This document shows, in pieces, positions 1 through 64,000 of a DNA stretch of 64,000 nt. The DNA is taken from the NCBI RefSeq assembly GCF_001187785.1, contig NZ_CP012154.1, positions 2,846,501 to 2,910,500 of the forward strand. The letters are read 5' to 3'. Source of the stretch: Wenzhouxiangella marina. GTDB taxonomy: Bacteria > Pseudomonadota > Gammaproteobacteria > Xanthomonadales > Wenzhouxiangellaceae. The notes beneath the pieces are model-generated. The model was not told the DNA's origin and ran no database searches. It saw only the letters and a program-made list of their open reading frames with translations. Position numbers and translations under genes: made by a program. How positions within the stretch are numbered: the first letter of the stretch is position 1; each line of letters begins with the position of its first letter.

Positions 1-266
1 AGCTTCCGCTTCAAGTACCGCCTCGTTATAAGAATTTTCGCGGCGATCCCCTGAGGTGTCAGTTGGTAGATGTAGCGATGCTTTGCGGGGCTGCGGCTGA
101 AGTTGCCGGCCTTGACCCAGCCCTTCTCGATAAGGGCGCGCAGGCAGTAGTTCACCTTCCCCAGGCTGATATCTAGCTCGCGCGCCAGGGCTCGCTGGCT
201 CAGGCTGGGGTCGGCGTGGAGAGCACGCAGCAGCTTCAGTCGCGTTTCGAGGTTCAGGGGTGAGCT
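1..266 (-). pseudogene. MarR-type EPS-associated transcriptional regulator, 3' end outside window, start codon missing
   Basis: The reverse strand encodes a winged-helix domain with the hallmarks of the EPS-associated MarR family: SQRALAREL, then SLGKVNYCLRALIEKGWVKAG, then a Y-x-LTPQGIAAK stretch. These proteins normally sit beside exopolysaccharide operons, and this one is divergent from such an operon. Only about 88 codons are visible because the gene runs off the left edge. Reading upstream, the frame meets a TAG stop at 267-269, immediately before the residues that match the normal N-terminus, and no ATG, GTG or TTG lies between. Either it starts at a CTG (255-257) or it has lost its start codon. 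The domain call is confident; whether it is functional is not. Confidence 0.6.
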
Positions 267-350
267 CTAATCAGGCAAGGTCGTGATGGTTTGCCGCCGG
301 GCACGCTACCGCCCTTGGGCGGGCTTCCCAATTCAGCGTTTTGGAAGGTG

Positions 351-390
351 GTTGAACGCGGCGTCGGTCAATCGCGTTCAACGGTTGAAC
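351..390. promoter_or_regulatory. Inverted repeat GTTGAACGCG, candidate operator of the EPS regulator
   Basis: GTTGAACGCG at 351-360 is matched perfectly by CGCGTTCAAC at 373-382 (12-nt spacer), and a further direct copy of the half-site GTTGAAC follows at 384-390. A dyad of this size between a MarR-type gene and its presumed target operon is what an operator for that regulator would look like. That assignment is inference from position. Confidence 0.4.
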
Positions 391-465
391 GAGTGGAGGT
401 TACAATGCCCCGAGAATCCGCACAAGGCCCACTGCGCAGGTCGAGGATGGCCCGAGGCATGGCAG

Positions 466-488
466 GGAGTGCCAGCGGCTGGCACTCC
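466..488. repeat. Perfect 11-bp inverted repeat with 1-nt centre (hairpin)
   Basis: GGAGTGCCAGC (466-476) is followed by one G and then its exact reverse complement (478-488). As RNA or extruded DNA it would form an unusually perfect stem. It lies about 100 nt upstream of the -35 element of the EPS promoter and has no T tract, so it is not a standard terminator on either strand. Confidence 0.6.
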
Positions 489-584
489 GACCGATGCTTG
501 ATTCGGGCGGGCTCGAGTTCCGCCTCCTTCGCGAGGCCTCCGCCAGGCCGATCGTCGGCGGATTTTTCCCGGAAAAATAAGCAT

Positions 585-613
585 TTGACGCTTGTTTGAT
601 TGAAGGATAGAGT
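585..613 (+). promoter_or_regulatory. Sigma-70-type promoter of the EPS operon
   Basis: TTGACG at 585-590 and TAGAGT at 608-613 are separated by 17 nt, the ideal sigma-70 spacing. The first gene starts about 70 nt downstream at 685 with a GGGGAAG ribosome binding site (672-678). A T5CC/GGA5 near-palindrome at 563-577 lies directly upstream of the -35 element and could be an operator. Confidence 0.6.
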
Positions 614-684
614 AAAGGCCTATTCGGGAAGTTGCGCCTGCTTTGGCCTTTTCCCGAGAAATCAATACTTTGGGGAAGTTGTAG

Positions 685-1716
685 ATGCTTGCTTTTGCGC
701 GGCTCGGGTCGTTTCTTTTCAAGGGTGGGATGTTGGGCCTGGGTCTGGCCGCGTCAGGCATGGCGCTGGCCTCACCGATCGGTTCGCTGCAGATCGACGG
801 GTCGGTCAGCATCGAAGCGCCTGGCAGCGGTGCCGCGGTGCCGATACGCAACACCGAGTACACCCTGTTTTCCGATGACCGCATCATCACCCGCAGCGGC
901 TCTGCCCTGCTGGCGCTGGACATCGGCGGGTCCATCGGCCTGGCGCCCTCCTCGGCCGCCACGGTCAGCGTGGACTCGCAGAGCGGTGCGGTGACGGTCA
1001 GCCTGGATCAGGGCACGCTGCTCTACAGCCTGCCAAGCATGGCCGGCCAGTTCCGGGTGGTGGTCGATGACTTCGAACTGCAGACCTCACCGGGCGAGGG
1101 CCAGGCGCTGAACGTGGAGGCGCCGATCGACACCCTCTCCGGGGTCATTCGCCGCCTCGACAATGGCCAGATCGACGTCGCCGTCGAATCGGGCATGCTG
1201 TCGATCGTCACGGGCAAGGGTTCGCGCTACAACGTGGCCGCGGGCGACCGGCTCGGCCTGATGGCCAGCCTGAGCGATGCCGAACCGCTCCTGACCCAGG
1301 TGACGGGTGCGGCCGAAGAAGAAATGATCCGGATCGAATCGCCCGAACTGGTCGAGACCAACGAAAACTTCCGCATCCGCTGGGATGGGATTTCGAACGC
1401 GTCGGAGTCCTTCATCGCCATCGCCGAGCGCGGCGCCGAGCCGGAAGAGTTCCAGCGCATTGTCAGCACCGAAGAGGGCCCGATCCTGCTGCTGGAAGCG
1501 CCGGACGACGAGGGCGACTACGAAATCCGCTTCATCGACGGCGACACGGGCCTGGTCACCAGCTTCGTCTACCTGAAAGTGGTGGACGATGAACTGCTCG
1601 GGGCCTGGTGGATGCGCGAGCGCTTCGGCGCCCTGGAACTGGCCGGCGGCATTCTCGTCGGTGGCGTGATCGGCTACTGGATCAAGGATTGCGACCCGAT
1701 GCCGGTCAGCCCCTGA
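685..1716 (+). CDS. FecR-like domain envelope protein of the EPS operon
   Basis: A 343-residue protein with an N-terminal signal peptide ending near MALASP. It then has a FecR-type beta-rich region (residues about 30-190, with VPIRNTEYTLFSDDRI and later a V-x-AGDRLGL motif), a second Ig-like segment at 215-300, and one hydrophobic helix near the C-terminus (about 318-335). FecR-like proteins in this setting are periplasmic and often sit at the head of polysaccharide export operons, but their exact role is unclear. A GGGGAAG site lies 6 nt before the ATG. It is the first gene after the promoter at 585-613, and the Wza-type gene follows 71 nt later. Confidence 0.7.
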   Translation: MLAFARLGSFLFKGGMLGLGLAASGMALASPIGSLQIDGSVSIEAPGSGAAVPIRNTEYTLFSDDRIITRSGSALLALDIGGSIGLAPSSAATVSVDSQSGAVTVSLDQGTLLYSLPSMAGQFRVVVDDFELQTSPGEGQALNVEAPIDTLSGVIRRLDNGQIDVAVESGMLSIVTGKGSRYNVAAGDRLGLMASLSDAEPLLTQVTGAAEEEMIRIESPELVETNENFRIRWDGISNASESFIAIAERGAEPEEFQRIVSTEEGPILLLEAPDDEGDYEIRFIDGDTGLVTSFVYLKVVDDELLGAWWMRERFGALELAGGILVGGVIGYWIKDCDPMPVSP

Positions 1717-1787
1717 TCTCTCGGGCCCATCGCTCTGGAAGTGCTTTGAATCGAACGTCGCCCCGTTGCCTGCTCTCCCACATCAGG

Positions 1788-2819
1788 ATGGCCACTCGCC
1801 ATCCTGATTGGTTTGTGGTCCGCCTGATTACCGCCCTGGCCCTGCTCGCGCTGCTGTCGGCCTGCGCGTCCGGCGGCGCCAATCGCGACATGGCCGATTT
1901 CCAGGAGGAGTTCGCCTCGCAGGCGCGCGTCGACAGCATCAACGAGCAGCTGCTGAGCTTTGCAGCCACGGCCGATCTGGAAGCGCAGGATTACCGCATC
2001 GGCGCCGGCGATCAGATCCAGATCGACATCTTCAACGTACCCGAGCTGTCCGGCGACTATCGAGTGGCCGGGATGGGCACGGTCAACATGCCCCTGATCG
2101 GCCAGATCGAACTCAGCGGCTACTCCCTGCAGGAAGCCGAGCAGATCATCGCTGACGCCTACAGTGAGCGCTATCTTCGCAACCCGCAGGTCTCGATTGC
2201 CGTGCTGGAGTTCCGGAGCCAGCAGTTCACCGCCATCGGCGCCCTTGCCGCGCCGCGCGTCTACAACACCGATCGCCGAATGACCCTGCTGGAATCCATT
2301 GCCATGGCCGGCGGCCTGGCCGCCGATGCGGGCACGCAGATCTACGTGACCGACCGCGCCCGCGACCCGGAAAGCGGTGAGCTGGGCATGCGCAGCCTGA
2401 TCATCAGCGTCGAGGACCTGATGCAGGACCCGCAGCACTTCAACTTCTTTCTCGGCGAACAGGCGCTGATCAACGTCCCGCGGGCCGGGTCGATCTTCGT
2501 CGAGGGCGCCGTGGAGCGGCCGGGCGTGTACCAGCGCACGGGCGAGACGACGGTCCTGAAGGCGATCGCCATGGCCGGCGGCCTGAAGTTCGAGGCCAGC
2601 CGTTCCAACCTGCGCGTGCTGCGACGCAACCCCGCCTCCAATGAGTGGGAGAACAGCGTGGTCAGCCTGGACGAGATCCGCGAGTCCCCCAGCGCCGATC
2701 TGATCCTGCGCGACGGTGACATCGTGATGATCGAGTATGGCGCGGTGCGCACGGCCTGGGCCGGCAGCATGCGGATCCTGCGCGACATCGCCTTTCTCGG
2801 CTTCCGGCCCTTGAACTGA
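1788..2819 (+). CDS. wza-like: Polysaccharide export outer membrane lipoprotein (Wza family)
   Basis: A 343-residue lipoprotein. The N-terminus is positively charged and hydrophobic and ends in a lipobox, LLSAC. The polysaccharide export (Poly_export) domain follows at about residues 70-150, with YRIGAGDQIQIDIFNVPELSG, then SLBB-type repeats at about 155-330 (FVEGAVERPGVYQ). Family members form the outer membrane channel through which EPS or capsule leaves the cell. I chose the ATG at 1788 over the upstream in-frame start at 1608, because the latter overlaps the previous gene and places non-signal sequence before the signal peptide. The Wzc-type kinase follows after 13 nt, the usual pairing. 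Confidence 0.88.
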   Translation: MATRHPDWFVVRLITALALLALLSACASGGANRDMADFQEEFASQARVDSINEQLLSFAATADLEAQDYRIGAGDQIQIDIFNVPELSGDYRVAGMGTVNMPLIGQIELSGYSLQEAEQIIADAYSERYLRNPQVSIAVLEFRSQQFTAIGALAAPRVYNTDRRMTLLESIAMAGGLAADAGTQIYVTDRARDPESGELGMRSLIISVEDLMQDPQHFNFFLGEQALINVPRAGSIFVEGAVERPGVYQRTGETTVLKAIAMAGGLKFEASRSNLRVLRRNPASNEWENSVVSLDEIRESPSADLILRDGDIVMIEYGAVRTAWAGSMRILRDIAFLGFRPLN

Positions 2820-2832
2820 GGGCCGCCGAACG

Positions 2833-5208
2833 ATGAGTGATCAACGCATCCAGGACGGCCGCCACCTCCGGCCCATCGACGGCCAGAATCTTGCGCTGGC
2901 CCAGTACGACCCGTACCAGTCCAAGGCCAACGAGGACGACGATGCCATCGATCTTCTCGAGATCTGGCGCACCATCCTCAAGCGCAAGTGGGTGGTGGTC
3001 AGCATCCTGGCCGTGTTCATCGCCACGGCGGCCCTGTCGAGCTGGCTGACCATCCCCGTTTACCGCGCCACGGCCGTGGTGCAGATCAACCACGAAACCG
3101 CCAACATCCTGCGCATCGAGGATTTCGAAGCCGCGCCGCGCTCCTGGCAGGGCGTGGAGCAGTTCTACCAGACCCAGTACGAGATCCTGCGCGGGCGTCA
3201 GCTGGCCGAGAACGTGGTCGAAAAGCTGGAGGTCTGGGACCACCCCGAGCTGTCGGGGGAGATCACCCAGCGCAACCTGTACCGTGAACTGCGCGCCCTG
3301 CCCGGCCGCCTGATGCAGCTCATCCGCTCCGACCCGCCCAGCGCCCAGCCCGGCACGGCGGTGCAGACGCCGGAAGCCGCCCGCGAGGCGGCGATCCGCA
3401 GCGCCGGTGGACGGCTCCGTGCACGCATCTCGGTGAATCCGCGTGAAAATTCGCGTCTGGTATACGTGTCCGTCAACAGCTTCGACCCGGCCTTCGCGGC
3501 ACAGCTGGCCAACGCCGTGGTCGAGGAGTACGTGCGCTCCACCATGCAGCGGCGCTACGACGCCGGCCAGGAGGCCCGGGAGTTCCTCGAAGGGCAGCTG
3601 GCCGACATGCGCATCGCGCTGGAGCGCGCCGATCAGAACCTGATCGACTTCGCCCAGGCCAACGGCGTGGCGGACCTGGAAGAGCGCATCAACATGTCGC
3701 AGAGCTCGGTGCGCACCCTGAACGATCGCCTCAGCGGCGCACGTGGCGACCTGGTTCAGCTGCGAGCCTTCAACCAGCTGATCGAGCAGGGCCGCGGCGA
3801 CTCCATCCGCCCCGTGGTCAACGATGGCCAGATCGCCGAATTGCGCGGTCGCAAGGCCGAGCTGGAAACCGAGATCTCCGGCCTGCTGCAGCGCTTCATG
3901 GAGGACTATCCGGCGATCGCCGAGCTCAGAAGCCAGATCAACGAGATCGACAGCCAGATCCGCGAGCGCGCCGACTTCATCATCGGCAACGTCATCGCCG
4001 AGTACAGCAACCTGGAAGCCGAGGTGGCCGCCCTCGAAGAGGCGATCGCCGAGAACGAAGGGCGCATCCTGGCGCTGAACCAGCAGGGCGTGCAGTACAA
4101 CATCCTGCGCCGCGAGTTCGAGACCAACCGTGAACTCTACGACGGCATGCTGCAGCGCCTGAAGGAAATCGGCGTTGCCGCCGGCGCCCAGGAAAACAAC
4201 ATCGCCGTGATCGATTCGGCCCTGCGCCCGGGCTACCCGGTGCTGCCGGACATTTCCCGCAACCTGTCGATCGCCCTGCTGCTCGGACTGGTGGTGGGCG
4301 TGGGCCTGGCGCTGCTGCTGGAGTTCCTGGACTCGACCGTGCACCGCACGGAAGACGTCGAGAAACTGGTCGGACGCCCGGTGCTGGGCCTGATCCCCAT
4401 CGTCAAGCTCAGCGAGCAGCGCAAGAAATCGGGCACCACCACGCGCGCCGAGGACCGGGCGGTCAGCCATTACAGCGAACTGCACCCGAAATCGGCCGTG
4501 TCCGAGGCCTTCCGCTCGCTGCGCACGAGCCTGATGTTCTCCACGCCGCAGGGCATGCCCAAGACCATTCTGATGACCAGCCCGGGCCCGGGCGACGGCA
4601 AGACCACCAATGCCATCAACCTGGCCACGGTGCTGGCCCAGAACGGCGCCAGGGTGCTGCTCATCGATGCCGACCTTCGCAAACCGCGCCTGCACCGTGA
4701 TTTCTCGATCCAGCAGTCGCCGGGCCTGACCAACCGCATCGCCGAGGTCAGCAGCCAGGAAGTGACGACCTCGTCGATCATCCCGACCACCACCGAGGGC
4801 CTGTTCGTGATGCCCAGCGGCAACCAGGCGCCCAACCCCGCCGAGTTGCTGTCATCGGACCGCATGCGCAAGATCATCAACCTGTCGGCCCGGGCCTTCG
4901 ATCACGTCATCATCGATTCGGCGCCGATTCTGGGCCTGGCCGATGCCCTGGTCCTGTCGCGTTGCGTCGACGGGGTGATCCTGGTCACCAGCGCCGGCAA
5001 GACCAGCAAGGAAAGCATCCGGACGAGCACCCGTCGACTGGTACAGGTGCACGCGCCGCTGTTGGGCGTGGTGATGAACCGCATCGATATGGAGTCGCCC
5101 GACTACGCCTACTACTCTTCGTACTACTACAACTACAGTCACGACGAGGACGAACGGGTCGAAGGCGGACGCAACAAGGCCGGAAAGAACCTGGAACGCA
5201 CGGCCTGA
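2833..5208 (+). CDS. wzc-like: Wzc-type polysaccharide co-polymerase and bacterial tyrosine kinase
   Basis: A 791-residue inner membrane protein with the fused architecture of proteobacterial Wzc. It has a Wzz domain between two membrane helices (about residues 55-75 and 478-500), long coiled coils in the periplasmic part (about 240-450), and a cytoplasmic BY-kinase domain. The kinase shows Walker A (PGPGDGKTT, about 584-592), Walker A' (LLIDADLRKP) and Walker B (HVIIDSAP). The C-terminal autophosphorylation cluster is very rich, with eight Tyr within residues 757-771. It would set EPS chain length and couple polymerisation to the Wza channel by cycles of tyrosine phosphorylation. No matching phosphatase (Wzb) is visible here. 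Confidence 0.92.
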   Translation: MSDQRIQDGRHLRPIDGQNLALAQYDPYQSKANEDDDAIDLLEIWRTILKRKWVVVSILAVFIATAALSSWLTIPVYRATAVVQINHETANILRIEDFEAAPRSWQGVEQFYQTQYEILRGRQLAENVVEKLEVWDHPELSGEITQRNLYRELRALPGRLMQLIRSDPPSAQPGTAVQTPEAAREAAIRSAGGRLRARISVNPRENSRLVYVSVNSFDPAFAAQLANAVVEEYVRSTMQRRYDAGQEAREFLEGQLADMRIALERADQNLIDFAQANGVADLEERINMSQSSVRTLNDRLSGARGDLVQLRAFNQLIEQGRGDSIRPVVNDGQIAELRGRKAELETEISGLLQRFMEDYPAIAELRSQINEIDSQIRERADFIIGNVIAEYSNLEAEVAALEEAIAENEGRILALNQQGVQYNILRREFETNRELYDGMLQRLKEIGVAAGAQENNIAVIDSALRPGYPVLPDISRNLSIALLLGLVVGVGLALLLEFLDSTVHRTEDVEKLVGRPVLGLIPIVKLSEQRKKSGTTTRAEDRAVSHYSELHPKSAVSEAFRSLRTSLMFSTPQGMPKTILMTSPGPGDGKTTNAINLATVLAQNGARVLLIDADLRKPRLHRDFSIQQSPGLTNRIAEVSSQEVTTSSIIPTTTEGLFVMPSGNQAPNPAELLSSDRMRKIINLSARAFDHVIIDSAPILGLADALVLSRCVDGVILVTSAGKTSKESIRTSTRRLVQVHAPLLGVVMNRIDMESPDYAYYSSYYYNYSHDEDERVEGGRNKAGKNLERTA

Positions 5209-5225
5209 TCTGCTGACCAGACCCG

Positions 5226-6482
5226 ATGCGCAGATCTCGACTCATCATCCTGCTGGCCATGCTTGCCGGCCTGGCCGCGGTCGGCTCGGACTACCTGGAG
5301 CTTCGCCGATTCAACGCCGTCGCCGAACAGGACGCCATCGTCAGCCCGCTCGGCCCCAGCTTGTACGACACCTTTTCCATTCATCCGGCGGCCCGTCAGG
5401 CGGCGCGAAATTGGGCCGTGGATCCGGATCGGGCCGCCGAGCTGCTGACCCAGGCGGCTGCCCTCTACCCGCTGGAAGCCCTGCCCTGGCTGGCCCAGGC
5501 TCGCATCAAGGCCGGCCGTGGCGGTGACCCGGCGGTGCTGCGGGCGGACCTGCTGTCCGGCGTTGCAGTGCAACCCTACAGCCCGGCCACGCGCTGGCAG
5601 GCGGCCCAGATTGCGCTGCACGCCGGCGACCTGGATCTGACCGAACGCTTCCTGAGGCTCTGGGCCGAAGACCAGCCACGCGAGCTGGGACAGGCCCTGT
5701 TCATCGCTCAGCGCTGGATCCGCGACCCCGATCAACTGCTGGACCGCATCGTCCCGGCTACCGAAGCGCACTGGGAAGCCGCCATGGACTTCGCCTACCG
5801 CCAGGGCAAGCGTGATCTGGCCGAAGCGGTCTGGGATCGGCTCGCCTCCAGTCATGCTCTGGATTCACCCCTGTTCCTGACCTACTTCGACTTCCTCCTG
5901 CGTGAGGGCGAGGTCGACTCGGCGATGGCGCTGTGGCAGCGAAGCGACCCGCGCTACCGCCCAGGCACGGTGCTGAACGGCGGTTTCGGCCGCGAGTTCG
6001 GGCCGGCGCGGGGCCTGAACTGGCGCGTCGGCCCGCTGCCGGAGGGCGTTCGCATTGCCCGTGACATGGAGACCTACGCCCAGGCGCCGGGCAGCCTGCG
6101 CCTGGACTTTGCCGGCAGTCACAATCTGCGCTTGGCCCATCCGAGCATCCTGGTGCCGCTGCCGGTCGGCCAGCGCTTCCGTCTGACCGGACAATGGCGC
6201 GGCCAGGGGCTGACCACTCGCGCCCGGCCGTACCTGTTCGTGCGGGCAGTGGACGGCGCGATGAACCATCGACTCGATGTCCCCGGCGCCCACTTCGGCT
6301 GGCAGGCGTTCAGCCTCGACCTTGAACTACCCGAGGGCGTTCGCCTGATCGAGATCAACCTGCGGCGCGATCCCACCCAGGCCTTCGATCGCTACATCGG
6401 AGGTCAGCTCTGGCTCGACGAGATTGCGATCGAAGCCCTGCCGGTCAGCGATAGCGCGACGCCATTACCAGCGCCCGAATGA
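5226..6482 (+). CDS. EPS-operon protein with TPR-like repeats and a carbohydrate-binding-like C-terminus
   Basis: A 418-residue protein with an N-terminal hydrophobic segment (residues 5-20) that anchors or exports it. Residues about 50-240 are alpha-helical and Ala/Leu-rich in a TPR-like pattern. Residues about 250-405 look like a beta-sandwich of the kind seen in carbohydrate-binding modules (GSLRLDFAGSHN, then VPLPVGQRFRLTGQWRG, ending in LWLDEIAIE). I do not recognise a named family. It starts 17 nt after the wzc-like gene and its stop overlaps the next start as ATGA, so it belongs to the same operon. A periplasmic scaffold for EPS assembly is a reasonable inference. Confidence 0.65.
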   Translation: MRRSRLIILLAMLAGLAAVGSDYLELRRFNAVAEQDAIVSPLGPSLYDTFSIHPAARQAARNWAVDPDRAAELLTQAAALYPLEALPWLAQARIKAGRGGDPAVLRADLLSGVAVQPYSPATRWQAAQIALHAGDLDLTERFLRLWAEDQPRELGQALFIAQRWIRDPDQLLDRIVPATEAHWEAAMDFAYRQGKRDLAEAVWDRLASSHALDSPLFLTYFDFLLREGEVDSAMALWQRSDPRYRPGTVLNGGFGREFGPARGLNWRVGPLPEGVRIARDMETYAQAPGSLRLDFAGSHNLRLAHPSILVPLPVGQRFRLTGQWRGQGLTTRARPYLFVRAVDGAMNHRLDVPGAHFGWQAFSLDLELPEGVRLIEINLRRDPTQAFDRYIGGQLWLDEIAIEALPVSDSATPLPAPE

Positions 6483-8098
6483 ACGAGATTTCGATCATTC
6501 GCCTGGCCGAGTCGATCGCCGAGGGGGAGCTTTACGAACTCAATCAGGCCGAGGTCTCGGCCGTGCTCGGCTGGGTCACGCGCTCGAAATCGAATGAGCA
6601 TCGGCAAGCGCTGGAGCAAGCCCTGGGCAGCGTGGACACGCAACCCGAGCTGGCGCTGAACGCGCTCCGGATACTGGAACACAGCTTGTTCTTCAACGAT
6701 GTCTTCCAGCAGGGCAAGGCCGGTGTCAGCAGCGAGTTCGAGCACGATGCGCGTCGCCGTCGCTACCGCCTGCTGCTCTCCGCCTTTCATCCGGACCGGG
6801 TCCCCGGCGAGGACGGCTGGCTGACCCAGCGCTCGCAGGCGATCATCCAGGCCTACCAGGTCTTCAAGCGAAACCCCGACGCGGAGACCGAGGAGGCTCG
6901 GCCAGAAGCCGGCGCGCACCATGCGCATTCCCAGGGCGGCCGGACGCCGCCCCACCGCGGACCGATCAAGCACCGTGAAGGCTCGCTGGCGATGTTTCTG
7001 CGCCAGCGATTCGGCGGCGACCGCTGGCTTGCGCACAAACTCATCGGCGGACTCGTGCTGCTGCTCGGACTGGCCGTGATCAGCGTGCTGCTGAGCGAGC
7101 CAGCGACCCTTCCCGAAACCGCTTTCGATCCCCGGCCCTCGCCGCGAAGCGTCGAATCAAGGCCCGATGCTCAGCCGGCGACAACGGCCGTGAACAATGA
7201 AACCCCCGAACGCAGCGCGGGCGCCGAAGGGGGCGATGGATGGATTCGAAGCGAGCCGCAGACTGGCATCGAAGAAGAGGAGCCGGCCAGCATCGAGCCA
7301 GCGGATGCAACGACCCGGGTAGCATCGACGACGATGCGGTCGTCCGCTGTTGACGATTCCGCCGGACCCCAGTCATCGAGCTTGGCGTCGGTAACGACCT
7401 CAGCCCAGGAGCGTGGCGCTGGCCCGCCTGCGGCGATCGATTCCGAGCGGGTCGAGCCGTCGCCGGTCCCGAGGCAGAATGGGCTAGCGAATGAGGCGCC
7501 GATCCCGAGTCGTTCCGAGCGTCTGCAATCGAATACAGGGCAAGGCAGCGCCCCTCCATCGGCCTCGAACGAAGGCTCGGAGCCCGGTCCAGACCCGGCT
7601 CGGAGGCAGGCTTCCAATGCCAGGGGCGACTCCAACGCGTCGGCGACCCGGCCAGCGCGCGCTCCGGTCATCGAGCCGTCCAGCAGCCGAGGTGGCGGCC
7701 CACCGCCAGGCCAGTTGTCCCTGGGGCCGGTCATGCGGCACCGAGTCGGCGAATTGCTCCAGAGCTATCAGCGGGCTTTCGAGACGGGCGATCTGGAGGG
7801 CGTGATGGGCCTGTTCGGAGATCAACCCAGACTCGATCGCCAGTCGGGTCGGGCTCCGCTGGAGCACTACTTCACGACCCTGTTCGAGGCCAGCGACGGT
7901 CGGCGCCTTTCGCTGCAGGTGCACTCGGCCGAGCGCGATGGCAACGACTGGATCGTCAGGGCGTCACAGCGCATCGAGTTGCTCAACGGCGCCGGCACGG
8001 CGTCACGCGTCCAGAATCTCGATGTCCTGTTTCAATTCGCACCCTCGCCCTTTGCGCTGAAGATCACGGCAATCCAGGCGCAGAATCCCGCGAACTGA
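6479..8098 (+). CDS. Membrane protein with a cytoplasmic J domain and a C-terminal NTF2-like domain
   Basis: A 539-residue protein of mosaic design. Residues about 80-135 contain a J-domain-like helix pair with the diagnostic HPD motif (FHPDRV, about 102-107). A single membrane helix follows at about 185-205. Next come about 200 residues of low-complexity Ser/Pro/Ala/Glu-rich linker, and then a SnoaL/NTF2-like fold at about 415-535 (YQRAFETGDLEGVMGLF). J domains stimulate Hsp70 ATPase, so the N-terminus probably recruits DnaK at the membrane. The last domain would be periplasmic. Its ATG overlaps the stop of the upstream gene by 4 nt (ATGA), tying it to EPS assembly. Confidence 0.65.
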   Translation: MNEISIIRLAESIAEGELYELNQAEVSAVLGWVTRSKSNEHRQALEQALGSVDTQPELALNALRILEHSLFFNDVFQQGKAGVSSEFEHDARRRRYRLLLSAFHPDRVPGEDGWLTQRSQAIIQAYQVFKRNPDAETEEARPEAGAHHAHSQGGRTPPHRGPIKHREGSLAMFLRQRFGGDRWLAHKLIGGLVLLLGLAVISVLLSEPATLPETAFDPRPSPRSVESRPDAQPATTAVNNETPERSAGAEGGDGWIRSEPQTGIEEEEPASIEPADATTRVASTTMRSSAVDDSAGPQSSSLASVTTSAQERGAGPPAAIDSERVEPSPVPRQNGLANEAPIPSRSERLQSNTGQGSAPPSASNEGSEPGPDPARRQASNARGDSNASATRPARAPVIEPSSSRGGGPPPGQLSLGPVMRHRVGELLQSYQRAFETGDLEGVMGLFGDQPRLDRQSGRAPLEHYFTTLFEASDGRRLSLQVHSAERDGNDWIVRASQRIELLNGAGTASRVQNLDVLFQFAPSPFALKITAIQAQNPAN

Positions 8099-8240
8099 GC
8101 CGCGCCTGCGCCGAGGTGGCTTGGTGGACGTCCCTGGCTCCGCGAAGTGACCGGCACCGCTGCGTTGCTCTTATCAGGATCGGGCCGGTCGACCGTGGTT
8201 GCGGCCGCAAAGGCCCGGTTTCAGGTGGATTCTGGATTCT

Positions 8241-8381
8241 CCGGTCGTCGGGGACGTGGCCCCGACCTACGGGATTGGGGCCGCCCCCACAATGTCGGCG
8301 AGCCCCGAAACCCGTAGGTCGGCCCCACATTGTCGGCGAGCCCCGAAACCCGTAGGTCGGGGCCACGTCCCCGACGACCGG
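8241..8381. repeat. REP array 1: two outward REPs in a 33-bp inverted repeat, plus a 38-bp tandem repeat
   Basis: This fills the gene-free stretch 8099-8439. A compact 24-nt REP is present in reverse orientation at 8247-8270 and in forward orientation at 8352-8375. Including flanks, 8241-8273 and 8349-8381 are perfect inverted repeats of 33 bp. Between them a 38-bp unit occurs twice in tandem (8291-8328 and 8329-8366), the first copy carrying a damaged REP from 8314. Each REP has the tetranucleotide GTAG at its 5' side followed by a GTCGGG/CCCGAC hairpin, the known design of RAYT-associated REPs. The RAYT gene lies 58 nt away. Confidence 0.85.
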
Positions 8382-8439
8382 AGCATCCAGCCACCGCCAG
8401 ACGTTGGGTCCTAGGCGCCGCACTCCTCTCAATGAAGAA

Positions 8440-8949
8440 TCACGGCTCCCCCATCATCCCCGGCGCGGCCGGTTCGGACTCGCCCCAGTACGGCGTGTAG
8501 TGCCCCCGATCGACCCAGTGTTGAAAGCTCGACCACGGGTAATCCGACGGTCGGTCGACGTAGCCGTGCTTGACCGGGTTGTAGTGGATGTAGTCCAGAT
8601 GAACGTGCAGGTCGCGTTCGTGGCGGATGATGTGGTCGTAGAAGCGGTTCTGCCACAGGCGTCGGGACGGCAGGCCCAGGCGACGGTAGCCGTGGATGAC
8701 GCCGAGCTTCATGTCGCGGACCAGGTCGGAGATGCCGCGGCCGCTGTGGCATTGGATCAGCCAGTGCATGTGGTCGTCGAGCAGGACGTGGCCGTAGTGT
8801 TTGAAGGAGTGCCTTTCGCGCAGATCACGAAGGGTTTCGATCACCAGGCGCTTGGCACGAGCATCGCGCAGCCAGGGGGCACGGTCGCGGGTCACGATCG
8901 TCAGGAACACCGCGTCGGAGGGGGAGAAATATCGTCGGTATCGAGGCAT
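8440..8949 (-). CDS. REP-associated tyrosine transposase (RAYT, IS200/Y1_Tnp superfamily)
   Basis: A 169-residue Y1-type HUH nuclease. It opens with RRYFSP and has the metal-binding HUH-type motif DDHMHWL (about residue 58), a GISDLVRDMK segment, RLWQNRFYDHIIR, and the catalytic-Tyr region YIHYNPVKHGYV followed by WSSF, as in RAYT proteins. These single-copy domesticated transposases bind and nick REP sequences and are thought to spread them. This gene is bracketed by REPs (8352-8375 on one side, 9128-9151 on the other), and GTAG-type REPs recur through the window, so it is the likely enzyme behind them. It looks intact. Confidence 0.9.
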   Translation of the reverse strand: MPRYRRYFSPSDAVFLTIVTRDRAPWLRDARAKRLVIETLRDLRERHSFKHYGHVLLDDHMHWLIQCHSGRGISDLVRDMKLGVIHGYRRLGLPSRRLWQNRFYDHIIRHERDLHVHLDYIHYNPVKHGYVDRPSDYPWSSFQHWVDRGHYTPYWGESEPAAPGMMGEP

Positions 8950-9127
8950 GGGGATAGCGTGCCGTCGATGTCAGTTTCGGGCGTCGGGGGAATTGCGCGA
9001 TTGGGGGTAGGAAATCGGCTCGGGGGTCGTTGGGTTCAGCGGGGCCAGGGAGATCCGGGCGCCGGAAGGGCCGCGGTGGTTGGGGCAATGGGCCGTCGGG
9101 TTGGTGGAGATTCAGGATGCATGGACC

Positions 9128-9324
9128 GTCGGCCGCGTGGGGCCGACCTACGGCGGGCTTCGATCAGGCAATCTCGATAGCGGGTTGCGCAATGGCATCC
9201 GAAAATCCGGACAACCCCGATTCGGCCCCGAACCATAGATCGCGCCAGCGCAGGTTGGAGGCGTGGTGCGGTTGGCCGCAGGCCAGAAGCGCCGCGCCGG
9301 AAACCGGCCGCGCGTGTGGCCGAC
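9128..9324. repeat. REP array 2 beside the RAYT gene
   Basis: In the gene-free stretch 8950-9383 there is a compact reverse REP at 9128-9151, an 81-nt spacer, and an expanded 90-nt element at 9235-9324 (entered separately). Flanking sequence on both sides carries the second conserved box of the repeat, TCTCCGTCAAcCCGACG or its complement (about 9090-9105 and 9342-9360). The rest of the stretch has no coding signal. Confidence 0.75.
9235..9324 (+). repeat. Expanded 90-nt REP, copy 1
   Basis: The REP hairpin arms are separated by a core of about 75 nt instead of a short loop. This copy is in forward orientation with a degenerate 5' arm (ATAG in place of GTAG). Its core has the same orientation relative to the arms as copies 3, 4 and 6. 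Confidence 0.7.
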
Positions 9325-9383
9325 GGTCCATGTCGCAAACATCTCCGTCAACCCGACGACCATTCCCATCCCTCAACGCCCCC

Positions 9384-12300
9384 TCAGACCAACCTGCGCA
9401 CCAGCGACTTCAACGCCAATGGCCGGATCGGCTTGTGCAGGAACTCGCAGCCGGCGGCGCGGGCGGCCTGGCGGACATCGGCGGCGTGGTCGGCGCTGAT
9501 CATGATGGTGGGGCAATGGCGACCGGCCCGCTGCAGTTCGCGGATCAGGTCCAGGCCGGTCAGGCCGTGGTCGAGGTGGTAGTCGAGCACCAACAGATCC
9601 GGGGCCTGTGCCTGCCAGCAGGCTTCGGCGCCGGCCGGGTCGCGGGCACTCATCACCTCATGGCCCCAGCCACTGAACAGGCGCACCAGGGACTCGAGCA
9701 TGCTCGGGTCGTTGTCGACCACCAGCACGCGTCCGCCCGCGCTTCTGGTCTGCTCGACGGGCGCGCTGATCGGTCGCGCCTCCGGCTCGACGCGGGGCAG
9801 GCTCACGCTCAGCATCGTCCCCCGGCCTTCGCGACTGGCGAGTTCCAGTCGATGGTCGAGCAGCCTCGACATGCGATCGGCGATCGCCAGACCCAGGCCC
9901 AGGCCAGGCGCGTCACGGTCCTTGTCCAGGCGGCGGAACTCTTCGAAGATCAGGCGGCGGTCGGCAGCCGGAATGCCCGGACCCGTATCGAAGACGCAGA
10001 CCTGCACGCGATCCCCGCGCCGACGGCAGCCGATCAGGATGCGCCCTTCGTCCGTGTAGCGCACGGCGTTGGACAGGAAGTTCTGCAGGATGCGGCGCAG
10101 CATCTGCGGGTCGCTCTCGACCCAGACGGAGGTGCTGACGCAGTCCAGGCGAAGGTTGCGCTCCTGCGCCATCAGGCGGAATTCTCCGGCCAGCTGGTCG
10201 AAGAGCTCACCGAGCGGAAAACGGCTGATCCGAGGCTCGACGCCGCCGGCATCCAGGCGGGAGATGTCGAGCAGTCCTTCGAGGAGGTTCTCGGTGGCGG
10301 CCAGGGCGCCGGAGATCTGCCGGATCGGCTCGGCTTCGGGCTGGTCGTTCAGGCGCGCACCCAGGGAATGGGTCAGCAGCTGCGCCGCGTTGAGCGGCTG
10401 GACCAGATCATGGCTGACGGCGGCCAGGAAGCGGGTCTTGGCCTCGCTGGCTCGCTCGGCGTGCAGCTTGGCACGCTCCAGTTCCGTGGTGCGGGCGATG
10501 ACACGCTGCTCCAGGGTCTCGTTGATCGCCTTCAGCTCTTCGGCGGTCCTGCGGAAGGCGGTGACGTCGGTGAAGGTGGCCACGAAGCCACCGCCGGGCA
10601 TCGGGTTGCCACGGATTTCGATGATTCGCCCGTCCGGCCAGGGCCGCTCGACCAGGTGCCGCGAGCCGGCCCGCTTGTGGTTCAGGCGCCGCTCGATCTT
10701 GGCCTCGACGTCGCCCTCGCCCATCAGGCCCTGCGCCGCGTTGTGACGCAGCAGCTCGGCCACGGGACGGCCGACCCGAATCAGCTCGGGCGGGTAGTCG
10801 AACAGGGCCAGGTAGGCGGAGTTCCAGGCCACCAGGCGCATGTCGGCATCGACCACGCAGACGCCCTGGCTCATGTTCTCCAGCGCGCCCGAGAGGACCT
10901 CCTGCGAGAAGCGCGCCCGGGCGGCGGCCTGACCGACCAGATCCGCCACCGTGTCCAGCGGCGCTGGCGTGCGCTTGCGGGCGGCGTCGAGCAGCAGGCG
11001 AGAAGAGGCCGAGCCGACCACGGCGGCCAGTTCATGCTCGAGCGCGGACTCCAGCTGGCGGTCCGAGCGATCACCATCGAACAGCTGATGCACGCGCTGC
11101 TCGGGCAGGAAGCGGGTGGCGAGGTTGCGCATCACCGCTCGCTCCAGGAGCTGGGCTCGCGCCGGTTGTTCGGTTCCTTCGGGCCAGAGTTTCGTCAGCA
11201 GCGCGATCACGCCCAGATTGATCAGCAGCGAGGCGATCACCGATCGCGACAGGGGCTCGAGCCCGCTCAGGCCGAACAGGCCGTCGGGCGACAACCACGA
11301 AAGACCCCAGGGCCCGCCGTCGACCAGCAGCGACGCGAAAAGCACATAGGCCCAGACCGCGACCCCGGCCAGCAGACCCGCCAGGATCACCCGCGCCGGC
11401 AGACCGGGCCTGTAGACCGCCAGCCAGACCGCCGGCGCCAGCTGGGCCAGGCCGGAAAAGCTCAGGGCGCCGATGTCGGCCAGGGCTTCGGCGCGGCCGA
11501 CACCGCGCGAGTAGGCATAGGCCAGCAGCAGCACCAGAGCGATGCCCAGGCGTCGCTGCAGGCGCACGGTCCAGCGCGGGCCCTCGTCGCGGCCCCAGCC
11601 GCGGTTGACCAGCACCGGCGTCAGCCAGTGATTGCCGATCATGATCGACAGGGTCAGGCTGGCCAGGATGACCATGCCCGTGGCCGCGCTCAGGCCACCC
11701 AGGAAGGCGAACAGGGCCAGACCGCCCTGCCCTTCGCCCAGCGGCAGCATCAGCACGTAGAGATCGGCCGGCGTGCCGTTGGCGGCCAGCAGGGCGTTGC
11801 CGGCCCAGGCCAGCGGCAGCATCGGCAGGCTGATCAGCACCAGGAACAGCGGGAACAGCCAGCGCGCGGTGCGGATGTGCTGCTGATCGCGACACTCGAC
11901 GACGCCGATGTGGAACTGGTGCGGCAGGGTGAACATGGCCAGGGCGCCGAGCAGGCTCAGGCTCAGGAAGCTGTCCAGGGAGGAGAAGGCCGGGCGCTCG
12001 GTCCGCGCCAGGAACTCGGCCGGACCGTCGAACAGACCGAAGACGACGAAGGCGCCCAGGGCCAGCATGGCGACGAGCTTGAGCAGGGACTCGAAGCCCA
12101 TCGCCAGCACCAGGCCCCGATTGTGTTCGGTGGCGGCCGTGCGGCGCGTGCCGAAGAGCATCGCGAAGACGGCCATGACCAGGGCCACGTACAGGGCCAG
12201 GTCCTGCCAGGCGGCGGGCTCGACCGTGCGGTTCGCGCCGCCGATCAGGGCGTCGAAGCTCATCGCCACGGCCTTCAGCTGCAGCGAGATGTAGGGCACG

Positions 12301-12701
12301 ATGCCCAGCACCGCCACGCCGGTCACCGTCGCCGCCAGGGTCGAGGACTTGCCGAAGCGGCTGGCGATGAAGTCGGCGATGCTGGTGGCATTGGCCGCCT
12401 TGCTCAAGGCCACCAGCCGGATCAGGAAGGGTGAGGCCAGGACGAACAGCAGGATCGTGCCGACGAAGGTCGGCGGAATCGGCCATCCGAAGCGCGCCGC
12501 CTGGGCGGTGGTGCCGTAGAAGGTCCAGGCCGTGCAGTACACCGCCAGGGACAGGGAATAGACCAGCGGCCAGCCCATCGCCCAGCGCCGACTCAGCCGC
12601 CCGCCGTGGCGCTCCCCGTACACCGCCACCGCGAACAAGCCCCCCAGCCAGGCAATGCCGGCCAGCAACAGGGTCAGGATGGAAATCGTGGGCGACGGCA
12701 T
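9384..12701 (-). CDS. Hybrid sensor: sodium/solute symporter-like membrane domain, PAS, histidine kinase, receiver
   Basis: A 1105-residue protein. Residues 1 to about 490 form an SSF (PutP-like) region of about 13 membrane helices. A PAS domain follows at about 600-720 (CVVDADMRLVAWN), with a coiled coil at 725-750. HisKA carries the phospho-acceptor in AAVSHDLVQPL (about His762), and HATPase_c spans about 800-975 (DTGPGIPAADRRLIFEEF). A C-terminal receiver domain has its phospho-acceptor in LLVLDYHLD (about Asp1039). This matches the NahK/CbrA type of nutrient-sensing hybrid kinase. The SSF part may transport or only sense a solute. No cognate regulator lies next to it, so signal probably passes to a phosphotransfer protein elsewhere. 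Confidence 0.88.
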   Translation of the reverse strand: MPSPTISILTLLLAGIAWLGGLFAVAVYGERHGGRLSRRWAMGWPLVYSLSLAVYCTAWTFYGTTAQAARFGWPIPPTFVGTILLFVLASPFLIRLVALSKAANATSIADFIASRFGKSSTLAATVTGVAVLGIVPYISLQLKAVAMSFDALIGGANRTVEPAAWQDLALYVALVMAVFAMLFGTRRTAATEHNRGLVLAMGFESLLKLVAMLALGAFVVFGLFDGPAEFLARTERPAFSSLDSFLSLSLLGALAMFTLPHQFHIGVVECRDQQHIRTARWLFPLFLVLISLPMLPLAWAGNALLAANGTPADLYVLMLPLGEGQGGLALFAFLGGLSAATGMVILASLTLSIMIGNHWLTPVLVNRGWGRDEGPRWTVRLQRRLGIALVLLLAYAYSRGVGRAEALADIGALSFSGLAQLAPAVWLAVYRPGLPARVILAGLLAGVAVWAYVLFASLLVDGGPWGLSWLSPDGLFGLSGLEPLSRSVIASLLINLGVIALLTKLWPEGTEQPARAQLLERAVMRNLATRFLPEQRVHQLFDGDRSDRQLESALEHELAAVVGSASSRLLLDAARKRTPAPLDTVADLVGQAAARARFSQEVLSGALENMSQGVCVVDADMRLVAWNSAYLALFDYPPELIRVGRPVAELLRHNAAQGLMGEGDVEAKIERRLNHKRAGSRHLVERPWPDGRIIEIRGNPMPGGGFVATFTDVTAFRRTAEELKAINETLEQRVIARTTELERAKLHAERASEAKTRFLAAVSHDLVQPLNAAQLLTHSLGARLNDQPEAEPIRQISGALAATENLLEGLLDISRLDAGGVEPRISRFPLGELFDQLAGEFRLMAQERNLRLDCVSTSVWVESDPQMLRRILQNFLSNAVRYTDEGRILIGCRRRGDRVQVCVFDTGPGIPAADRRLIFEEFRRLDKDRDAPGLGLGLAIADRMSRLLDHRLELASREGRGTMLSVSLPRVEPEARPISAPVEQTRSAGGRVLVVDNDPSMLESLVRLFSGWGHEVMSARDPAGAEACWQAQAPDLLVLDYHLDHGLTGLDLIRELQRAGRHCPTIMISADHAADVRQAARAAGCEFLHKPIRPLALKSLVRRLV

Positions 12702-12765
12702 GGGTGGGGGCGCGGGGATCAGGATGGCTTGGGTTCAGGAATGATTGTAGAGACTTTGGTTGGGG

Positions 12766-13093
12766 TTTCCGGTTTCCGGTTTCCGGGATGCTGGATGCGG
12801 GTAACGCGGTGCTGAACGAAGGCACCCCGGACGGCCGGATGCCATTGCGCGCCCCGATATCGACATCGCCTGATCGAAGCCCTGAGTAGGTCGGCCCCAC
12901 GCGGCCGACGGTCCATGCCCAAGACATCTCCGCCAACCCTACGGCGCAATGTCCCAGCCATCGCCGAGAGCCCAACACACGCATATCCCAGCCATCACGG
13001 TCAACACTACGACCAACAACGGTTTCTGGCCAAGAACCAGAGCGCAGGTGGCAACGGGACTCTCCGGTCGTCGGCCACGTGGGGCCGACCTAC
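12766..13093. repeat. REP array 3 with a TTTCCGG heptad end
   Basis: This occupies most of the gene-free stretch 12702-13183. It starts with three tandem TTTCCGG heptads (12766-12786), continues with the array-end block containing CACCCCGGA and CCGGATGCC, then a forward REP (12886-12909), 160 nt of the common inter-REP unit, and a reverse REP (13070-13093). The order matches the start of arrays 4 and 5, so the array has a defined end module. Confidence 0.8.
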
Positions 13094-13123
13094 GACTATC
13101 GGCCCCAACGCCACGCTCCAACA

Positions 13124-13156
13124 GAAAAACCCCGGCCGCCTTGCGACGGCCGGGGT
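13124..13156 (-). terminator. Rho-independent terminator of the TonB-dependent receptor gene
   Basis: On the minus strand a 9-bp perfect stem (CCCCGGCCG at 13130-13138 with CGGCCGGGG at 13147-13155) is followed by five T residues. It lies about 28 nt beyond the receptor stop codon. Confidence 0.9.
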
Positions 13157-13183
13157 CAAGACGGGAGAGTCGTCTTGGGGTGA

Positions 13184-15565
13184 TCAGAAGTTGATCGTGC
13201 CGGTCAGGGTGATCGTCCGCGGGGCGCCGTAGAAGGCGTTCATCACACCTTCCAGGCCCAGGGTCGAGGCGCTGCCGTCCGGCGTGGCGAAGACGTAGCC
13301 CGAGGTGATGTACTGCTTGTCACCGAGGTTACGCCCGTGCAGACCGATCTCGTAGCGGCCGTCCATGCGCTTCCAGGTCAGGTGCATGTCGTAGAGCGAG
13401 TAGGACGGCTGGTCGAGGAAGTCCGAGGGAATCTCGAACTGGTTGGTCTCGCCGCGATAGGACCAGGCGCCCATGATGCCGAAGGTGCCATCGGCGCCGA
13501 ACAGGCTCAGGGGACGCTCGTAGGCCAGGTTCAGGTGGCCGGTCCAGTCCGGGGTGTTCTGGAACACGCGCTGGTCGGAGACGTCTTCCAGGGCGGTGGC
13601 ACCGGTGGCCGGATCAGCGACGGCGGTGATGAACTCGTCGTAGTCGGCGTCGATGTAGCCGACCGCCGTGTTGAGCATCAGGCTGTCACCGGTGGTCATC
13701 ATGTTGCGACCGAGCAGCGCGCTCATCTCGAACTCCACGCCCTGCACCGTGGCCTTGCCCGCGTTGGTGGTCACGCCGGCGAAGGTGTCGAAGACGCCGT
13801 CGCCATCGCTGTCCACACCGATCGAGCCCGGCACCTGGATGTTGGTGTAGTCACTGTGGAACAGGGCCAGGGAGGTGTTGACCCGACCGTCTGCCCAGCG
13901 CGACTTGGCGCCCACTTCCCAGGTGTCGACTTCTTCGGGTTCGAACTTCATGAACTCGAAGACCTCGTCTTCGGACACCGTGCCGTCGCCGTTGAAGTCC
14001 GGTGCCGCCGTGGTCAGGCCGCGCGGGTCGAAGCTGCCGCCCTTGAAGCCCTGCGCCCAGCTGATGTAGAGGTTCTGGTTGTCCGTCGGCTGCCAGGCCA
14101 GGCTGACGCGCGGGGTGAAGTCGGTAAAGGTCTCGGAGCCCTGGAAATCGGAGGTCGTGGCGAAGACGATGGGATCGCCACCGAAGAATTCGGACTCACC
14201 GAGCATGTTCTGCCGGAGCACTCGAGAACTGCGCTCGTCGCTGGTGTAGCGACCACCGACGGACAGCTCCAGGCCGGTGTTCAGGTCGAAGAAACCCGCC
14301 AGGTTGAAGCTGATGTCGGTGAAGAAGGACCAGCTTTCCGTGTCCACATCGCCGAGGGTGAAGGCATTGAACTCGGGCAGATTGAGCAGCGCGCCCAACT
14401 GATACAGGCGCACGTCGAAGGGTCCGAAGGCGTTGGCATCGAGGTAGTAGAAGCCCGCGACGCCGCTGATCAGCTCGCTGGTGTAGTTGAGCTGGAATTC
14501 CTGGCTGAACTGCTCGTTCTCGTAGATCGTGGCCACGTCCAGGTCGACCGCCGGCAGGGCGTCGAAGTCGATCTGCTGGGTATTGTCGCTCTCGTACCAG
14601 TTGGTGATCGACTTGAATTGCCAGGCCGGGTTGAAGTCGTATTCCATCAGCAGGGTGACGCTCTGGGCTTCGGTCTCGTTCTTGCCCTGGATGCCGCTGC
14701 GCGAGTTGTAGACGTCATCGAGCACGGGCGCGCCGCTGAACAGGCCCGGGATCAGGCGATGGCCGCCGACCGGATTGGAGTCGTCCTTGTAGTAGTCGCC
14801 GGACAGGCGCAGGAAGAAGTCGTAGCTCGGCTCCCACTCGAAGCTCGCACGAGCCGCCATCACGTCCTTGTCGTAGTTCTCTTCGTCCAGGTTCAGGTTG
14901 GTGCCGTAGCCGTTGCGGTTGAAGGTGGCGATGGCACCGCCGATGGCGGCCGTCGAGCCGATCGGCGTCTCGCCGCTGACCACCAGGTCCTGCTGGGAGA
15001 AGCTGCCGATGGCGCCGCGGATGCTGGCCGTGGGCGTGCGGCCCAGACGGCGGGTGACGTACTTGACCGCCCCACCGATCGTGTTGCGACCGTAGAGCGT
15101 GCCCTGCGGGCCTCTGAGCACTTCGACGCGCTCGACGTCGTAGATGTCCAGCACGGCGGCCTGCGGACGGTTGAGGTAGACATCATCGATGTAGATCCCG
15201 ACGCCGGCTTCGAAACCGGCCACCGGGTCCTGCTGGCCGATGCCGCGGATGAAGGCGGTCAGGGTGTTCGAGGTGCCACGGGAAACTTCCAGGGTGGTGT
15301 TCGGCACGACCTGGTTCAGGTAGGTGATGTCCTGGGCACCGGCGTCGGCCAGGTCCTGACCGGAGATCGCGGTGACCGAAATCGGCACGTCGCGCAGGGT
15401 TTCCGTGCGCCGGCGGGCGGTCACCTGGATCGACCCGAGTTCGGCATTCTCTTCCGTGTTGTTGTTGCTCTCGTTCTGATCGGAATCGTTGTCCTGGGCG
15501 GCCACGCTGGCCGACAGCGCCAGGGCGATGGCCAGGGTCAGGGTCGAAATCTTTCCAGTCTTCAT
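13184..15565 (-). CDS. TonB-dependent outer membrane receptor
   Basis: A 793-residue receptor. Signal peptide about 1-23 (ending SASVAAQ), an acidic N/D-rich linker, a plug domain at about 45-165 (IQVTARRRTETLRDVPISVT, then RGIGQQDP and VEVLRGPQGTLYGRNTIGGA), and a 22-strand barrel with a C-terminal aromatic residue (TGTINF). The plug resembles that of iron-siderophore or carbohydrate/lipid receptors; the substrate cannot be read from sequence. I chose the ATG at 15565 because it is preceded by GGGAG and starts a proper signal peptide; the longer frame to 15646 adds non-signal sequence. It is divergent from a GntP-type permease, which may take the same substrate through the inner membrane. 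Confidence 0.88.
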   Translation of the reverse strand: MKTGKISTLTLAIALALSASVAAQDNDSDQNESNNNTEENAELGSIQVTARRRTETLRDVPISVTAISGQDLADAGAQDITYLNQVVPNTTLEVSRGTSNTLTAFIRGIGQQDPVAGFEAGVGIYIDDVYLNRPQAAVLDIYDVERVEVLRGPQGTLYGRNTIGGAVKYVTRRLGRTPTASIRGAIGSFSQQDLVVSGETPIGSTAAIGGAIATFNRNGYGTNLNLDEENYDKDVMAARASFEWEPSYDFFLRLSGDYYKDDSNPVGGHRLIPGLFSGAPVLDDVYNSRSGIQGKNETEAQSVTLLMEYDFNPAWQFKSITNWYESDNTQQIDFDALPAVDLDVATIYENEQFSQEFQLNYTSELISGVAGFYYLDANAFGPFDVRLYQLGALLNLPEFNAFTLGDVDTESWSFFTDISFNLAGFFDLNTGLELSVGGRYTSDERSSRVLRQNMLGESEFFGGDPIVFATTSDFQGSETFTDFTPRVSLAWQPTDNQNLYISWAQGFKGGSFDPRGLTTAAPDFNGDGTVSEDEVFEFMKFEPEEVDTWEVGAKSRWADGRVNTSLALFHSDYTNIQVPGSIGVDSDGDGVFDTFAGVTTNAGKATVQGVEFEMSALLGRNMMTTGDSLMLNTAVGYIDADYDEFITAVADPATGATALEDVSDQRVFQNTPDWTGHLNLAYERPLSLFGADGTFGIMGAWSYRGETNQFEIPSDFLDQPSYSLYDMHLTWKRMDGRYEIGLHGRNLGDKQYITSGYVFATPDGSASTLGLEGVMNAFYGAPRTITLTGTINF

Positions 15566-15672
15566 GTCTACTCCCTTGGGGGCAATACGGGGTCGTGTCG
15601 TTGACTGCCGCGGCCGACTCGGACCGGGGCCATTTCGAGCCAGCATAGAAAGCCGGGGCCTGGCCTGTAACT

Positions 15673-15686
15673 TGTACCTTGGTACA
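15673..15686. promoter_or_regulatory. Palindrome TGTACC-TT-GGTACA between divergent receptor and permease genes
   Basis: A perfect 6-bp inverted repeat with a 2-nt centre lies in the 183-nt divergent region, 108 nt from the receptor start and 63 nt from the permease start. The size suits a dimeric repressor such as GntR or LacI types. The binding protein is unknown. Confidence 0.4.
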
Positions 15687-15748
15687 GTTCCGCCACGCAG
15701 GCCCGCAACGCCACCATGAGCGCATCCTTATTCGAACCTGGAGCGCAC

Positions 15749-17062
15749 ATGCTCAGCCTGATCGGCCTGCTCGGCGGCCTCGGCCTGCTCATCTTCCTGA
15801 CCATGCGCGGCATGAGCCTGTTCGTGGCCACGCCCCTGTGTGCCCTGCTCGTCGCCCTGACCTCGGGCGTGCCCCTGCTGCCGCCGCTGGCCGGCGAGGA
15901 CGGGGTGAACCTGGTCACCCAGTACATGAATGGCTTTACCGGATTCATCGCCTCCTGGTTCTTCATCTTTCTGCTCGGCTCCCTGTTCGGCAAGATGATG
16001 GAATCCTCCGGCGGCGCCGACAGCGTCTCGCGCTGGATCATTACCCGCCTGGGCACGGCCCGGGCCGCCCTGGCCGTGGTGCTGGCCTGCGCCGTGCTGA
16101 CCTATGGCGGCGTCAGCCTGTTCGTGGTCGCCTTCTCCGTCTACCCGATGGCGCTCAGCCTGTTCCGCGATGCCAATCTGCCGCGCCGCTTCATTCCGGC
16201 GACCCTGGCCTTCGGCTCGGTGACCTTCACCATGACCTCGGCCGGCTCGCCCGAGATCCAGAACTGGATCCCCATCGAGTTTCTCGGCACCAGCCCGCTG
16301 GCTGCCTGGCAGGCCAGCCTGATCGTGGCGATCTTCATGGCCACGACGGGTTTTCTATGGCTGCGCTGGATGCTGAAGCGCGCCGTGGCACGCGGTGAGG
16401 TGTTCGAGGAACGCGCCGACGACCCGGGCTCGAATCGCCAGGACCTGCCCCACCCGGCCCTGGCGATGATTCCGCTGCTGCTGGTGCTCGGGATCAGTTT
16501 CGCGACCCATGACCGGCTGGGCACCTCGGCCCTGATCATCGCCCTGCTGGCCGGCTGCATCGGCGCGGCCCTGATCAATCTGCGTCATCTGCACAAGCCC
16601 GGCGAAGCCCTGGCCGAAGGCGGCACGGGCGCCCTGATCGCCATCGGCAACACCGCCGCCGTGGTCGGATTCGGCACCGTCGCCCGCGTTTCACCGGCCT
16701 TCGATGCGGCCGTGGTCTGGGTCACCGGCCTGCCCGGCTCCGGCCTGGTCTCGGCCGCGATCGCGGTCTCGGCCATCGCCGCCATGACCGGCTCGGCCTC
16801 CGGCGGCCAGGCCATCGCCCTGCCCATCCTCGGGCCCCACTACGTCGACCAGGGCGTCAACCCGGAGCAACTGCACCGCGTCGTCGCCATCTCCTCCGGC
16901 GCGCTCGATTCCCTGCCGCACAACGGCTACGTGGTCACCACCATCCGCGCGATCTGCAAGGAAACCCACGCCGCCGCGTATGCGCCCATGGGCGCCCTGA
17001 CAGTGATCATCCCGCTGCTCGGGCTGATTCTCTGTCTCGGCTTGTTCGCGGTGGGGTTGTAA
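15749..17062 (+). CDS. GntP-family permease (gluconate/hydroxy-acid:H+ symporter type)
   Basis: A 437-residue integral membrane protein with about 12 hydrophobic segments. It has GntP-family features: an N-terminal FLTMRGMSLFVATPLCALLVAL segment, SWFFIFLLGSLFGKMMESSGGA, TYGGVSLFVVAF, and late motifs MTGSASGGQAIALPIL and SGALDSLPHNGYVVT. Family members import gluconate, hydroxybutyrate or related acids. I prefer the ATG at 15749, which has GGAG 6 nt upstream; an in-frame ATG at 15716 has no such site. Whether it works with the divergent TonB-dependent receptor is inference from position. Confidence 0.82.
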   Translation: MLSLIGLLGGLGLLIFLTMRGMSLFVATPLCALLVALTSGVPLLPPLAGEDGVNLVTQYMNGFTGFIASWFFIFLLGSLFGKMMESSGGADSVSRWIITRLGTARAALAVVLACAVLTYGGVSLFVVAFSVYPMALSLFRDANLPRRFIPATLAFGSVTFTMTSAGSPEIQNWIPIEFLGTSPLAAWQASLIVAIFMATTGFLWLRWMLKRAVARGEVFEERADDPGSNRQDLPHPALAMIPLLLVLGISFATHDRLGTSALIIALLAGCIGAALINLRHLHKPGEALAEGGTGALIAIGNTAAVVGFGTVARVSPAFDAAVVWVTGLPGSGLVSAAIAVSAIAAMTGSASGGQAIALPILGPHYVDQGVNPEQLHRVVAISSGALDSLPHNGYVVTTIRAICKETHAAAYAPMGALTVIIPLLGLILCLGLFAVGL

Positions 17063-17071
17063 GGGGGAAGC

Positions 17072-17785
17072 TTTCCGGTTTCCGGCTTGGACGGTGCCGA
17101 ACGGAGGCACCCCGGATAACCGGATGCCGTTGCAATCCCCGACACCGACGCCGACACCGCCCGATCGGAGTCCATGTCCCAGACATCTCCGCAAACCCGA
17201 TTGCGCAATGTCGCAACCATCGCGGAAAACCCGACGCACGCATATCCCAGCCATCACGGTCAACGCCACGCCCCGAATCACGACCCGCCAAAAACCCGAT
17301 TTCAGGTGGCAACGGAATTCTCCGGTCTGCCCGTCAGGTTGACGGAGATGCCTGAGGCATGGACCGTCGGGGACGTGGCCCCGACCTACGGTTTCGGGGC
17401 CGTATCAGGCCACCCGGGGATACCCGGACACCACGGCCAACCCCGTTATCGATACCGCCCGATCGAAACCCGCCGTAGGTCGGGCTCACACGCCCGACGG
17501 TCCATGTCCCAGACATCTCCGCAAACCCGACTGCGCAATGTCGCAACCATCGCGGAAAGCCCGACGCACGCATATCCCAGCCATCACGGTCAACGCCACG
17601 CCCCGAATCACGACCCGCCAAAAACCCGATTTCAGGTGGCAACGGAATTCTCCGGGCTGCCCGTCGGGTTGACGGAGATAACCGCGACATGGACCGTCGG
17701 GAGCGCAGTTCGGAAGCGATGTGCGGTTTGCCAGCGGCAAGAAGCGCATCGCTGAAGGACGCCCGCGCGTGTGGCCCCGACCTAC
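17072..17785. repeat. REP array 4, with a 200-bp direct repeat
   Basis: This covers the gene-free stretch 17063-17789. It opens with two TTTCCGG heptads (about 17073-17086) and the CACCCCGGAT end block. A 200-bp segment at 17171-17370 recurs nearly identically at 17501-17700 (offset exactly 330). Compact REPs lie at 17366-17389 (reverse) and 17475-17498 (forward), 85 nt apart, and an expanded REP at 17696-17785 closes the array. The array ends 4 nt before the stop codon of the FHA gene. Confidence 0.85.
17696..17785 (-). repeat. Expanded 90-nt REP, copy 2 (core inverted)
   Basis: Reverse orientation: GTCGG arm at 17696, CCGACCTAC at the end. The core reads in the opposite direction relative to the arms compared with copies 1, 3, 4 and 6; the CGCGCGTGTGGCC end lies next to the GTAG-side arm. 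The core aligns without gaps to the inverse complement of the copy 3 core, about 59 of 75 positions matching by hand count. Confidence 0.8.
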
Positions 17786-17789
17786 GGTT

Positions 17790-18203
17790 TCAGGCCGGCG
17801 GCGCTCCGCTGTTCAGGTACCACCACACGGCCGCGGCAGCCGCGCCGGCGATGCCGGCGCCCACGAGCCAGCCGATCCATGCGCGTGAACGTCGCGGTTG
17901 GACGTCGCGCAGGACGCTGGGCGGGCGCAGGCCCGGGGCCTGGAGGACGAAGCGGTGTTCGCCCAGGCGGATTTCGTCGCCGGACTTGAGCGCCTGGCGA
18001 TTGACCGGCTCGCCGTTGACCCAGGCCTGGTCGGCGGCCTCCAGCATCAACACCTCACCATCGAAGACCAGGCGGGCGTGCTGCTCCAGCAATCCGTCGA
18101 GCTGCACGCTGGCCTGCTCGCCGCTGCCGATGGGCGTGTCGTCGTCGAGCGGAAAGGTCTGACCCGTGATCGCGCCAGAGGCGCCTTTCAATCGAAATTG
18201 CAT
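17790..18203 (-). CDS. FHA-domain protein with a C-terminal membrane anchor
   Basis: A 137-residue protein with an FHA domain at about 10-90 (TPIGSGEQASVQLDG, then an H of the EQHARLVF strand, then WVNGEPVNRQALKSGDEIRLGEHRFVL). A basic stretch RRSRAW follows, and then a single membrane helix at about 108-130. FHA domains bind phosphothreonine, so this is probably a cytoplasmic phosphopeptide receptor held at the inner membrane. The canonical Arg of the FHA loop is replaced (IGSGEQASV), so binding may be weakened. It is a lone gene; its stop codon nearly touches the REP that ends array 4. Confidence 0.75.
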   Translation of the reverse strand: MQFRLKGASGAITGQTFPLDDDTPIGSGEQASVQLDGLLEQHARLVFDGEVLMLEAADQAWVNGEPVNRQALKSGDEIRLGEHRFVLQAPGLRPPSVLRDVQPRRSRAWIGWLVGAGIAGAAAAAVWWYLNSGAPPA

Positions 18204-18407
18204 GATTCTGAGTTCTCGAAAAGAAGGGTTCTCGCGGAGACGCAGAGGCGCAGATAAAACAAGAATGGGCTGGCTGGAAGCGCTGGATCAGCGCTCCGCA
18301 GCGGTCGGCAACCTTCCGCCAGGAGGCGAGCCTGAAACACACTTCTTGAGATCAAACGTCTTTCTCCACGCCTCAGCGAGAGGATTCTCGATTTCCGGCC
18401 GGCCGGT

Positions 18408-19559
18408 TCAAACGTGGTCCAGGGCAGTGGTGAGGTCGTCGATCAGGTCATCGACGTCCTCGATGCCGACGGAAAGGCGGATCAGGGTGTCGGTGATGCC
18501 GAGCGCCTCGCGACGCTCCTTGGGCACGCTGCCATGGGTCATGATCGCCGGGTGATTGACCAGGGATTCGACCCCGCCCAGGGACTCGGCCAGGGCGAAC
18601 AGATGGGTGTTTTCCAGGAAGCGGCGCGCTCGCGCCAGATCGCCGCCCAGGTCGAAGCTGACCATGCCGCCGAAGCCGCTCATCTGCTTCTCGGCCAGGG
18701 CCTTCTGCGGGTGCGAGTCCAGACCCGGATAGATCACCTTGGCGACCTTGTCCTGGCCTTCCAGCCATTCGGCGATGCGCTGGGCGTTCTCGCAATGGGC
18801 CTTCATGCGAAGCGCCAGGGTCTTGACCCCGCGCATGACCAGGAAGGAATCGAAGGGTCCCTGAATGCCACCGGCCGAATTCTGCAGGAAGGCCAGCTCC
18901 TCGCCGAGCGCATCGTCCTTCACCACCACGGCGCCGCCGACCATGTCGGAATGCCCGTTCAGGTATTTGGTGACCGAATGCATGACGATGTCGGCACCCA
19001 GGGCGATCGGCTGCTGCAGCATCGGCGTGGCGAAGGTGTTGTCGACCACCAGCTTCGCACCGATCTCGCGGGCCAGTTCGGCGATCGCGGCGATGTCGAC
19101 CAGCTGAAGCATCGGATTGGTCGGCGTCTCGACCCAGATCATCTTCGTGCGATCGGTGACGGCGGCGCGGGCCGCGTCCAGATCGGCCAGATCGGCGAAG
19201 CTGAAGTCCAGGCCCGAGGAGCGGCGGCGCACGCGCTCGAACAGGCGCCAGGTGCCGCCGTAGAGATCATGCATGGCCAGCACGTGATCACCGGGCGAGA
19301 GCAGGTGCATCAGGGTGTCGATGGCAGCCATGCCGGAGGCGAAGGCGAAGCCGTGGCGGCCGCCTTCGAGATCGGCGATGCAGGATTCCCAGGCCTTGCG
19401 GGTCGGGTTGTGGGTACGCGAGTACTCGTAGCCCTGGTGATCCCCCGGGCTCTTCTGCACGTAGGTCGAGGTGGTGTAGATCGGCGTCATGATCGCGCCG
19501 TTGCTCGGGTCCGGCGACTGGCCGGCGTGGATGACGCGCGTATTGAGCTTGTGAGCCAT
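18408..19559 (-). CDS. Cystathionine gamma-synthase/lyase family PLP enzyme
   Basis: A 383-residue fold-type I PLP enzyme of the trans-sulfuration family. Recognisable are YEYSRTHNPT, the FASGMAAI loop, the DLYGGTWRLF segment, VETPTNP, VVDNTFATP and the PLP lysine in SVTKYLNGHSDM (about residue 200). The C-terminal SVGIEDVDDLIDDL is also typical. The length is normal. Sequence alone does not separate cystathionine gamma-synthase, gamma-lyase and beta-lyase, so no symbol is given. I chose ATG 19559 over a TTG three codons upstream. It stands alone, with a 204-nt region before the FHA gene and REP array 5 upstream of its start. Confidence 0.85.
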   Translation of the reverse strand: MAHKLNTRVIHAGQSPDPSNGAIMTPIYTTSTYVQKSPGDHQGYEYSRTHNPTRKAWESCIADLEGGRHGFAFASGMAAIDTLMHLLSPGDHVLAMHDLYGGTWRLFERVRRRSSGLDFSFADLADLDAARAAVTDRTKMIWVETPTNPMLQLVDIAAIAELAREIGAKLVVDNTFATPMLQQPIALGADIVMHSVTKYLNGHSDMVGGAVVVKDDALGEELAFLQNSAGGIQGPFDSFLVMRGVKTLALRMKAHCENAQRIAEWLEGQDKVAKVIYPGLDSHPQKALAEKQMSGFGGMVSFDLGGDLARARRFLENTHLFALAESLGGVESLVNHPAIMTHGSVPKERREALGITDTLIRLSVGIEDVDDLIDDLTTALDHV

Positions 19560-19918
19560 GGGATGCAATGCCTGCGTTGATCAGCCCGTTATTGTATCGG
19601 GACTGGTGGGGAGGTTTCCGGTTTCCGGGAACTCAATGTCGAACGCAGACACCCCGGGATACCGGATGCCACTGCCCACCCCGTTATCGACCCATCCGAT
19701 CGAAACCCTGCGTAGGTCGGGGCCACGTCCCCGACGGTCCATGCCCCAGCCATCTCCGTCAATTCGACGGCGCAATGCCACAAATGTCGCGGAGAACCCG
19801 ACGCACGGATATCGCAGACATCGCCGGATCATGGACGGTGGTTGGTTTCCGAGGTTTTCGACTGCTGGGAGCTCGGGCATTGGTCGTCGGGTTGACGGAG
19901 ATACCGGAAGCATGGACC

Positions 19919-20008
19919 GTCGGCCACACGCGCGGGCGGTCTCCGGCGCGGCGCTTCTGGCCTGCGGCCAACCGCACCACGCCTCCAACCTGCGCTGGGC
20001 CGACCTAC
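19919..20008 (-). repeat. Expanded 90-nt REP, copy 3
   Basis: Reverse orientation. Outer arms GTCGG/CCGAC plus the GTAG complement. The core contains an inner stem TGGCC-TGC-GGCCA and a middle stem of GGCGCGG with CCACGCC (one mismatch). Confidence 0.85.
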
Positions 20009-20299
20009 GGTTTCGGGGCCCAATCGGACCACCCCGGAATATCGGCGGCCATCGCCCGCCCCGTTATCGACCCATCCGATCGAAACCCGCCGTAGGTCGG
20101 GCCCACGCGCCCGACGGTCCATGCCCCAGCCATCTCCGTCAATTCGACGGCGCAATGCCACAAATGTCGCGGAAAACCCGACGCACGGACATCGCAGACA
20201 TCGCCGGATCATGGACGGTGGTTGGTTTCTAATGTCGTTGGATGCCGGAGAGCCCCAGCGCTGCCCGTCGGGTTGACGGAGACACCCTCGACATGGACC

Positions 20300-20389
20300 G
20301 TCGGCCACACGCGCGGGCGGTCTCCGGCGCGGCGCTTCTGGCCTGCGGCCAACCGCACCACGCCTCCAACCTGCGCTGGGCCGACCTAC
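20300..20389 (-). repeat. Expanded 90-nt REP, copy 4
   Basis: Practically identical to copy 3 and set in the same R-83nt-F module, 381 nt downstream of it. The identity implies recent duplication of the module or conversion between copies. Confidence 0.85.
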
Positions 20390-21015
20390 GGTTTCGCGGC
20401 CCAATCGGACCACCCCGGAATGTCGGCGGCCATCGCCCATCCCGTTATCGACCCATCCGATCGAAACCCGCCGTAGGTCGGGCCCACGCGCCCGACGGTC
20501 GATGCCCCAGCCATCTCCGTCAATTCGACGGCGCAATGTCCCCGCCCATCACAGGCAACTCGACACACGCATTTCCCAGACATCACAGCGAATCGACGTA
20601 GCCAGTCCATGTCGCGGGTGTCTCCGCCAACCCGACGCCGCAATGTCGCACATTTCGCCGGAAATCCTACGGACGGATATCGGAGGCATTTTCGATGGCG
20701 TTGGGTGCCGGGAACTCCCAGCGCTGCCCGTCGGGTTGACGGAGACACCCTCGACATGGACCGTCGGGCACGTGGGCCCGACCTACGGTTTCGCGGCCCA
20801 ATCGGACCACCCCGGAATGTCGGCGGCCATCGCCCATCCCGTTATCGACCCATCCGATCGAAACCCGCCGTAGGTCGGGCCCACGCGCCCGACGGTCCAT
20901 GCCCCAGACATCTCCATCAATTCGACTGCGCAATGTCCCAACCATCGCGGAAAACCCGACACACGCATTCCCCACACATCACGGCGGCTGGACGAAGGCG
21001 GATCGTATGGGCGGC

Positions 21016-22359
21016 TCACCCCACCTCGGACTCGGAAAACTGCACCACCGGCGCCTTCTGGAGGATGTCCGCATAGGTCTTGTGCACCTGGCCCATGCGG
21101 ACGCGGCCGAGGAAGCCGGAGTAGGCCAGGTAGCTGACGAGGAAGCGACGGTCGGCGGCCCAGGGCGGCAGGAATTTCGGTGCGCGGACCAGGCCAAGGT
21201 CGGCGAGCTGGCAGAGAACGGGTATGTCTTCGAGATCGAGCTTGCCGCAGAACAGCAGCATCAGCACATCGGCGCGGCCGGCCGCGATGACCGAGCGCAG
21301 GAAATCGTGCACCCGCAGCAGTCCGTCGAGGTAGACAATGTCCTTGGTGAAGGGCGCGCCGCCGGTCAGCAGGCCGCCACGGAAGATCCGACGAGTCTGT
21401 TCGAAGGCCATCTTCTCGGCCGTGCTGAAATCCTCGCGGCGCCGGACCTGGGCCTCGTCCGGCAGGCTTCCTCCGGCCTGTTCGAGGAAGTGCCGATAGA
21501 CCTCGACGAAATCCGCGCCGTCGACGGCCATCTGGATTCCCAGCACCCGATCGGCCAGGCGGCTGAGGCGATCCAGGTCCATGCAGCCGGTGATGAACTC
21601 GGAGAACACCGCCAGGCCTTCCTGGGTGCGCGTCGTGCCCGGGTGACTGGAGGCCAGGATCGGCAGCTGGCGCTGATGACGGCCGTTGAGGCCGGTGGTG
21701 ACGTGAATGCCGGCTTCGTGGTGGACCAGTTGCTCGACATCGCGATCCGTGAACCTCGCCGTGGTCCGGATGCGGATGCGATCGGGCCCGGCCGTGGCGT
21801 TGGCCGACAGGTTGTCGACCAGCTCGATCGCCGGGGCTTCGTCACCGAAGTAGCGCTCGACGGCGACTTCGAGGCGCGCCGCGACGTCCTCGGCGCTGGC
21901 CGAGGCATCGTCCGGGGCGCCGAGATCGACGTGGCTCAAACGATCGATGATGCGGCGCAGGCGACGCGCCAGATCCAGCGGCGTGCGCGCGCTGTCCTTC
22001 AACAGGTGCAGCGGGGCGCCGTACAGCGCGCTGGACTCGACGAAGAAGCCGACCTCGCCGCGCTGGTGCAGCATCCGGCTGGCGGTGGCGATGCGATCGG
22101 CGATGCGCTCCAGCCACTCCCGCGCAGGCCCGGCCCGGGCGATCAGGGGGCGCGCCACCGCCAGGCGCTCGTCCACGGCCCGGGTGTCGGCCTCCGGGTA
22201 CTCGACCTCCGGAAGACGTCGCCCACCAGCAGCCAGGAACTCGTTGCGCACCTCCAGCGGCCAGGCCAGCAGGCCCAGAATGCGCAGCGGCTGCTCGGCT
22301 TCGCGCAGCGCCGTGGCGGCCCGGCGGATGTCCTGTTTCAGGCGGTTCTGGGGGCTCAT
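21016..22359 (-). CDS. DUF1704 (QEGLA-motif) metallopeptidase-like protein
   Basis: A 447-residue protein of the DUF1704 family, often annotated as flavohemoglobin expression-modulating QEGLA-motif protein. Key features are LVHHEAGIH (about residues 215-223, a zinc-binding HExxxH-type motif), the TRTQEGLAVFSE signature (about 247-258), and a helical C-terminal domain (about 310-447). The family includes eukaryotic tubulin tyrosine carboxypeptidases (MATCAP), which supports peptidase activity; the bacterial substrate is unknown. I chose ATG 22359 over an in-frame upstream start because the N-terminus then matches the family. It is divergent from oleA with 86 nt between, and its 3' end abuts REP array 5. 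Confidence 0.8.
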   Translation of the reverse strand: MSPQNRLKQDIRRAATALREAEQPLRILGLLAWPLEVRNEFLAAGGRRLPEVEYPEADTRAVDERLAVARPLIARAGPAREWLERIADRIATASRMLHQRGEVGFFVESSALYGAPLHLLKDSARTPLDLARRLRRIIDRLSHVDLGAPDDASASAEDVAARLEVAVERYFGDEAPAIELVDNLSANATAGPDRIRIRTTARFTDRDVEQLVHHEAGIHVTTGLNGRHQRQLPILASSHPGTTRTQEGLAVFSEFITGCMDLDRLSRLADRVLGIQMAVDGADFVEVYRHFLEQAGGSLPDEAQVRRREDFSTAEKMAFEQTRRIFRGGLLTGGAPFTKDIVYLDGLLRVHDFLRSVIAAGRADVLMLLFCGKLDLEDIPVLCQLADLGLVRAPKFLPPWAADRRFLVSYLAYSGFLGRVRMGQVHKTYADILQKAPVVQFSESEVG

Positions 22360-22391
22360 TCGCGGCCCGTGTGGACTGATCGATGTGGCGC

Positions 22392-22397
22392 TATAAT
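22392..22397 (+). promoter_or_regulatory. Consensus -10 box of the oleA promoter
   Basis: A perfect TATAAT lies in the 86-nt divergent region, 49 nt before the oleA start. No good -35 hexamer is found at 16-18 nt upstream, so an activator or extended contacts may be needed. Confidence 0.45.
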
Positions 22398-22445
22398 ACC
22401 GGGTTCGAATTACCAACTGCTCGCCTTGCGGGCCGGGAAGAATCA

Positions 22446-23462
22446 GTGCTGTTCGATAACGTCGTCATCAAGTCCGTTGCCCATGTGGAGCCGCCCAATC
22501 GCGTGACCAGTGAAGAGGTCGCTGAGCGTCTGGCTCCTACCTTCAAGAAGTTGCGCGTTCCGGGCAACCCCCTGATCGACCTGGCCGGCATCATGGAGCG
22601 CCGCTTCTGGGATCAGGGCATGATGCCGTCCGACGGCGCCACCCTGGCCGCCAAGGAAGCCCTGGCCAAGGCCGATATCGACCCGAAGCAGGTCGGCATC
22701 CTGATCAACACCTCGGTCTCGCGTGATTTCCTCGAGCCCTCGACGGCCTGCATGGTGCACGGCAACCTGCGCCTGGCCGACACCTGCGAGAGCTTCGACG
22801 TCGGCAACGCCTGCCTGGCCTTCATCAACGGCATGAACATTGCCGCCCAGATGCTCGAGCGCGGTCAGATCGACTACGCCCTGATCGTCAACGGCGAGAA
22901 CAGCCGGGAGATCAACGAGATCACCATCGAACGCCTGCTGGGGCCGAAGGTCACCCGCAATCAGTTCAAGCGCGAGTTCGCCAGCCTGACCCTGGGCTCC
23001 GGCGCGGCCGCCATGGTCATGTCGCGTGGTGATCTGGAACCGGACGGCCACCAGTACCGCGGCGGCGTCGCCCGTGCGGCGACCCAGTTCAACAACCTGT
23101 GCCGCGGCTGGAACCACCAGATGTGGACCGACACGAAGAGCCTGCTGATCGAAGGCATGAAGCTGGCCGGCATGACCTTCACCGCCGCCCGCACGGTGAT
23201 GGGCTGGGTGGTGCAGGAGCTCGATCACGTCGTCATTCATCAAGTGTCCAAGGCGCACACGGACAATTTCATCCGTGCCTTCGGCGCCGATCCCGAGCGG
23301 GTCTACCGCATCTTCCCGTTCCTGGGCAACATCGGCCCGGCCTCCATCCCGACCGTCATGTCGCGGATGGTGCAGGAAAACCGGGTCAAGCGCGGTGATC
23401 GCATGGCCCTGATGGGCATCGGCTCGGGCCTGAACTGCGCCATGGCCGAGGTGGTCTGGTAA
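22446..23462 (+). CDS. oleA: OleA, acyl-CoA head-to-head condensing thiolase
   Basis: A 338-residue thiolase-superfamily enzyme. OleA joins two fatty acyl-CoAs to a beta-keto acid in the first step of long-chain olefin (bacterial hydrocarbon) biosynthesis. The nucleophilic Cys lies in DVGNACLAFINGM (Cys123 in this numbering), with the His in VIHQVSKAHTD and the Asn in NIGPASIP. The start is the GTG at 22446, giving LFDNVVIKS as in known OleA, with GGGAAG 6 nt upstream; a longer frame begins at 22383 but overlaps the promoter. A GC-rich bulged hairpin (about 23489-23514) separates it from oleB. Confidence 0.93.
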   Translation: MLFDNVVIKSVAHVEPPNRVTSEEVAERLAPTFKKLRVPGNPLIDLAGIMERRFWDQGMMPSDGATLAAKEALAKADIDPKQVGILINTSVSRDFLEPSTACMVHGNLRLADTCESFDVGNACLAFINGMNIAAQMLERGQIDYALIVNGENSREINEITIERLLGPKVTRNQFKREFASLTLGSGAAAMVMSRGDLEPDGHQYRGGVARAATQFNNLCRGWNHQMWTDTKSLLIEGMKLAGMTFTAARTVMGWVVQELDHVVIHQVSKAHTDNFIRAFGADPERVYRIFPFLGNIGPASIPTVMSRMVQENRVKRGDRMALMGIGSGLNCAMAEVVW

Positions 23463-23532
23463 GACTCGAGGCCACTGGCCGATCCAGAAGGCCCGGCCGT
23501 GATTCGGCCGGCCTGAATCCAGGGACGCAAGC

Positions 23533-24420
23533 ATGTTCTCATCGCCGCTCTACCCCTACACCGGCCAGTTCCACGAACAGGCCGGTGGTCACCGCATGCA
23601 CTACCTCGACGAGGGGCCCAGCGATGCCCAGCCCGTGGTCATGGTGCACGGCAACCCGACCTGGTCGTTCTACTATCGGCGCCTGGTCGAAGACCTGAAG
23701 CCCGACTTCCGCTGCCTGGTCCCCGATCACATCGGCATGGGCCTGTCGGACCGCCCTGACGACGCCAGCTACGACTACACCCTGTCGCAGCGCCTCGAAG
23801 ACCTGGGCCACTGGCTCGATGCGGTCGAGCCCAACCGCCCGGTCGATCTGATCGTGCATGACTGGGGGGGTGCCATCGGCCTGAGCTGGGCCGTGCGCAA
23901 CATCGAGCGCGTCCGCCGCGTGGTGATCCTGAACACCTGGGCCTTCAATATTCCGCCCGACGAGCACCTGCCCCGTTCCCTGCGCTTCGCCCGCACCCGC
24001 CTGGGCAGCTTCCTGATCCAGCGCTTCAACGCCTTTTCCGGCCTGGCCGTTCGCATGGCGACGGAGCGCAAGCTGGACCGCGAAGTCGCGCGCGCCATGA
24101 CCGGGCCCTATCGCCAGGGGGTGGATTCGCGCCTGGCCACCCTGCGCTTCGTCCAGGACATTCCCTTGAGCCCGGAAGATCCCGCCTGGGACGTGCTGGC
24201 CGAGACCGAGCGTCGACTCCCTCTGCTGGCCGACAAACCGGTGCTGTTCCAATGGGGCGCGAAGGATTTCGTCTTCGATGACCGGGTCCTCGACATCTGG
24301 CGCGAGAAGCTGCCCGGCAAGCCGATCCGCTACTACGCCGATGCCGGGCACTACGTGCTCGAGGACGCGCACGAATCGATCGTCCCGGCCGTGCGGGCCT
24401 GGTTGACCGAGGCGGATTGA
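23533..24420 (+). CDS. oleB: OleB, alpha/beta hydrolase (beta-lactone decarboxylase)
   Basis: A 295-residue alpha/beta-hydrolase of the haloalkane dehalogenase-like group. HGNPTWSFYYR carries the oxyanion hole and Trp. The nucleophile Asp lies in VHDWGGAIG (about residue 110). There is a cap domain at about 140-215, and the catalytic His is in AGHYVLED (about 277). In olefin biosynthesis OleB decarboxylates the beta-lactone made by OleC to give the cis-alkene. It follows oleA by 70 nt. Downstream, a small stem-loop (ATCGCCG/CGGCGAT, 24434-24453) and REP array 6 separate it from oleC. Confidence 0.9.
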   Translation: MFSSPLYPYTGQFHEQAGGHRMHYLDEGPSDAQPVVMVHGNPTWSFYYRRLVEDLKPDFRCLVPDHIGMGLSDRPDDASYDYTLSQRLEDLGHWLDAVEPNRPVDLIVHDWGGAIGLSWAVRNIERVRRVVILNTWAFNIPPDEHLPRSLRFARTRLGSFLIQRFNAFSGLAVRMATERKLDREVARAMTGPYRQGVDSRLATLRFVQDIPLSPEDPAWDVLAETERRLPLLADKPVLFQWGAKDFVFDDRVLDIWREKLPGKPIRYYADAGHYVLEDAHESIVPAVRAWLTEAD

Positions 24421-24453
24421 TCGCGGCAGGGTAATCGCCGGCTTGTCGGCGAT

Positions 24454-24883
24454 GTCTGTGACATGCGTGCGTCGGGCTTTCCGCGGTGGTTGCGGAATTG
24501 CGCCGTCTTCGTTCGGCATCGAGTTGCCCGTAACGGTTGTTGGTCGTTGCGTTGACCGTGATGGCTGGGATATCCGTGCGTCGGGCTTTCCGCGATGGTT
24601 GGGACATTGCGCAGTCGAATTGATGGAGATGTCTGGTACATGGTCCGTCGGGAGCGCAGTCCGGAAGCGATGTGCGGTTTGCCAACGGCAAGAAGCGCAT
24701 CGCTGAAGGACGCCCGCGCGTGTGGCCCCGACCTACGGCGGGTTACGGTCGGGCGGTGTCGATGTGGGGGGTTGTGTTGGCATCCGGTTGTCCGGGGTGC
24801 CTTCGTTCGGCATCGAGTTACCCATAACCCGGAAGCCGTGTTTTCCTGAAACCTGAAACCTGAAACCTGCACCCTGAAACCTA
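24454..24883. repeat. REP array 6 between oleB and oleC
   Basis: This fills the gene-free stretch 24421-24907 that splits the ole cluster. It holds inverted copies of the inter-REP unit (about 24530-24630), an expanded REP (24647-24736), the inverted array-end block (about 24777-24812), and five heptads of the form CCTGAAA at 24845-24879 (the fourth reads CCTGCAC). The heptads parallel the TTTCCGG heptads at the ends of arrays 3-5. Confidence 0.75.
24647..24736 (-). repeat. Expanded 90-nt REP, copy 5 (core inverted)
   Basis: Nearly identical to copy 2 (17696-17785), including the inverted core with its TTGCC/GGCAA inner stem. Its REP arm reads TCCGTCGG before the core. Confidence 0.8.
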
Positions 24884-24907
24884 CCCCACCCGATTACCAT
24901 ACGCATC

Positions 24908-26512
24908 ATGAATATCGCTGAAGCTCTGACTGCGCAGGCTCGGACGCAGCCCTTCGGGACCGCGCTCATCATTCCGAAGCGGCGAACCCGGGACGGCTGG
25001 GCCGACCAGCGCTACAGCTATCGCGAGCTGGATGAGCTCAGCAGCCGTCTGGCCGCCGGTCTGGCGCAGGAGGGGATTCGTCCCGGCACGCGGGTGGCCT
25101 TCATGGTGCCGCCCTCGCTGGAGTTCTTCGCCCTGTTCTTCGCCCTGTTCAAGGCCGGCTGCGTGCCGGTGCTGATCGATCCGGGCATCGGCCTGAAGCC
25201 GCTCAAGGCCTGCCTCGGCGAGGCCGAGCCGGAGGTCTTCATCGGCATCACGAAAGCCCAGATCGCCCGTCTCGTGCTGGGCTGGGCACGCGGCTCGGTG
25301 AAGCGCACGATCACCGTGGGCCCGCGCGTCTTCTGGCTCGGCACGCGCTACAAGACCCTGCGCGGCGGCGAGCTCCGAGGCTTCGTGGCGCCGGAGGTCG
25401 ACCCCGAGGACCCGGCGGCGATCCTGTTCACTTCCGGCTCCACCGGCATCCCCAAGGGCGTGGTCTACCGCCACCGCCACTTCGCCGCCCAGGTCGAGCT
25501 CGTCCGCGACAGCTATCGCATGCAGCCCGGTGAGGTCGATCTGCCGACCTTCCCACCCTTTGCCCTGTTCGACCCGGCCCTGGGCATGACCACGGTGATT
25601 CCGCCGATGGACTTCACGCGCCCGGCCTCGGTCGATCCAGCGATGCTGGTGAGCCTGATCGAGCACTACGCGGTCACCAATCTGTTCGGCTCGCCGGCCC
25701 TGATGAACACCCTGACCCGCCATCTGGAGGCCAACGGGATTCGTCTCCCCGGCCTCAAGCGCGTGCTCTCGGCCGGTGCCCCGGTCCACCCGAAGGTGAT
25801 CGAACGAATCCATCGCGCCCTGGACGAGGCGGCCGACATCCACACGCCCTATGGCGCCACGGAATGCCTGCCGGTCGCGACGGTTTCGGGCCGGGAACTG
25901 ACGGGTGAACTGTCCGAAGGCAATCGCCAGGGCCGTGGCATCTGCGTCGGCCGCCCGCTGGACGCCAACCAGGTGCGCGTGATCCAGATCAGCGACGATC
26001 CGATCGGTCTGGCCGAATATGCCCAGGACGTGGCACCGGGCGAGATCGGCGAGATCTGCGTGCAGGGGCCAACGGTGACCGACCAGTACTTCCACCGTGA
26101 AGCACAGACCCGTGCCGCCAAGATGACCGATGGCCAGGGCCGCGTGTGGCACCGGATGGGCGATCTGGGCTGGCGGGACGACCAGGGTCGACTCTGGTTC
26201 TGCGGACGCAAGTCGGAGCGCGTCCGGACCGCCGAGGACGAGCTCTACACCGAATGCGTCGAAGGGCCGGTCAATGCGATCGACGGCGTCTACCGCAGTG
26301 CTCTGGTCGGCCTGGGCGAGCCGGGGCAGCAGACGCCGGTGATCGTGATCGAACCCGAGCCCGGCGTCGATCCATCCACCCTGATCGAACCGGTCCGAAC
26401 TGCCGTTGCACGCTGGGGCATCGAGCGCGTGGAAACGCGCAAGGCCTTTCCCGTGGACATCCGCCACAACGCCAAGATCCGGCGCGCCGAGATCGCAGCC
26501 GATCTGTCGTAG
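24908..26512 (+). CDS. oleC: OleC, AMP-dependent beta-lactone synthetase
   Basis: A 534-residue member of the acyl-CoA synthetase superfamily. OleC adenylates the beta-hydroxy acid made by OleD and closes the beta-lactone. Visible are the P-loop-like FTSGSTGIPKG (about residues 176-186), the PYGATECLP motif (about 314-322), the GDLGWRDDQGRLWFCGRKSERV hinge region, and a C-terminal lysine region (NAKIRRAEIA). Adjacent oleA and oleB strengthen the call. oleD (the NADPH-dependent reductase) is not in the neighbourhood: the next gene is convergent and encodes a WecA-like transferase. Confidence 0.88.
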   Translation: MNIAEALTAQARTQPFGTALIIPKRRTRDGWADQRYSYRELDELSSRLAAGLAQEGIRPGTRVAFMVPPSLEFFALFFALFKAGCVPVLIDPGIGLKPLKACLGEAEPEVFIGITKAQIARLVLGWARGSVKRTITVGPRVFWLGTRYKTLRGGELRGFVAPEVDPEDPAAILFTSGSTGIPKGVVYRHRHFAAQVELVRDSYRMQPGEVDLPTFPPFALFDPALGMTTVIPPMDFTRPASVDPAMLVSLIEHYAVTNLFGSPALMNTLTRHLEANGIRLPGLKRVLSAGAPVHPKVIERIHRALDEAADIHTPYGATECLPVATVSGRELTGELSEGNRQGRGICVGRPLDANQVRVIQISDDPIGLAEYAQDVAPGEIGEICVQGPTVTDQYFHREAQTRAAKMTDGQGRVWHRMGDLGWRDDQGRLWFCGRKSERVRTAEDELYTECVEGPVNAIDGVYRSALVGLGEPGQQTPVIVIEPEPGVDPSTLIEPVRTAVARWGIERVETRKAFPVDIRHNAKIRRAEIAADLS

Positions 26513-26539
26513 AGGATCCTCGGCGGCCGCCGGGCGCGC

Positions 26540-27628
26540 TCAGATGGTTTTCTGCCGACGCAGGCGGCGCAGCCGCCAGCGCATCAGGCGATGGGCGTTG
26601 ATCAGCACGAGCATGTAGCCGGCCATGATCGAGGCCGCGACCCCGAACAACAGCCACTCGGGCCAGGCGAGCCGCCACCCAAGAATGCCGATACCGCCGG
26701 CGATCAGCACCGCCAGATGGACCAGGCGAACCGTGTTGCGAACCGAAAAGCCGCAGCGCAGGATGATGTGGTGCAGGTGGGCACGGTCGGCAGCCATCGG
26801 GCTTCTGCCACGCAGGACGCGCCTCAGGGTCACTGCCAGAATGTCCGTCGCGGGCACCAGCAGCAACCAGGCCACCGTGATCGGCGGTACGGAGGCGGTA
26901 TCACGTTCGGCCAGGGCGATGGCCAGCCAGGCCACCGCAAAGCCCAGCATCATGCTGCCGGCGTCCCCCATGAAAGCGGTGGCTCGATTGCGGAACGGCG
27001 ACTGCAGGTTGTAGACGAGAAACCCCATCACGGCCATCGCCAGCACCAGGCAGATGATCACGTAGGAAGGCTCGGCCCCGTCCAGCCAGCCGGCCAGGGC
27101 CAGAAGCATGAGGATGTACATGCCGATTCCGCCGGCCAGGCCGTCCAGCCCATCGCTCATGTTGAACGCATTGATGATGAAGACGACACAGGCCACAGTG
27201 AAGGGGACCGAAAGCGGGCCCAGCCCGATCGGACCGAGTTCAAGCCCGAAGATGCGACCCAGCTGATTGACCTCGAGACCGCTGGCATAGACCATCAGCG
27301 TGGCCACCAGCACCTGCGCCATCAGCTTGTACATGGCTCGAATATCGAACAGATCATCGAGCAGACCGACCGTCAACAGAACGGCCATGCCGACGAGCAG
27401 GGAAAGATAGGGCCCGAGCCAGGACAGATTGACCATCAGGGCGGCGATGAAGGCCAGGAACATCGCCAGCCCACCGGTCAGCGGAACCTGACCATGGTGG
27501 CGTTTGCGATGACAGGGATGATCGACCAGGCCCCAGCGACGAGCCGGGCCTTTCAGTGCCGGCACCAGACCCGCAGCGACCGCAAAGGCCATGCCGACCA
27601 TGACGCCCCCCTGGATTGTCAGATTCAT
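26540..27628 (-). CDS. WecA-like undecaprenyl-phosphate N-acetylaminosugar-1-phosphate transferase
   Basis: A 362-residue polyprenyl-phosphate sugar-1-phosphate transferase with about 11 membrane helices. It shows DDLFD (Mg-binding, about 91-95), the NAFNMSDGLDGLAGG motif (about 153-167), FMGDAGSMMLGF, and the cytoplasmic HLHHIILRCG loop (about 286-295). It transfers an aminosugar phosphate to undecaprenyl phosphate, the first step of O-antigen or EPS repeat units. Directly upstream on the same strand is an O-antigen ligase/polymerase gene, so the pair probably serves surface glycan assembly. Confidence 0.87.
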   Translation of the reverse strand: MNLTIQGGVMVGMAFAVAAGLVPALKGPARRWGLVDHPCHRKRHHGQVPLTGGLAMFLAFIAALMVNLSWLGPYLSLLVGMAVLLTVGLLDDLFDIRAMYKLMAQVLVATLMVYASGLEVNQLGRIFGLELGPIGLGPLSVPFTVACVVFIINAFNMSDGLDGLAGGIGMYILMLLALAGWLDGAEPSYVIICLVLAMAVMGFLVYNLQSPFRNRATAFMGDAGSMMLGFAVAWLAIALAERDTASVPPITVAWLLLVPATDILAVTLRRVLRGRSPMAADRAHLHHIILRCGFSVRNTVRLVHLAVLIAGGIGILGWRLAWPEWLLFGVAASIMAGYMLVLINAHRLMRWRLRRLRRQKTI

Positions 27629-27747
27629 CGCTGCGAGACCCCCTCGGAACCGATGCTGTTATCGAGTGCCTCGGGAATCATCGAAACGTTCTTCATGACG
27701 TTTCCGAAGCGCATGAACAGCATATCAAAATCCGGCCAGGGCGGACA

Positions 27748-29220
27748 TCAGTGCGAGCCGCTCTTCCTGCGATGTCGTCGACGTTTTCGCGCCGATTCTG
27801 TCGGCGCCGCCACTCTGTCCGTCGAACGAGGAGGTCCCGGCTCGCGCAGCAGGACCCCCAGATAGATCGCCAGCACGATCTGCGTTCCCGGAATATGCCA
27901 GCTGAAGTCCCCCAGGCCGACAAGGCTCATCGCGACCAGGCCCGCATAGAGCGGAATCCGCTCCATCCTCACGGCAGCCCGACGCACCAGCCCAACGAGG
28001 ACGACCAGCAGAATGCCGCCACCGACCAGGCCGGTTTCCAGCAGCCACTGGAGCAGATCGTTGTGGGCGTAGTCCCACCAGCCGGTGATCTCCGCTGGCT
28101 GTACGGTCTTGAACACGGCCTCGAAACCACCCAGACCGACGCCTGCCAGCCAGTGGACGAGCGGGACCTCGTTGAACAGGATCCCGAGCACCTGGAATCG
28201 CACCTCATCGTTCGAATCGGTCTGTGCCAGGCGATCGGTCAGAGGCGCCAGGCCATACCAGGTCGCGAACAGGAAGGCCGCCAGTGCGGCCAGCCAGGCG
28301 GGCCAGATGGCAGCACCCTGAAGGTGTCCGCGATGACGGGTCCAGAGCAGCAAGGCGACGAACATTCCGATCAGGCCGGCGGTGGCCCCGAGTCGCGAGG
28401 CACTGCCCATCAAGGCCGCACCGATGATCGCGCCACTGATGAGGCTCCCGGCAACTTTCATTTCAGTCGGAAGATGACGGAGCAGCGGCATGTCCCGTAT
28501 CCACCACACCAGCACGGCCATGGGCCAGGTCAGGGCCAGGTAGCCGGCAAAGAGATTGCGATTGCTGTAGGTGCCATGGACGAAGTCAGGATTGTTGCGG
28601 GCCCAGACACCAAGAATCTCGGTGGCCCCGGAGGCGTGGCTGATCAGGCCATACAGGGATTGGAACAGCGCCATCACGAGGATCGCCAGCCACAGCCAGC
28701 CGCGCTGCTGCCGCCGCAATGAACAGCTCAACCAGGCGATGCCGAACAGGGCGACGAATACGGCCCAGGCGCGCAGGGTCGCGCCGGGATTGGGCGACCA
28801 GAATCGGGGCTCGAATTCAGGGTGTGACCAGAGCGCGTCGGGATAGGGGCCGAACCATGCCGCCAGCATCCTGATCGGGAGAATCTGCAGCAGGGTCAAG
28901 GCACTCAAGGCAGCGAACACCCACCACCATGCAGCCGTTGGTGCGGGCATCGACTCGCCCGAGCCATCTCGCCAGGCGGAAAGCAGCCAGGCCAGCACGC
29001 CTCCGAAGGTCAACCAGACGGCCGTGCTGGTCAAGGTCAGCGGCGTCCGCTGGCCCATCATCAGGGGCAAGCTGAGCACCAGCACTGCAAGCACGAGAGT
29101 GACCAGCCCTGGCCCGGTCAGAACGGCAGCCAGGCCTCGGTGGGTATCGGGAGCCTGCTGGCGGCGACGACGCCGGACCTTGACTCGCTGGCGCTCGGGC
29201 GCTTCGGTGCTGGATTCCAT
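27748..29220 (-). CDS. O-antigen ligase / Wzy polymerase family membrane protein
   Basis: A 490-residue protein with about 12 membrane helices and very basic ends (RVKVRRRRRQQ at the start, RKRRRHRRKSGSH at the end). The Wzy_C/WaaL-type core is seen in the GTYSNRNLFAGYL segment, the periplasmic loop with the VGLGGFEAVFKT stretch, and DYAHNDLLQWLLETG, a conserved H-N-D region of this superfamily. It either polymerises lipid-linked repeat units or ligates glycan to an acceptor; these roles cannot be told apart by sequence. It stands upstream of the WecA-like gene (119-nt gap) and 42 nt downstream of truD. Confidence 0.82.
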   Translation of the reverse strand: MESSTEAPERQRVKVRRRRRQQAPDTHRGLAAVLTGPGLVTLVLAVLVLSLPLMMGQRTPLTLTSTAVWLTFGGVLAWLLSAWRDGSGESMPAPTAAWWWVFAALSALTLLQILPIRMLAAWFGPYPDALWSHPEFEPRFWSPNPGATLRAWAVFVALFGIAWLSCSLRRQQRGWLWLAILVMALFQSLYGLISHASGATEILGVWARNNPDFVHGTYSNRNLFAGYLALTWPMAVLVWWIRDMPLLRHLPTEMKVAGSLISGAIIGAALMGSASRLGATAGLIGMFVALLLWTRHRGHLQGAAIWPAWLAALAAFLFATWYGLAPLTDRLAQTDSNDEVRFQVLGILFNEVPLVHWLAGVGLGGFEAVFKTVQPAEITGWWDYAHNDLLQWLLETGLVGGGILLVVLVGLVRRAAVRMERIPLYAGLVAMSLVGLGDFSWHIPGTQIVLAIYLGVLLREPGPPRSTDRVAAPTESARKRRRHRRKSGSH

Positions 29221-29262
29221 GGGCGCATTCTGCCAGACCGGCAGGCCATGGGTGCAGTCGCG

Positions 29263-30297
29263 TCAGTCGATCAGGTCCAGAATCTCCCGCAGGACCGAGG
29301 TGGCGTAGCTGCCCTGCCCCAGCCCGAAGCGCAGTTCGAGGGTATCCGGCCCAGTGAAGCCCCACTCGAGATCGAGCACCCGCATGCGCAGGGCGCGTCG
29401 CTGATGCTCGAGCCGGAAGCGTTTCAGGCCCTCGACGAGATCGGCCTCGCCCTCGGCGACCTCGGTTTCCAGGGCCAGCACCTCGCCGGTGACGGGAACC
29501 TCGCCGAGCCCGACCAGGGGGCCGGTCGGATGCAGATCCATCGCCTCGCAGCGTCGCTGCTGTTCAGTGTCATCAGGATCGGCGACGAAGAAGCTGTGCG
29601 TGCCATCGAGCATGGCCACATCACCGGGGAGGAGGCGATTCCAGCTGCCCTCGGCGATCCGTCGCGCCAGCACCTGATTGAAGATCAGACTGCGCGCGGC
29701 GGACAGATAGAAGCCCTTCTTCGATTTCGATGGCGATCGACGCAGCTGTCCGGCGAACAGCGCGCGTGCCCGGGCCAGGTTGTTGCCGCCGAAGCGTTGC
29801 TGGCCGAAGCCGTTGGGCACCCCACCCGCACGGACCCGCTCCAGTCGCTCGGTCAATGCGTCCCGATCGGCGTCGAGCTCCCGGATGCGCAGCTCGAAGC
29901 GGTTGCCCTTGAGTCGACCACGCCGGATCTTGCGGGAGGCGCGTTCGGCCCGGTGGATGCGCACACCCTCCAGCTCCCAGGCGCGCCAGTCCGGGTCGCT
30001 GCTGCCGGGCAGATGGAGGGAAAAATACTGTTCGGTGACGGCGTTGCGGTCCTTCAGACCGGCAAAGCTGACCTGGCGCGGGTGGACGCCGGCGGCGCGC
30101 GCCAGATCGCTGGCGACATCGACGGTGTTGCGCTCTCGCTTCTCGACCCAGAGCCAGAGGTGTTCGCCCTCGCCGTCGGGGCAATGCCCGAGGTCCTCAC
30201 GGACCCGGAAGTCCTCCGGCGAGACGCGAATGCGACCGCGCCCGGGGACGGGACCCCAGGCGCGGCCGTCGAGGTCGAACTCGGACTCAGTTGTCAC
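29263..30297 (-). CDS. truD: tRNA pseudouridine(13) synthase TruD
   Basis: A 344-residue TruD-family enzyme that isomerises U13 in tRNA. It shows the catalytic SFAGLKDRNAVTEQYFSL motif (Asp about 80), the NxFELRIRE strand, the GVPNGFGQQRFG motif and a C-terminal LRFGLGQGSYATSVLRE. The start is the GTG at 30297, since an upstream in-frame start lies deep in the preceding gene. It overlaps the preceding secreted-protein gene by 11 nt, so the housekeeping enzyme is translationally linked to that gene. Confidence 0.92.
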   Translation of the reverse strand: MTTESEFDLDGRAWGPVPGRGRIRVSPEDFRVREDLGHCPDGEGEHLWLWVEKRERNTVDVASDLARAAGVHPRQVSFAGLKDRNAVTEQYFSLHLPGSSDPDWRAWELEGVRIHRAERASRKIRRGRLKGNRFELRIRELDADRDALTERLERVRAGGVPNGFGQQRFGGNNLARARALFAGQLRRSPSKSKKGFYLSAARSLIFNQVLARRIAEGSWNRLLPGDVAMLDGTHSFFVADPDDTEQQRRCEAMDLHPTGPLVGLGEVPVTGEVLALETEVAEGEADLVEGLKRFRLEHQRRALRMRVLDLEWGFTGPDTLELRFGLGQGSYATSVLREILDLID

Positions 30298-30754
30298 GGA
30301 TTCGGTGCACCACCAGGCTGTAGGGCGAGTCCTCGTTGTCCGGGTTGTAGCGCGCCCGGATCTCGTAGGTCTTGCCGGCTTCCACCTCGACCTGGATCTG
30401 GTTGTCGCGCAACTCCTGGTTCCGATCGTCTTCACGGATGCGGTTGCGCGGTCGCGACTGGCCCCAGGTCGGCGGCCGACGCACGTGCGAGGCGTCGATG
30501 GTCACGGTCAAAGTGTAGACGCCTGGCGCCAGCCACATGCTGTCGCGCGGCGGGATGTTGCGGCCGTTCAGGCCGACGAAGCGCACCCCGAACAGCTCCT
30601 GGTTCGGACGGCCGAGCAACCCGCTGACCTGGGCCGCATCGGCACTCGGCATCACGGTGCGAGCATTCGGATCGGGCTCGGCCGAGGACTGTGCACTCAA
30701 GGCCAGCGGCATGATCAGCAGACCGAGCAGGCTCATCCATCGAATCGTTTTCAT
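30287..30754 (-). CDS. Small secreted protein, paralog A of the CadC-like locus
   Basis: A 155-residue exported protein: signal peptide about 1-20 (ending LALSAQS), then a beta-rich domain. I do not recognise a family. It is clearly paralogous to the protein at 31747-32208. Both share SADAAQVSG / GPDAAQING, a NGRNIPPR / GDNISPR block, an LxPGxYxxTVxxDA strand, and an ExEAGKxYxIRxRYN strand before the C-terminus. The ATG at 30754 has an AGGAGA site. About 90-120 nt upstream lie three 11-bp direct repeats, the likely operator of the neighbouring CadC-like regulator. Confidence 0.7.
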   Translation of the reverse strand: MKTIRWMSLLGLLIMPLALSAQSSAEPDPNARTVMPSADAAQVSGLLGRPNQELFGVRFVGLNGRNIPPRDSMWLAPGVYTLTVTIDASHVRRPPTWGQSRPRNRIREDDRNQELRDNQIQVEVEAGKTYEIRARYNPDNEDSPYSLVVHRIRDN

Positions 30755-30829
30755 CGTAGTTCTCCTTGCCCCGATCGAGGGGCGGTTCATCAGGCGCTTG
30801 CAGGATCGCGAATCTGCCGTCGCCGATCC

Positions 30830-30873
30830 ATGGAAGCGGCCTGGAATTGTCATGAAATCACTCTGAAACTGCA
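30830..30873 (-). promoter_or_regulatory. 11-bp phased direct repeats upstream of paralog A
   Basis: On the plus strand the block ATGGAAGCGGC (30830-30840) is followed by three imperfect 11-bp repeats beginning CTGGAATT, ATGAAATC and CTGAAACT (30841, 30852, 30863). The 11-bp phase is what OmpR/PhoB-type winged helices bind as tandem subunits. The site overlaps the last codons of the CadC-like gene. The same ATGGAAGCGGC-CTGAAATT block precedes paralog B. Confidence 0.55.
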
Positions 30874-31745
30874 AAGCGCTCGTCCCGAATGGCCGGCCAG
30901 GCCCGGGTGAGCTCGGCGACGAAGTCCTGTGCCACCGTGCCGACCGGCAGCGCCTCATCCCCTTCCGAAGCCCAGGTCGAGGACCAGAGCACGGTGCCAC
31001 GAGGCATGTAGACGAGGCGCGCATCCACTCGCAAGCCACCGGTCGGGGACTCGGCGATCAGGCCTTCCAGCAGCAGGTCCACACCCAGGTCGTCGGCCAC
31101 CCGCCGCGCCACGTCCTCGCGGCCCTGGTAGGGGCGCAGGGTGGCGCGACCGATCAACTCCAGGTCGGGCAACTCGGCGGCCCAGAGTTCGGCCAGCAGG
31201 GTGTCGGCCAGCAGTCGACCCTGACGCGACTCCAGGGACGCTTCGGGGGAATCGTCCCCGTACTGCTCGAAGGGCAGGATCGCCAGCGCGGGCGGCGCGC
31301 TGGACGGGACCGGGCGATTCCAGTACCAGGCCAGGACGACCAGCAAAATCAGCAGGAAGACCGCCAGCATTCCACCGCCCCAGCGACGCCACCCCGATCG
31401 AGCTTCGGGCTCCGTCACCGCTTCGGCCGCGGCTGCGCCGTCGATCCGCCCATGAAACCGGTAGCCGCGCCGTGGAACGGTCTCGATCAGCGAGGCTTCC
31501 AGGCCGACCTGCTCCAGTGCCTGGCGCAGCTCCCGCATCAGGGCGGCCAGGCCGGATTCGAAATCGACGACGCTGCCCTCGTCCCAGACCGCGGCAATCA
31601 GGGTCTCCCGGTCCAGCACCTCGCCGGGTGCCTCCAGGAAGCGTTCGAGCAGACGGCCGGCCTGGGGCCTGAGCGACGCCTCGCCGCCCGGCCCGGTCAG
31701 CCGACCATCCTGCCCGTCGAATCGACAGCCGCTGAAGGCGCGCAC
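30858..31745 (-). CDS. CadC/ToxR-like transmembrane transcriptional regulator
   Basis: A 295-residue one-component regulator. Residues about 5-100 form an OmpR-type winged helix (RPQAGRLLERFLEAPGEVL, then IETVPRRGYRFHG). A membrane helix lies at about 123-143. The periplasmic part (about 150-290) resembles the TolB-like/FlgO-like module common in CadC-type proteins (ALAILPFEQYGDD, then LLADTLLAELW, DLGVDLLLEG). The start is a GTG at 31745 with GAGGG upstream, one nt after the stop of paralog B, so the two are translationally coupled. It probably senses a periplasmic signal and controls both flanking paralogs. Confidence 0.8.
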   Translation of the reverse strand: MRAFSGCRFDGQDGRLTGPGGEASLRPQAGRLLERFLEAPGEVLDRETLIAAVWDEGSVVDFESGLAALMRELRQALEQVGLEASLIETVPRRGYRFHGRIDGAAAAEAVTEPEARSGWRRWGGGMLAVFLLILLVVLAWYWNRPVPSSAPPALAILPFEQYGDDSPEASLESRQGRLLADTLLAELWAAELPDLELIGRATLRPYQGREDVARRVADDLGVDLLLEGLIAESPTGGLRVDARLVYMPRGTVLWSSTWASEGDEALPVGTVAQDFVAELTRAWPAIRDERFAVSE

Positions 31746-31746
31746 A

Positions 31747-32208
31747 TCAGCCCTCGATGCGGTCGACGATCACGTCGTAGGGATGGCGCCGATCATTGCG
31801 GTTATAGCGGCCGCGGATGTCGTAGCGCTTGCCCGCCTCCAGTTCGATCTCGAAGCTCACGTAATCATCGTCACGATTGGGCTGTCGAATCTGCCAATCG
31901 GGTGCGGTGGTGTAGCGCGCATCGACCCGGACCGTGATCACGTAGCGACCGGGCTCGAGCCAGAGCAGCTGACGCGGGGAGATGTTGTCGCCGTCGATGG
32001 CGGTGAATTCCACTTCGAAGAGGTCGCGACCCGGGCTCTCGGGCCCGCCGTTGATCTGGGCCGCGTCGGGGCCCGGCTGGGTGATCGGGCCAGCCTGGAC
32101 GGGCGTGGCCATCCAGAGGGCTGCGGCCATCAGGCCCGCAGAAATCATCAGGGTTTTGCCGATTCTGGTCACGATTCTAGTCACGATTCCAGTGACGATA
32201 CCATTCAT
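31747..32208 (-). CDS. Small secreted protein, paralog B of the CadC-like locus
   Basis: A 153-residue exported protein homologous to the product of 30287-30754 (shared DAAQxxG, NISPR, LEPGRYxxTVxxDA and EAGKRYDIRGRYN blocks). The unusually long N-region before the hydrophobic segment is built of a 12-nt tandem repeat (three units giving IVTG, IVTR, IVTR). Signal peptide cleavage is expected near PVQAGP. The ATG at 32208 has AAGGAG about 8 nt upstream. A GTCGGGC/GCCCGAC hairpin (32245-32264) lies in its leader. Function unknown; the beta-rich fold suggests a periplasmic binding role. Confidence 0.7.
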   Translation of the reverse strand: MNGIVTGIVTRIVTRIGKTLMISAGLMAAALWMATPVQAGPITQPGPDAAQINGGPESPGRDLFEVEFTAIDGDNISPRQLLWLEPGRYVITVRVDARYTTAPDWQIRQPNRDDDYVSFEIELEAGKRYDIRGRYNRNDRRHPYDVIVDRIEG

Positions 32209-32300
32209 GATTCGAGCTCCTTGTCCGTCCCCTTGAGTCACAAGGTCGGGCGTCCATGCCCGACGCCTCCCGAGTCTGGGGCAGGACCCGATTCGACACC

Positions 32301-32333
32301 ATGGAAGCGGCCTGAAATTCACCTGAAATTCCC
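32301..32333 (-). promoter_or_regulatory. 11-bp phased direct repeats upstream of paralog B
   Basis: ATGGAAGCGGC (32301-32311) is followed by two nearly identical 11-bp units beginning CTGAAATT (32312-32322 and 32323-32333). It is the counterpart of the site at 30830-30873, with the shared block in the same phase. It lies about 93 nt upstream of the paralog B start. Confidence 0.58.
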
Positions 32334-32350
32334 CGGAGCGAGGACTCGGC

Positions 32351-32635
32351 TCAGGGCTCGGGTTCGACCTGCTCCGGATCCACGATCAGAAAGAACTCCT
32401 CGCCCTCACGAATCAGGCCCAGCTCGGATCTGGCCCGCTCTTCGATGGCGGCCAGACCTTCGCGCAGATCCTCGACTTCGGCGGCCAGGGCTTCGTTGCG
32501 CTGCCGCAGGCCCTCGTTCTCCTCGAGCTGCTGCTCGACCATGCCGCGCAGATCGCGCACCTCGCTGACTTCGCGCCACAGGCGGAACTGGAACACGACG
32601 AGCAGTACGAACAGAATGATCAAGACGACGCGCAT
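32351..32635 (-). CDS. ftsB: Cell division protein FtsB
   Basis: A 94-residue bitopic protein: a short cytoplasmic start, a membrane helix at about 3-19 ([15 protein letters not shown]), then a periplasmic coiled coil (about 25-75, [25 protein letters not shown]), and the [15 protein letters not shown] segment typical of FtsB. It forms the FtsQBL complex of the divisome. In relatives it follows eno and precedes ispD; here it follows dapE with 7 nt between. Confidence 0.9.
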
Positions 32636-32642
32636 GACGGTC

Positions 32643-33800
32643 TCAGCCCTCCTCGCTGCCGCTCAGGTAGCCGGCGATGATTCCATGATACAGGCCCGGC
32701 AATCGCTCGAGCTCGTCCAGGCCGATGCACTCGTCGATCCGGTGGATCGTGCGGTTCACGGGCCCGAGCTCGACGCAGGGAATGCCGAGCGGCCCGAGGA
32801 AGCGCCCGTCCGAGGTGCCACCGCCCGTGTCCTGGACCGGTGCGCGGCCAAGTTGGCTGCGACAGACCGCATCGACGACGGCCGGCAGACGCCCCGTCGC
32901 CGGACCGAAGGGGACGCCGGAGACTCGCCAGTCCAGGGTCCAGGGACCCGGGTCATTGGCTTCGATGAGCGCCCGTAGCCGCGCCTCCAGTACGTCCGCG
33001 GGACTGTTGGGATTGTTGCGGAGATTGAACAGCACCTTGAGCTCGCCCGGCGTCACGTTCTCCGCGCCGGTGCCGGCCTGAACATTGGAGATCTGCAGGC
33101 GCGTGGGCGGAAAATGCGCGTCACCGTCCTCGAAATCCAGCTGACCCAGCGCGGCCAGCAGGGGCCCGGCGCGGTGGGCGGGGTTGTCGGCCGGGTCGGC
33201 ATAGGCCGTGTGGCCTTGGCGACCACGCACGCTCAGGATCGCCTGGATGCTGCCGCGACGGCCGATCCGGACGTTGTCGCCGAGCGTTTCCAGGCTGGAG
33301 GGCTCGCCGATCAGGCAGGCATCGGGCAGCAGGCCCTGATCCTGCAGCCAGGGCACCATCACGCGCACCCCATGCTCGGCCGGCCCTTCCTCATCGGAGG
33401 TCAGCAGGAGCGAGACGATACCCGAGTGATCGGGCTGCTCGTGCAGGTAGTGCTCGAGGGCCACGACGAAGGCCGCCACCGACGACTTCATGTCCGCCGC
33501 ACCGCGGCCGAACAGGCAGCCGTTGCGCTCGGTCGGTTCGAAGGGCGGACTGGTCCACTCCTCCAGCGGCCCCGGCGGCACGACGTCGGTGTGGCCGAGC
33601 AGCATCAGGTGCGGGCCCGACTCGCCGTGGCGAGCGAAGAGATTGTCCACCTCGCCGACCCGACGCCGCTCGACGCGCATCCCGACGGCCCGGAGTCGGT
33701 GTTCGATCAGGTCCAGGCAGCCGGCGTCCTCCGGGGTCACGGAGGCGCGGCGGATCAGTTCACGGGTCAGTTCGAGAACGGCGGAAGCTCGGGAAGTCAT
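32643..33800 (-). CDS. dapE: Succinyl-diaminopimelate desuccinylase DapE
   Basis: A 385-residue M20 metallopeptidase-family enzyme of the lysine/meso-diaminopimelate pathway. Zinc ligands and catalytic residues lie in [11 protein letters not shown] (about 70-80), [15 protein letters not shown] (about 98), [11 protein letters not shown] (about 136) and the late GGTSDGRFL motif. The length and motif order are normal. It would supply meso-diaminopimelate for peptidoglycan; linkage to ftsB groups two envelope-growth genes. Start ATG 33800. Confidence 0.92.
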
Positions 33801-33882
33801 GCGCCAAGGATACCGCGGAGCGAAGCGCCGCGGATGCGGGGCCTGGTGGTGCCACAGTAGAACGGGTGTGAATCAGGCTGGC

Positions 33883-34692
33883 TCAGCTCAGACGGGCCTT
33901 CATGCCTTCGGTGACGTGCGGTGCGATGGCGTGGCGGATCGGCGTGACCAGCTTGAAGGGCGCGGCGATGATGTGTCCGGACTCCAGCCAGCGCTCGCCG
34001 CCATTGACGTCCATGACGACCCCGCCGGCCTCCTGCACCATCAGGGCGCCGGCCGCGATGTCCCAGGGCTGGAGGGCCAGCTCGAAGTAGCCGTCGAGGC
34101 GGCCACAGGCCACGTAGGCCAGGTCCAGCGCCGCCGACCCGGCCCGGCGGAAATCCTCGCTCTTCTCGAACAGGGCGTCGAACATGCCCTGGTAGGCGCT
34201 CATCAGGCGGCGCTTGCGGAACGGGAAGGCCGTGCCGAGCACCGCCGTGCTCAGGTCCTTGCGACCGGAGACGCGAATGCGCTGGTTGTTCAGGAAAGCG
34301 CCCTCGCCCCGGCTGGCCGTGAACATCTCGTCGCGCATCGGATCGTAGATCACGCCGTGCTCGATGCGGCCGCGGATCTGCAGCGCGATCGAGACCGCAT
34401 AGTGGGGGATGCCGCGCAGGTAGTTGCTGGTGCCGTCCAGCGGGTCGATGATCCAGAGGTATTCGCTGTCGCCCTGCTGGCCCATTTCCTCGCCCTGGAT
34501 CGCGTGATCGCGATGGTGCTTGAGGATGTACTGGCGAATGGCCTGCTCGCAGGCGCGATCGACGTCGGACACGTAGTCGTTGCGCGCCTTGCGCTCGACG
34601 GGAATGCTTTCCAATCGCTGGCTGAACTTGCGCATCAGGCCACCGGCCTGGCGAGCGGCTTCCGAGGCGATATTGATGTATGGATTGGTCAC
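33883..34692 (-). CDS. suhB: Inositol monophosphatase family protein SuhB
   Basis: A 269-residue Mg-dependent phosphatase. The IMPase signature is complete: GEEMGQQGD (metal ligand Glu), the WIIDPLDGTSNYLRG loop (about 82-96) and QPWDIAAGALMVQEAGG (about 208-224). SuhB hydrolyses inositol-1-phosphate in vitro and in enterics joins the rRNA antitermination complex with NusA/NusB. The start is the GTG at 34692, giving TNPYINIASEAARQAG as in relatives. It is divergent from trmJ with 123 nt between. Confidence 0.92.
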   Translation of the reverse strand: MTNPYINIASEAARQAGGLMRKFSQRLESIPVERKARNDYVSDVDRACEQAIRQYILKHHRDHAIQGEEMGQQGDSEYLWIIDPLDGTSNYLRGIPHYAVSIALQIRGRIEHGVIYDPMRDEMFTASRGEGAFLNNQRIRVSGRKDLSTAVLGTAFPFRKRRLMSAYQGMFDALFEKSEDFRRAGSAALDLAYVACGRLDGYFELALQPWDIAAGALMVQEAGGVVMDVNGGERWLESGHIIAAPFKLVTPIRHAIAPHVTEGMKARLS

Positions 34693-34815
34693 GTGACGAG
34701 GTCCGAGAGCGAGTGGGCAACGAGCCCGTTCGGGCAGGCGCAATGATACCGCGAATCGCCTGGCCTTGCCTTGACCGGAGCCCGGACAGGCACGTGTCTG
34801 CATTAAAATGCCCCC

Positions 34816-35568
34816 ATGAACGAGCTCGCATCCAAGATCCGCATCGTGCTGGTCGGCACGACCCATCCCGGCAACATCGGCGCCACCGCCCGGGCGATGA
34901 AAGTCATGGGCCTGGAGCGCCTGTACCTGGCCGCGCCGGAAGCCCAGTTCCCCAGCTCCCGGGCCACGGCGATGGCCACCAGCGCCGATGACCTGCTGCA
35001 GAAGGCGGTGGTGACCCAGGACCTGGTCGAAGCCATCGCCGACTGCCAGCTGGTGCTGGGCACGACGGCCCGCCTGCGCTCCCTGCCGCTGCCGGTGATG
35101 GACCCGCGCGCGGCTGCCAACCGGGTGATCGCCGAATCGGCAAGCAACGAGATCGCGATCGTCTTCGGGCGCGAGAAGTCCGGGCTGACCAATGAGGAAA
35201 CCCGGCTCTGTCACTTCCTGATCAACATCCCGACCAGCAAGGAATACCACTCGCTCAATCTGGCCCAGGCCGTGCAGGTCGTCACCCACGAGATTCACAT
35301 GGCCAGCCTGAGCGAGCTGCCCGGCGAAGTCGATCCGCCGGACTGGCAGCCGGAACCGGCGGAGAAGATGGAGTTCTTCTACAAGCGTCTCGAGGAGACC
35401 CTGCTGGCCATCGACTTCATGAACCCCGATCAGCCCAAGCGCCTGATGCAGCGGCTGCGCCGGCTCTATCAGCGCGCCCGACCCGACGAGAACGAGCTGA
35501 ACATCCTCAACGGCATCCTGTCCGCGACCCTGGAGGCGGCCCGTGGCCGAGGATCGAGCAAAGGTTGA
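34816..35568 (+). CDS. trmJ: tRNA (cytidine/uridine-2'-O-)-methyltransferase TrmJ
   Basis: A 250-residue SPOUT methyltransferase that 2'-O-methylates position 32 in tRNA. It shows the N-terminal VGTTHPGNIGATARAMKVMGL motif, then FGREKSGLTNEE, and the knot region NIPTSKEYHSLNLAQAVQVVTHEI. A helical C-terminal extension (about 165-250) is also typical of TrmJ. It has the classic divergent arrangement with suhB. The next gene starts 26 nt before its stop. Confidence 0.92.
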   Translation: MNELASKIRIVLVGTTHPGNIGATARAMKVMGLERLYLAAPEAQFPSSRATAMATSADDLLQKAVVTQDLVEAIADCQLVLGTTARLRSLPLPVMDPRAAANRVIAESASNEIAIVFGREKSGLTNEETRLCHFLINIPTSKEYHSLNLAQAVQVVTHEIHMASLSELPGEVDPPDWQPEPAEKMEFFYKRLEETLLAIDFMNPDQPKRLMQRLRRLYQRARPDENELNILNGILSATLEAARGRGSSKG

Positions 35569-35911
35569 ACCCACCAGCAACGAGGACCGCTACCAGAAAG
35601 TCTGGGCGGTGATCGAGGGCATTCCGGCCGGCGCCGTGCTCAACTACGGCGAGGTCGCCCGCCTGGCTGGCTTCCCGGGTCGGGCCCGCATGGTCGGCAT
35701 GGCCCTGGGCCGCGCACCGAAGAGCCGCCAGCTGCCCTGGCACCGGGTGGTCAATGCCCAGGGCCGGATCAGCTTTCCCGAAGGCAGCGTCAAGGCGCGC
35801 ACGCAGCGAGAGCGCCTGGAAGCCGAAGGCGTGGAATTCGTCGACGGGGTGATCGACCTGGATCGCTTCTCGCCGCAGCGGGCGATGGACCGCCTGCTCT
35901 GGGGCCCTTAG
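35543..35911 (+). CDS. Alkyltransferase-like protein (ATL, MGMT family without the acceptor Cys)
   Basis: A 122-residue protein of the O6-alkylguanine-DNA alkyltransferase DNA-binding domain. The motif that in true alkyltransferases reads PCHR is PWHRVVNAQGRI here, so the acceptor cysteine is replaced by Trp. This is the defining feature of ATL proteins, which bind and flag O6-alkylguanine lesions for nucleotide excision repair. VARLAGFPGRARMVGMAL is the helix-turn-helix region. The start is a GTG at 35543 with GGAGG upstream; it overlaps trmJ by 26 nt. It converges with ptsI (13-nt gap). Confidence 0.88.
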   Translation: MAEDRAKVEPTSNEDRYQKVWAVIEGIPAGAVLNYGEVARLAGFPGRARMVGMALGRAPKSRQLPWHRVVNAQGRISFPEGSVKARTQRERLEAEGVEFVDGVIDLDRFSPQRAMDRLLWGP

Positions 35912-35924
35912 GCCAGCTCGCCAT

Positions 35925-37649
35925 CTACTCCCTGAGCAATTCACCCAGAAGCTGGCGGCCGGAGGCCGGTCGTGCGCGATGACGCGCCAGAATCTCCCGA
36001 CAACGGGCGGCGCGGGCGTCGATCAGGCTCTTCTTGACCGCCGGAATCGAGGCCGGCGGCATGCTGAAGTTGGCCACGCCCAGGGCCAGCAGCAGGCGGA
36101 CGGCCGCTTCGTCGCCGGCCAGCTCGCCGCAGACCGTCACGGGGCAATCGAACTCACGCCCAGCGAGCACGATCTGCTCGATCAGGCTCAGAATCGCCGG
36201 GTGACCGGGATCGTAGAGGTAGCTGACCTGCTCGTCCTGGCGATCAATGGCCAGCACGTACTGGATCAGGTCATTGGTGCCGATGGACATGAAATCCAGC
36301 AGCGGCGCGAACTCGCGCACGGCCAGGGCCGCCGCCGGCGTCTCGATCATGCCGCCGACGGGCAGGCCCGGGTCGATGCTCTCGCCCCGGCGCTGCAGCT
36401 CCCGGCGGCAGTCGTCGATGATGCGGCGCGCCTGGTGCAGCTCTTCGACATCGGTGAGCATGGGCAGCAGAATCTGGACGGGCCCGTGGACCGAGGCGCG
36501 CAGGATGGCGCGGATCTGTTCGCGGAACAGCTCGGTGACCGCCAGCGACAGGCGCAGGCCACGCAGGCCCAGCGCCGGGTTCGGGCCCTGGGTCACGGCC
36601 AGGCCGGGCGGCAGCTTGTCGCCGCCGGCATCCAGGGTCCGGATCGTCACCGGCCGGCCCTCCATGGCTTCGATGGCCGCGCGATAGGCTCGATACTGGG
36701 TGTCCTCGTCCGGCAGACGATCGCCGAGGAACAGGTACTCGGTGCGCATCAGTCCGATGCCCGCGGCTCGGGCCTCGCGACAACGCTCGAACTCCGCCGG
36801 CAGTTCGGCATTCCCGTAGAGCTGGAAACCCTCACCATCCAGGGTCCGTGACGGGCGCGCAAGAAATCGCTTCAGTTCGGTACGGTGCCGCTCGCTGGCC
36901 TCACGCTTGTCTTCGTAGTGGCGCTGCAGGCCCTCGTCGAAGCCGACCATCAGGGCCCCGTAATGTCCATCGAGGATGACCGCCTCATCCTCGTTCAGGC
37001 GATTGACCGCCTGATGGATGCCCACCACCATCGGAATTTCAAGACTGCGGGCCAGGATCGCCGAATGCGACATCGGCCCGCCGTGCTCGGTCACCAGGCC
37101 GGCGACGCGGCGCTGGTGCAGGATCGCCATGTCGGCCGGCCCGAGGGAGTCGGCAACGATCACCGTGTCGGCCAGCTGATGCGGCACCTGGGCACCGACC
37201 AGGGTGGCCGGCTGATCGGCCATCTTTCTGAGAATCAGCTGGACGGCCTGCTCCAGATCCTCGCGACGCAGGGCGATGTAGCTGTCGTCCAGGCGACGGA
37301 ATTCGTCCAGCAGGGCCTCGCTCTGCTGCACCAGGGCCCACTCGGCGTTGATCCTCGAGTCGCGGATCCGCTCGACCGCGGCATCGACGAGCAGGGGATC
37401 GCGCAGGATCAGGCGATGGGCTTCGAGCAGCTCGCGCGCCGTTTCGCCTCCTTCGGCCACACGCTCGAGCATGCGCTGGATGAAGCGCTCGGAACGATCG
37501 ATGGCATGCTGCAGGCGCTCGATCTCGTTTTCGACCGCGCCGGCCTCGAGGTGATACTCGGGCAGATCGAGCTCACCGGGCGTGAGCCGGTGGACCCGGC
37601 CGATGGCGATGCCGCTGGTCACGCCGATGCCGGTCAGGATGAGACTCAT
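35925..37649 (-). CDS. ptsI: Phosphoenolpyruvate-protein phosphotransferase (PTS Enzyme I)
   Basis: A 574-residue Enzyme I of normal length, without the GAF domain of PtsP. The phosphohistidine lies in TEHGGPMSHSAILARS (about His188). The PEP-utilising C-terminal half shows MRTEYLFLGDR, GLRGLRLSL, the EFAPLLDFMSIGTNDLIQY motif and CGELAGDE. It passes phosphate from PEP to HPr. It is the last gene of a minus-strand run in which five successive gene pairs overlap by 4 nt. No sugar permease is present, so the chain is likely regulatory. Confidence 0.94.
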   Translation of the reverse strand: MSLILTGIGVTSGIAIGRVHRLTPGELDLPEYHLEAGAVENEIERLQHAIDRSERFIQRMLERVAEGGETARELLEAHRLILRDPLLVDAAVERIRDSRINAEWALVQQSEALLDEFRRLDDSYIALRREDLEQAVQLILRKMADQPATLVGAQVPHQLADTVIVADSLGPADMAILHQRRVAGLVTEHGGPMSHSAILARSLEIPMVVGIHQAVNRLNEDEAVILDGHYGALMVGFDEGLQRHYEDKREASERHRTELKRFLARPSRTLDGEGFQLYGNAELPAEFERCREARAAGIGLMRTEYLFLGDRLPDEDTQYRAYRAAIEAMEGRPVTIRTLDAGGDKLPPGLAVTQGPNPALGLRGLRLSLAVTELFREQIRAILRASVHGPVQILLPMLTDVEELHQARRIIDDCRRELQRRGESIDPGLPVGGMIETPAAALAVREFAPLLDFMSIGTNDLIQYVLAIDRQDEQVSYLYDPGHPAILSLIEQIVLAGREFDCPVTVCGELAGDEAAVRLLLALGVANFSMPPASIPAVKKSLIDARAARCREILARHRARPASGRQLLGELLRE

Positions 37650-37915
37650 TCGCCCTCTCCGAAACGATCTTCGATCAGGGCGACGAGGGCCTCCATCGCC
37701 TCCGTCTCCTGCTCACCGTCGGTTTCGAGGACCAGCTCGGTGCCGCAGGGTGCGGCCAGCAGCAGCACGCCCATGATCGACTTGGCATTGACGCGCTTCT
37801 CGCCGCGCTCGACCCAGACCTGGGCCGAGTGCGCCGAGGCCACCTGGACCAGCTTGCTCGCCGCGCGCGCGTGCAGGCCGAGGCGATTGATGAGCGTGAC
37901 GTTGCGACGAATCAT
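37646..37915 (-). CDS. ptsH: Phosphocarrier protein HPr
   Basis: An 89-residue HPr. The active-site His lies in RLGLHARAASKLV (about His15), and a serine in NAKSIMGVLLL (about Ser46) is the site an HPr kinase modifies. HprK is encoded three genes upstream, so both phosphorylation routes are plausible. Start ATG 37915 overlaps the upstream stop by 4 nt. Confidence 0.94.
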   Translation of the reverse strand: MIRRNVTLINRLGLHARAASKLVQVASAHSAQVWVERGEKRVNAKSIMGVLLLAAPCGTELVLETDGEQETEAMEALVALIEDRFGEGE

Positions 37916-38289
37916 GTCTCGATGATGCCCTGATGCCCCCCCAGGCAGGCCAGTTCGGCCAGTTCGCTGGCCGGCTTGTCGATGTGGTTAATCACTTTCA
38001 GGAGCATCGGCAGATTGAGCCCGGACACCACCGGCAGATCCCGCCGAGCCGCGGCTCGCGTGGCGAGGTTGTGCGGCGTGGCGCCCGGCAGGTCGGTCAG
38101 CACGACCGCGCCGTCCTGGTCCACGCTCATCGCCAGGGCACCGATCAATTCCTCGAGGGCCGTGTCCGGGTCGGCGCTGTAGCTGACCGAGACGGTGGTC
38201 ATCTGGATCATCCGACCCAGAATCACCTCGGCCTGGCGGCGCATGGATTCCCCCAGACCGGAATGGGTCACCAGCACCAGACCCGTCAC
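37912..38289 (-). CDS. PTS EIIA component, mannose/fructose (EIIA-Man) type
   Basis: A 125-residue single-domain EIIA of the mannose family. The phospho-acceptor His is in LVLVTHSGLGESM (about His9), followed by LIGALAMSVDQDGAVVLTDLPGATPHNLA. No EIIB, EIIC or EIID partner is nearby, so it is probably a signalling endpoint of the phosphorelay, as proposed for similar proteobacterial gene sets. It overlaps both neighbours by 4 nt. Confidence 0.9.
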   Translation of the reverse strand: MTGLVLVTHSGLGESMRRQAEVILGRMIQMTTVSVSYSADPDTALEELIGALAMSVDQDGAVVLTDLPGATPHNLATRAAARRDLPVVSGLNLPMLLKVINHIDKPASELAELACLGGHQGIIET

Positions 38290-39146
38290 GATTCGAGCTC
38301 GCGATGGGTCACGACGACCGGATGCCCGGCCTCGCGCATGGCGCGCCCGAGACGATCGGCGAGCCAGACCGATCGGTGCTGGCCGCCGGTGCAGCCGATC
38401 GCCACGGTGAGCAGGGCGCGCTGGTCTTCGGCCAGGGCCGGGCGCCAGCGCTGCACGAAACCGAGCACGTCGTCATGAAAGTCGAGCACCCGTTGATGAC
38501 GCGACAGGTACTCGTCGACTTCGGGATCGAGGCCGGTCCGGGCCCGCAGCTCCGGCTCCCAGTGCGGATTGGGCAGGCAGCGGGCATCGAAGACCAGGTC
38601 CACGTCCCGCGGCACGCCGCGCTTGAAGGCGAAGGATTCGAACACCAGCGAGAGCGCGCCTTCGTCGCTGCCCTGTCCCACGCTGCGCCAGACCTGGCGA
38701 CGAAGCTGGTGGATATTGGTTTCCGAGGTATCGACCACCCAGTCGGCACGTTCCCGAAGCGGCTCGAGCAGGCGGCGCTCGCGCTCGATCGCCTCCTCGA
38801 GCGCACCGCTGCCGGCCAGGGGATGGCGGCGGCGCGTCTCGGAAAATCGTCGGACCAGCACCGGCTCGGCCGCGTCGAGGAACAGGACCCGGAAGGCGCT
38901 CTCCTCGGACTGGCCGTCGAACAGCTGAACCAGGCGTTCCAGGCCGTCGGGGCCGGTCCGGGCATCGATGCCGATGGCAACCCGGGGATAGCGCTCGGGC
39001 TGGCCTCTGACCTCCTCGACCAGGTCGGCCAGCAGACCGCCCGGCAGATTGTCGACGCAGTAGTAGCTGAGGTCCTCCAGCGCGTTCAGGGCGACGCTCT
39101 TGCCGCTGCCCGACAGGCCGCTGATCACGATGATCGGATGCGTCAT
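38286..39146 (-). CDS. rapZ: RNase adapter protein RapZ
   Basis: A 286-residue RapZ/YvcJ protein. Walker A is SGLSGSGKSVAL (about 9-20). A Walker-B-like region is seen at VLFLDAAEPVLVRRFSETRRRHPL. The conserved C-terminal domain carries FKRGVPRDVDLVFDARCLPNPHW and the CTGGQHRSVWLADRL motif. In enterics RapZ binds glucosamine-6-phosphate and guides small RNAs to RNase E, tuning envelope precursor synthesis. It is embedded in the PTS-Ntr operon with 4-nt overlaps. Confidence 0.93.
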   Translation of the reverse strand: MTHPIIVISGLSGSGKSVALNALEDLSYYCVDNLPGGLLADLVEEVRGQPERYPRVAIGIDARTGPDGLERLVQLFDGQSEESAFRVLFLDAAEPVLVRRFSETRRRHPLAGSGALEEAIERERRLLEPLRERADWVVDTSETNIHQLRRQVWRSVGQGSDEGALSLVFESFAFKRGVPRDVDLVFDARCLPNPHWEPELRARTGLDPEVDEYLSRHQRVLDFHDDVLGFVQRWRPALAEDQRALLTVAIGCTGGQHRSVWLADRLGRAMREAGHPVVVTHRELES

Positions 39147-40084
39147 TCCCTGTCCCCCATCAGTCGGCCATGCCGCTCGACGAATTCGGCCGCGGCATCG
39201 AAGCCCTTCATGCGCAGCATGTGATCGCGGACCGCAGCCTCGGCCATGACGGCGAGGTTCCGGCCCGCCATCACCGGCAGATTGATCTGTGGAATGTCCA
39301 GATCCAGCACCCGGCGAGCTCCGATATTGCCGTGCAGGCGATCACCCCCCGGCGGCTCCTCGCCGGGCAGATGGAGATGGATGATCAGGCGCAGGAACTT
39401 GGTCGACTTGACGGCGGCATCGCCGAACATGCGGCGGATGTTGAGGATGCCGAGGCCGCGAACTTCGAGACAGTCACGAAGCACCGGCGGACAGGCGCCC
39501 TCGATGGTGTCCGGGGTGAGCTGGGTGAATTCCGGCGCGTCGTCGGCGATCAAGCGATGGCCGCGGCTGAGCAGCTCCAGGGCCAGCTCGCTCTTGCCGG
39601 TTCCGGACTCGCCGGTCAGCAGGACACCGAGGGTGAAGATTTCCATGAACACGCCGTGCAGGGTGACGCTGCGAGCCAGCCGGCGGGCGATCCGATACTG
39701 CAGAAAATTGACCAGCTCCCAGGCCGGGCGGGCCGAGGTCAGCAACGGCGTACCGCTTTCCTTGGCCCACTCCTCGAGGTCTTCGGCCACTTCGAGCCCC
39801 GAAGCCACGATGATCAGGGCCGGCTGGGCGTCGACGATCCGAGCGATGGCTTCCCAGCGGATCTTGGCCTCCAGCCCGTCCAGCCAGGCGCCCTCTTCCT
39901 CGCCGATCACCTGGACCCGGTTCGGGTGGATCAGGCTCAGAAAGCCGATCAGGGACGGTCGGGCACGGATGCTGCTGGCCGCGATCTGGCGCTGCTCGGC
40001 GGCGCGGCGTCCGGTCACCCAGCGCAGTTCGAGCCGGTCAGCGTAGGCCTGGAAGATTTCTGCGGGCGTGATGCTCGCGGTCAT
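39143..40084 (-). CDS. hprK: HPr kinase/phosphorylase
   Basis: A 313-residue HprK/P. It has an N-terminal Mur-like domain (about 1-130), Walker A GESGTGKSELALELL (about 158-172), and the HprK signature LEVRGLGILNIRRMFGDAAV (about 208-227). It phosphorylates a serine of HPr with ATP and can reverse the reaction. HprK in a proteobacterial rpoN cluster is known in several lineages lacking sugar PTS permeases and is thought to tune carbon or nitrogen signalling through HPr. Confidence 0.93.
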   Translation of the reverse strand: MTASITPAEIFQAYADRLELRWVTGRRAAEQRQIAASSIRARPSLIGFLSLIHPNRVQVIGEEEGAWLDGLEAKIRWEAIARIVDAQPALIIVASGLEVAEDLEEWAKESGTPLLTSARPAWELVNFLQYRIARRLARSVTLHGVFMEIFTLGVLLTGESGTGKSELALELLSRGHRLIADDAPEFTQLTPDTIEGACPPVLRDCLEVRGLGILNIRRMFGDAAVKSTKFLRLIIHLHLPGEEPPGGDRLHGNIGARRVLDLDIPQINLPVMAGRNLAVMAEAAVRDHMLRMKGFDAAAEFVERHGRLMGDRE

Positions 40085-40551
40085 GCGGCCGGATGGGCAT
40101 CCGGCTCGACGGCAAAGAGTCGAAGCAGAGCTTCGGCGCTGTCGGCGGAACGCAGCTGCTCGCGCTGGCCGGCATCACCGAAGCGCTGAGCGACGTCGGC
40201 CAGCAGACGAAGATAGACATCCGAGCACTGGTCGGGCACGGACAGGGCGAAGAACAGGTCGACCTTTTCCTGATCCGGCGCATCGAAGTCGATCGGGTGG
40301 CGCAGGCGGATCAGCGCGCCGCTGACACCGCTCTGGCCGTTGACGCGTCCGTGCGGAATCGCGACCCCATGACCCAGGCCCGTCGACCCCAGGCGCTCGC
40401 GCTGACAGAGGCTTTCGAAGATCTCTCGCGACTCGCCGCTGTCCGGCGAGGTCGCGAGCAGTTCGGCGGCCTTTTCCAGCAGGGATTTCTTGCTGGACAC
40501 GGAAATATCGACCGCGATGCGCTCGGGGTCGAGGACGTCGGCAAGATGCAT
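40081..40551 (-). CDS. ptsN: PTS-Ntr EIIA protein PtsN
   Basis: A 156-residue EIIA of the nitrogen PTS. The phospho-acceptor His lies in GLGHGVAIPHGRV (about residues 68-80). There is an N-terminal SVSSKKSLLEKAAELL helix. In enterics unphosphorylated PtsN binds potassium transport regulators and links PEP supply to nitrogen and envelope stress. It lies 25 nt downstream of hpf and overlaps hprK by 4 nt. Confidence 0.93.
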   Translation of the reverse strand: MHLADVLDPERIAVDISVSSKKSLLEKAAELLATSPDSGESREIFESLCQRERLGSTGLGHGVAIPHGRVNGQSGVSGALIRLRHPIDFDAPDQEKVDLFFALSVPDQCSDVYLRLLADVAQRFGDAGQREQLRSADSAEALLRLFAVEPDAHPAA

Positions 40552-40576
40552 CGGATTCGCCTGACGGCCGCCGGGC

Positions 40577-40903
40577 TCAGCCGGCTTCGGCCGCGCGGGA
40601 AGCGGAACGATGGTGGTCGGTCACCTTCTGCTTGTGCCGGCGCACCTGGCGGTCGAGCTTGTCGGCCAGGGCATCGATCGCGGCGTACATGTTCTCGTCA
40701 TGAACTTCGGCGAAGATCGGGTTGGTGCGGCCGCCGACGGCGATCGTGGCTTCGACCATGTGCTGGACCTTTTCCAGGCGCAGAACGAAATGAGCGGAGA
40801 TCAGGTTGTCGAAATGACGCTCGAAACGCTCGCATTTCTCGGTGATGTAGGCACGCAGGGCCTGGGTAACGTCGACGTTCTGTCCGGTGATTTCGATCTG
40901 CAT
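40577..40903 (-). CDS. hpf: Ribosome hibernation promoting factor (short HPF)
   Basis: A 108-residue HPF/YfiA-family protein (MQIEITGQNVDVTQALRAYI start, then KCERFERHFDNLISAHFVL, ANPIFAEVHDENMYAAIDAL-like region, DKLDRQVRRHKQKVTDHH). The length fits short HPF, which makes 100S ribosomes together with RMF. It lies in its usual place directly after rpoN (107-nt gap, enough for its own promoter). Confidence 0.93.
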   Translation of the reverse strand: MQIEITGQNVDVTQALRAYITEKCERFERHFDNLISAHFVLRLEKVQHMVEATIAVGGRTNPIFAEVHDENMYAAIDALADKLDRQVRRHKQKVTDHHRSASRAAEAG

Positions 40904-41010
40904 GAATGCTTGCTCCTTGGATGGGTGTAGCCAGGAGTCGGGCGGGTCGGCGCCGAGCGCCTCCAGACCCTGAATCCTGTTCCTAATCTTATACCAGGCA
41001 AGGCCCGAAA

Positions 41011-42411
41011 TCAGGCCCGCATGCGCGCCATTCTGCGACGCTGCGCCGAACCCGGGATGCCCAGCTGTTCGCGGTACTTGGCCACCGTGCGCCTGGCCAG
41101 ATGAATGCCCCTGGCGGCCAGGGCATCGACCAGCGCCCGGTCCGAGAAGGGTTTGCCGTCGGGCTCCTCCTGGATCAACCGCCGCAGGTGGGCCTTGACC
41201 GCCGTGGCGGCGACGGGCCTGCCATCCTGCCCGGTCAGGGCCACGGAGAAGAAATGCTTGAGCTCGAAGGTCCCGCGGGGCGTGTGGGCGTACTTGCCCG
41301 TCGTCGCCCGCGAAATGGTCGACTCGTGCACCCCGACCTGCTCGGCCACCTCGCGCTGCAGCAGCGGCTGCATGGCGATCTCGCCTTCCCTGAAGAAGCG
41401 ATGCTGCCGCTGCACGATGGCCTCGGTGACCGCGAGCAGGGTCTGATTGCGCATTTCCAGGCCGCTGATCAGCCAGCGCGCTTCCTGGAGTCGGTCTTTC
41501 AGGTACTGCTTGTCGTCACCCCGGCTCTTGCGCACCAGATCGGCATACATGCGGTTCAGCCTGAGGCCCGGGTCGCTGTCGGGGTTGAGGCTGACCCGCC
41601 AGCCATCGCCCCGCGGGTGGATGTAGACGTCCGGCACGACGTAGTTCTCGTCGTCCGAGCCGAAGCGACTGCAGGGGTGCGGATTGAGCGAGCGGATCAG
41701 CTCGACGGCAAGCTTGACGTCCTCGCGCTCGAAGCCCGTCGCCCGCGCCAGTCGATCCATGTCCTGCTGGCCCAGCACGTCCAGGTAGCGCTGGATGATG
41801 TGATCGGCCAGTCCCAGACCGGGCGTGGAGGCCGGCAGGGCCTGCAGCTGGACGTGCAGACACTCCTGCAGATCGCGGCAGGCCACACCGACCGGCTCGA
41901 AGTGCTGGACCCGCTCGAGCACGGCGGCGACTTCGTCGCGGGACACCAGGTACTCGGGCGCCAACGAGGCACGCAGGGTGTCCAGATCGTCCTTGAGAAA
42001 GCCTTCTTCATCGAGCGCGTAGATGATGGCTCGGGCGATGGCCTCATCGGTCTCGCTGAAACCCGACAGATTGGCCTGCCAGAGCAGGTGCTGCTGCAGG
42101 GATTCGTCCGCACGATCGCTGACGAAATCGTCGTAGCGCGGGCCTTCGCTGCTGACCGAGAAGCCGTCGGGCAGGTCGTCGAATCCGTAGTCCTCACCGA
42201 ACTCGATGTCCTGCTCGACCTCGGTGTCACTGCCGGCACCCCCTTCCGCATCCTCGCTGCGCTCGAGCAGGGGGTTGGTTTCGAGGATCTCGCGGATATG
42301 CTCCTTGAGCTCGAGACGGTTGAGCTGCAGCAGGGAAATGGCCTGACGCAGCTGCGGGGCCAGTTTGAGTTTCTGGCCGAGCTTGAGCTGTAGGCGCGCC
42401 GCTGCTTTCAT
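41011..42411 (-). CDS. rpoN: RNA polymerase sigma-54 factor RpoN
   Basis: A 466-residue sigma-54. The Gln/Leu-rich region I is at the start (LQLKLGQKLKLAPQLRQAISLLQLN), followed by an acidic region II (about 50-110), a core-binding domain, a HTH (REVAEQVGVHESTISRATTGKY, about 355-376), and the RpoN box RRTVAKYREQLGIP (about 442-455) that reads the -24 element. It would serve the FHA activator at 61364 and the sigma-54 promoter at 61175-61190. No lptB lies upstream, unlike the enteric arrangement. Confidence 0.94.
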   Translation of the reverse strand: MKAAARLQLKLGQKLKLAPQLRQAISLLQLNRLELKEHIREILETNPLLERSEDAEGGAGSDTEVEQDIEFGEDYGFDDLPDGFSVSSEGPRYDDFVSDRADESLQQHLLWQANLSGFSETDEAIARAIIYALDEEGFLKDDLDTLRASLAPEYLVSRDEVAAVLERVQHFEPVGVACRDLQECLHVQLQALPASTPGLGLADHIIQRYLDVLGQQDMDRLARATGFEREDVKLAVELIRSLNPHPCSRFGSDDENYVVPDVYIHPRGDGWRVSLNPDSDPGLRLNRMYADLVRKSRGDDKQYLKDRLQEARWLISGLEMRNQTLLAVTEAIVQRQHRFFREGEIAMQPLLQREVAEQVGVHESTISRATTGKYAHTPRGTFELKHFFSVALTGQDGRPVAATAVKAHLRRLIQEEPDGKPFSDRALVDALAARGIHLARRTVAKYREQLGIPGSAQRRRMARMRA

Positions 42412-42465
42412 GGCTTCATTCTACGCCGCCGCTCGAGCGGCGCAAAAGCGACTTTAGGCCAACAC

Positions 42466-42483
42466 GCCCGATCACGATCGGGC
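42466..42483. repeat. 18-bp palindrome between rpoN and the upstream gene
   Basis: GCCCGATC (42466-42473) is followed by AC and GATCGGGC (42476-42483), a perfect dyad 8 nt beyond the stop of the carboxymuconolactone decarboxylase-family gene. The position suits a terminator, but no T tract follows on the minus strand. Confidence 0.4.
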
Positions 42484-42490
42484 AAGCACC

Positions 42491-43093
42491 TCAGTCTCCA
42501 GCCCCGACGTGCTTGCCGCCGGTCCAGCCGCCCTGCCGGAGCAGGCGGTCGCCCAGCTGGCGCGGAGCCTCTTCGAGATCGGTGGCCATCGAGTCGTTCC
42601 AGCGATTCAGGAAACCGTACAGGCAGACCGCGCCGAGGAGCTCGACGATCTGCTCCTCGCTCCAGTGCTTTTTCAGGCGAGCCATCAGCGCCTCGTCGAC
42701 GGAATTCGGGACGCTGCCGGCGGCCAGGGCAAAATCCAGCGCCGCCCGTTCGGCTTCGCTATAGAGCTCACTGGTCTGGTATTCCCAGATCGCATCGACC
42801 TTGTCCTGCGCCACACCGCTGATGCCGGCGGCAATCAGGGAGTGGGCCTCGCAGTACTGGCAACCGGCCGCACGGCTGGAAAAATGAGCCAGCAGGCGTT
42901 TGAAACCGGGCTCGACGCTGCCTTCCGGATCCATAACGGCCGCCGTCAGCTCGCCGAAGGCACGCACGATGGCCGGCCGGCGCTGCATGGTCAGAAGGGA
43001 GTTGGGCACGAAGCCCAGGATGGATTCGAAGTGGCGGAAGGTGTCGGCCAGTTCCGGGGTGGTCTCGGGGGCCAGCGGCTCGATGTGTGCCAT
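42491..43093 (-). CDS. Carboxymuconolactone decarboxylase/AhpD-like family protein
   Basis: A 200-residue all-helical protein of the CMD family. The AhpD-type active site is visible as AAGCQYCEAHSLIAA (about residues 79-93; CxxC pair and downstream His), preceded by an E-x-G-FKRLLAHFSS helix. Family members are peroxidase or disulfide-linked reductases, but the substrate is unknown. I chose ATG 43093, which starts MAHIEPLAP as in relatives, over an upstream in-frame start at 43153. Confidence 0.8.
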   Translation of the reverse strand: MAHIEPLAPETTPELADTFRHFESILGFVPNSLLTMQRRPAIVRAFGELTAAVMDPEGSVEPGFKRLLAHFSSRAAGCQYCEAHSLIAAGISGVAQDKVDAIWEYQTSELYSEAERAALDFALAAGSVPNSVDEALMARLKKHWSEEQIVELLGAVCLYGFLNRWNDSMATDLEEAPRQLGDRLLRQGGWTGGKHVGAGD

Positions 43094-43229
43094 GGTTGCT
43101 CGATCTCCTGGATGCAAACGGCCAAGGATCGGAGATATCCCGGGCGAGTTCAAGCGGTGGGACTAGTAACACGGGGGCGAGAGCGAGCAATCTGAGATAA
43201 TCCGGGCTGGCGAAGAAACGGAGATTTCG

Positions 43230-43724
43230 ATGCTCATCGACCTGCTTGTCGTGCTCGGCTGGGTGCTGGCGGTGCTGCTGGTGCTGATCGGTCTGGCCGG
43301 GATCATCCTGCCCGCCCTGCCGGGCGTGCCCGTGATCCTGTTCGGCCTGGTGCTGATGGCCTGGCTCGACGGATTTGCCAGCGTCGGGCTCGCCACCCTG
43401 CTGGGCCTGGGCTTCCTGGCCGTGCTTTCGGTGATCATCGACTTTCTGGCCACCGCCGAAGGCGCGCGGCGTTTCGGCGCCGGGCGGCACGCCATCCTCG
43501 GCGCCACCCTGGGCCTGCTGGTCGGCATCTTCTTCGGACTCCCCGGCATCCTTCTGGGGCCCTTCGTCGGCGCCATGCTGGGCCACATGGCCAGCAAGGC
43601 CAATCTCGATGCCTCGATGCGTGCCGGCGTCGGCGCCACGATCGGGGTGGTCGTCGGCACCGTGGCCAAGGGCATCATCGCAGCGGTGATGCTGGTCTGG
43701 TTCGTGCTGGCATGGTGGTTCTGA
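43230..43724 (+). CDS. DUF456 family membrane protein
   Basis: A 164-residue, glycine-rich integral membrane protein with about five hydrophobic helices. GLAGIILPALPGVPVILFGLVLMAW near the start and FFGLPGILLGPFVGAMLGHM in the middle are the DUF456 signatures. The function of the family is not known. It is a single gene preceded by an AACGGAG site and followed by REP array 7. Confidence 0.82.
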   Translation: MLIDLLVVLGWVLAVLLVLIGLAGIILPALPGVPVILFGLVLMAWLDGFASVGLATLLGLGFLAVLSVIIDFLATAEGARRFGAGRHAILGATLGLLVGIFFGLPGILLGPFVGAMLGHMASKANLDASMRAGVGATIGVVVGTVAKGIIAAVMLVWFVLAWWF

Positions 43725-43759
43725 GCGCCGTGGCTACTTGAGCGCATCGATCTGGGGAT

Positions 43760-43950
43760 GAGGGTTGCGTCGGGTTGACGGAGATTCTTGAGGCATGGAC
43801 CGTCGGGCGCACGCGCGGGCGGTCTCCGGCGCGGCGCTTCTGGCCCGCGGCCAACCGCACCACGCCTCCAACCTGCGCTGGCCCGACCTACGTTCCGGGT
43901 GTCGATCGGAGGCCCATCTCGCGGAGATCTCCGGCAACCCGAAGAGGGGT
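43760..43950. repeat. REP array 7, between the DUF456 gene and rbfA
   Basis: Between convergent genes lies a short array: the CGTCGGGTTGACGGAGAT flanking box (about 43768-43786), the expanded REP (43802-43891), and decayed flank containing ATCTCCGGCAACCCGA (about 43927). No compact REP is intact here. Confidence 0.75.
43802..43891 (-). repeat. Expanded 90-nt REP, copy 6
   Basis: Same core orientation as copies 3 and 4, more than 20 kb away from them, with only scattered differences (for example a C in the inner loop: TGGCC-CGC-GGCCA). The copy shows that the 90-nt form travels as a unit, independent of the large arrays. Confidence 0.8.
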
Positions 43951-44298
43951 TCAGCGCGGCTTGCGGGAGGCGGCCAGCAGTTGCTCGATGCGCTGGCCGG
44001 TTTCCGATGAGGTGTCGTGCAGGAATTTGAGGCTGGGCGTCAGGCGCAGGCGGATGCGTTTGCCCAGCTCGTGCCGGACCTGGCCGGCGTGTTCGTTGAG
44101 GAAGGCCACGATTTCCGGGGCCTGCTCGATCTCGAGCACGGCCACGTAGACCTTGCAGTGACTGAGGTCGCGAGCGACCTCGACGTCGGTGATGCTGATC
44201 AGTCCGCGCGGGATGTCGTACTCGAATTCGTGCTGAACGATATCGGCCAGCTCGCGACGGAGCAGGCCGGCCACTCGTTCTGCGCGGGCGACGCTCAT
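43951..44298 (-). CDS. rbfA: Ribosome-binding factor A
   Basis: A 115-residue RbfA: KH-like fold with RAERVAGLLRRELADIVQHE at the start and IRLRLTPSLKFLHDTSSETGQRIEQLL at the end. It matures the 5' end region of 16S rRNA in the 30S subunit. The ATG at 44298 overlaps the infB stop region by 1 nt, so infB-rbfA is translationally coupled. truB, the usual next gene, is absent; the operon ends here with REP array 7 downstream. Confidence 0.93.
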   Translation of the reverse strand: MSVARAERVAGLLRRELADIVQHEFEYDIPRGLISITDVEVARDLSHCKVYVAVLEIEQAPEIVAFLNEHAGQVRHELGKRIRLRLTPSLKFLHDTSSETGQRIEQLLAASRKPR

Positions 44299-46874
44299 CA
44301 GTCGAGGGTTCGCTGCACTTCGACCCGCTCGAAGCACTCGATCTGGTCGTTCGGCTTGACGTCGTTGTACTGCTTCACGCCGATGCCGCATTCGGTACCG
44401 GCCTGCACTTCCTTGACGTCATCCTTGAAGCGACGCAGGGACTCGAGCTCGCCCTCGAAGATGACGACGTTGTCGCGCAGGACGCGGATCGGGTTGTCGC
44501 GCTTGACCACGCCTTCGACCACCAGACAGCCGGCGATGGCACCCAGCTTGGAGGAGCGGAACACGTCCTTGACCTCGGCCAGGCCGATGATCTGTTCCTT
44601 GACCTCGGTACCGAGCAGACCGCTGATGGCCTTCTTGACGTCATCGATGGCGTCGTAGATCACGCTGTAGTAGTTCAGATCCAGATCGGCTTCCTGGATG
44701 ATCTTGCGCGCCGAAGCGTCGGCACGCACGTTGAAGCCGATGATGATCGCACCGGAAGCCTGAGCCAGGCTGGCGTCCGATTCGGTGATCCCACCGACGC
44801 CGGAAGCCACCACGTTGACCTTGATCTCGTCGGTGGACAGGCGCGTCAGCGCATCGCGCAGGGCTTCGACCGAGCCCTGGACGTCGGCCTTGATGACCAG
44901 GTTGACGTTCTGGATCTCGCCCGTGCCGCCCTCGCTCATCTGGTCGAACAGGTTCTGCAGCTTGGCGGCCTGCTTTTCGGCCAGGCGGCCCTCGCGTGCA
45001 GACTGCTTGCGCTGATCGGCGGCTTCGCGCGCCTTGCGCTCGTCGGCCACCGCCAGCACGTCGTCACCGGCATTCGGCACGCCGGACAGACCCAGCACCT
45101 CGGCCGGGATCGACGGGCCGGCCTCGTCGATGGGCTGACCGTTCTCGTCGAACATGGCGCGAACGCGACCGTATTCGGTGCCGGCCAGAATCATGTCACC
45201 ACGCTTGAGCGTGCCGTCCTGAACCAGGATCGTCGCCACCGGGCCACGGCCCTTGTCGAGGGCGGACTCGACGACCACGCCGCGGCAGCGGCGCTCCGGC
45301 ACGGCCTTGAGTTCGAGCACTTCGGCCTGGACGAGCACGGCGTCGAGCAGGGCGTCGATGCCTTCCCCGGTCAGCGCGGACACGGGCACGAAGATCTCTT
45401 CGCCACCCCAGTCCTCGGGAACCACTTCCTCGGCCGCCAGCTCGGACTTGACCCGATCGGGATCGGCGTCCGGCTTGTCGATCTTGTTCACGGCCACGAT
45501 CAGCGGTACACCGGCGGCGCGGGCATGCTGGATGGCTTCCTTGGTTTGCGGCATCACGCCGTCATCGGCGGCCACCACCAGGATGACGATGTCCGTCGCC
45601 TGGGCGCCGCGAGCACGCATCGAGGTGAAGGCAGCGTGGCCCGGCGTGTCGAGGAAGGTGACCACACCGTTGTCGGTTTCGACATGGTAGGCACCGATGT
45701 GCTGGGTAATGCCACCTTCTTCGCCGGCGGCCACCTTGGCGCGGCGGATGTAGTCGAGCAGCGAGGTCTTGCCGTGGTCGACGTGACCCATCACGGTCAC
45801 CACCGGCGGACGGGTGATTTCCTCACCGGCATCGGAGTCGTCGGCCGCGACCAGTTCCTGCTCGATGTCCTGCGCCTGGGCAGCGCGGGCCTCGTGACCC
45901 AACTCCTCGACCACCAGGATGGCGGTTTCCTGATCCAGGGCCTGGTTGATGGTGACCATCGAGCCCATGTTCATCAGGGCCTTGATCAACTCACCGGCCT
46001 TGACGGCCAGCAGCTTGGCGAGCTCGCCAACGGTAATCGTTTCCGGAATGTCGACGACCCGCACGACCGGCGCCGTCGGTTTCTGGAAGCCATGCTCCGT
46101 CGGCTGGGTGCTGACGCGGCCCTTGCGCTTGGGCTTGCGACGCTTGCTCTTCGGTGTGACGTGCAGTTCTTCGCGGCCGTAACGGGTCTTGGAATCCCCG
46201 GCACCCGGGCGCTCCTTGCCGCCGCCACCGCGACGCTTGCGTTCGGCTTCGCGCTCGGCGGCCTGGCGGGCCACCTTGGCCTCGACGCGGGCCTGAGCTT
46301 CCGCCAGCGCGCGCTGCTTTTCTTCTTCCTTGCGACGCTCTTCGGCTTCGGCTTCCATGCGGGCGCGCTCTTCGGCCTCGGCCTTCTCGCGCTCTTCGGC
46401 TTCCTGCTTGCGACGCTCGGCTTCCTCGCGCTCGGCCTGTTCGGCCTGTTCGCGAGCCAGGCGCGCCTCTTCCAGCGCCCGCGCTGCTTCCTCGCGCTCG
46501 GCATCGGAGATTTCCTGCTCGGCGATGGCGCCGCGCTTGACGTAGGTGCGCTTCTTGCGCACTTCGACGTTGACCGTGCGCGACGGGGCCGCGCCGCGCG
46601 AACGGGGGCCTCGGCCGGCACCGCCGGCAGGCACCTTGAGTTCGCTCACGGTCTTGCGCTTCAGGGTGACCTTGCGCGGACCGCTGGAGTCTTCGCTGGT
46701 CTCGCCCTTGCCGTGGCTGGTGCGCAGATAGGCGAGCAGCTTCTTCTTGTCCTCATTGGTCACCGCCGCCGATGGATCATCGACCTTGATCCCGGCGTCG
46801 TTCAGCTGGGTAATCAGGCGATCGGGGGTCACGCCCAGTACTTCAGCCAGTTGTGAAACGGTGACTTGCGACAT
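44298..46874 (-). CDS. infB: Translation initiation factor IF-2
   Basis: An 858-residue IF-2. There is an N-terminal IF2_N domain ([12 protein letters not shown]), a long charged Glu/Arg/Ala-rich linker (about 100-260), a second IF2_N-like module at about 275-330, and the G domain. The G domain shows [16 protein letters not shown] (about 362), DTPGHAAF and [10 protein letters not shown], then domains II-IV with the initiator-tRNA-binding C2. Start: ATG 46874 is preferred over the adjacent GTG at 46877; AGGA lies 9 nt upstream. It follows nusA by 37 nt. Confidence 0.95.
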
Positions 46875-46911
46875 CACATCAATCCTATTGCTTTGGCGGT
46901 TTTAACTACGC

Positions 46912-48420
46912 TTACTCTTCGTCGAACCAGTGCGCACGAGCCTTCATGATCAGCTCGGCAGCCTGCTCCGGCTCCAGACCCTTCACATCCTCCAGCTCGT
47001 CGACCGCGCACTCGGCGAGATCGTCACGGGTGCGGATGCCCTGCTCGGCCAGTCGGAAGGCAATCGCTTCGGTCATGCCCTCCAGGTCCAGCAGGTCCTG
47101 CTCCGGGCGGTGTTCTTCGAGCTGCTCTTCCGAGGCGATCATCTGGGTCAGCAGGGCGTCACGAGCGCGCTGGCGCAACTCGGCGACGATGCCTTCGTCG
47201 AACTCCTCGATGGCCAGCAGCTCGGCCTCGGGCACATAGGCCACTTCTTCGATGTTGGTGAAACCTTCCTGCACCAGGATGCCGGCCAGCTCTTCATCCA
47301 CATCGAGCTTCTGCATGAACATCTCGAGGACCTGCCGGGCTTCGCTTTCGCTCTTGGCCTCGGCTTCCTCGACGGTCATCACGTTCAGGGTCCAGCCGGT
47401 CAGCTCGGCCGCCAGACGCACGTTCTGGCCGCCGCGGCCGATGGCCTGCGACAGGTTGTCTTCCTCGACGGCGATGTCCATGCTCTTCGAATCTTCATCG
47501 ACCACGATCGACGAGACTTCCGCAGGCGCCATCGCGTTGATGACGAACTGCGCCGGGTTCTCGTCCCAGAGGATGATGTCGATGCGCTCTCCGGCCAGCT
47601 CGTTGGAGACGGCCTGGACGCGCGATCCCCGCATGCCGACGCAGGCGCCGATCGGGTCGGTGCGATCGTCGAGAGCGTGCACGGCGATCTTGGCGCGGCG
47701 GCCGGGATCGCGGGCGGCGCCCTTGATCTCGATCAGCTCCTGGCCGATCTCCGGCACTTCGAGCTTGAACAACTCGATCAGGAATTCCGGCATCGTGCGG
47801 CTGACGAACAGCTGCGGACCGCGCTGGTCGGGGCGGACTTCGTACAGGTAACCGCGCAGGCGATCGTGCATGCGCGCGTTCTCGCCCGGGATCGTGTGCC
47901 GGGAAGGAATGTAGGCGCGGGCGTTCTCACCGAGGTCGAGCACGATGCCGCCGCGCTCCATGCGCTCGATCTTGCCGTGCACCAGTTCGCCGACGCGATC
48001 CTTGTAGGCTTCGACGACCTGCTCGCGCTCGGCCTGACGAACACGCTGGACGATCACCTGCTTGGCCGCCTGGGCGGCGATACGACCGAACTCGGGGGGC
48101 TCCATCGACTCTTCGATGTAATCACCGACTTCCAGATCGGCATCGTGTTCGCGGGCATCGCTCAGGCGAATCTGATGCGCCTCGTCCTCGAACTCGAACT
48201 CTTCGCCGTCTTCGTCAGGCACCACTTCCCAACGCCGAAAAGCCTCGTAGTCGCCGGTGTCGCGATCGATCGCCACACGCACATCGATGTCTTCCGGGTG
48301 CCGACGCTTGGCCGCGGAGGCCAATGCCGCCTCGATCGCTTCGAAAATGATCTCGCGATCGAGACCCTTCTCGTTGGACACCGCTTCGGCGACCTGCAGT
48401 ATTTCCTTGCCCTTGTTCAT
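46912..48420 (-). CDS. nusA: Transcription termination/antitermination protein NusA
   Basis: A 502-residue NusA: N-terminal RNAP-binding domain ([14 protein letters not shown]), S1 domain (about 130-200, [24 protein letters not shown]), KH1/KH2 (about 205-345, [26 protein letters not shown] and [17 protein letters not shown]), and two acidic C-terminal helix-hairpin repeats (about 360-500) as in gammaproteobacteria. ATG 48420 is chosen over an upstream frame extension. It follows rimP in the usual order, with a 53-nt gap. Confidence 0.95.
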
Positions 48421-48473
48421 CTTTGAAGCTTTCCGCTGATTCAGTCCATCGACCGGCCGTGCCGGCCTCCGTT

Positions 48474-48959
48474 TCAATCCTTGCCGTCGCCCGCGAACAG
48501 CGCGTCCAGATCGGGCGCGAGGCGAGCCTTGTCCATGGCATTCACGTCGAGCGACCATTCCGTGCCCTCGACCTCGAGGCGAACCGTGTCTCCGTCGACA
48601 CCGAGAATGGTGCCCTTGAAGCGCCGCCGGCCGTCGACCGGCGCGTGCATCTGGACCTTGGCCTGTTCGCCGACGAAGCGCGAGAACTGCTCGGCAGTGA
48701 ACAATGGCCGTTCAACGCCCGGCGAAGACACTTCCAGCGTGAACTGGCCGGAGATCGGCTCTTCGACGTCGAGCAGGGCGGACACTTCGCGGCTGACGGT
48801 CTCGCAGTCATCCAGGTCGATGCCCTTCTCGGGCTGATCGATGTAGATGCGCAGCACCCGGTTCTTCGGGTTGGAAGAGTACTCCAGCCCGACGAACTCG
48901 TAGCCGAGATCCTCGACCACGGGTGCCAGCAATGCTTCGATCCGATCCTGGGCGGCCAT
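48474..48959 (-). CDS. rimP: Ribosome maturation factor RimP
   Basis: A 161-residue RimP: N-terminal alpha/beta domain (LVAPVVEDLGYEFVGLEY-like, then LRIYIDQPEKGIDLDDCETVSREVSALLD), the SSPGVERPLFTAEQFSRFVG motif and an SH3-like C-terminal domain. It assists 30S assembly. ATG 48959 is chosen; a longer open frame upstream runs through the terminator and the tRNA. A terminator between the tRNA and rimP suggests partial read-through from the tRNA promoter. Confidence 0.93.
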   Translation of the reverse strand: MAAQDRIEALLAPVVEDLGYEFVGLEYSSNPKNRVLRIYIDQPEKGIDLDDCETVSREVSALLDVEEPISGQFTLEVSSPGVERPLFTAEQFSRFVGEQAKVQMHAPVDGRRRFKGTILGVDGDTVRLEVEGTEWSLDVNAMDKARLAPDLDALFAGDGKD

Positions 48960-49024
48960 CTGTCCTCGCTCATCCGTCGGTGGGCGCGTCCGACGGAGCA
49001 GGCCGGGCGCGACCCTTGAAAACG

Positions 49025-49052
49025 AAAAAAGCCCCTTTGACCAGGGGCTTTT
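49025..49052 (-). terminator. Terminator between initiator tRNA and rimP
   Basis: GCCCC (49031-49035) pairs with GGGGC (49044-49048) and is flanked by six A residues on the left, which are six T residues in the minus-strand transcript. AAAAGCCCC/GGGGCTTTT gives a stem usable on both strands. It lies 18 nt after the tRNA 3' end. Confidence 0.8.
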
Positions 49053-49070
49053 CTCTTGTTCTCGAAAACC

Positions 49071-49147
49071 TGGTAGCGGGGGCAGGATTCGAACCTGCGA
49101 CCTTCGGGTTATGAGCCCGACGAGCTGCCAGACTGCTCCACCCCGCA
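49071..49147 (-). tRNA. metY-like: Initiator tRNA-fMet (anticodon CAT)
   Basis: A 77-nt tRNA with encoded CCA. The anticodon loop is CTCATAA on a stem with three consecutive G-C pairs (GGG/CCC), the initiator hallmark. The D arm and the T loop (TTCGAAT) are regular. The 1:72 position is T:T, that is U1-U72, unpaired as required of initiators but differing from the usual C1-A72. The location upstream of rimP-nusA-infB matches enteric metY. Confidence 0.93.
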
Positions 49148-49159
49148 ATCGAGCTGCAT

Positions 49160-49188
49160 AGTATAGGCAGAGCCTCGAAAGAGGTCAA
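49160..49188 (-). promoter_or_regulatory. Sigma-70 promoter of the tRNA-fMet/rimP-nusA-infB-rbfA operon
   Basis: On the minus strand TTGACC (49183-49188) and TATACT (49160-49165) are spaced 17 nt apart. The -10 box ends 12 nt before the mature 5' end of the tRNA, so the transcript start lies a few nt upstream of it. Confidence 0.85.
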
Positions 49189-49304
49189 CCGCGATTGCAA
49201 AAAAAGCATGTAATTCCCCCACGCCCTGCCCTGGACAAGGATGCAGGCCACACGATGATCCGGTTATCCTGCCGGCCTTGCTCATTTCACGGTACTGCAG
49301 ACTC

Positions 49305-51659
49305 ATGAAACGATTGCTCGCAACCCTGCTGCTCCTGGCTGGCCCCGTTCTGGCCCTGGCCCAGACGCCCGACCTCCGTCAGATCATGGCCGACCCCGAG
49401 TGGATCGGGCCGCCCGTCGAAGCCGCCTGGTGGCAGCTCGACGGCTCTGGCATCGTCTACCGCGTCGAGCGTCAGGGCGCCGACGTCAGCGATCTCCGCC
49501 TGATCGACCTGGACGCCAACCGCGATCGTCTGCTCGATTACGCCGATCACGCGGGCATCGACGGCGCCGAGCCGGTGTTCCACGCCGCCTCGGGTCGCGC
49601 CGTGTTCGTTCGCAACGGCAATCTGTTTCTCCACGAACCCGGAGCCGAGGGCCCGAGGCAGCTGACCGCCGACGGACAGAACGACTCGCAGCCCGGCTTC
49701 AGCGCCGACGGCCAGCGCATTCGCTTCCTGCGGGGCGCCAACTGGTACCTGCACGATCTCGACAGCGGCCTGTCGGCGCCGGTAGCGGACCTGCGCTTCG
49801 AGGAGGATCCGGACAAGGCGTCCGATGATTCCCTGACCCAGATGCAGCTGCGGCTCTTTTCCAGCCTGAGCGAGGACGTCGAGCGCGACCGCGTGGAACG
49901 GCAGGAAGCCCGCCGGGCGGCCGCCGAGGACCCGACGCGTGGCCCCGCCCCCTGGTACCTGGGCGGGACCCTGTCACCGGTGGCCTCCAGCCTGTCCCCC
50001 GATGGCCGCTGGCTGCTGCTGGTCACGCAGCCGGCCGGCTACGACGACGGGCGCGACGGCCAGATGCCGCACTACGTGACCGTCGACGGCTACATCGAGG
50101 TCGAGACCGTGCGCACGCGCGTCGGGCGCAAGGCCCCGGCACCCCACCGCCTGTGGATGCTCGATCTGGAGAACCGGGAGATCGAAGAGCTCGACCTGAG
50201 CGCCCTGCCCGGCATCGATCAGGACCCGCTGGCCGAACTGAAGGCCGAGCAGGGCATCGAGCCCCACGACGCCGACAACCCGAGGCCCGTGCGCATCGCC
50301 GGCCTTCAGTGGCAGCCTACCGGGGAGCGCGTGGCCATCCAGCTCCGGGCCATCGACAACAAGGACCGCTGGCTGGCCACGGTGCGACCCGAAGCAGGCG
50401 AACTCAATCCCCGTCATCGCCTGACGGACGAGGCCTGGATCAACTGGAATTTCAACGAGTTCGGCTGGATCGGCGAGCACGATGAACTGTGGCTGCTGTC
50501 CGAGGAAAGCGGTTACAGCCATCTCTATCGTGTCGACGCCGACCAGGGCGAAGCCGTGGCGCTGACGGCCGGCGACTTCGAAGTCATGGACCCGGTCTGG
50601 CGCCACGATGGGGAGCGGGTCTGGATGCTGTCGAACCGCAGCCACCCGACCGAGTACGACCTCTATCGCCTCGACCTGGCCGATGGCGAACTGGAGCGAC
50701 TGAGCCAGCATCGCGGCATCGAGTCCTTCCAGGTCCTGCCCGGCCACGGCGAGATCCTGGTCCGCTTCTCCGAGTCCTACCTGCCGCCGCAGGTCGGCCT
50801 GCTGCCGGCCGACGGCGGTGAGATCGAACGCCTGACCGACACACGCAGCGAGGCCTTCCGGGCGATCGAATGGCGGATGCCGGAAATCGTCGGCGTCGAG
50901 TCCAGCCACGGCGCCGGCACCATCTGGGCCAAGTTCTACCCGGCCCGCACGCCGACGCCGGAAGGAGGACATCCGGTCGTGTTGTTCGTCCACGGCGCCG
51001 GCTACCTGCAGAACACCTGGCAGCGTTACCCGAACTACTTCCGCGAGCAGATGTTCCACAACCTGCTGACCGAGCGGGGCTACCACGTTCTGGACATGGA
51101 TTTCCGGGCCAGCGAAGGCTACGGACGCGACTGGCGCACGGCCATTTACCGTCAGATGGGCACGCCCGAGCTGGAGGACCTGATCGACGGCGTGAACTGG
51201 CTGGTCGCCAATCATGACGCCAACCCGGAACGCGTCGGCCTGTACGGCGGCTCCTACGGAGGCTTCATGACCTTCATGGCCATGTTCCGCGCTCCCGAGG
51301 TCTTCCAGGCCGGCGCGGCGCTGCGTCCGGTCAGCGACTGGGCGCATTACAACCATTTCTACACCTCGAACATCCTCAACACGCCCGACGTCGACCCGGA
51401 CGCCTACAGCCGTTCTTCGCCGATCGAGTTCGCCGAAGGCCTGGAAGGCCGACTGCTGATGACCCATGGCATGCTCGATGACAATGTCTTCTACCAGGAC
51501 GTGGTGCGCCTGGCCCAGCGGCTCATCGACCTGGAAAAGGACGGCTGGGAGCTGGCCTCCTACCCGCTGGAGCGGCACGGATTTCGCCGTCCGACCAGCT
51601 GGCGCGACCAGTATCAGCGTATCCTGACCCTGTTCGAAACCACCATCGGGGAGGAATGA
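49305..51659 (+). CDS. Secreted S9-family serine peptidase (dipeptidyl peptidase IV-like)
   Basis: A 784-residue protein: signal peptide about 1-20 (LLLLAGPVLALAQ), a beta-propeller at about 35-520 (DPP IV N-terminal type), and an alpha/beta-hydrolase domain. The catalytic Ser lies in YGGSYGGF (about Ser650), the Asp in HGMLDDNVF (about 725) and the His in LERHGFRRP (about 758). Such periplasmic exopeptidases release N-terminal X-Pro or other dipeptides in amino-acid-scavenging bacteria. ATG 49305 is chosen since the signal peptide begins MKRLL. An SDR gene follows after 6 nt. Confidence 0.88.
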   Translation: MKRLLATLLLLAGPVLALAQTPDLRQIMADPEWIGPPVEAAWWQLDGSGIVYRVERQGADVSDLRLIDLDANRDRLLDYADHAGIDGAEPVFHAASGRAVFVRNGNLFLHEPGAEGPRQLTADGQNDSQPGFSADGQRIRFLRGANWYLHDLDSGLSAPVADLRFEEDPDKASDDSLTQMQLRLFSSLSEDVERDRVERQEARRAAAEDPTRGPAPWYLGGTLSPVASSLSPDGRWLLLVTQPAGYDDGRDGQMPHYVTVDGYIEVETVRTRVGRKAPAPHRLWMLDLENREIEELDLSALPGIDQDPLAELKAEQGIEPHDADNPRPVRIAGLQWQPTGERVAIQLRAIDNKDRWLATVRPEAGELNPRHRLTDEAWINWNFNEFGWIGEHDELWLLSEESGYSHLYRVDADQGEAVALTAGDFEVMDPVWRHDGERVWMLSNRSHPTEYDLYRLDLADGELERLSQHRGIESFQVLPGHGEILVRFSESYLPPQVGLLPADGGEIERLTDTRSEAFRAIEWRMPEIVGVESSHGAGTIWAKFYPARTPTPEGGHPVVLFVHGAGYLQNTWQRYPNYFREQMFHNLLTERGYHVLDMDFRASEGYGRDWRTAIYRQMGTPELEDLIDGVNWLVANHDANPERVGLYGGSYGGFMTFMAMFRAPEVFQAGAALRPVSDWAHYNHFYTSNILNTPDVDPDAYSRSSPIEFAEGLEGRLLMTHGMLDDNVFYQDVVRLAQRLIDLEKDGWELASYPLERHGFRRPTSWRDQYQRILTLFETTIGEE

Positions 51660-51665
51660 TCCGAC

Positions 51666-52379
51666 ATGAACGTGTTCATCACGGGCAACAGCAGCGGCCT
51701 GGGTCTGGCCCTGACCGAAGCCCTGCTCGAACAGGACGCCACGGTCTGGGGCATGAGCCGACGGGGCTGTTCGCTCAAGTCGCGCTACGAAGATGCCTTG
51801 CGCGACCGGCGCCAGGACCTCGGCAACCTGAAGCAACTCGACGACGGGCTGCAGGCCCTGCTGTCGGACTGCCTGCGCCTCGACCTGGTGGTCCTCAACG
51901 CCGGCATCCTGGGACGCATCCAGGAGATCTCCCACACCGATGTGCATGACCTCGAGCACATGATGCGCGTCAACGTCTGGGCCAACAAGATGATCCTCGA
52001 CTGGTTGATCGAGCAGCAGATTCCCGTCGACCAGGTGATCGCGATCTCCTCAGGCGCCGCCGTCAACATGAACTACGGCTGGGGCGGCTATTCGATGTCG
52101 AAGGCCGCGCTGAACAATCTGATGCAGCTCTACGCACCGGAAATGCCGGACACGCACCTGCTGGCCTATGCGCCCGGCCTGATCGACACGGGCATGCAGG
52201 ACTATCTCTGCGGCGAGGTCGACAGCGAGGAATTCCCGTCGGTACAGAAGCTGAAGGACGCGCGCGGCACCGAGGCCATGCCCTCACCGAAGGACGCGGC
52301 CTCACGCCTGCTCGAGTTGCTCGGCGATCTTCGGGAGAACCACGAATCCGGAAGCTTCGTCGACGTCCGGCAGCTCTGA
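51666..52379 (+). CDS. Short-chain dehydrogenase/reductase
   Basis: A 237-residue classical SDR. The cofactor motif is TGNSSGLG (about 6-13), LNAGILG is the NAG motif (about 78-84), and the catalytic Ser and YSMSK (about 140-144) are in place. The substrate is unknown. It lies 6 nt after the S9 peptidase gene with no own promoter visible, and ends 47 nt before a strong terminator. Confidence 0.85.
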   Translation: MNVFITGNSSGLGLALTEALLEQDATVWGMSRRGCSLKSRYEDALRDRRQDLGNLKQLDDGLQALLSDCLRLDLVVLNAGILGRIQEISHTDVHDLEHMMRVNVWANKMILDWLIEQQIPVDQVIAISSGAAVNMNYGWGGYSMSKAALNNLMQLYAPEMPDTHLLAYAPGLIDTGMQDYLCGEVDSEEFPSVQKLKDARGTEAMPSPKDAASRLLELLGDLRENHESGSFVDVRQL

Positions 52380-52426
52380 GCCGTCATCCCGGGCGTGGCC
52401 GACCAGCCGAACGCGGAATGTTTGCG

Positions 52427-52456
52427 ACGCCCTGGCCGGTTCCAGGGCGTTTTTTC
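52427..52456 (+). terminator. Rho-independent terminator after the SDR gene
   Basis: A perfect 9-bp stem ACGCCCTGG (52427-52435) with CCAGGGCGT (52442-52450), 6-nt loop, then TTTTT. It closes the S9 peptidase-SDR transcription unit. Confidence 0.93.
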
Positions 52457-52500
52457 GTAGCAAGGGTCTGAAACCAAGTATCCACTTCGGAGTAGTCACC

Positions 52501-53505
52501 ATGGACTTCAAAATCGGACAAGTGCTGGGCCTGATGGCCAAGACCATGCCCTTCCTGGTCTTCCGCTTTCTGATCTATTTCGCCATCACCCTGACCTACA
52601 TCCTCATCACCGGCGTGGGCGCCGGCGTCGGCTGGGGCATCGGTCGCATCGCCACCGAGGACCCGGCCGGCTTCTCGATGTGGGGCGGCATCATCGGCTT
52701 CGGCCTGGTCTCCGCCGTCGCCTACTTCCTGCGCGAATACCTGCTCTACATGGTCAAGGCCGGCCACATCGCCGTCCTGGTCGAACTGCTCGAGGGCAAG
52801 GAGCTGCCCCAGGGCCGCGGCCAGATCGACCACGCCCAGAAGATCGTGCGCGAACGCTTCACCGAATCCTCGGTGCTGTTCGGTGTCGACCAGCTGATCA
52901 AGGCCGTCCTCAAGACCTTCAACCGGGTGTTCTTCACGATCACCAACTTCATCCCGATCCCCGGCCTGCAGGGCATCGCCAAGTTCGTCAACACGGTGAT
53001 CAACCTGTCCCTGACCTACCTGGACGAGGTGATCCTGGCCTACAACATCAAGACCGGCTCGACCAACCCCTGGGAGTCGAGTCGAACGGCGCTGGTCCTG
53101 TATGCACAGAACTACAAGACCTTCCTGAAGAACGCCTTCTTCCTGGCCTTCGTGATCTGGGGCCTGACCTTCCTGGTCTTCCTGCTGGTGCTGGGCCCGG
53201 TGCTGGCCATCGTCTCCCTGCTGCCGGCCGTGGCCGGACCCCTGACCCTGATCATCGCCGTGGTCCTGGCCTGGGGCATCAAGCAGGCCGTGATCGAGCC
53301 GATCGGCATGACCGCGCTGATGCAGGTCTTCTTCAAGGTGACCGAAGGCCAGCAGGCCAACCCGGAATGGGAGGGCAAGCTGGACGGCATGTCGAAGAAG
53401 TTCGGCGAACTGAAGAGCAAGGCCAGCGACTGGGACCGCAGCCACGGTTCGACCAGCAAGCCGAGCGACGAACCGCCCCAGGGCGGCGCACCCGCTCAGG
53501 GTTGA
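52501..53505 (+). CDS. Conserved integral membrane protein of unknown function
   Basis: A 334-residue protein with about six hydrophobic helices: two near 15-60, one near 60-85, a re-entrant pair in the centre (about 140-160), and two strong helices at about 215-265. There is a soluble C-terminus rich in Gly, Ser and Pro. FGVDQLIKAVLKTFNRVFFTITNFIPIPGLQGI is a notable central motif. I do not recognise the family. It is a lone gene between the terminator at 52427 and the hairpin at 53530. Confidence 0.65.
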   Translation: MDFKIGQVLGLMAKTMPFLVFRFLIYFAITLTYILITGVGAGVGWGIGRIATEDPAGFSMWGGIIGFGLVSAVAYFLREYLLYMVKAGHIAVLVELLEGKELPQGRGQIDHAQKIVRERFTESSVLFGVDQLIKAVLKTFNRVFFTITNFIPIPGLQGIAKFVNTVINLSLTYLDEVILAYNIKTGSTNPWESSRTALVLYAQNYKTFLKNAFFLAFVIWGLTFLVFLLVLGPVLAIVSLLPAVAGPLTLIIAVVLAWGIKQAVIEPIGMTALMQVFFKVTEGQQANPEWEGKLDGMSKKFGELKSKASDWDRSHGSTSKPSDEPPQGGAPAQG

Positions 53506-53529
53506 CCGTCAGCGCGTCTTTCGAATCCA

Positions 53530-53563
53530 GCATCGCTCCATGCAACGAGGCATGGAGCGATGC
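53530..53563. terminator. 13-bp hairpin between convergent genes
   Basis: GCATCGCTCCATG (53530-53542) pairs perfectly with CATGGAGCGATGC (53551-53563) around an 8-nt loop. It lies in the 90-nt gap between two convergent stop codons. No T tract follows, so termination is inferred from position and stem strength. Confidence 0.55.
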
Positions 53564-53595
53564 CCTGGCGCGAACCGCCGGGATGGCAAGGGGAC

Positions 53596-56310
53596 TCAGT
53601 CGAAGCGATCGGCGAAGATTGCATCCACGAAGGCGTCATCGTTCAGGATCGTGCCGATCCTGAAATCGGCCAGCGGGTCGATCGATCCCCCACTGCGAGG
53701 GCTTTCCAGCTGGATGGCGAAGTCCTCGTCGCTTTCTGCCTCCGTGTCACCTGCGACCCGGATCAGGACGGGCAGGCTGACGACCCCGGGACCCATGACG
53801 AGCTGACCTTGCGGCAGCATTGCGCCGGCAAAGTCGGCAGCATCGGCCGGCGCCGATCCCGCGCCGAGCACGGACCAGCTCACGCTCGCGGCCTTGTCGA
53901 CGAAGCCGCTTCGTTCGATGCGGAATTCGAAGTCCGTGCTACCTGCGTCGCCTTCGTCCTGGATCGGGCTGATCGACTGGAGCGAGAAGAGACTGTCATC
54001 GTTGCGCACGATGCCGGGGGCGCTCGCCGCGTTCTGGTTGACGAAGCAGCCCACCACCTCGACGAGTTCGACGAGAAACTGTTCGTCGCCCTCGGCCTCG
54101 CTGTCGCCGGCGATCAGAATCTCGATCTCGTTGCTGACCTCGCCGGGCCCCATCTGATAGGTGGGACCGGTCGTCCCCAGCGTCCATTCGCCGCCCAGGT
54201 CCTCGGCTTCGATCGGGTCCAGCCCCGTCCCGGTGATGCTCAGACGATAGCTGCAGAAGCCTTCCGTGTCCTGGGTGCGAGTGACCAGAAAGCGAAACGG
54301 GGAGACGAACAGATCACCCTCGGCCCCGTCGCTGCCGATCGGAACGATGGACAGGGTGGGAACGGGAAACAGGGCATCGTCGTTCAGCACCGTGGCGAAG
54401 GCCTCGTTCACCAGCCCCGGCTGCCCGCCGGTGATGCCCTGCAGCACGACACGGAAGCCCTCATCGGCTTCGGCATTGCCATCGCCGAAGACGTCGATGT
54501 CGACCGTCCGCTCGCGTTCTCCGATGTCGAAGAACACGGTACCCGAGGGCAGTACGGAGTCATCGAAGTCCGCCGCATCGACCGGTGCCGCGCCATGGCC
54601 GAAGACTTCCCACTGGGCCTGGGTGGTCCCATCGGTCGGCCCCAGCCGACGAACCGTGAAAGCGAAGGTCCGGAAGCCGCCCGTCCCTTCGGCCAGGACG
54701 ACCGCCGCCGGTTCGAACTCGACGAGCGGGTCCTGCAGTTCGTAGGCGCCGATATCCTGCCCACCGCCGACAACTCGCGCAAAGCCCTGGCCTCGCTGAT
54801 CCGAATTGCCCAGCGGCGAGGCCACGTCGATGATGGGCGTCTGGAAGGGTCCGTGCGGCCGCATCAGCACGCATCCGGGCGCCGGATTGGCAGGAAACCC
54901 GACGGGCCGGCGGCAGCCCAGGTCGGCAAGTGGACCGAAGGGGAGCGAGACAAAGACATTGTTCTCGTTGGCTCCATTGATTTCGCCGACCGTGTCAGGC
55001 GGCGACAGCAGGCTATGACGCAGGTTGACCAGGGCCGCATTGCGTCGCCAGAGGTTGCCTTCACCGGCGGCCAGGTTGGACAGCACCGTATTGCGCAAGC
55101 TCAGATTGCCGCCCTCGATCTCGATCCCGGACGCGGCCTGAGCGGCGCCCAGCTGGGTCTCGTTACCGATGATGGAACTGTTGTCGATCGATGTCTGCGC
55201 ATCGATCAGCACCATGCCGCCGGTCCCGGCCGAGCCGAGGTTGTCGGCCACGGTGCTCGAGACGATGGACAGCGATGCGCCGTTGCCCGCAGCGCCGTCG
55301 AATCGCAGCCCAGCGGCGCTGTTTCGCGCGATCGTCGAATTGGTGATCGAGCCGACGACCGGGCCGACCAGACGCAGGCCATTGCCCTGGGTGTCCAGAA
55401 TCATGGAATTGTCCAGTACGAACAGATGGCCGTCGTTGCTGGCCTGCAGCCGCACGGCCTCGGCGCCGAGCGTTGGATCGAACAGGGAGTCGAAGATCAG
55501 CAGGTTGGCCTGTCGAACGTGGATCGCCCCACCGGCACCACCCAGACCGGCCGAATTCTGTTCGAAACTGCTGCGGCGCACGATGACGTCACAGCCGCTG
55601 GAGAACAGTGCGCCGCCGCCGTTGTCGCCCACCGAAACGTTGCCTGTAAACAGGCTGTCCTCGATCTTCAGGGTGACCAGGGGACCGACACAGTGGATCG
55701 CACCGCCCCCTTCGAGGACAAAGCCGGGGTTGTCGTTCAGGGCCTGGTTTTCCGTGAAGATCGAATTGCGGGCCACGACCTCCAGGGCGCGCGGACCGAA
55801 GCTGTCCTGCTTGATGCAGAGCGCGCCGCCGCCATTGTTGCAGGGGCCACCGGAGGGCGGAGGGAAGCTGGGTCGGGCATCGGCCAGGATCAGGTTCTCG
55901 AACAGATATTCCCCGTTGTCGCTGAGCGAGTTCAGATCGAAGCGGAACAGATTGTCGGTCATGCCGGGAGCCGGCCGGATGAGTTGACGATCCGCCGGCC
56001 CGATGATCTGCACACCGTTGCGAAGCACCAGGGTCGATTCGAGTTCGATCGGACCGAGGCCCGGCTCGATCAGGATGCGATCGACACCACCACTACCGCC
56101 TTCGCAGTCGACGAAGGGCCGATTACCGCGGGAGTTTTCGATCGCCTCGGCGAGGGAACAGAGACCGTCGCTCAGCGGCGGCAGGTCATCGCGCTCGGTA
56201 TTGACGACGATATCTGCCGCCCGGACTGAACCGGTCACGAGCAGCAGCAGGACGATGGACAGGCGAGCCGCAGGCGCCAGGCCAGCGCGGACAGGGACGC
56301 GCACGTTCAT
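53596..56310 (-). CDS. Large secreted protein with CSLREA-type start, beta-helix, three Calx-beta domains and IFADRF tail
   Basis: A 904-residue exported protein. It has a signal peptide at about 1-32 and a CSLAEAI variant of the CSLREA motif at about 50. A right-handed parallel beta-helix region follows at about 55-500 (recurring N-x-G-GGA stretches as in polymorphic outer-membrane-protein repeats). Three Calx-beta domains then lie at about 515-625, 630-745 and 750-890, each ending in a D-x-EAE-DE-F motif. The C-terminus reads DAIFADRFD. Likely a cell-surface or released adhesin-like protein. No autotransporter barrel is present, so the short C-terminal motif is a candidate sorting signal. 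Confidence 0.8.
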   Translation of the reverse strand: MNVRVPVRAGLAPAARLSIVLLLLVTGSVRAADIVVNTERDDLPPLSDGLCSLAEAIENSRGNRPFVDCEGGSGGVDRILIEPGLGPIELESTLVLRNGVQIIGPADRQLIRPAPGMTDNLFRFDLNSLSDNGEYLFENLILADARPSFPPPSGGPCNNGGGALCIKQDSFGPRALEVVARNSIFTENQALNDNPGFVLEGGGAIHCVGPLVTLKIEDSLFTGNVSVGDNGGGALFSSGCDVIVRRSSFEQNSAGLGGAGGAIHVRQANLLIFDSLFDPTLGAEAVRLQASNDGHLFVLDNSMILDTQGNGLRLVGPVVGSITNSTIARNSAAGLRFDGAAGNGASLSIVSSTVADNLGSAGTGGMVLIDAQTSIDNSSIIGNETQLGAAQAASGIEIEGGNLSLRNTVLSNLAAGEGNLWRRNAALVNLRHSLLSPPDTVGEINGANENNVFVSLPFGPLADLGCRRPVGFPANPAPGCVLMRPHGPFQTPIIDVASPLGNSDQRGQGFARVVGGGQDIGAYELQDPLVEFEPAAVVLAEGTGGFRTFAFTVRRLGPTDGTTQAQWEVFGHGAAPVDAADFDDSVLPSGTVFFDIGERERTVDIDVFGDGNAEADEGFRVVLQGITGGQPGLVNEAFATVLNDDALFPVPTLSIVPIGSDGAEGDLFVSPFRFLVTRTQDTEGFCSYRLSITGTGLDPIEAEDLGGEWTLGTTGPTYQMGPGEVSNEIEILIAGDSEAEGDEQFLVELVEVVGCFVNQNAASAPGIVRNDDSLFSLQSISPIQDEGDAGSTDFEFRIERSGFVDKAASVSWSVLGAGSAPADAADFAGAMLPQGQLVMGPGVVSLPVLIRVAGDTEAESDEDFAIQLESPRSGGSIDPLADFRIGTILNDDAFVDAIFADRFD

Positions 56311-56379
56311 GTTTCAATCCTCATGGAGTGTTTTTTTGGAATTGCAGGTCAGGAAATCGGCGAACTTGCATCGCACCGA

Positions 56380-57153
56380 CTACTCGACGCGCACGTTCAG
56401 GCCCAGGGGCATCCACCGACCGTTCTCGAGCACGTAGCGCAGACCGAAGCGGAACAGTCCGTGCTCGCTGGACAGGTGCGCGTTCAGATGCAGTACGCCA
56501 TCGTCGTCGATCCGGGGCAGGCCCTCGAGCACGGGTTCCGCGCCCCGCAGCGGGGCGAGGTCGATATCCAGGCCGAGAAAGGCGCGGTAGGCGCCGTCGA
56601 GATCGGCGACCGCATGCTGGGCCCGCCACAGGCTCGAGGCCTCGGCGTGGAACCGCGCCATGCTGCCGTCGGCGAGTGCGTCGAAGAAATGGCCGGTGGT
56701 GGATCGAACCAGGGCGACGGCCGTGTCCGTGTCGGGCGCCCCAGGACGGCCTCCGTCGACCAGCCCGGCGGCGCTGCGCTCGATTCGATGGATCCGCCAT
56801 TCCCCGTCCTCCTCGACCAGGTCGATCGCGACGGGAATGCGCCCGCCGGAGTCCGTCACCAGCGCCCCCTCGAGGCGGCCCTGGCCGTTCTCGACGGCGC
56901 GTCGATTCCACTCGGCTCGCTGCACCCGGCGCATCTGCTGCTGGTCGAGGAAGCGCGCCAGCGCGGCCGGATCGGTGCCATCGCGGAAGCCCTGCGACAG
57001 CATCGACCAGGCCTCGTCGCTGCGTCCATCGCGCACGGCGGCGAAGAATGCGTCGGTGGGTTCCACCAGTCCGCGAGTCAGGAACAGGGCGGCGGAGACG
57101 GCGGCCACCGCCAGCATTGCGATCAGAGCGAGAGCGATCAGGATTTTCTTCAT
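56380..57153 (-). CDS. Exported protein with two NTF2-like domains
   Basis: A 257-residue protein with an N-terminal signal or anchor helix (about 3-24). Two tandem alpha+beta cone-like domains of the SnoaL/DUF4864 type follow: about 30-125 (VEPTDAFFAAVRDGRSDEAWSMLSQGF) and about 148-257 (TTGHFFDALADGSMARFHAEAS). ATG 57153 is used; longer frames upstream are not supported. It lies between two other secreted-protein genes on the same strand, 56 nt after the preceding one. Function unknown. Confidence 0.65.
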   Translation of the reverse strand: MKKILIALALIAMLAVAAVSAALFLTRGLVEPTDAFFAAVRDGRSDEAWSMLSQGFRDGTDPAALARFLDQQQMRRVQRAEWNRRAVENGQGRLEGALVTDSGGRIPVAIDLVEEDGEWRIHRIERSAAGLVDGGRPGAPDTDTAVALVRSTTGHFFDALADGSMARFHAEASSLWRAQHAVADLDGAYRAFLGLDIDLAPLRGAEPVLEGLPRIDDDGVLHLNAHLSSEHGLFRFGLRYVLENGRWMPLGLNVRVE

Positions 57154-57209
57154 CTTGGCGTTTTCCAATGGGGTCGATTCGAGAGACGGGGTCACGGTGA
57201 TCAGCGGAG

Positions 57210-58040
57210 TCAATCGCACCCCGGTTCGCCCCGGTAGCACCAGCCGCTGTCCATGTTGTAGAGGATGCTCATGGTCGACTCGTGGCTCATCTGCGAGAGC
57301 TGGCTGGCCAGGGCCAGGGACTGCTGACATTGGGCTTCGGCCCAGGCCCGCTGCTCGGGCGTCCCGGCCTGGGCCCAGACGTTGCCGCAGGCGTCGACAT
57401 AGGGCTGGGCGATCGCGCTGCTGGCCGACGCACCCAGCCACTGCCGGGCCATGCACTGGTCCTGGCGCTCGCCGGGCCGGCAATCCATCGGCGGCGGAAC
57501 GGCGGCTGGCTTGCTCGCCTGCAGTTGACGAGCATCCATGCCGCCGAAGGCCACCAGCGGCAGCATCACCCCGCCCAGTTCGGCAAAGCGCTGCTCCGTC
57601 GCCGAGAACAGCATGTGCATCAGGACCCCCGTCGACCGGTCCGTGTGGGTGTAGGCGGCCAGGTAGCCTCGGTCGCTCGGGCTGACCAGGCGATGCAGGC
57701 GGAACAGGGCCGGTCCGTGCATCCGCTCCTCGATCAGCTCGGCACGGATTCCATTGGCGGGCAGGTCGAACTGCTGCAGCACCGCGTCGGCCAGGGCCGC
57801 CGGCGTGATCGCCTGACCGGGTGTGCCCGCGACGGCGAACAGGGCCAGTACGGGCGAATTCTCTGCCGACGATTCGGTCAGGATCAGCGAACTGTCATCC
57901 ATCTGGCGTTGCCATCCCTGGGGCAGCTGCATGATGGTGCCGGCGATCGGCTCGGGGCGCAGATCCAGCGCGCCGGTCTGGGCGGACGCGGACATGAGGG
58001 GCAGCAGGAACGCGGCCAGAAACAAGACGGTGGGTTTCAT
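57210..58040 (-). CDS. Secreted protein of unknown function
   Basis: A 276-residue protein with a clear signal peptide (residues 1-20, ending MSASAQ). Its N-terminal half (about 25-170) is an alpha+beta fold with a LPQGWQRQMDDSSLIL opening like lipid- or stress-related PsbP/YbbC-type domains, but I cannot assign it. The C-terminal part carries eight or so Cys/Trp/Gln-rich helical residues, with paired cysteines near the end (WCYRGEPGC). A strong 11-bp hairpin (58068-58096) lies in its leader and may attenuate or end transcription from the upstream giant gene. Confidence 0.55.
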   Translation of the reverse strand: MKPTVLFLAAFLLPLMSASAQTGALDLRPEPIAGTIMQLPQGWQRQMDDSSLILTESSAENSPVLALFAVAGTPGQAITPAALADAVLQQFDLPANGIRAELIEERMHGPALFRLHRLVSPSDRGYLAAYTHTDRSTGVLMHMLFSATEQRFAELGGVMLPLVAFGGMDARQLQASKPAAVPPPMDCRPGERQDQCMARQWLGASASSAIAQPYVDACGNVWAQAGTPEQRAWAEAQCQQSLALASQLSQMSHESTMSILYNMDSGWCYRGEPGCD

Positions 58041-58067
58041 GGAGGGTCTCCTTGGAATGCAGGGGTG

Positions 58068-58096
58068 CTGCCGCACCGGGAAGTTCGGTGCGGCAG
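58068..58096 (-). terminator. 11-bp stem-loop between the 1009-residue protein gene and the next gene
   Basis: CTGCCGCACCG (58068-58078) pairs perfectly with CGGTGCGGCAG (58086-58096), 7-nt loop, 10 nt after the stop of the upstream gene. No T tract, so it may be a processing or attenuation stem. Confidence 0.5.
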
Positions 58097-58105
58097 GACG
58101 ACGGA

Positions 58106-61100
58106 TCACTGGAAGCGATCGGCGAAGATCTGGTCACCGACCGCCACGGGGCTCAGCGCGACGTAGTCATTGCTCGAATCGAAGTCGTTGACCGCGCCGG
58201 AGAGGATCAGCTGGATGCTGCCGTTGCCCGTCGGGGGCGCGGCGCCCGTAAAGGCGGCACGCACGCGGACTCGCTCGGCCGCTCCGCCAGGCGCCATCGT
58301 CACATTGCTCAAGCGCCAGATGATCGGCGAGCTTCCGGTCTGCTCGAGCAGGCCCGTACACGAACTGGCGCCGCGCGAGCAGCTGGAGGACGTGGCCGCC
58401 ACGTAGCCCGCCGGCATCTGGATGTCGACCACCGCACTGCCGAGTTCGGCCGAGGGCCCGTTGTTGACCAGGCGGAAGCTGACCTCGACCTCGTTACCGA
58501 TGATGACGGCCTGGGCGTCGGTGATCGCCAGATCCTGGGCCACGACCACATCGCGGCGATAGGTCACCGCGTTGTCCCCCGTATCCGGGTCGACGGTTCC
58601 GAAGATGGACGGCATGACGTCCACCCGCGCTTCGAAGCCGACCTCCTCGCCCAGCGCCTTGAACGGTTCCGGCGTGCCGAACAGCTCGATCGTGGCCGTC
58701 GCTCCCGCCGCCAGATCCAGCCCCGCCTGGAAGCTCGATCCAGCGCAGAAGGGGCCTGCGCAACCCGGGGGCAGACTGCAGCTGGAACCGGCCGGGACGG
58801 AGCAGGACCAGAGCATGTTGGTCAGTTCCGGGAAGCCCGTCACCGGGTCGAAGCTGGTGCCACCGTTGAACTGGCCGGTCTGCACCCGTGCCGGGCCGTT
58901 GTTGGTCACCGTCACCTGCCAGACGCGAGGATCGCCGGCAATGAGATTGGTCGGCTGGGACGTGGCGATGCTCAGATCAGCCAGCTCGGGCGGCGTGTTC
59001 GAGCACTGGATGTCCAGGGACCAGTCATTGAGGGTGCCCGTGTCCTGTCCGGCGAAGTCCGACACCGACAGGCTCCAGGCACCCTGGCCGTTGCTGCCGA
59101 TCACGGAGCTGAAACCCAGCGCGGGCCGCAGCGTGCCATCGAGAGCACGCAGACCCTCGCCCAGCTGACCGCACTGGGTCTGGGCCTCGGGATAGTTGCC
59201 GGCCTCGAAGGTGACCAGGATGTCATCGGCACTGCAGCCGCCGGTCGCCTGATTGGGCCGGTTGATCAGGCTGAAGGGCGGCGAATTGGGCGGATCCAGG
59301 ATGATCTGCAGATCGCCGACATAGCTGTGGCTGACATCGACGCCGACGCGCACCGAGGTCACGAAGGGACAGCTGCCGATCTGGTTGATGAAGGCCACGG
59401 CCGGGCTGCTGGGATTGTTGTCGGGAATGGCCTGGCCGTGGTTGCAGAGGGCGTCTTCGGAACATTTTCCGCCCGGCAGCGGGTCTTCGGTGACGCTGGT
59501 AAAGGTGAACAGCTGGGCGGTACCGACCGGGCGGCGGGCATTGCGCGGATCATGCACCCCACCGATCTGGGCGACCGTGCCGGTCTGCTGCCCGCCGGTG
59601 GACGGCGTGAAGTGGCGAAGCTCGACGACGTCGCCGTTGACCACCCAGCCCGGTCCGCGCAGCCAGGGACCCGCATTGATCCGGTATTGCCCCCCGAGCG
59701 TGATGACCGGGACACGGACGCCATTGTCGAGGCCGGAAATCGGGATCGGCGCACTGACCACCCACTGGCTGCGCGGCGCGGCGGACTGGGCCGGCAGGCT
59801 GACGAAGTCCGGCAGCGTGTCCCAGGTCGCGCTCCAATTGTCGTCGTCGAGGAGGCGCACGATGACGGGGCGACGCTCATCGCCAACGCGACGAAAGCCT
59901 CCAGCCAGAAGGTTTCCATTGCCTGCGACCGCAACGGCCTGCAGCTCCGTCGTCGAACCCGGCTGGGATCGCAGCAACGCCACACCGCCCACGGCGAAGG
60001 TCGATTCAGCGCCTCCGTTCGAACGGCGAACCGCCAGCGCACCCCAGCGCTCGAACCGGTCAGCGGCTTCGCGGACGGTGGAGACCTGGATGCTTCGGCC
60101 ACTGGGATGAAGCGCGATCGAGCTTTGGTATCGCTCCGTGTCCGCCCAGTAACCGCGATCTTCGATCCGGATCAGCGCTTGACCGATCGCGGCGGACGCG
60201 CCGGAGGTGTAGGTGAGGTCCTGGGTTCCATCGCCAAGAAATCGCCCGGCAGCCAGCTCTCGGGGTGGCGGGTTGACTCCATCGGCGAACGAGGACAGGG
60301 ATGCGAGCATCCGTCCATCGGGCTGCCGCACCAGGTCGGTTCCGATGAACCGGTTGGAACTCGACAGGGGGCTACCGCCCTGCTCCTGCAGGAGGTCTGC
60401 GCTCCAGTCGAAGGCCTGTGCGCGGTAGAAGAACAAGCCATCGAGCCGACCATCCAGACCTTCGAGCAGGCCGCTGCTCAGGCGAGTCTGGCGAACGTCG
60501 AAGCGCGATGGTCGGCTACTGTCCACCGAATCGAAGGTCCAGGCGTACCCCCCGTAGATATCGACCCGGCCCATCGCGGCCAGCTCGCCGGACGCCAGAA
60601 GTGTCGCGCGGCTCAGGATCGGGCCGTTGGTCGAAGGCAGAAGTGGCGCGTTGTAGATTCCGCCGGGCGCGAAATCGAGATCGAGATCGCCGTTGGCAAG
60701 AACCCGCGCAAAGCGAACGCTGAGACCGCCCGGACCATAGTCCCCACTCACGATCAGGGCCCCGTCGGGCAACAGCACCGAAGCCTCGCATCGGCCCGAA
60801 TCGCCCCCCTCATCACTGGCGAGAAAGCGGCTGACGCCGGAGCTTCCGAAAGAGGGATCCAGGCTACCGTTCGGAAGCAGCCGGACAGCGAAGCACTCCA
60901 CGGCCCCCAGGTACCAGCTCTCGCCAGCCGGACGAGCGGTCCCGACGACCAGGATGCTGTTATCGATATCGACGTGCAGGCCGGTCACACGCGCGTTTGG
61001 CAACACCGAAAAGGGCAGCTCCACCCAGCCGTTGTTGCCGAAGCTCGGATCCGGATCCCCCGGAACCGTACCGGCCAGGACCGAGCTGCTGAGACCGGCA

Positions 61101-61135
61101 ATCAGAAGAAAGGCCGAAAGGGTCTTCAAGGACAT
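58106..61135 (-). CDS. Secreted protein with delta-60 repeats, a P/Homo B domain, DUF11-type domains and IFADRF tail
   Basis: A 1009-residue exported protein. Signal peptide about 1-22. Delta-60-type beta-propeller repeats at about 25-500 carry the motif DPSFGxxG (GDPDPSFGNNGW, LDPSFGSSG). A proprotein convertase P (Homo B) domain spans about 557-712 (VTSVRVGVDVSHSYVGDLQIIL, then WSLSVSDFAGQDTGTLNDWSLDI). Two DUF11-like Ig domains follow (about 717-840 and 865-985, with VTNNGPA and LVNNGPS). It ends in GDQIFADRFQ. It is driven by a perfect sigma-54 promoter and is divergent from an FHA sigma-54 activator, its probable regulator. Likely surface-exposed or released. Confidence 0.82.
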   Translation of the reverse strand: MSLKTLSAFLLIAGLSSSVLAGTVPGDPDPSFGNNGWVELPFSVLPNARVTGLHVDIDNSILVVGTARPAGESWYLGAVECFAVRLLPNGSLDPSFGSSGVSRFLASDEGGDSGRCEASVLLPDGALIVSGDYGPGGLSVRFARVLANGDLDLDFAPGGIYNAPLLPSTNGPILSRATLLASGELAAMGRVDIYGGYAWTFDSVDSSRPSRFDVRQTRLSSGLLEGLDGRLDGLFFYRAQAFDWSADLLQEQGGSPLSSSNRFIGTDLVRQPDGRMLASLSSFADGVNPPPRELAAGRFLGDGTQDLTYTSGASAAIGQALIRIEDRGYWADTERYQSSIALHPSGRSIQVSTVREAADRFERWGALAVRRSNGGAESTFAVGGVALLRSQPGSTTELQAVAVAGNGNLLAGGFRRVGDERRPVIVRLLDDDNWSATWDTLPDFVSLPAQSAAPRSQWVVSAPIPISGLDNGVRVPVITLGGQYRINAGPWLRGPGWVVNGDVVELRHFTPSTGGQQTGTVAQIGGVHDPRNARRPVGTAQLFTFTSVTEDPLPGGKCSEDALCNHGQAIPDNNPSSPAVAFINQIGSCPFVTSVRVGVDVSHSYVGDLQIILDPPNSPPFSLINRPNQATGGCSADDILVTFEAGNYPEAQTQCGQLGEGLRALDGTLRPALGFSSVIGSNGQGAWSLSVSDFAGQDTGTLNDWSLDIQCSNTPPELADLSIATSQPTNLIAGDPRVWQVTVTNNGPARVQTGQFNGGTSFDPVTGFPELTNMLWSCSVPAGSSCSLPPGCAGPFCAGSSFQAGLDLAAGATATIELFGTPEPFKALGEEVGFEARVDVMPSIFGTVDPDTGDNAVTYRRDVVVAQDLAITDAQAVIIGNEVEVSFRLVNNGPSAELGSAVVDIQMPAGYVAATSSSCSRGASSCTGLLEQTGSSPIIWRLSNVTMAPGGAAERVRVRAAFTGAAPPTGNGSIQLILSGAVNDFDSSNDYVALSPVAVGDQIFADRFQ

Positions 61136-61174
61136 GCTGTTCTCCCATTGAATCAAAGCGACGACCCAGACATA

Positions 61175-61190
61175 AGCAAGACACGTGCCA
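61175..61190 (-). promoter_or_regulatory. Sigma-54 (RpoN) promoter
   Basis: On the minus strand the sequence is TGGCACG-N4-TTGCT, an exact match to the sigma-54 consensus, with GG and GC of the -24/-12 elements spaced correctly. It lies 40 nt before the ATG at 61135, which has a GGGAG site (61143-61147). Transcription would start near 61164. Confidence 0.85.
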
Positions 61191-61254
61191 GACACTGAAA
61201 AGCATTTGAATTCAATTGCCTACAAGGAAACAAGGACGCAAGCTCCCACGAGAC

Positions 61255-61313
61255 GTTCGCCACCGCGAACCCAACCGGGGCAGGCCGGCCCACCTCCGTT
61301 CGCGTTCGCGAAC
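61255..61313. promoter_or_regulatory. Cluster of GTTCGC/GCGAAC sites, candidate enhancer for the sigma-54 activator
   Basis: GTTCGC-N4-GCGAAC at 61255-61270 is an inverted repeat. At 61298-61313 a GTTCGC half-site is followed directly by the perfect palindrome GTTCGCGAAC (61304-61313). Both lie about 65-125 nt upstream of the sigma-54 promoter, the normal place for a bacterial enhancer, and in the leader of the activator gene itself. Confidence 0.55.
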
Positions 61314-61363
61314 CAACTGCGCTACATTCAGCGGCACGCAGACGCCTTCGCAGGCACCTTGAA

Positions 61364-63070
61364 ATGAGTTTTCTCTACCGCCTCGACATCCTCGAACCCC
61401 TGAGCGCGATGGCCTCCAAGCATCAGCTCGAGCCGGGCGAGCACGTGCTGGGTCGTTCGGAGGATTGCGATGTCATGGTCGACGTGCCCGGGCTGTCTCG
61501 CCGACACGTGAAGATCGAGGTGCTGGCCGATGGCGGCGCCGTGATCAGCGACCTGGCGTCCACCAACGGCACCCGCCTCAATGGTCAGTCGATCGAGCGG
61601 GCGGCCGTTTCCGGTGATTTCGTGCTCGATCTGGGTGCGGCCATCCTGCGTTTTCGCGCCCAGGCGGGCCTCGGCACGGAGCTGGCCTACGCCACGGGCC
61701 AGGACAGCCCGACCCCGACGCGGGACGACACCGGGCAAGCGCCCGAAACCCGGGTCATGACCCTGCGAAACAGTCTTCGCGATGATTTCTGGCGGGCCAT
61801 CGGCGAGCCGATGCGTTCGCTGAGTCCCCTGGCCGCGCGCTTGCTGCCCGCCTGGTCCCGGTCGACCCGGGCCAGCTCCCTGCGCCTGGATCGAAGCAGT
61901 GGCGAAACGGTGGCGGCCTGCGGACCGCAGGATGCCGAGCTGAGCGAACTGGCGCGGTCCGAGGAACTGCGGCTGCTGGCCGATCCGGTCACGGCCGCCC
62001 AGGCCGGCCTGAGCGATCTCCTCGCCCCCCTGCTCGACTGGCTGCCTGCATCGCACACTGGCGCTCTGGATTCGCCCGAAGCGAAGCCCGACTTTCCGGG
62101 TGTCTGGACCTCGGAACCCGAGTTTCAGCGGCAGTTGCAGGCCCTCGCCCAGGTCGCCGGCAGCCGCATCAGCATCCTGCTGCTCGGCGAAACCGGCGTC
62201 GGCAAGGACCTGCTGGCGCAGTGGATCCATGATTGCTCGCCGCAGCGCGACGGGCCCTTCGTGGCCGTCAACTGCGCTGCCCTGCCCCAGGACCTGCTCG
62301 AGGCCGAACTGTTCGGCATCGAGGCCGGCGTGGCCACGGGCGTCGAAGCCCGGGCCGGGGTCTTCGAGCGCGCCGATGGTGGCACCCTGTTTCTGGATGA
62401 GTTGGGCGACATGGCGCCCGAGACCCAGGTCCGTTTGCTGCGTGCACTGGAAGCCGAGCGTATCCATCGCATCGGCGGCAAGACCCTGAAGGACATTTCC
62501 GTTCGCCTCGTGGCCGCCACCAACCGCAACCTGAACGCCGACATCGAGGCCGGACGCTTCCGCCTGGACCTCTATCATCGGATCGCCGCCTTCGAGGCGA
62601 CGGTCCCGCCGCTGCGCGAGCGGCGCCGCGACATCGCCGAGCTGGCGGTCCATTTCTTCAACCAGTCCATCGCCCAGCTGGGCCAGCGCAGCCCCGGCAT
62701 CACCCGCGCCGCGATCCAGGCCCTGGAGCACTGGTCCTGGCCCGGCAATGTGCGTGAACTGCGTCAGGCGATCGGCTCGGCCGTCGCCCTGCTGCGGCCC
62801 GGCGAGGCCCTGGACCGAATCCACCTGCCGAGCCGCATCACGCAGCATGCACCCGCACCCGAGGATTCGAAGTCCGAAAGCCCGGCTCTGACCCTGGCCG
62901 AGGCGGTCGCTCGAGCCGAACGCCGCGCCATCGAGGCAGCCCTGGATGCGAGCCGGGGTTCAGCACAGTCGGCCTGGGAGACCCTGGGTGTCGGCAAGAC
63001 CACCTTCTACAAGAAGCTCAAGGAACACGGCCTGAGCGCATCCGCAGAGAGGGCAGACGATGAGCAATGA
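61364..63070 (+). CDS. FHA-domain sigma-54-dependent transcriptional activator
   Basis: A 568-residue enhancer-binding protein. It has an N-terminal FHA domain (about 20-100, HVLGRSEDCDVMVD, SRRHVKI, STNGTRLNG) that binds phosphothreonine and a variable middle (about 110-240). The AAA+ domain carries Walker A GETGVGKD (about 275-282), Walker B GGTLFLDELGD (about 344), and the Arg-finger region FRLDLYHRIAAF. A Fis-type HTH lies at the end (about 535-560). The GAFTGA loop that contacts sigma-54 reads GVATGV (about 322-327). A Ser/Thr kinase gene overlaps its end by 11 nt, so the FHA domain is a likely target or sensor of that kinase. Confidence 0.88.
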   Translation: MSFLYRLDILEPLSAMASKHQLEPGEHVLGRSEDCDVMVDVPGLSRRHVKIEVLADGGAVISDLASTNGTRLNGQSIERAAVSGDFVLDLGAAILRFRAQAGLGTELAYATGQDSPTPTRDDTGQAPETRVMTLRNSLRDDFWRAIGEPMRSLSPLAARLLPAWSRSTRASSLRLDRSSGETVAACGPQDAELSELARSEELRLLADPVTAAQAGLSDLLAPLLDWLPASHTGALDSPEAKPDFPGVWTSEPEFQRQLQALAQVAGSRISILLLGETGVGKDLLAQWIHDCSPQRDGPFVAVNCAALPQDLLEAELFGIEAGVATGVEARAGVFERADGGTLFLDELGDMAPETQVRLLRALEAERIHRIGGKTLKDISVRLVAATNRNLNADIEAGRFRLDLYHRIAAFEATVPPLRERRRDIAELAVHFFNQSIAQLGQRSPGITRAAIQALEHWSWPGNVRELRQAIGSAVALLRPGEALDRIHLPSRITQHAPAPEDSKSESPALTLAEAVARAERRAIEAALDASRGSAQSAWETLGVGKTTFYKKLKEHGLSASAERADDEQ

Positions 63071-64000
63071 AGCCGAGACCCAGGCGCTCACGCTGGCGCT
63101 GAACCGCGCCCTTCACGACAGCGCTCAAGCCCTGGGACCAGGCAGCGTCCTCGGGCACTTCATCATCGAACGCGTGCTGGGCCAGGGCGGCATGGGCGTG
63201 GTCTACCAGGCCGAACAGATCGAGCCCGTTCGTCGCAAGGTGGCGATCAAACTCAGTCGCCAGCGCCGCCTCTCGGCTCAGGAACGCGCCTGGTTCGAAC
63301 TCGAGCGTCAGGCACTGGCGCAGATGAATCACCCCGCGATCGCCCAGATTCTGGAGGCCGATGCCCTCGAGGATGCCAGTCCCTACTTCGTCATGGAGTA
63401 CGTTGACGGCGAGACCCTGCTGAAGCACGTCGACGCCCGGCAGAGCAGCCTGCGAGAACGCATCGAACTGATGATCCAGGTCGGACGCGGCGTCGAACAC
63501 GCCCACCAGAAGGGCGTGCTGCACTGCGACCTCAAACCCTCCAACATCCTGGTTCGTGACCTCGACGGCCGGGCGGCCCCCAAGATCATCGACTTCGGCA
63601 CGGCACGCCTGGCCGGGCAGGCCTCGAACGATGGGCAGATCTACGGCACCGCCGCCTACATGGCACCCGAACAGGCCGAAGTCGGTCAGGTCATCGACAC
63701 CCGTACGGACCTGTTCAGCCTGGGCCTCATCGGGCTCGAGATGCTCAGTGGGCGAAGCGCTCGGCCCGATGCCCATACGGGCGACCCGACCAACCTGAGC
63801 GAGATCCGCTCCTTGCTGGGCAAGACCATCGACGTCGATCTGACGAGCGCTGGGCCCGCGAAAGGCCTGTCGGGCTGGCGGCGGCGAGAACTGGAAGCGA
63901 TTCTGGCTCGGGCCATCCGCCAGGATCCGGCCGAACGCTATGACAGCGTGGCGGAATTCGTTCAGGACCTGCAGCGCTGGCTCGACCGCCAGCCGGTCAG
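63060..64000 (+). CDS. Ser/Thr protein kinase, partial (runs off window)
   Basis: The first 313 codons of a bacterial Hanks-type kinase. The Gly loop is LGQGGMGVVYQA (about 37-48), the ATP-binding Lys is in VAIKLSR (about 63), the catalytic loop is LHCDLKPSNILV (about 154-165), DFG is in IIDFGTARL, and the APE motif is in YMAPEQAE. The catalytic loop has HCD where most kinases have HRD, so it is a non-RD type. The ATG at 63060 lies 11 nt inside the end of the FHA activator gene. The C-terminus, perhaps with a sensory domain, is outside the window. Confidence 0.9.
   Translation, partial: MSNEAETQALTLALNRALHDSAQALGPGSVLGHFIIERVLGQGGMGVVYQAEQIEPVRRKVAIKLSRQRRLSAQERAWFELERQALAQMNHPAIAQILEADALEDASPYFVMEYVDGETLLKHVDARQSSLRERIELMIQVGRGVEHAHQKGVLHCDLKPSNILVRDLDGRAAPKIIDFGTARLAGQASNDGQIYGTAAYMAPEQAEVGQVIDTRTDLFSLGLIGLEMLSGRSARPDAHTGDPTNLSEIRSLLGKTIDVDLTSAGPAKGLSGWRRRELEAILARAIRQDPAERYDSVAEFVQDLQRWLDRQPV

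Follow-up and report, generated by a model that had tools for sequence, protein, structure and literature searches.

Among the closest described systems are the GTAG REPs that go with RAYT or TnpA-REP (REPtrons, REPINs). Under the published rules a REP may have a loop of 2-5 nt, or else an additional stem 1-10 nt long (available text of PMC6006769), and REP loops of up to 27 bp are given for Bradyrhizobium GTAG-14 (available text of PMC3733652). The GC clusters of yeast mitochondrial DNA (GC42 and kin) are short mobile palindromes with the target AG; as the accessible portion of the source describes them, the letters beside the element change with its presence or absence, which is read as co-conversion, clusters merge and split, the mobilizing enzyme is unknown, and RNA-mediated spread is suspected (PMC4478555). 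Rickettsia palindromic elements (RPE) and bacterial MITEs (RUP, NEMIS, ERIC) are further small non-coding mobile repeats that also occur in genes; RUP and Neisseria elements insert in transposase genes (available text of PMC2229807).

The 90-nt composite repeats of Wenzhouxiangella marina share with GTAG REPs the outer arms, the GTAG tag and a RAYT gene. The hairpin lodged between the arms differs, in that it has no GTAG of its own and is found outside REP arms as well as in genomes where no RAYT exceeds the family cut-off. In behavior it is like the GC clusters as far as their available description goes: a mobile palindrome, AG, and altered flanking letters. GC clusters are organellar, however, whereas this hairpin is bacterial and has a conserved inner mismatch motif, a GNA triloop and a nested position in REPs. 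Most RPE and MITEs are bounded by terminal inverted repeats with TA ends and duplicate their target, whereas the hairpin adds 66 nt, replaces about 3 nt and leaves no duplication.

Composite and compact REPs in the window

We analyzed a stretch of 64,000 nt (the window), in which an initial annotation had listed six expanded REPs. All six coordinates were confirmed as 90-nt sequences, every one of which consists of a 69-nt unit (AG+66+T) plus 21 nt of REP. Relative to the GTAG side, the core has one orientation in the copies starting at 9235, 19919, 20300 and 43802 (A form) and the opposite one in those starting at 17696 and 24647 (B form), four and two as claimed. The hand count of matches between A and B cores was borne out by a gapless alignment of 75 nt (78.67%, or 59/75). 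A structured core is indeed present, but its extent, given as about 75 nt, resolves into the 69-nt unit plus REP arm letters. The composite has a GTAG tag and a complementary stem; GTAG is intact in five of the six copies and decayed in one (9235, whose arm reads ATAGATCGCG). About 70 nt lie inside the REP arms, which exceeds the rule for loop or extra stem in the available text of PMC6006769. The stretch 17696-43891 contains unrelated genes too, and what follows concerns the elements alone. The features are these:

8440..8949, - strand: RAYT (REP-associated tyrosine transposase) gene, 169 aa; NF047646 139.2 bits (cut-off 80); Y1_Tnp
9247..9315, + strand: hairpin unit (AG+66+T) of the decayed A-form 90-mer 9235-9324, adjoining the RAYT gene
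17366..17389, - strand: compact 24-nt REP, the empty form, at the same site of tandem unit u0
17702..17770, + strand: hairpin unit of the B-form 90-mer 17696-17785, with GTAG on the opposite strand
19928..19996, - strand: hairpin unit of the A-form 90-mer 19919-20008
20309..20377, - strand: hairpin unit of the A-form 90-mer 20300-20389; a compact REP is at the same site of the tandem neighbor
20763..20786, - strand: compact 24-nt REP at the same site of tandem unit u4
24653..24721, + strand: hairpin unit of the B-form 90-mer 24647-24736
43811..43879, - strand: hairpin unit of the A-form 90-mer 43802-43891

The compact 24-nt REP is real: the pattern GTAGGTCGG-N8-14-CCGAC matches 109 times in the genome (12 in the window), versus 3 genome matches for the same pattern read backwards. 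Compact REPs flank the RAYT gene on both sides (8352-8375 and 9128-9151), and among the eight RAYT genes of the genus that score over the family cut-off, three have a core within 1.5 kb. The tandem units in the window show one position in three states (compact, B, A, A, compact REP). Around the compact REP of u4 and the 90-mer 20300-20389 the left flanks are identical over 46 nt and the right flanks over 111 nt. The inner arm letters of u3 and u4 differ too (GTCGGCC versus GTCGGGC), so that the whole hairpin, not the unit alone, has been exchanged there.

Spread, empty sites and boundaries of the hairpin unit

The core is an independent module. Matches of the query to further genome copies reach E values as low as 7.4e-36 (the query itself and its identical twin excluded), and a covariance model of the core finds 48 genome matches at E ≤ 0.1, the weakest at 0.03. 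The core was found in 26 of 61 genomes, this one included. A class-wide search found it in 3 of 275 genomes, again including this one, and says little on absence, as 17 candidates per genome were scored. Motif hits at two loci of named genomes (L106, L160) have a model E of 0.01-0.04 and are probably due to chance. A known phage, plasmid or viral origin was considered and rejected: viral contigs gave no exact motif match, plasmids no blastn match to one typed 68-nt relative, and phages no blastn match to one window copy.

From 187 model hits we obtained 160 copies by removing pieces shorter than 66 nt and same-flank repeats, with a few near-duplicates remaining. The hairpin unit alone does not have the 5' GTAG/GTGG tag of a GTAG REP: under a strict pattern, 106 of the 160 copies have neither a left-hand GTAG nor a right-hand CTAC, at least 4 of the 106 carrying decayed REP arms. 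In 16 copies the two ends could not both be parsed; in the remaining 144 the spacing from AG to TG ranges from 63 to 71 nt and is 66 nt in 80. Leaving out 23 copies that are tandem or have less than 60 nt of flank, we excised exactly the stretch between AG and TG from the other 121 and rejoined the flanks. A gap-free empty site was obtained for 62 copies, representing 25 of 60 contexts. The loci were collected for cores or Y1 genes and are not a random sample, so that 25/60 is a floor; among them, the other 35 contexts gave no empty site. The controls gave 0-8 of 121 when the cut length was off by 1, 2, 3, 4 or 6 nt, 0, 1, 1, 2 and 2 of 121 for random 66-nt cuts in the same loci, and 0/120 and 1/112 for shifted cuts. 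When both cuts were moved together by 5 nt, 72 of 121 still gave an empty site; the test therefore fixes the length of the unit and not its place, which rests on a base-by-base comparison.

In that comparison of 25 contexts, filled and empty sites agree in at least 21 up to the base before AG, then in 11 at the A and 15 at the G; at the 3' end they agree in 5 at the T and in 24 at the following G. Where the filled form has its T, the empty form has C in 18 and T in 5 of the 25, followed by G in 20. Base by base, the AG+66+T unit replaces about 3 nt before a G. A single length fits and no target is repeated, unlike the target-site duplication of MITEs. The unit is also present or absent in repeats unrelated to REPs, and it occurs in genes: three loci (L278, L279, L292) have a 68-nt copy inside subclass-2.3-like transposase genes, which align without gaps to uninterrupted relatives once the copy is taken out, and at a fourth (L294) the alignment around a decayed 52-nt copy needs a 1-nt gap.

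Precise empty sites in 25 unrelated contexts, the 21 nt of REP left by removal of the unit and the 24-nt empty form together allow insertion to explain both forms of the composite. We therefore consider it very probable that a 24-nt GTAG REP was invaded at its loop, on either strand, by an independent mobile hairpin, yielding the A and B forms. The 69-nt unit, 5'-AG-(~66 nt)-T-3', replaces about 3 nt (often NNC) before a G, and the site gains 66 nt without target duplication. Since the REP loop appears to offer a suitable site on each strand, the unit could enter either way. Composite 90-mers may then have spread as REPs, presumably multiplied with them by RAYT, and the unit would also have entered other repeats, genes and its own left end, the latter giving tandem arrays. 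The direction can be read directly only where a gene is broken; elsewhere, too, insertion rather than loss was probably the usual one. Y1 elements of the IS200/IS605 type leave a fixed target intact beside their left end and make no duplication; the sites here show no duplication and a weak NNY-G preference, but about 3 target letters are replaced. Insertion of that type is not known to replace 3 nt, which counts against our reading.

Fold, functional strand and candidate enzymes

In 67 distinct rows, drawn from inside and outside the genus, the share of base-pair cells that pair is 95.8%, as opposed to 76.4% after shuffling, and double changes occur in 19 of 23 pairs, above every shuffle. The 19 copies of this genome by themselves have double changes in 10 of 23 pairs (shuffled mean 3.9, 0/500 as high), and covariation in 36 distinct rows with the stem of the search motif omitted was still above every shuffle. 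The inner-stem change pointed out in the initial annotation (TGGCC/GGCCA versus TTGCC/GGCAA) is a genuine double change, pair 28-38 being GC in 16 and UA in 3 of the 19 copies. Both a lack of extra copies and a lack of covariation were looked for; copies and covariation were found, and in all three row sets the latter supports the proposed selection on a folded strand. The two ends of the hairpin unit pair as stem 1, and 103 of 118 triloops are C(GNA)G. As for the functional strand, G-U cells number 130 versus 14 A-C cells, a comparison biased toward the strand of the model, to which the rows were fitted; among 60 sampled copies, core+ folds better than core- in 59 (RNA) or 56 (DNA). The folded core+ strand, as single-stranded DNA or RNA, would be the form that is recognized and moved, and single-stranded DNA handled by a Y1 (HUH) enzyme seems somewhat likelier than RNA.

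RAYT was rejected as sole mobilizer of the core, given the many copies in genomes without a RAYT over the family cut-off (81 in G061 and 65 in G030, neither with a match), and its failure to explain the core also counts against our reading. Genome G062 does have a RAYT over the cut-off. A further candidate was a 370-aa relative of subclass 2.3 TnpA-Y1 (NHFH, YVDLNP), which is encoded here and occurs in 20 of the 30 genomes from the genus. Subclass 2.3 is described, in the available text of PMC6006769, as frequent in Chromatiales and Alteromonadales and without REP-like flanks. Core and subclass-2.3-like genes co-occur in the genus (19/4/1/6, p 0.002) and fail to do so outside it (2/1/13/15, p 0.60). 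Among 20 order-level genomes, core matches were found in 2 of the 10 that have such genes and in 2 of the 10 that do not. Cores were present at 4 of 30 loci with these genes, each time inside the gene. As this co-occurrence does not hold outside the genus, we did not accept subclass 2.3 as the mobilizer. No autonomous element sharing the core ends was seen around Y1 genes, the area searched.

Alternative readings and significance

Covariation and conserved G-U pairs on one strand would also be expected of a regulatory RNA or mRNA-stability element under selection at many genes, and divergent promoters are avoided (0 of the 22 copies with both neighbors called; gene calls were home-made, and 5 of 27 copies did not have both neighbors called). 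There is no strand bias, however: 5 copies run with both neighbors, 6 against, and 11 lie between convergent genes. Moreover, the tandem copies and those lodged in transposase genes or other repeats have a parasitic look, and the element has no Rfam match, the sole match in the window being a tRNA and a search of 8 loci with E up to 5 giving none on the element and no score at any family's gathering cut-off. We regard this explanation as unlikely; a host role acquired later by the element is possible.

The initial annotation had proposed that the core inverts between short arms. On that account all copies go back to one expanded REP, whose core is turned around by a recombinase or through template switching at the hairpin during replication, and A and B are indeed both 90 nt with the same arms. 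The core tree does not decide between one origin and two: joining all A and B cores of this genome in one clade is not rejected (1.81 log units above the free tree, AU p 0.504), and the same inability to tell one capture from two stands against our own reading. In the free tree, though, B cores form two groups apart from the A group. B also differs at both junctions from an A core inverted in place (A of GTCGGCC..GGCCGAC type; B GTCGGG..GTGGCCCCGAC), and the GTAG-armed rows of relatives are 32/32 in A orientation and 0 in B, at least one of them (L153) with a chance GTAG. Insertion of the same unit in 25 contexts with precise empty sites makes inversion unnecessary; removing the 69-nt unit leaves 21 nt of REP, and insertion fits both forms. 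The proposal is therefore not supported, and we consider it quite improbable.

Palindromes undergo template-switch correction, and the compensatory changes could in principle have been copied rather than selected. Such correction of quasi-palindromes would erase mismatches, whereas the U-G pair beside GG/AA is kept in 43/66 and 34/36 rows and GCGG...AGAAGC stays conserved at 90% or more, which makes this account very improbable. In a last alternative, the 90-mers would be the ancestral REPs, from which the 24-mers arose by deletion. This might be suggested by one compact REP among the matches listed, whose loop AGCG equals the core start and resembles a deletion scar (3346914-3346937). The alternative is extremely improbable, since compact REPs outnumber armed copies (109 versus about 30) and are seen with different arms at loci of relatives, in genes it is clearly the interrupted form that is derived, and presence or absence of the unit extends to repeats unrelated to REPs.

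Small palindromic repeats are usually classed by their outer form. Insertion of a mobile hairpin, our preferred reading, means that one hairpin moves among several such families, REPs included, and the base-precise empty sites imply that REP-like repeats owe some of their diversity to nesting. With its 66-nt unit, the hairpin ranks with the smallest mobile pieces for which so many insertions have been mapped. The fold would serve as a clear bait for the enzyme, and an insertion that replaces 3 nt without duplication calls for a mechanism amenable to in vitro tests. We tentatively propose, with somewhat less than even confidence, that this is a self-spreading bacterial hairpin family of about 69 nt, a free-living counterpart of the mitochondrial GC clusters, which would move by an undescribed mechanism (no duplication, about 3 nt replaced, either strand), prefer the tips of other palindromes and owe its maintenance in several gammaproteobacterial families to selection on the fold of its single strand, with subclass 2.3 TnpA-Y1, which has no known substrate, as one candidate enzyme. 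The hairpin would then also give a bacterial example from which to approach the old problem of GC-cluster movement in mitochondria.

Boundaries of the unit and its empty sites

The initial annotation reported six 90-nt REPs with cores in both orientations, and all six are present in the window. Relative to the GTAG side, the core has one orientation in the copies starting at 9235, 19919, 20300 and 43802 (A form) and the opposite orientation in those starting at 17696 and 24647 (B form); the two cores agree at 59 of 75 positions, without gaps over the 75 nt. Each 90-mer consists of a 69-nt unit running from AG to T, then G, with 21 nt of REP remaining, and these 21 nt plus three give the length of the 24-nt compact REP. 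On the GTAG strand, the A-form unit stands in place of CAC within ...GGCC-CAC-GCGCC of the loop; the B-form unit occupies the corresponding letters of the opposite strand, GAC or CGC followed by G.

We excised each copy between AG and TG, joined the flanks and compared them with other stretches. A continuous, gapless counterpart exists elsewhere for 62 of 121 non-tandem copies (25 of 60 contexts). With an excision length off by 1, 2, 3, 4 or 6 nt, only 0-8 of the 121 gave empty-site matches; random cuts gave 0-2 of 121 (five repeats) and shifted cuts 0/120 and 1/112. Displacing both cuts together by 5 nt, with the length kept, still produced 72 matches, and the position of the unit was therefore taken from base-by-base comparison. 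Filled and empty sites are identical in at least 21 of 25 cases as far as the base preceding AG. Within the unit's ends, agreement drops to 11/25 for the A, 15/25 for the G and 5/25 for the T, and it is back at 24/25 for the G that comes next. At the T position the empty site carries C in 18 of 25 cases and T in 5, and the following letter is G in 20 of 25. This comparison defines the unit as AG+66+T, occupying the place of three letters in the empty site. The distance from AG to TG is 66 nt in 80 of 144 parsed copies (total range 63-71).

Across five tandem units of 330-400 bp, one REP site is in turn compact, B, A, A and compact. The flanks of 20300-20389 and 20763-20786 are identical over 46 and 111 nt, so this exchange was recent, and since the inner arm letters also differ, the whole hairpin was exchanged there. 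Every tandem unit in 17080-21060 bears several REPs.

The direction of the event can be read from interrupted genes whose products resemble a Y1 transposase-like protein of 370 aa. Three loci, L278 and L279 (one site in two genomes) and L292, contain the unit within such a gene, and their joined flanks align without gaps to uninterrupted relatives; at L294, a related gene holds a 52-nt remnant, whose alignment requires a 1-nt gap. Comparison of interrupted genes with intact relatives thus shows insertion. Tandem hairpin arrays (67-nt units, 2.0-3.6 copies, 95-100% matches) look like the unit inserted at its own left end. At L099-L102, arrays of 67-nt period are enclosed by one pair of arms.

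The core outside the REP

The core is a module separate from the REP. Under a strict pattern, the REP tag is absent in 106 of 160 collected rows. Rows from the window's own genome, a single contig of 3,675,202 bases, comprise 15 A, 7 B and 25 neither (strict pattern; at least four of the 25 are decayed A copies), and those of relatives 32 A, 0 B and 81 neither (same pattern). Compact REPs (GTAGGTCGG-N8-14-CCGAC) number 109 in the own genome, versus 3 for the backwards pattern. In one of them, at contig positions 3346914-3346937, the loop AGCG equals the first letters of the hairpin and is possibly the scar of a lost copy.

The core model gave 48 matches in the own genome; of 61 genomes, 26 (the own genome counted) have at least one. 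A recount with a broader model in 13 chosen genomes gave 1-81 copies per genome, the highest numbers being those of a Marinicella MAG (G061, 81) and a sister genus (G030, 65). Searching 85,000 species genomes for an exact 20-base motif gave 90 stretches; the 80 matches listed fall in Wenzhouxiangella, Marinicella, Ectothiorhodospiraceae, Thiotrichales, Lysobacterales and unclassified gammaproteobacteria, and two of the matches are probably chance hits. In an rRNA operon of genome G011, two hairpin copies (L069 1259-1336 and 1501-1576) lie just beyond the 5S gene (1058-1172), and a copy in G013 (L078 1501-1577) has a similar flank. In Marinicella and a related MAG (L112, L122, L123, L165 and others), the hairpin belongs to longer mosaic repeats (GGAGAGC...CATTCC) in which as many as three hairpin-like modules follow one another, and many copies sit at contig ends.

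The fold of the core

The conserved fold of the core is real. In a MAFFT alignment of 19 own-genome copies, not fitted to the model, standard pairs fill 97.9% of pair cells versus 91.3% after shuffling, and double changes occur in 10 of 23 pairs versus 3.9 (0/500 shuffles). Adding relatives (67 distinct rows) gave 95.8% versus 76.4%, with double changes in 19 of 23 pairs, and sliding the partner lowered pairing to 28-56%. In 36 distinct rows found through the exact inner-stem motif, with that stem excluded from the count, pairing was 89.9% versus 64.0% shuffled and 21-44% slid. The 67-row and 36-row alignments were fitted to the model, which biases them in its favour; even so, the fold is supported by the controls with slid or shuffled partners and by the unfitted alignment. 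The compensatory changes reported in the initial annotation are borne out; pairing and double changes exceed shuffles in both the 19-copy and 67-row sets.

The consensus reads A-stem1-NG-stem2-loop-stem3-GCGG-stem4-GNA-stem4'-AGAAGC-stem3'-loop-stem2'-CG-nn-stem1'-GTG. The triloop is C(GNA)G in 103 of 118 cases (133 parsed rows); GNA triloops in DNA are extraordinarily stable. G-U pairs outnumber A-C mismatches (130 versus 14), and the core+ strand folds better than core- in 59 of 60 sampled copies as RNA and 56 of 60 as DNA.

Candidate enzymes and related elements

Two genes were considered:
8440-8949 of the window, REP-associated tyrosine transposase (RAYT) gene, 139.2 bits (cut-off 80)
L266 1021-2133 (own-genome contig 2625851-2626960), Y1 transposase-like protein of 370 aa carrying the motifs NHFH and YVDLNP

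The core lies inside the surroundings examined for 3 of the 8 RAYT genes of the genus, which suits composites spreading as REPs. RAYT does not account for the core itself, since the core-rich G061 and G030 have no RAYT above the cut-off. The 370-aa protein, of which the own genome has four near-full copies at 76-100% identity, two of them broken by an internal stop, resembles TnpA-Y1 subclass 2.3 in motifs and taxonomy as described in PMC6006769. It co-occurs with the core within the genus (p 0.002) but not outside it (p 0.60), and is a candidate mobiliser. At L057 1501-1574 (own-genome contig 2718517-2718590), a decayed A-form copy adjoins the remnant of a subclass-2.3-like gene.

The core shows no orientation bias with respect to neighbouring genes, and none of 22 copies lies between divergent genes, as in REPs generally. 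We found no description of the hairpin in the open-access literature searched, and the window and eight loci gave no Rfam 15 match on it. REPs, MITEs and Rickettsia palindromic elements resemble it in size and context, but each departs from it in a tested feature. Its closest counterparts in behaviour are yeast mitochondrial GC clusters, described as mobile palindromes with an AG target and altered adjacent letters (PMC4478555).
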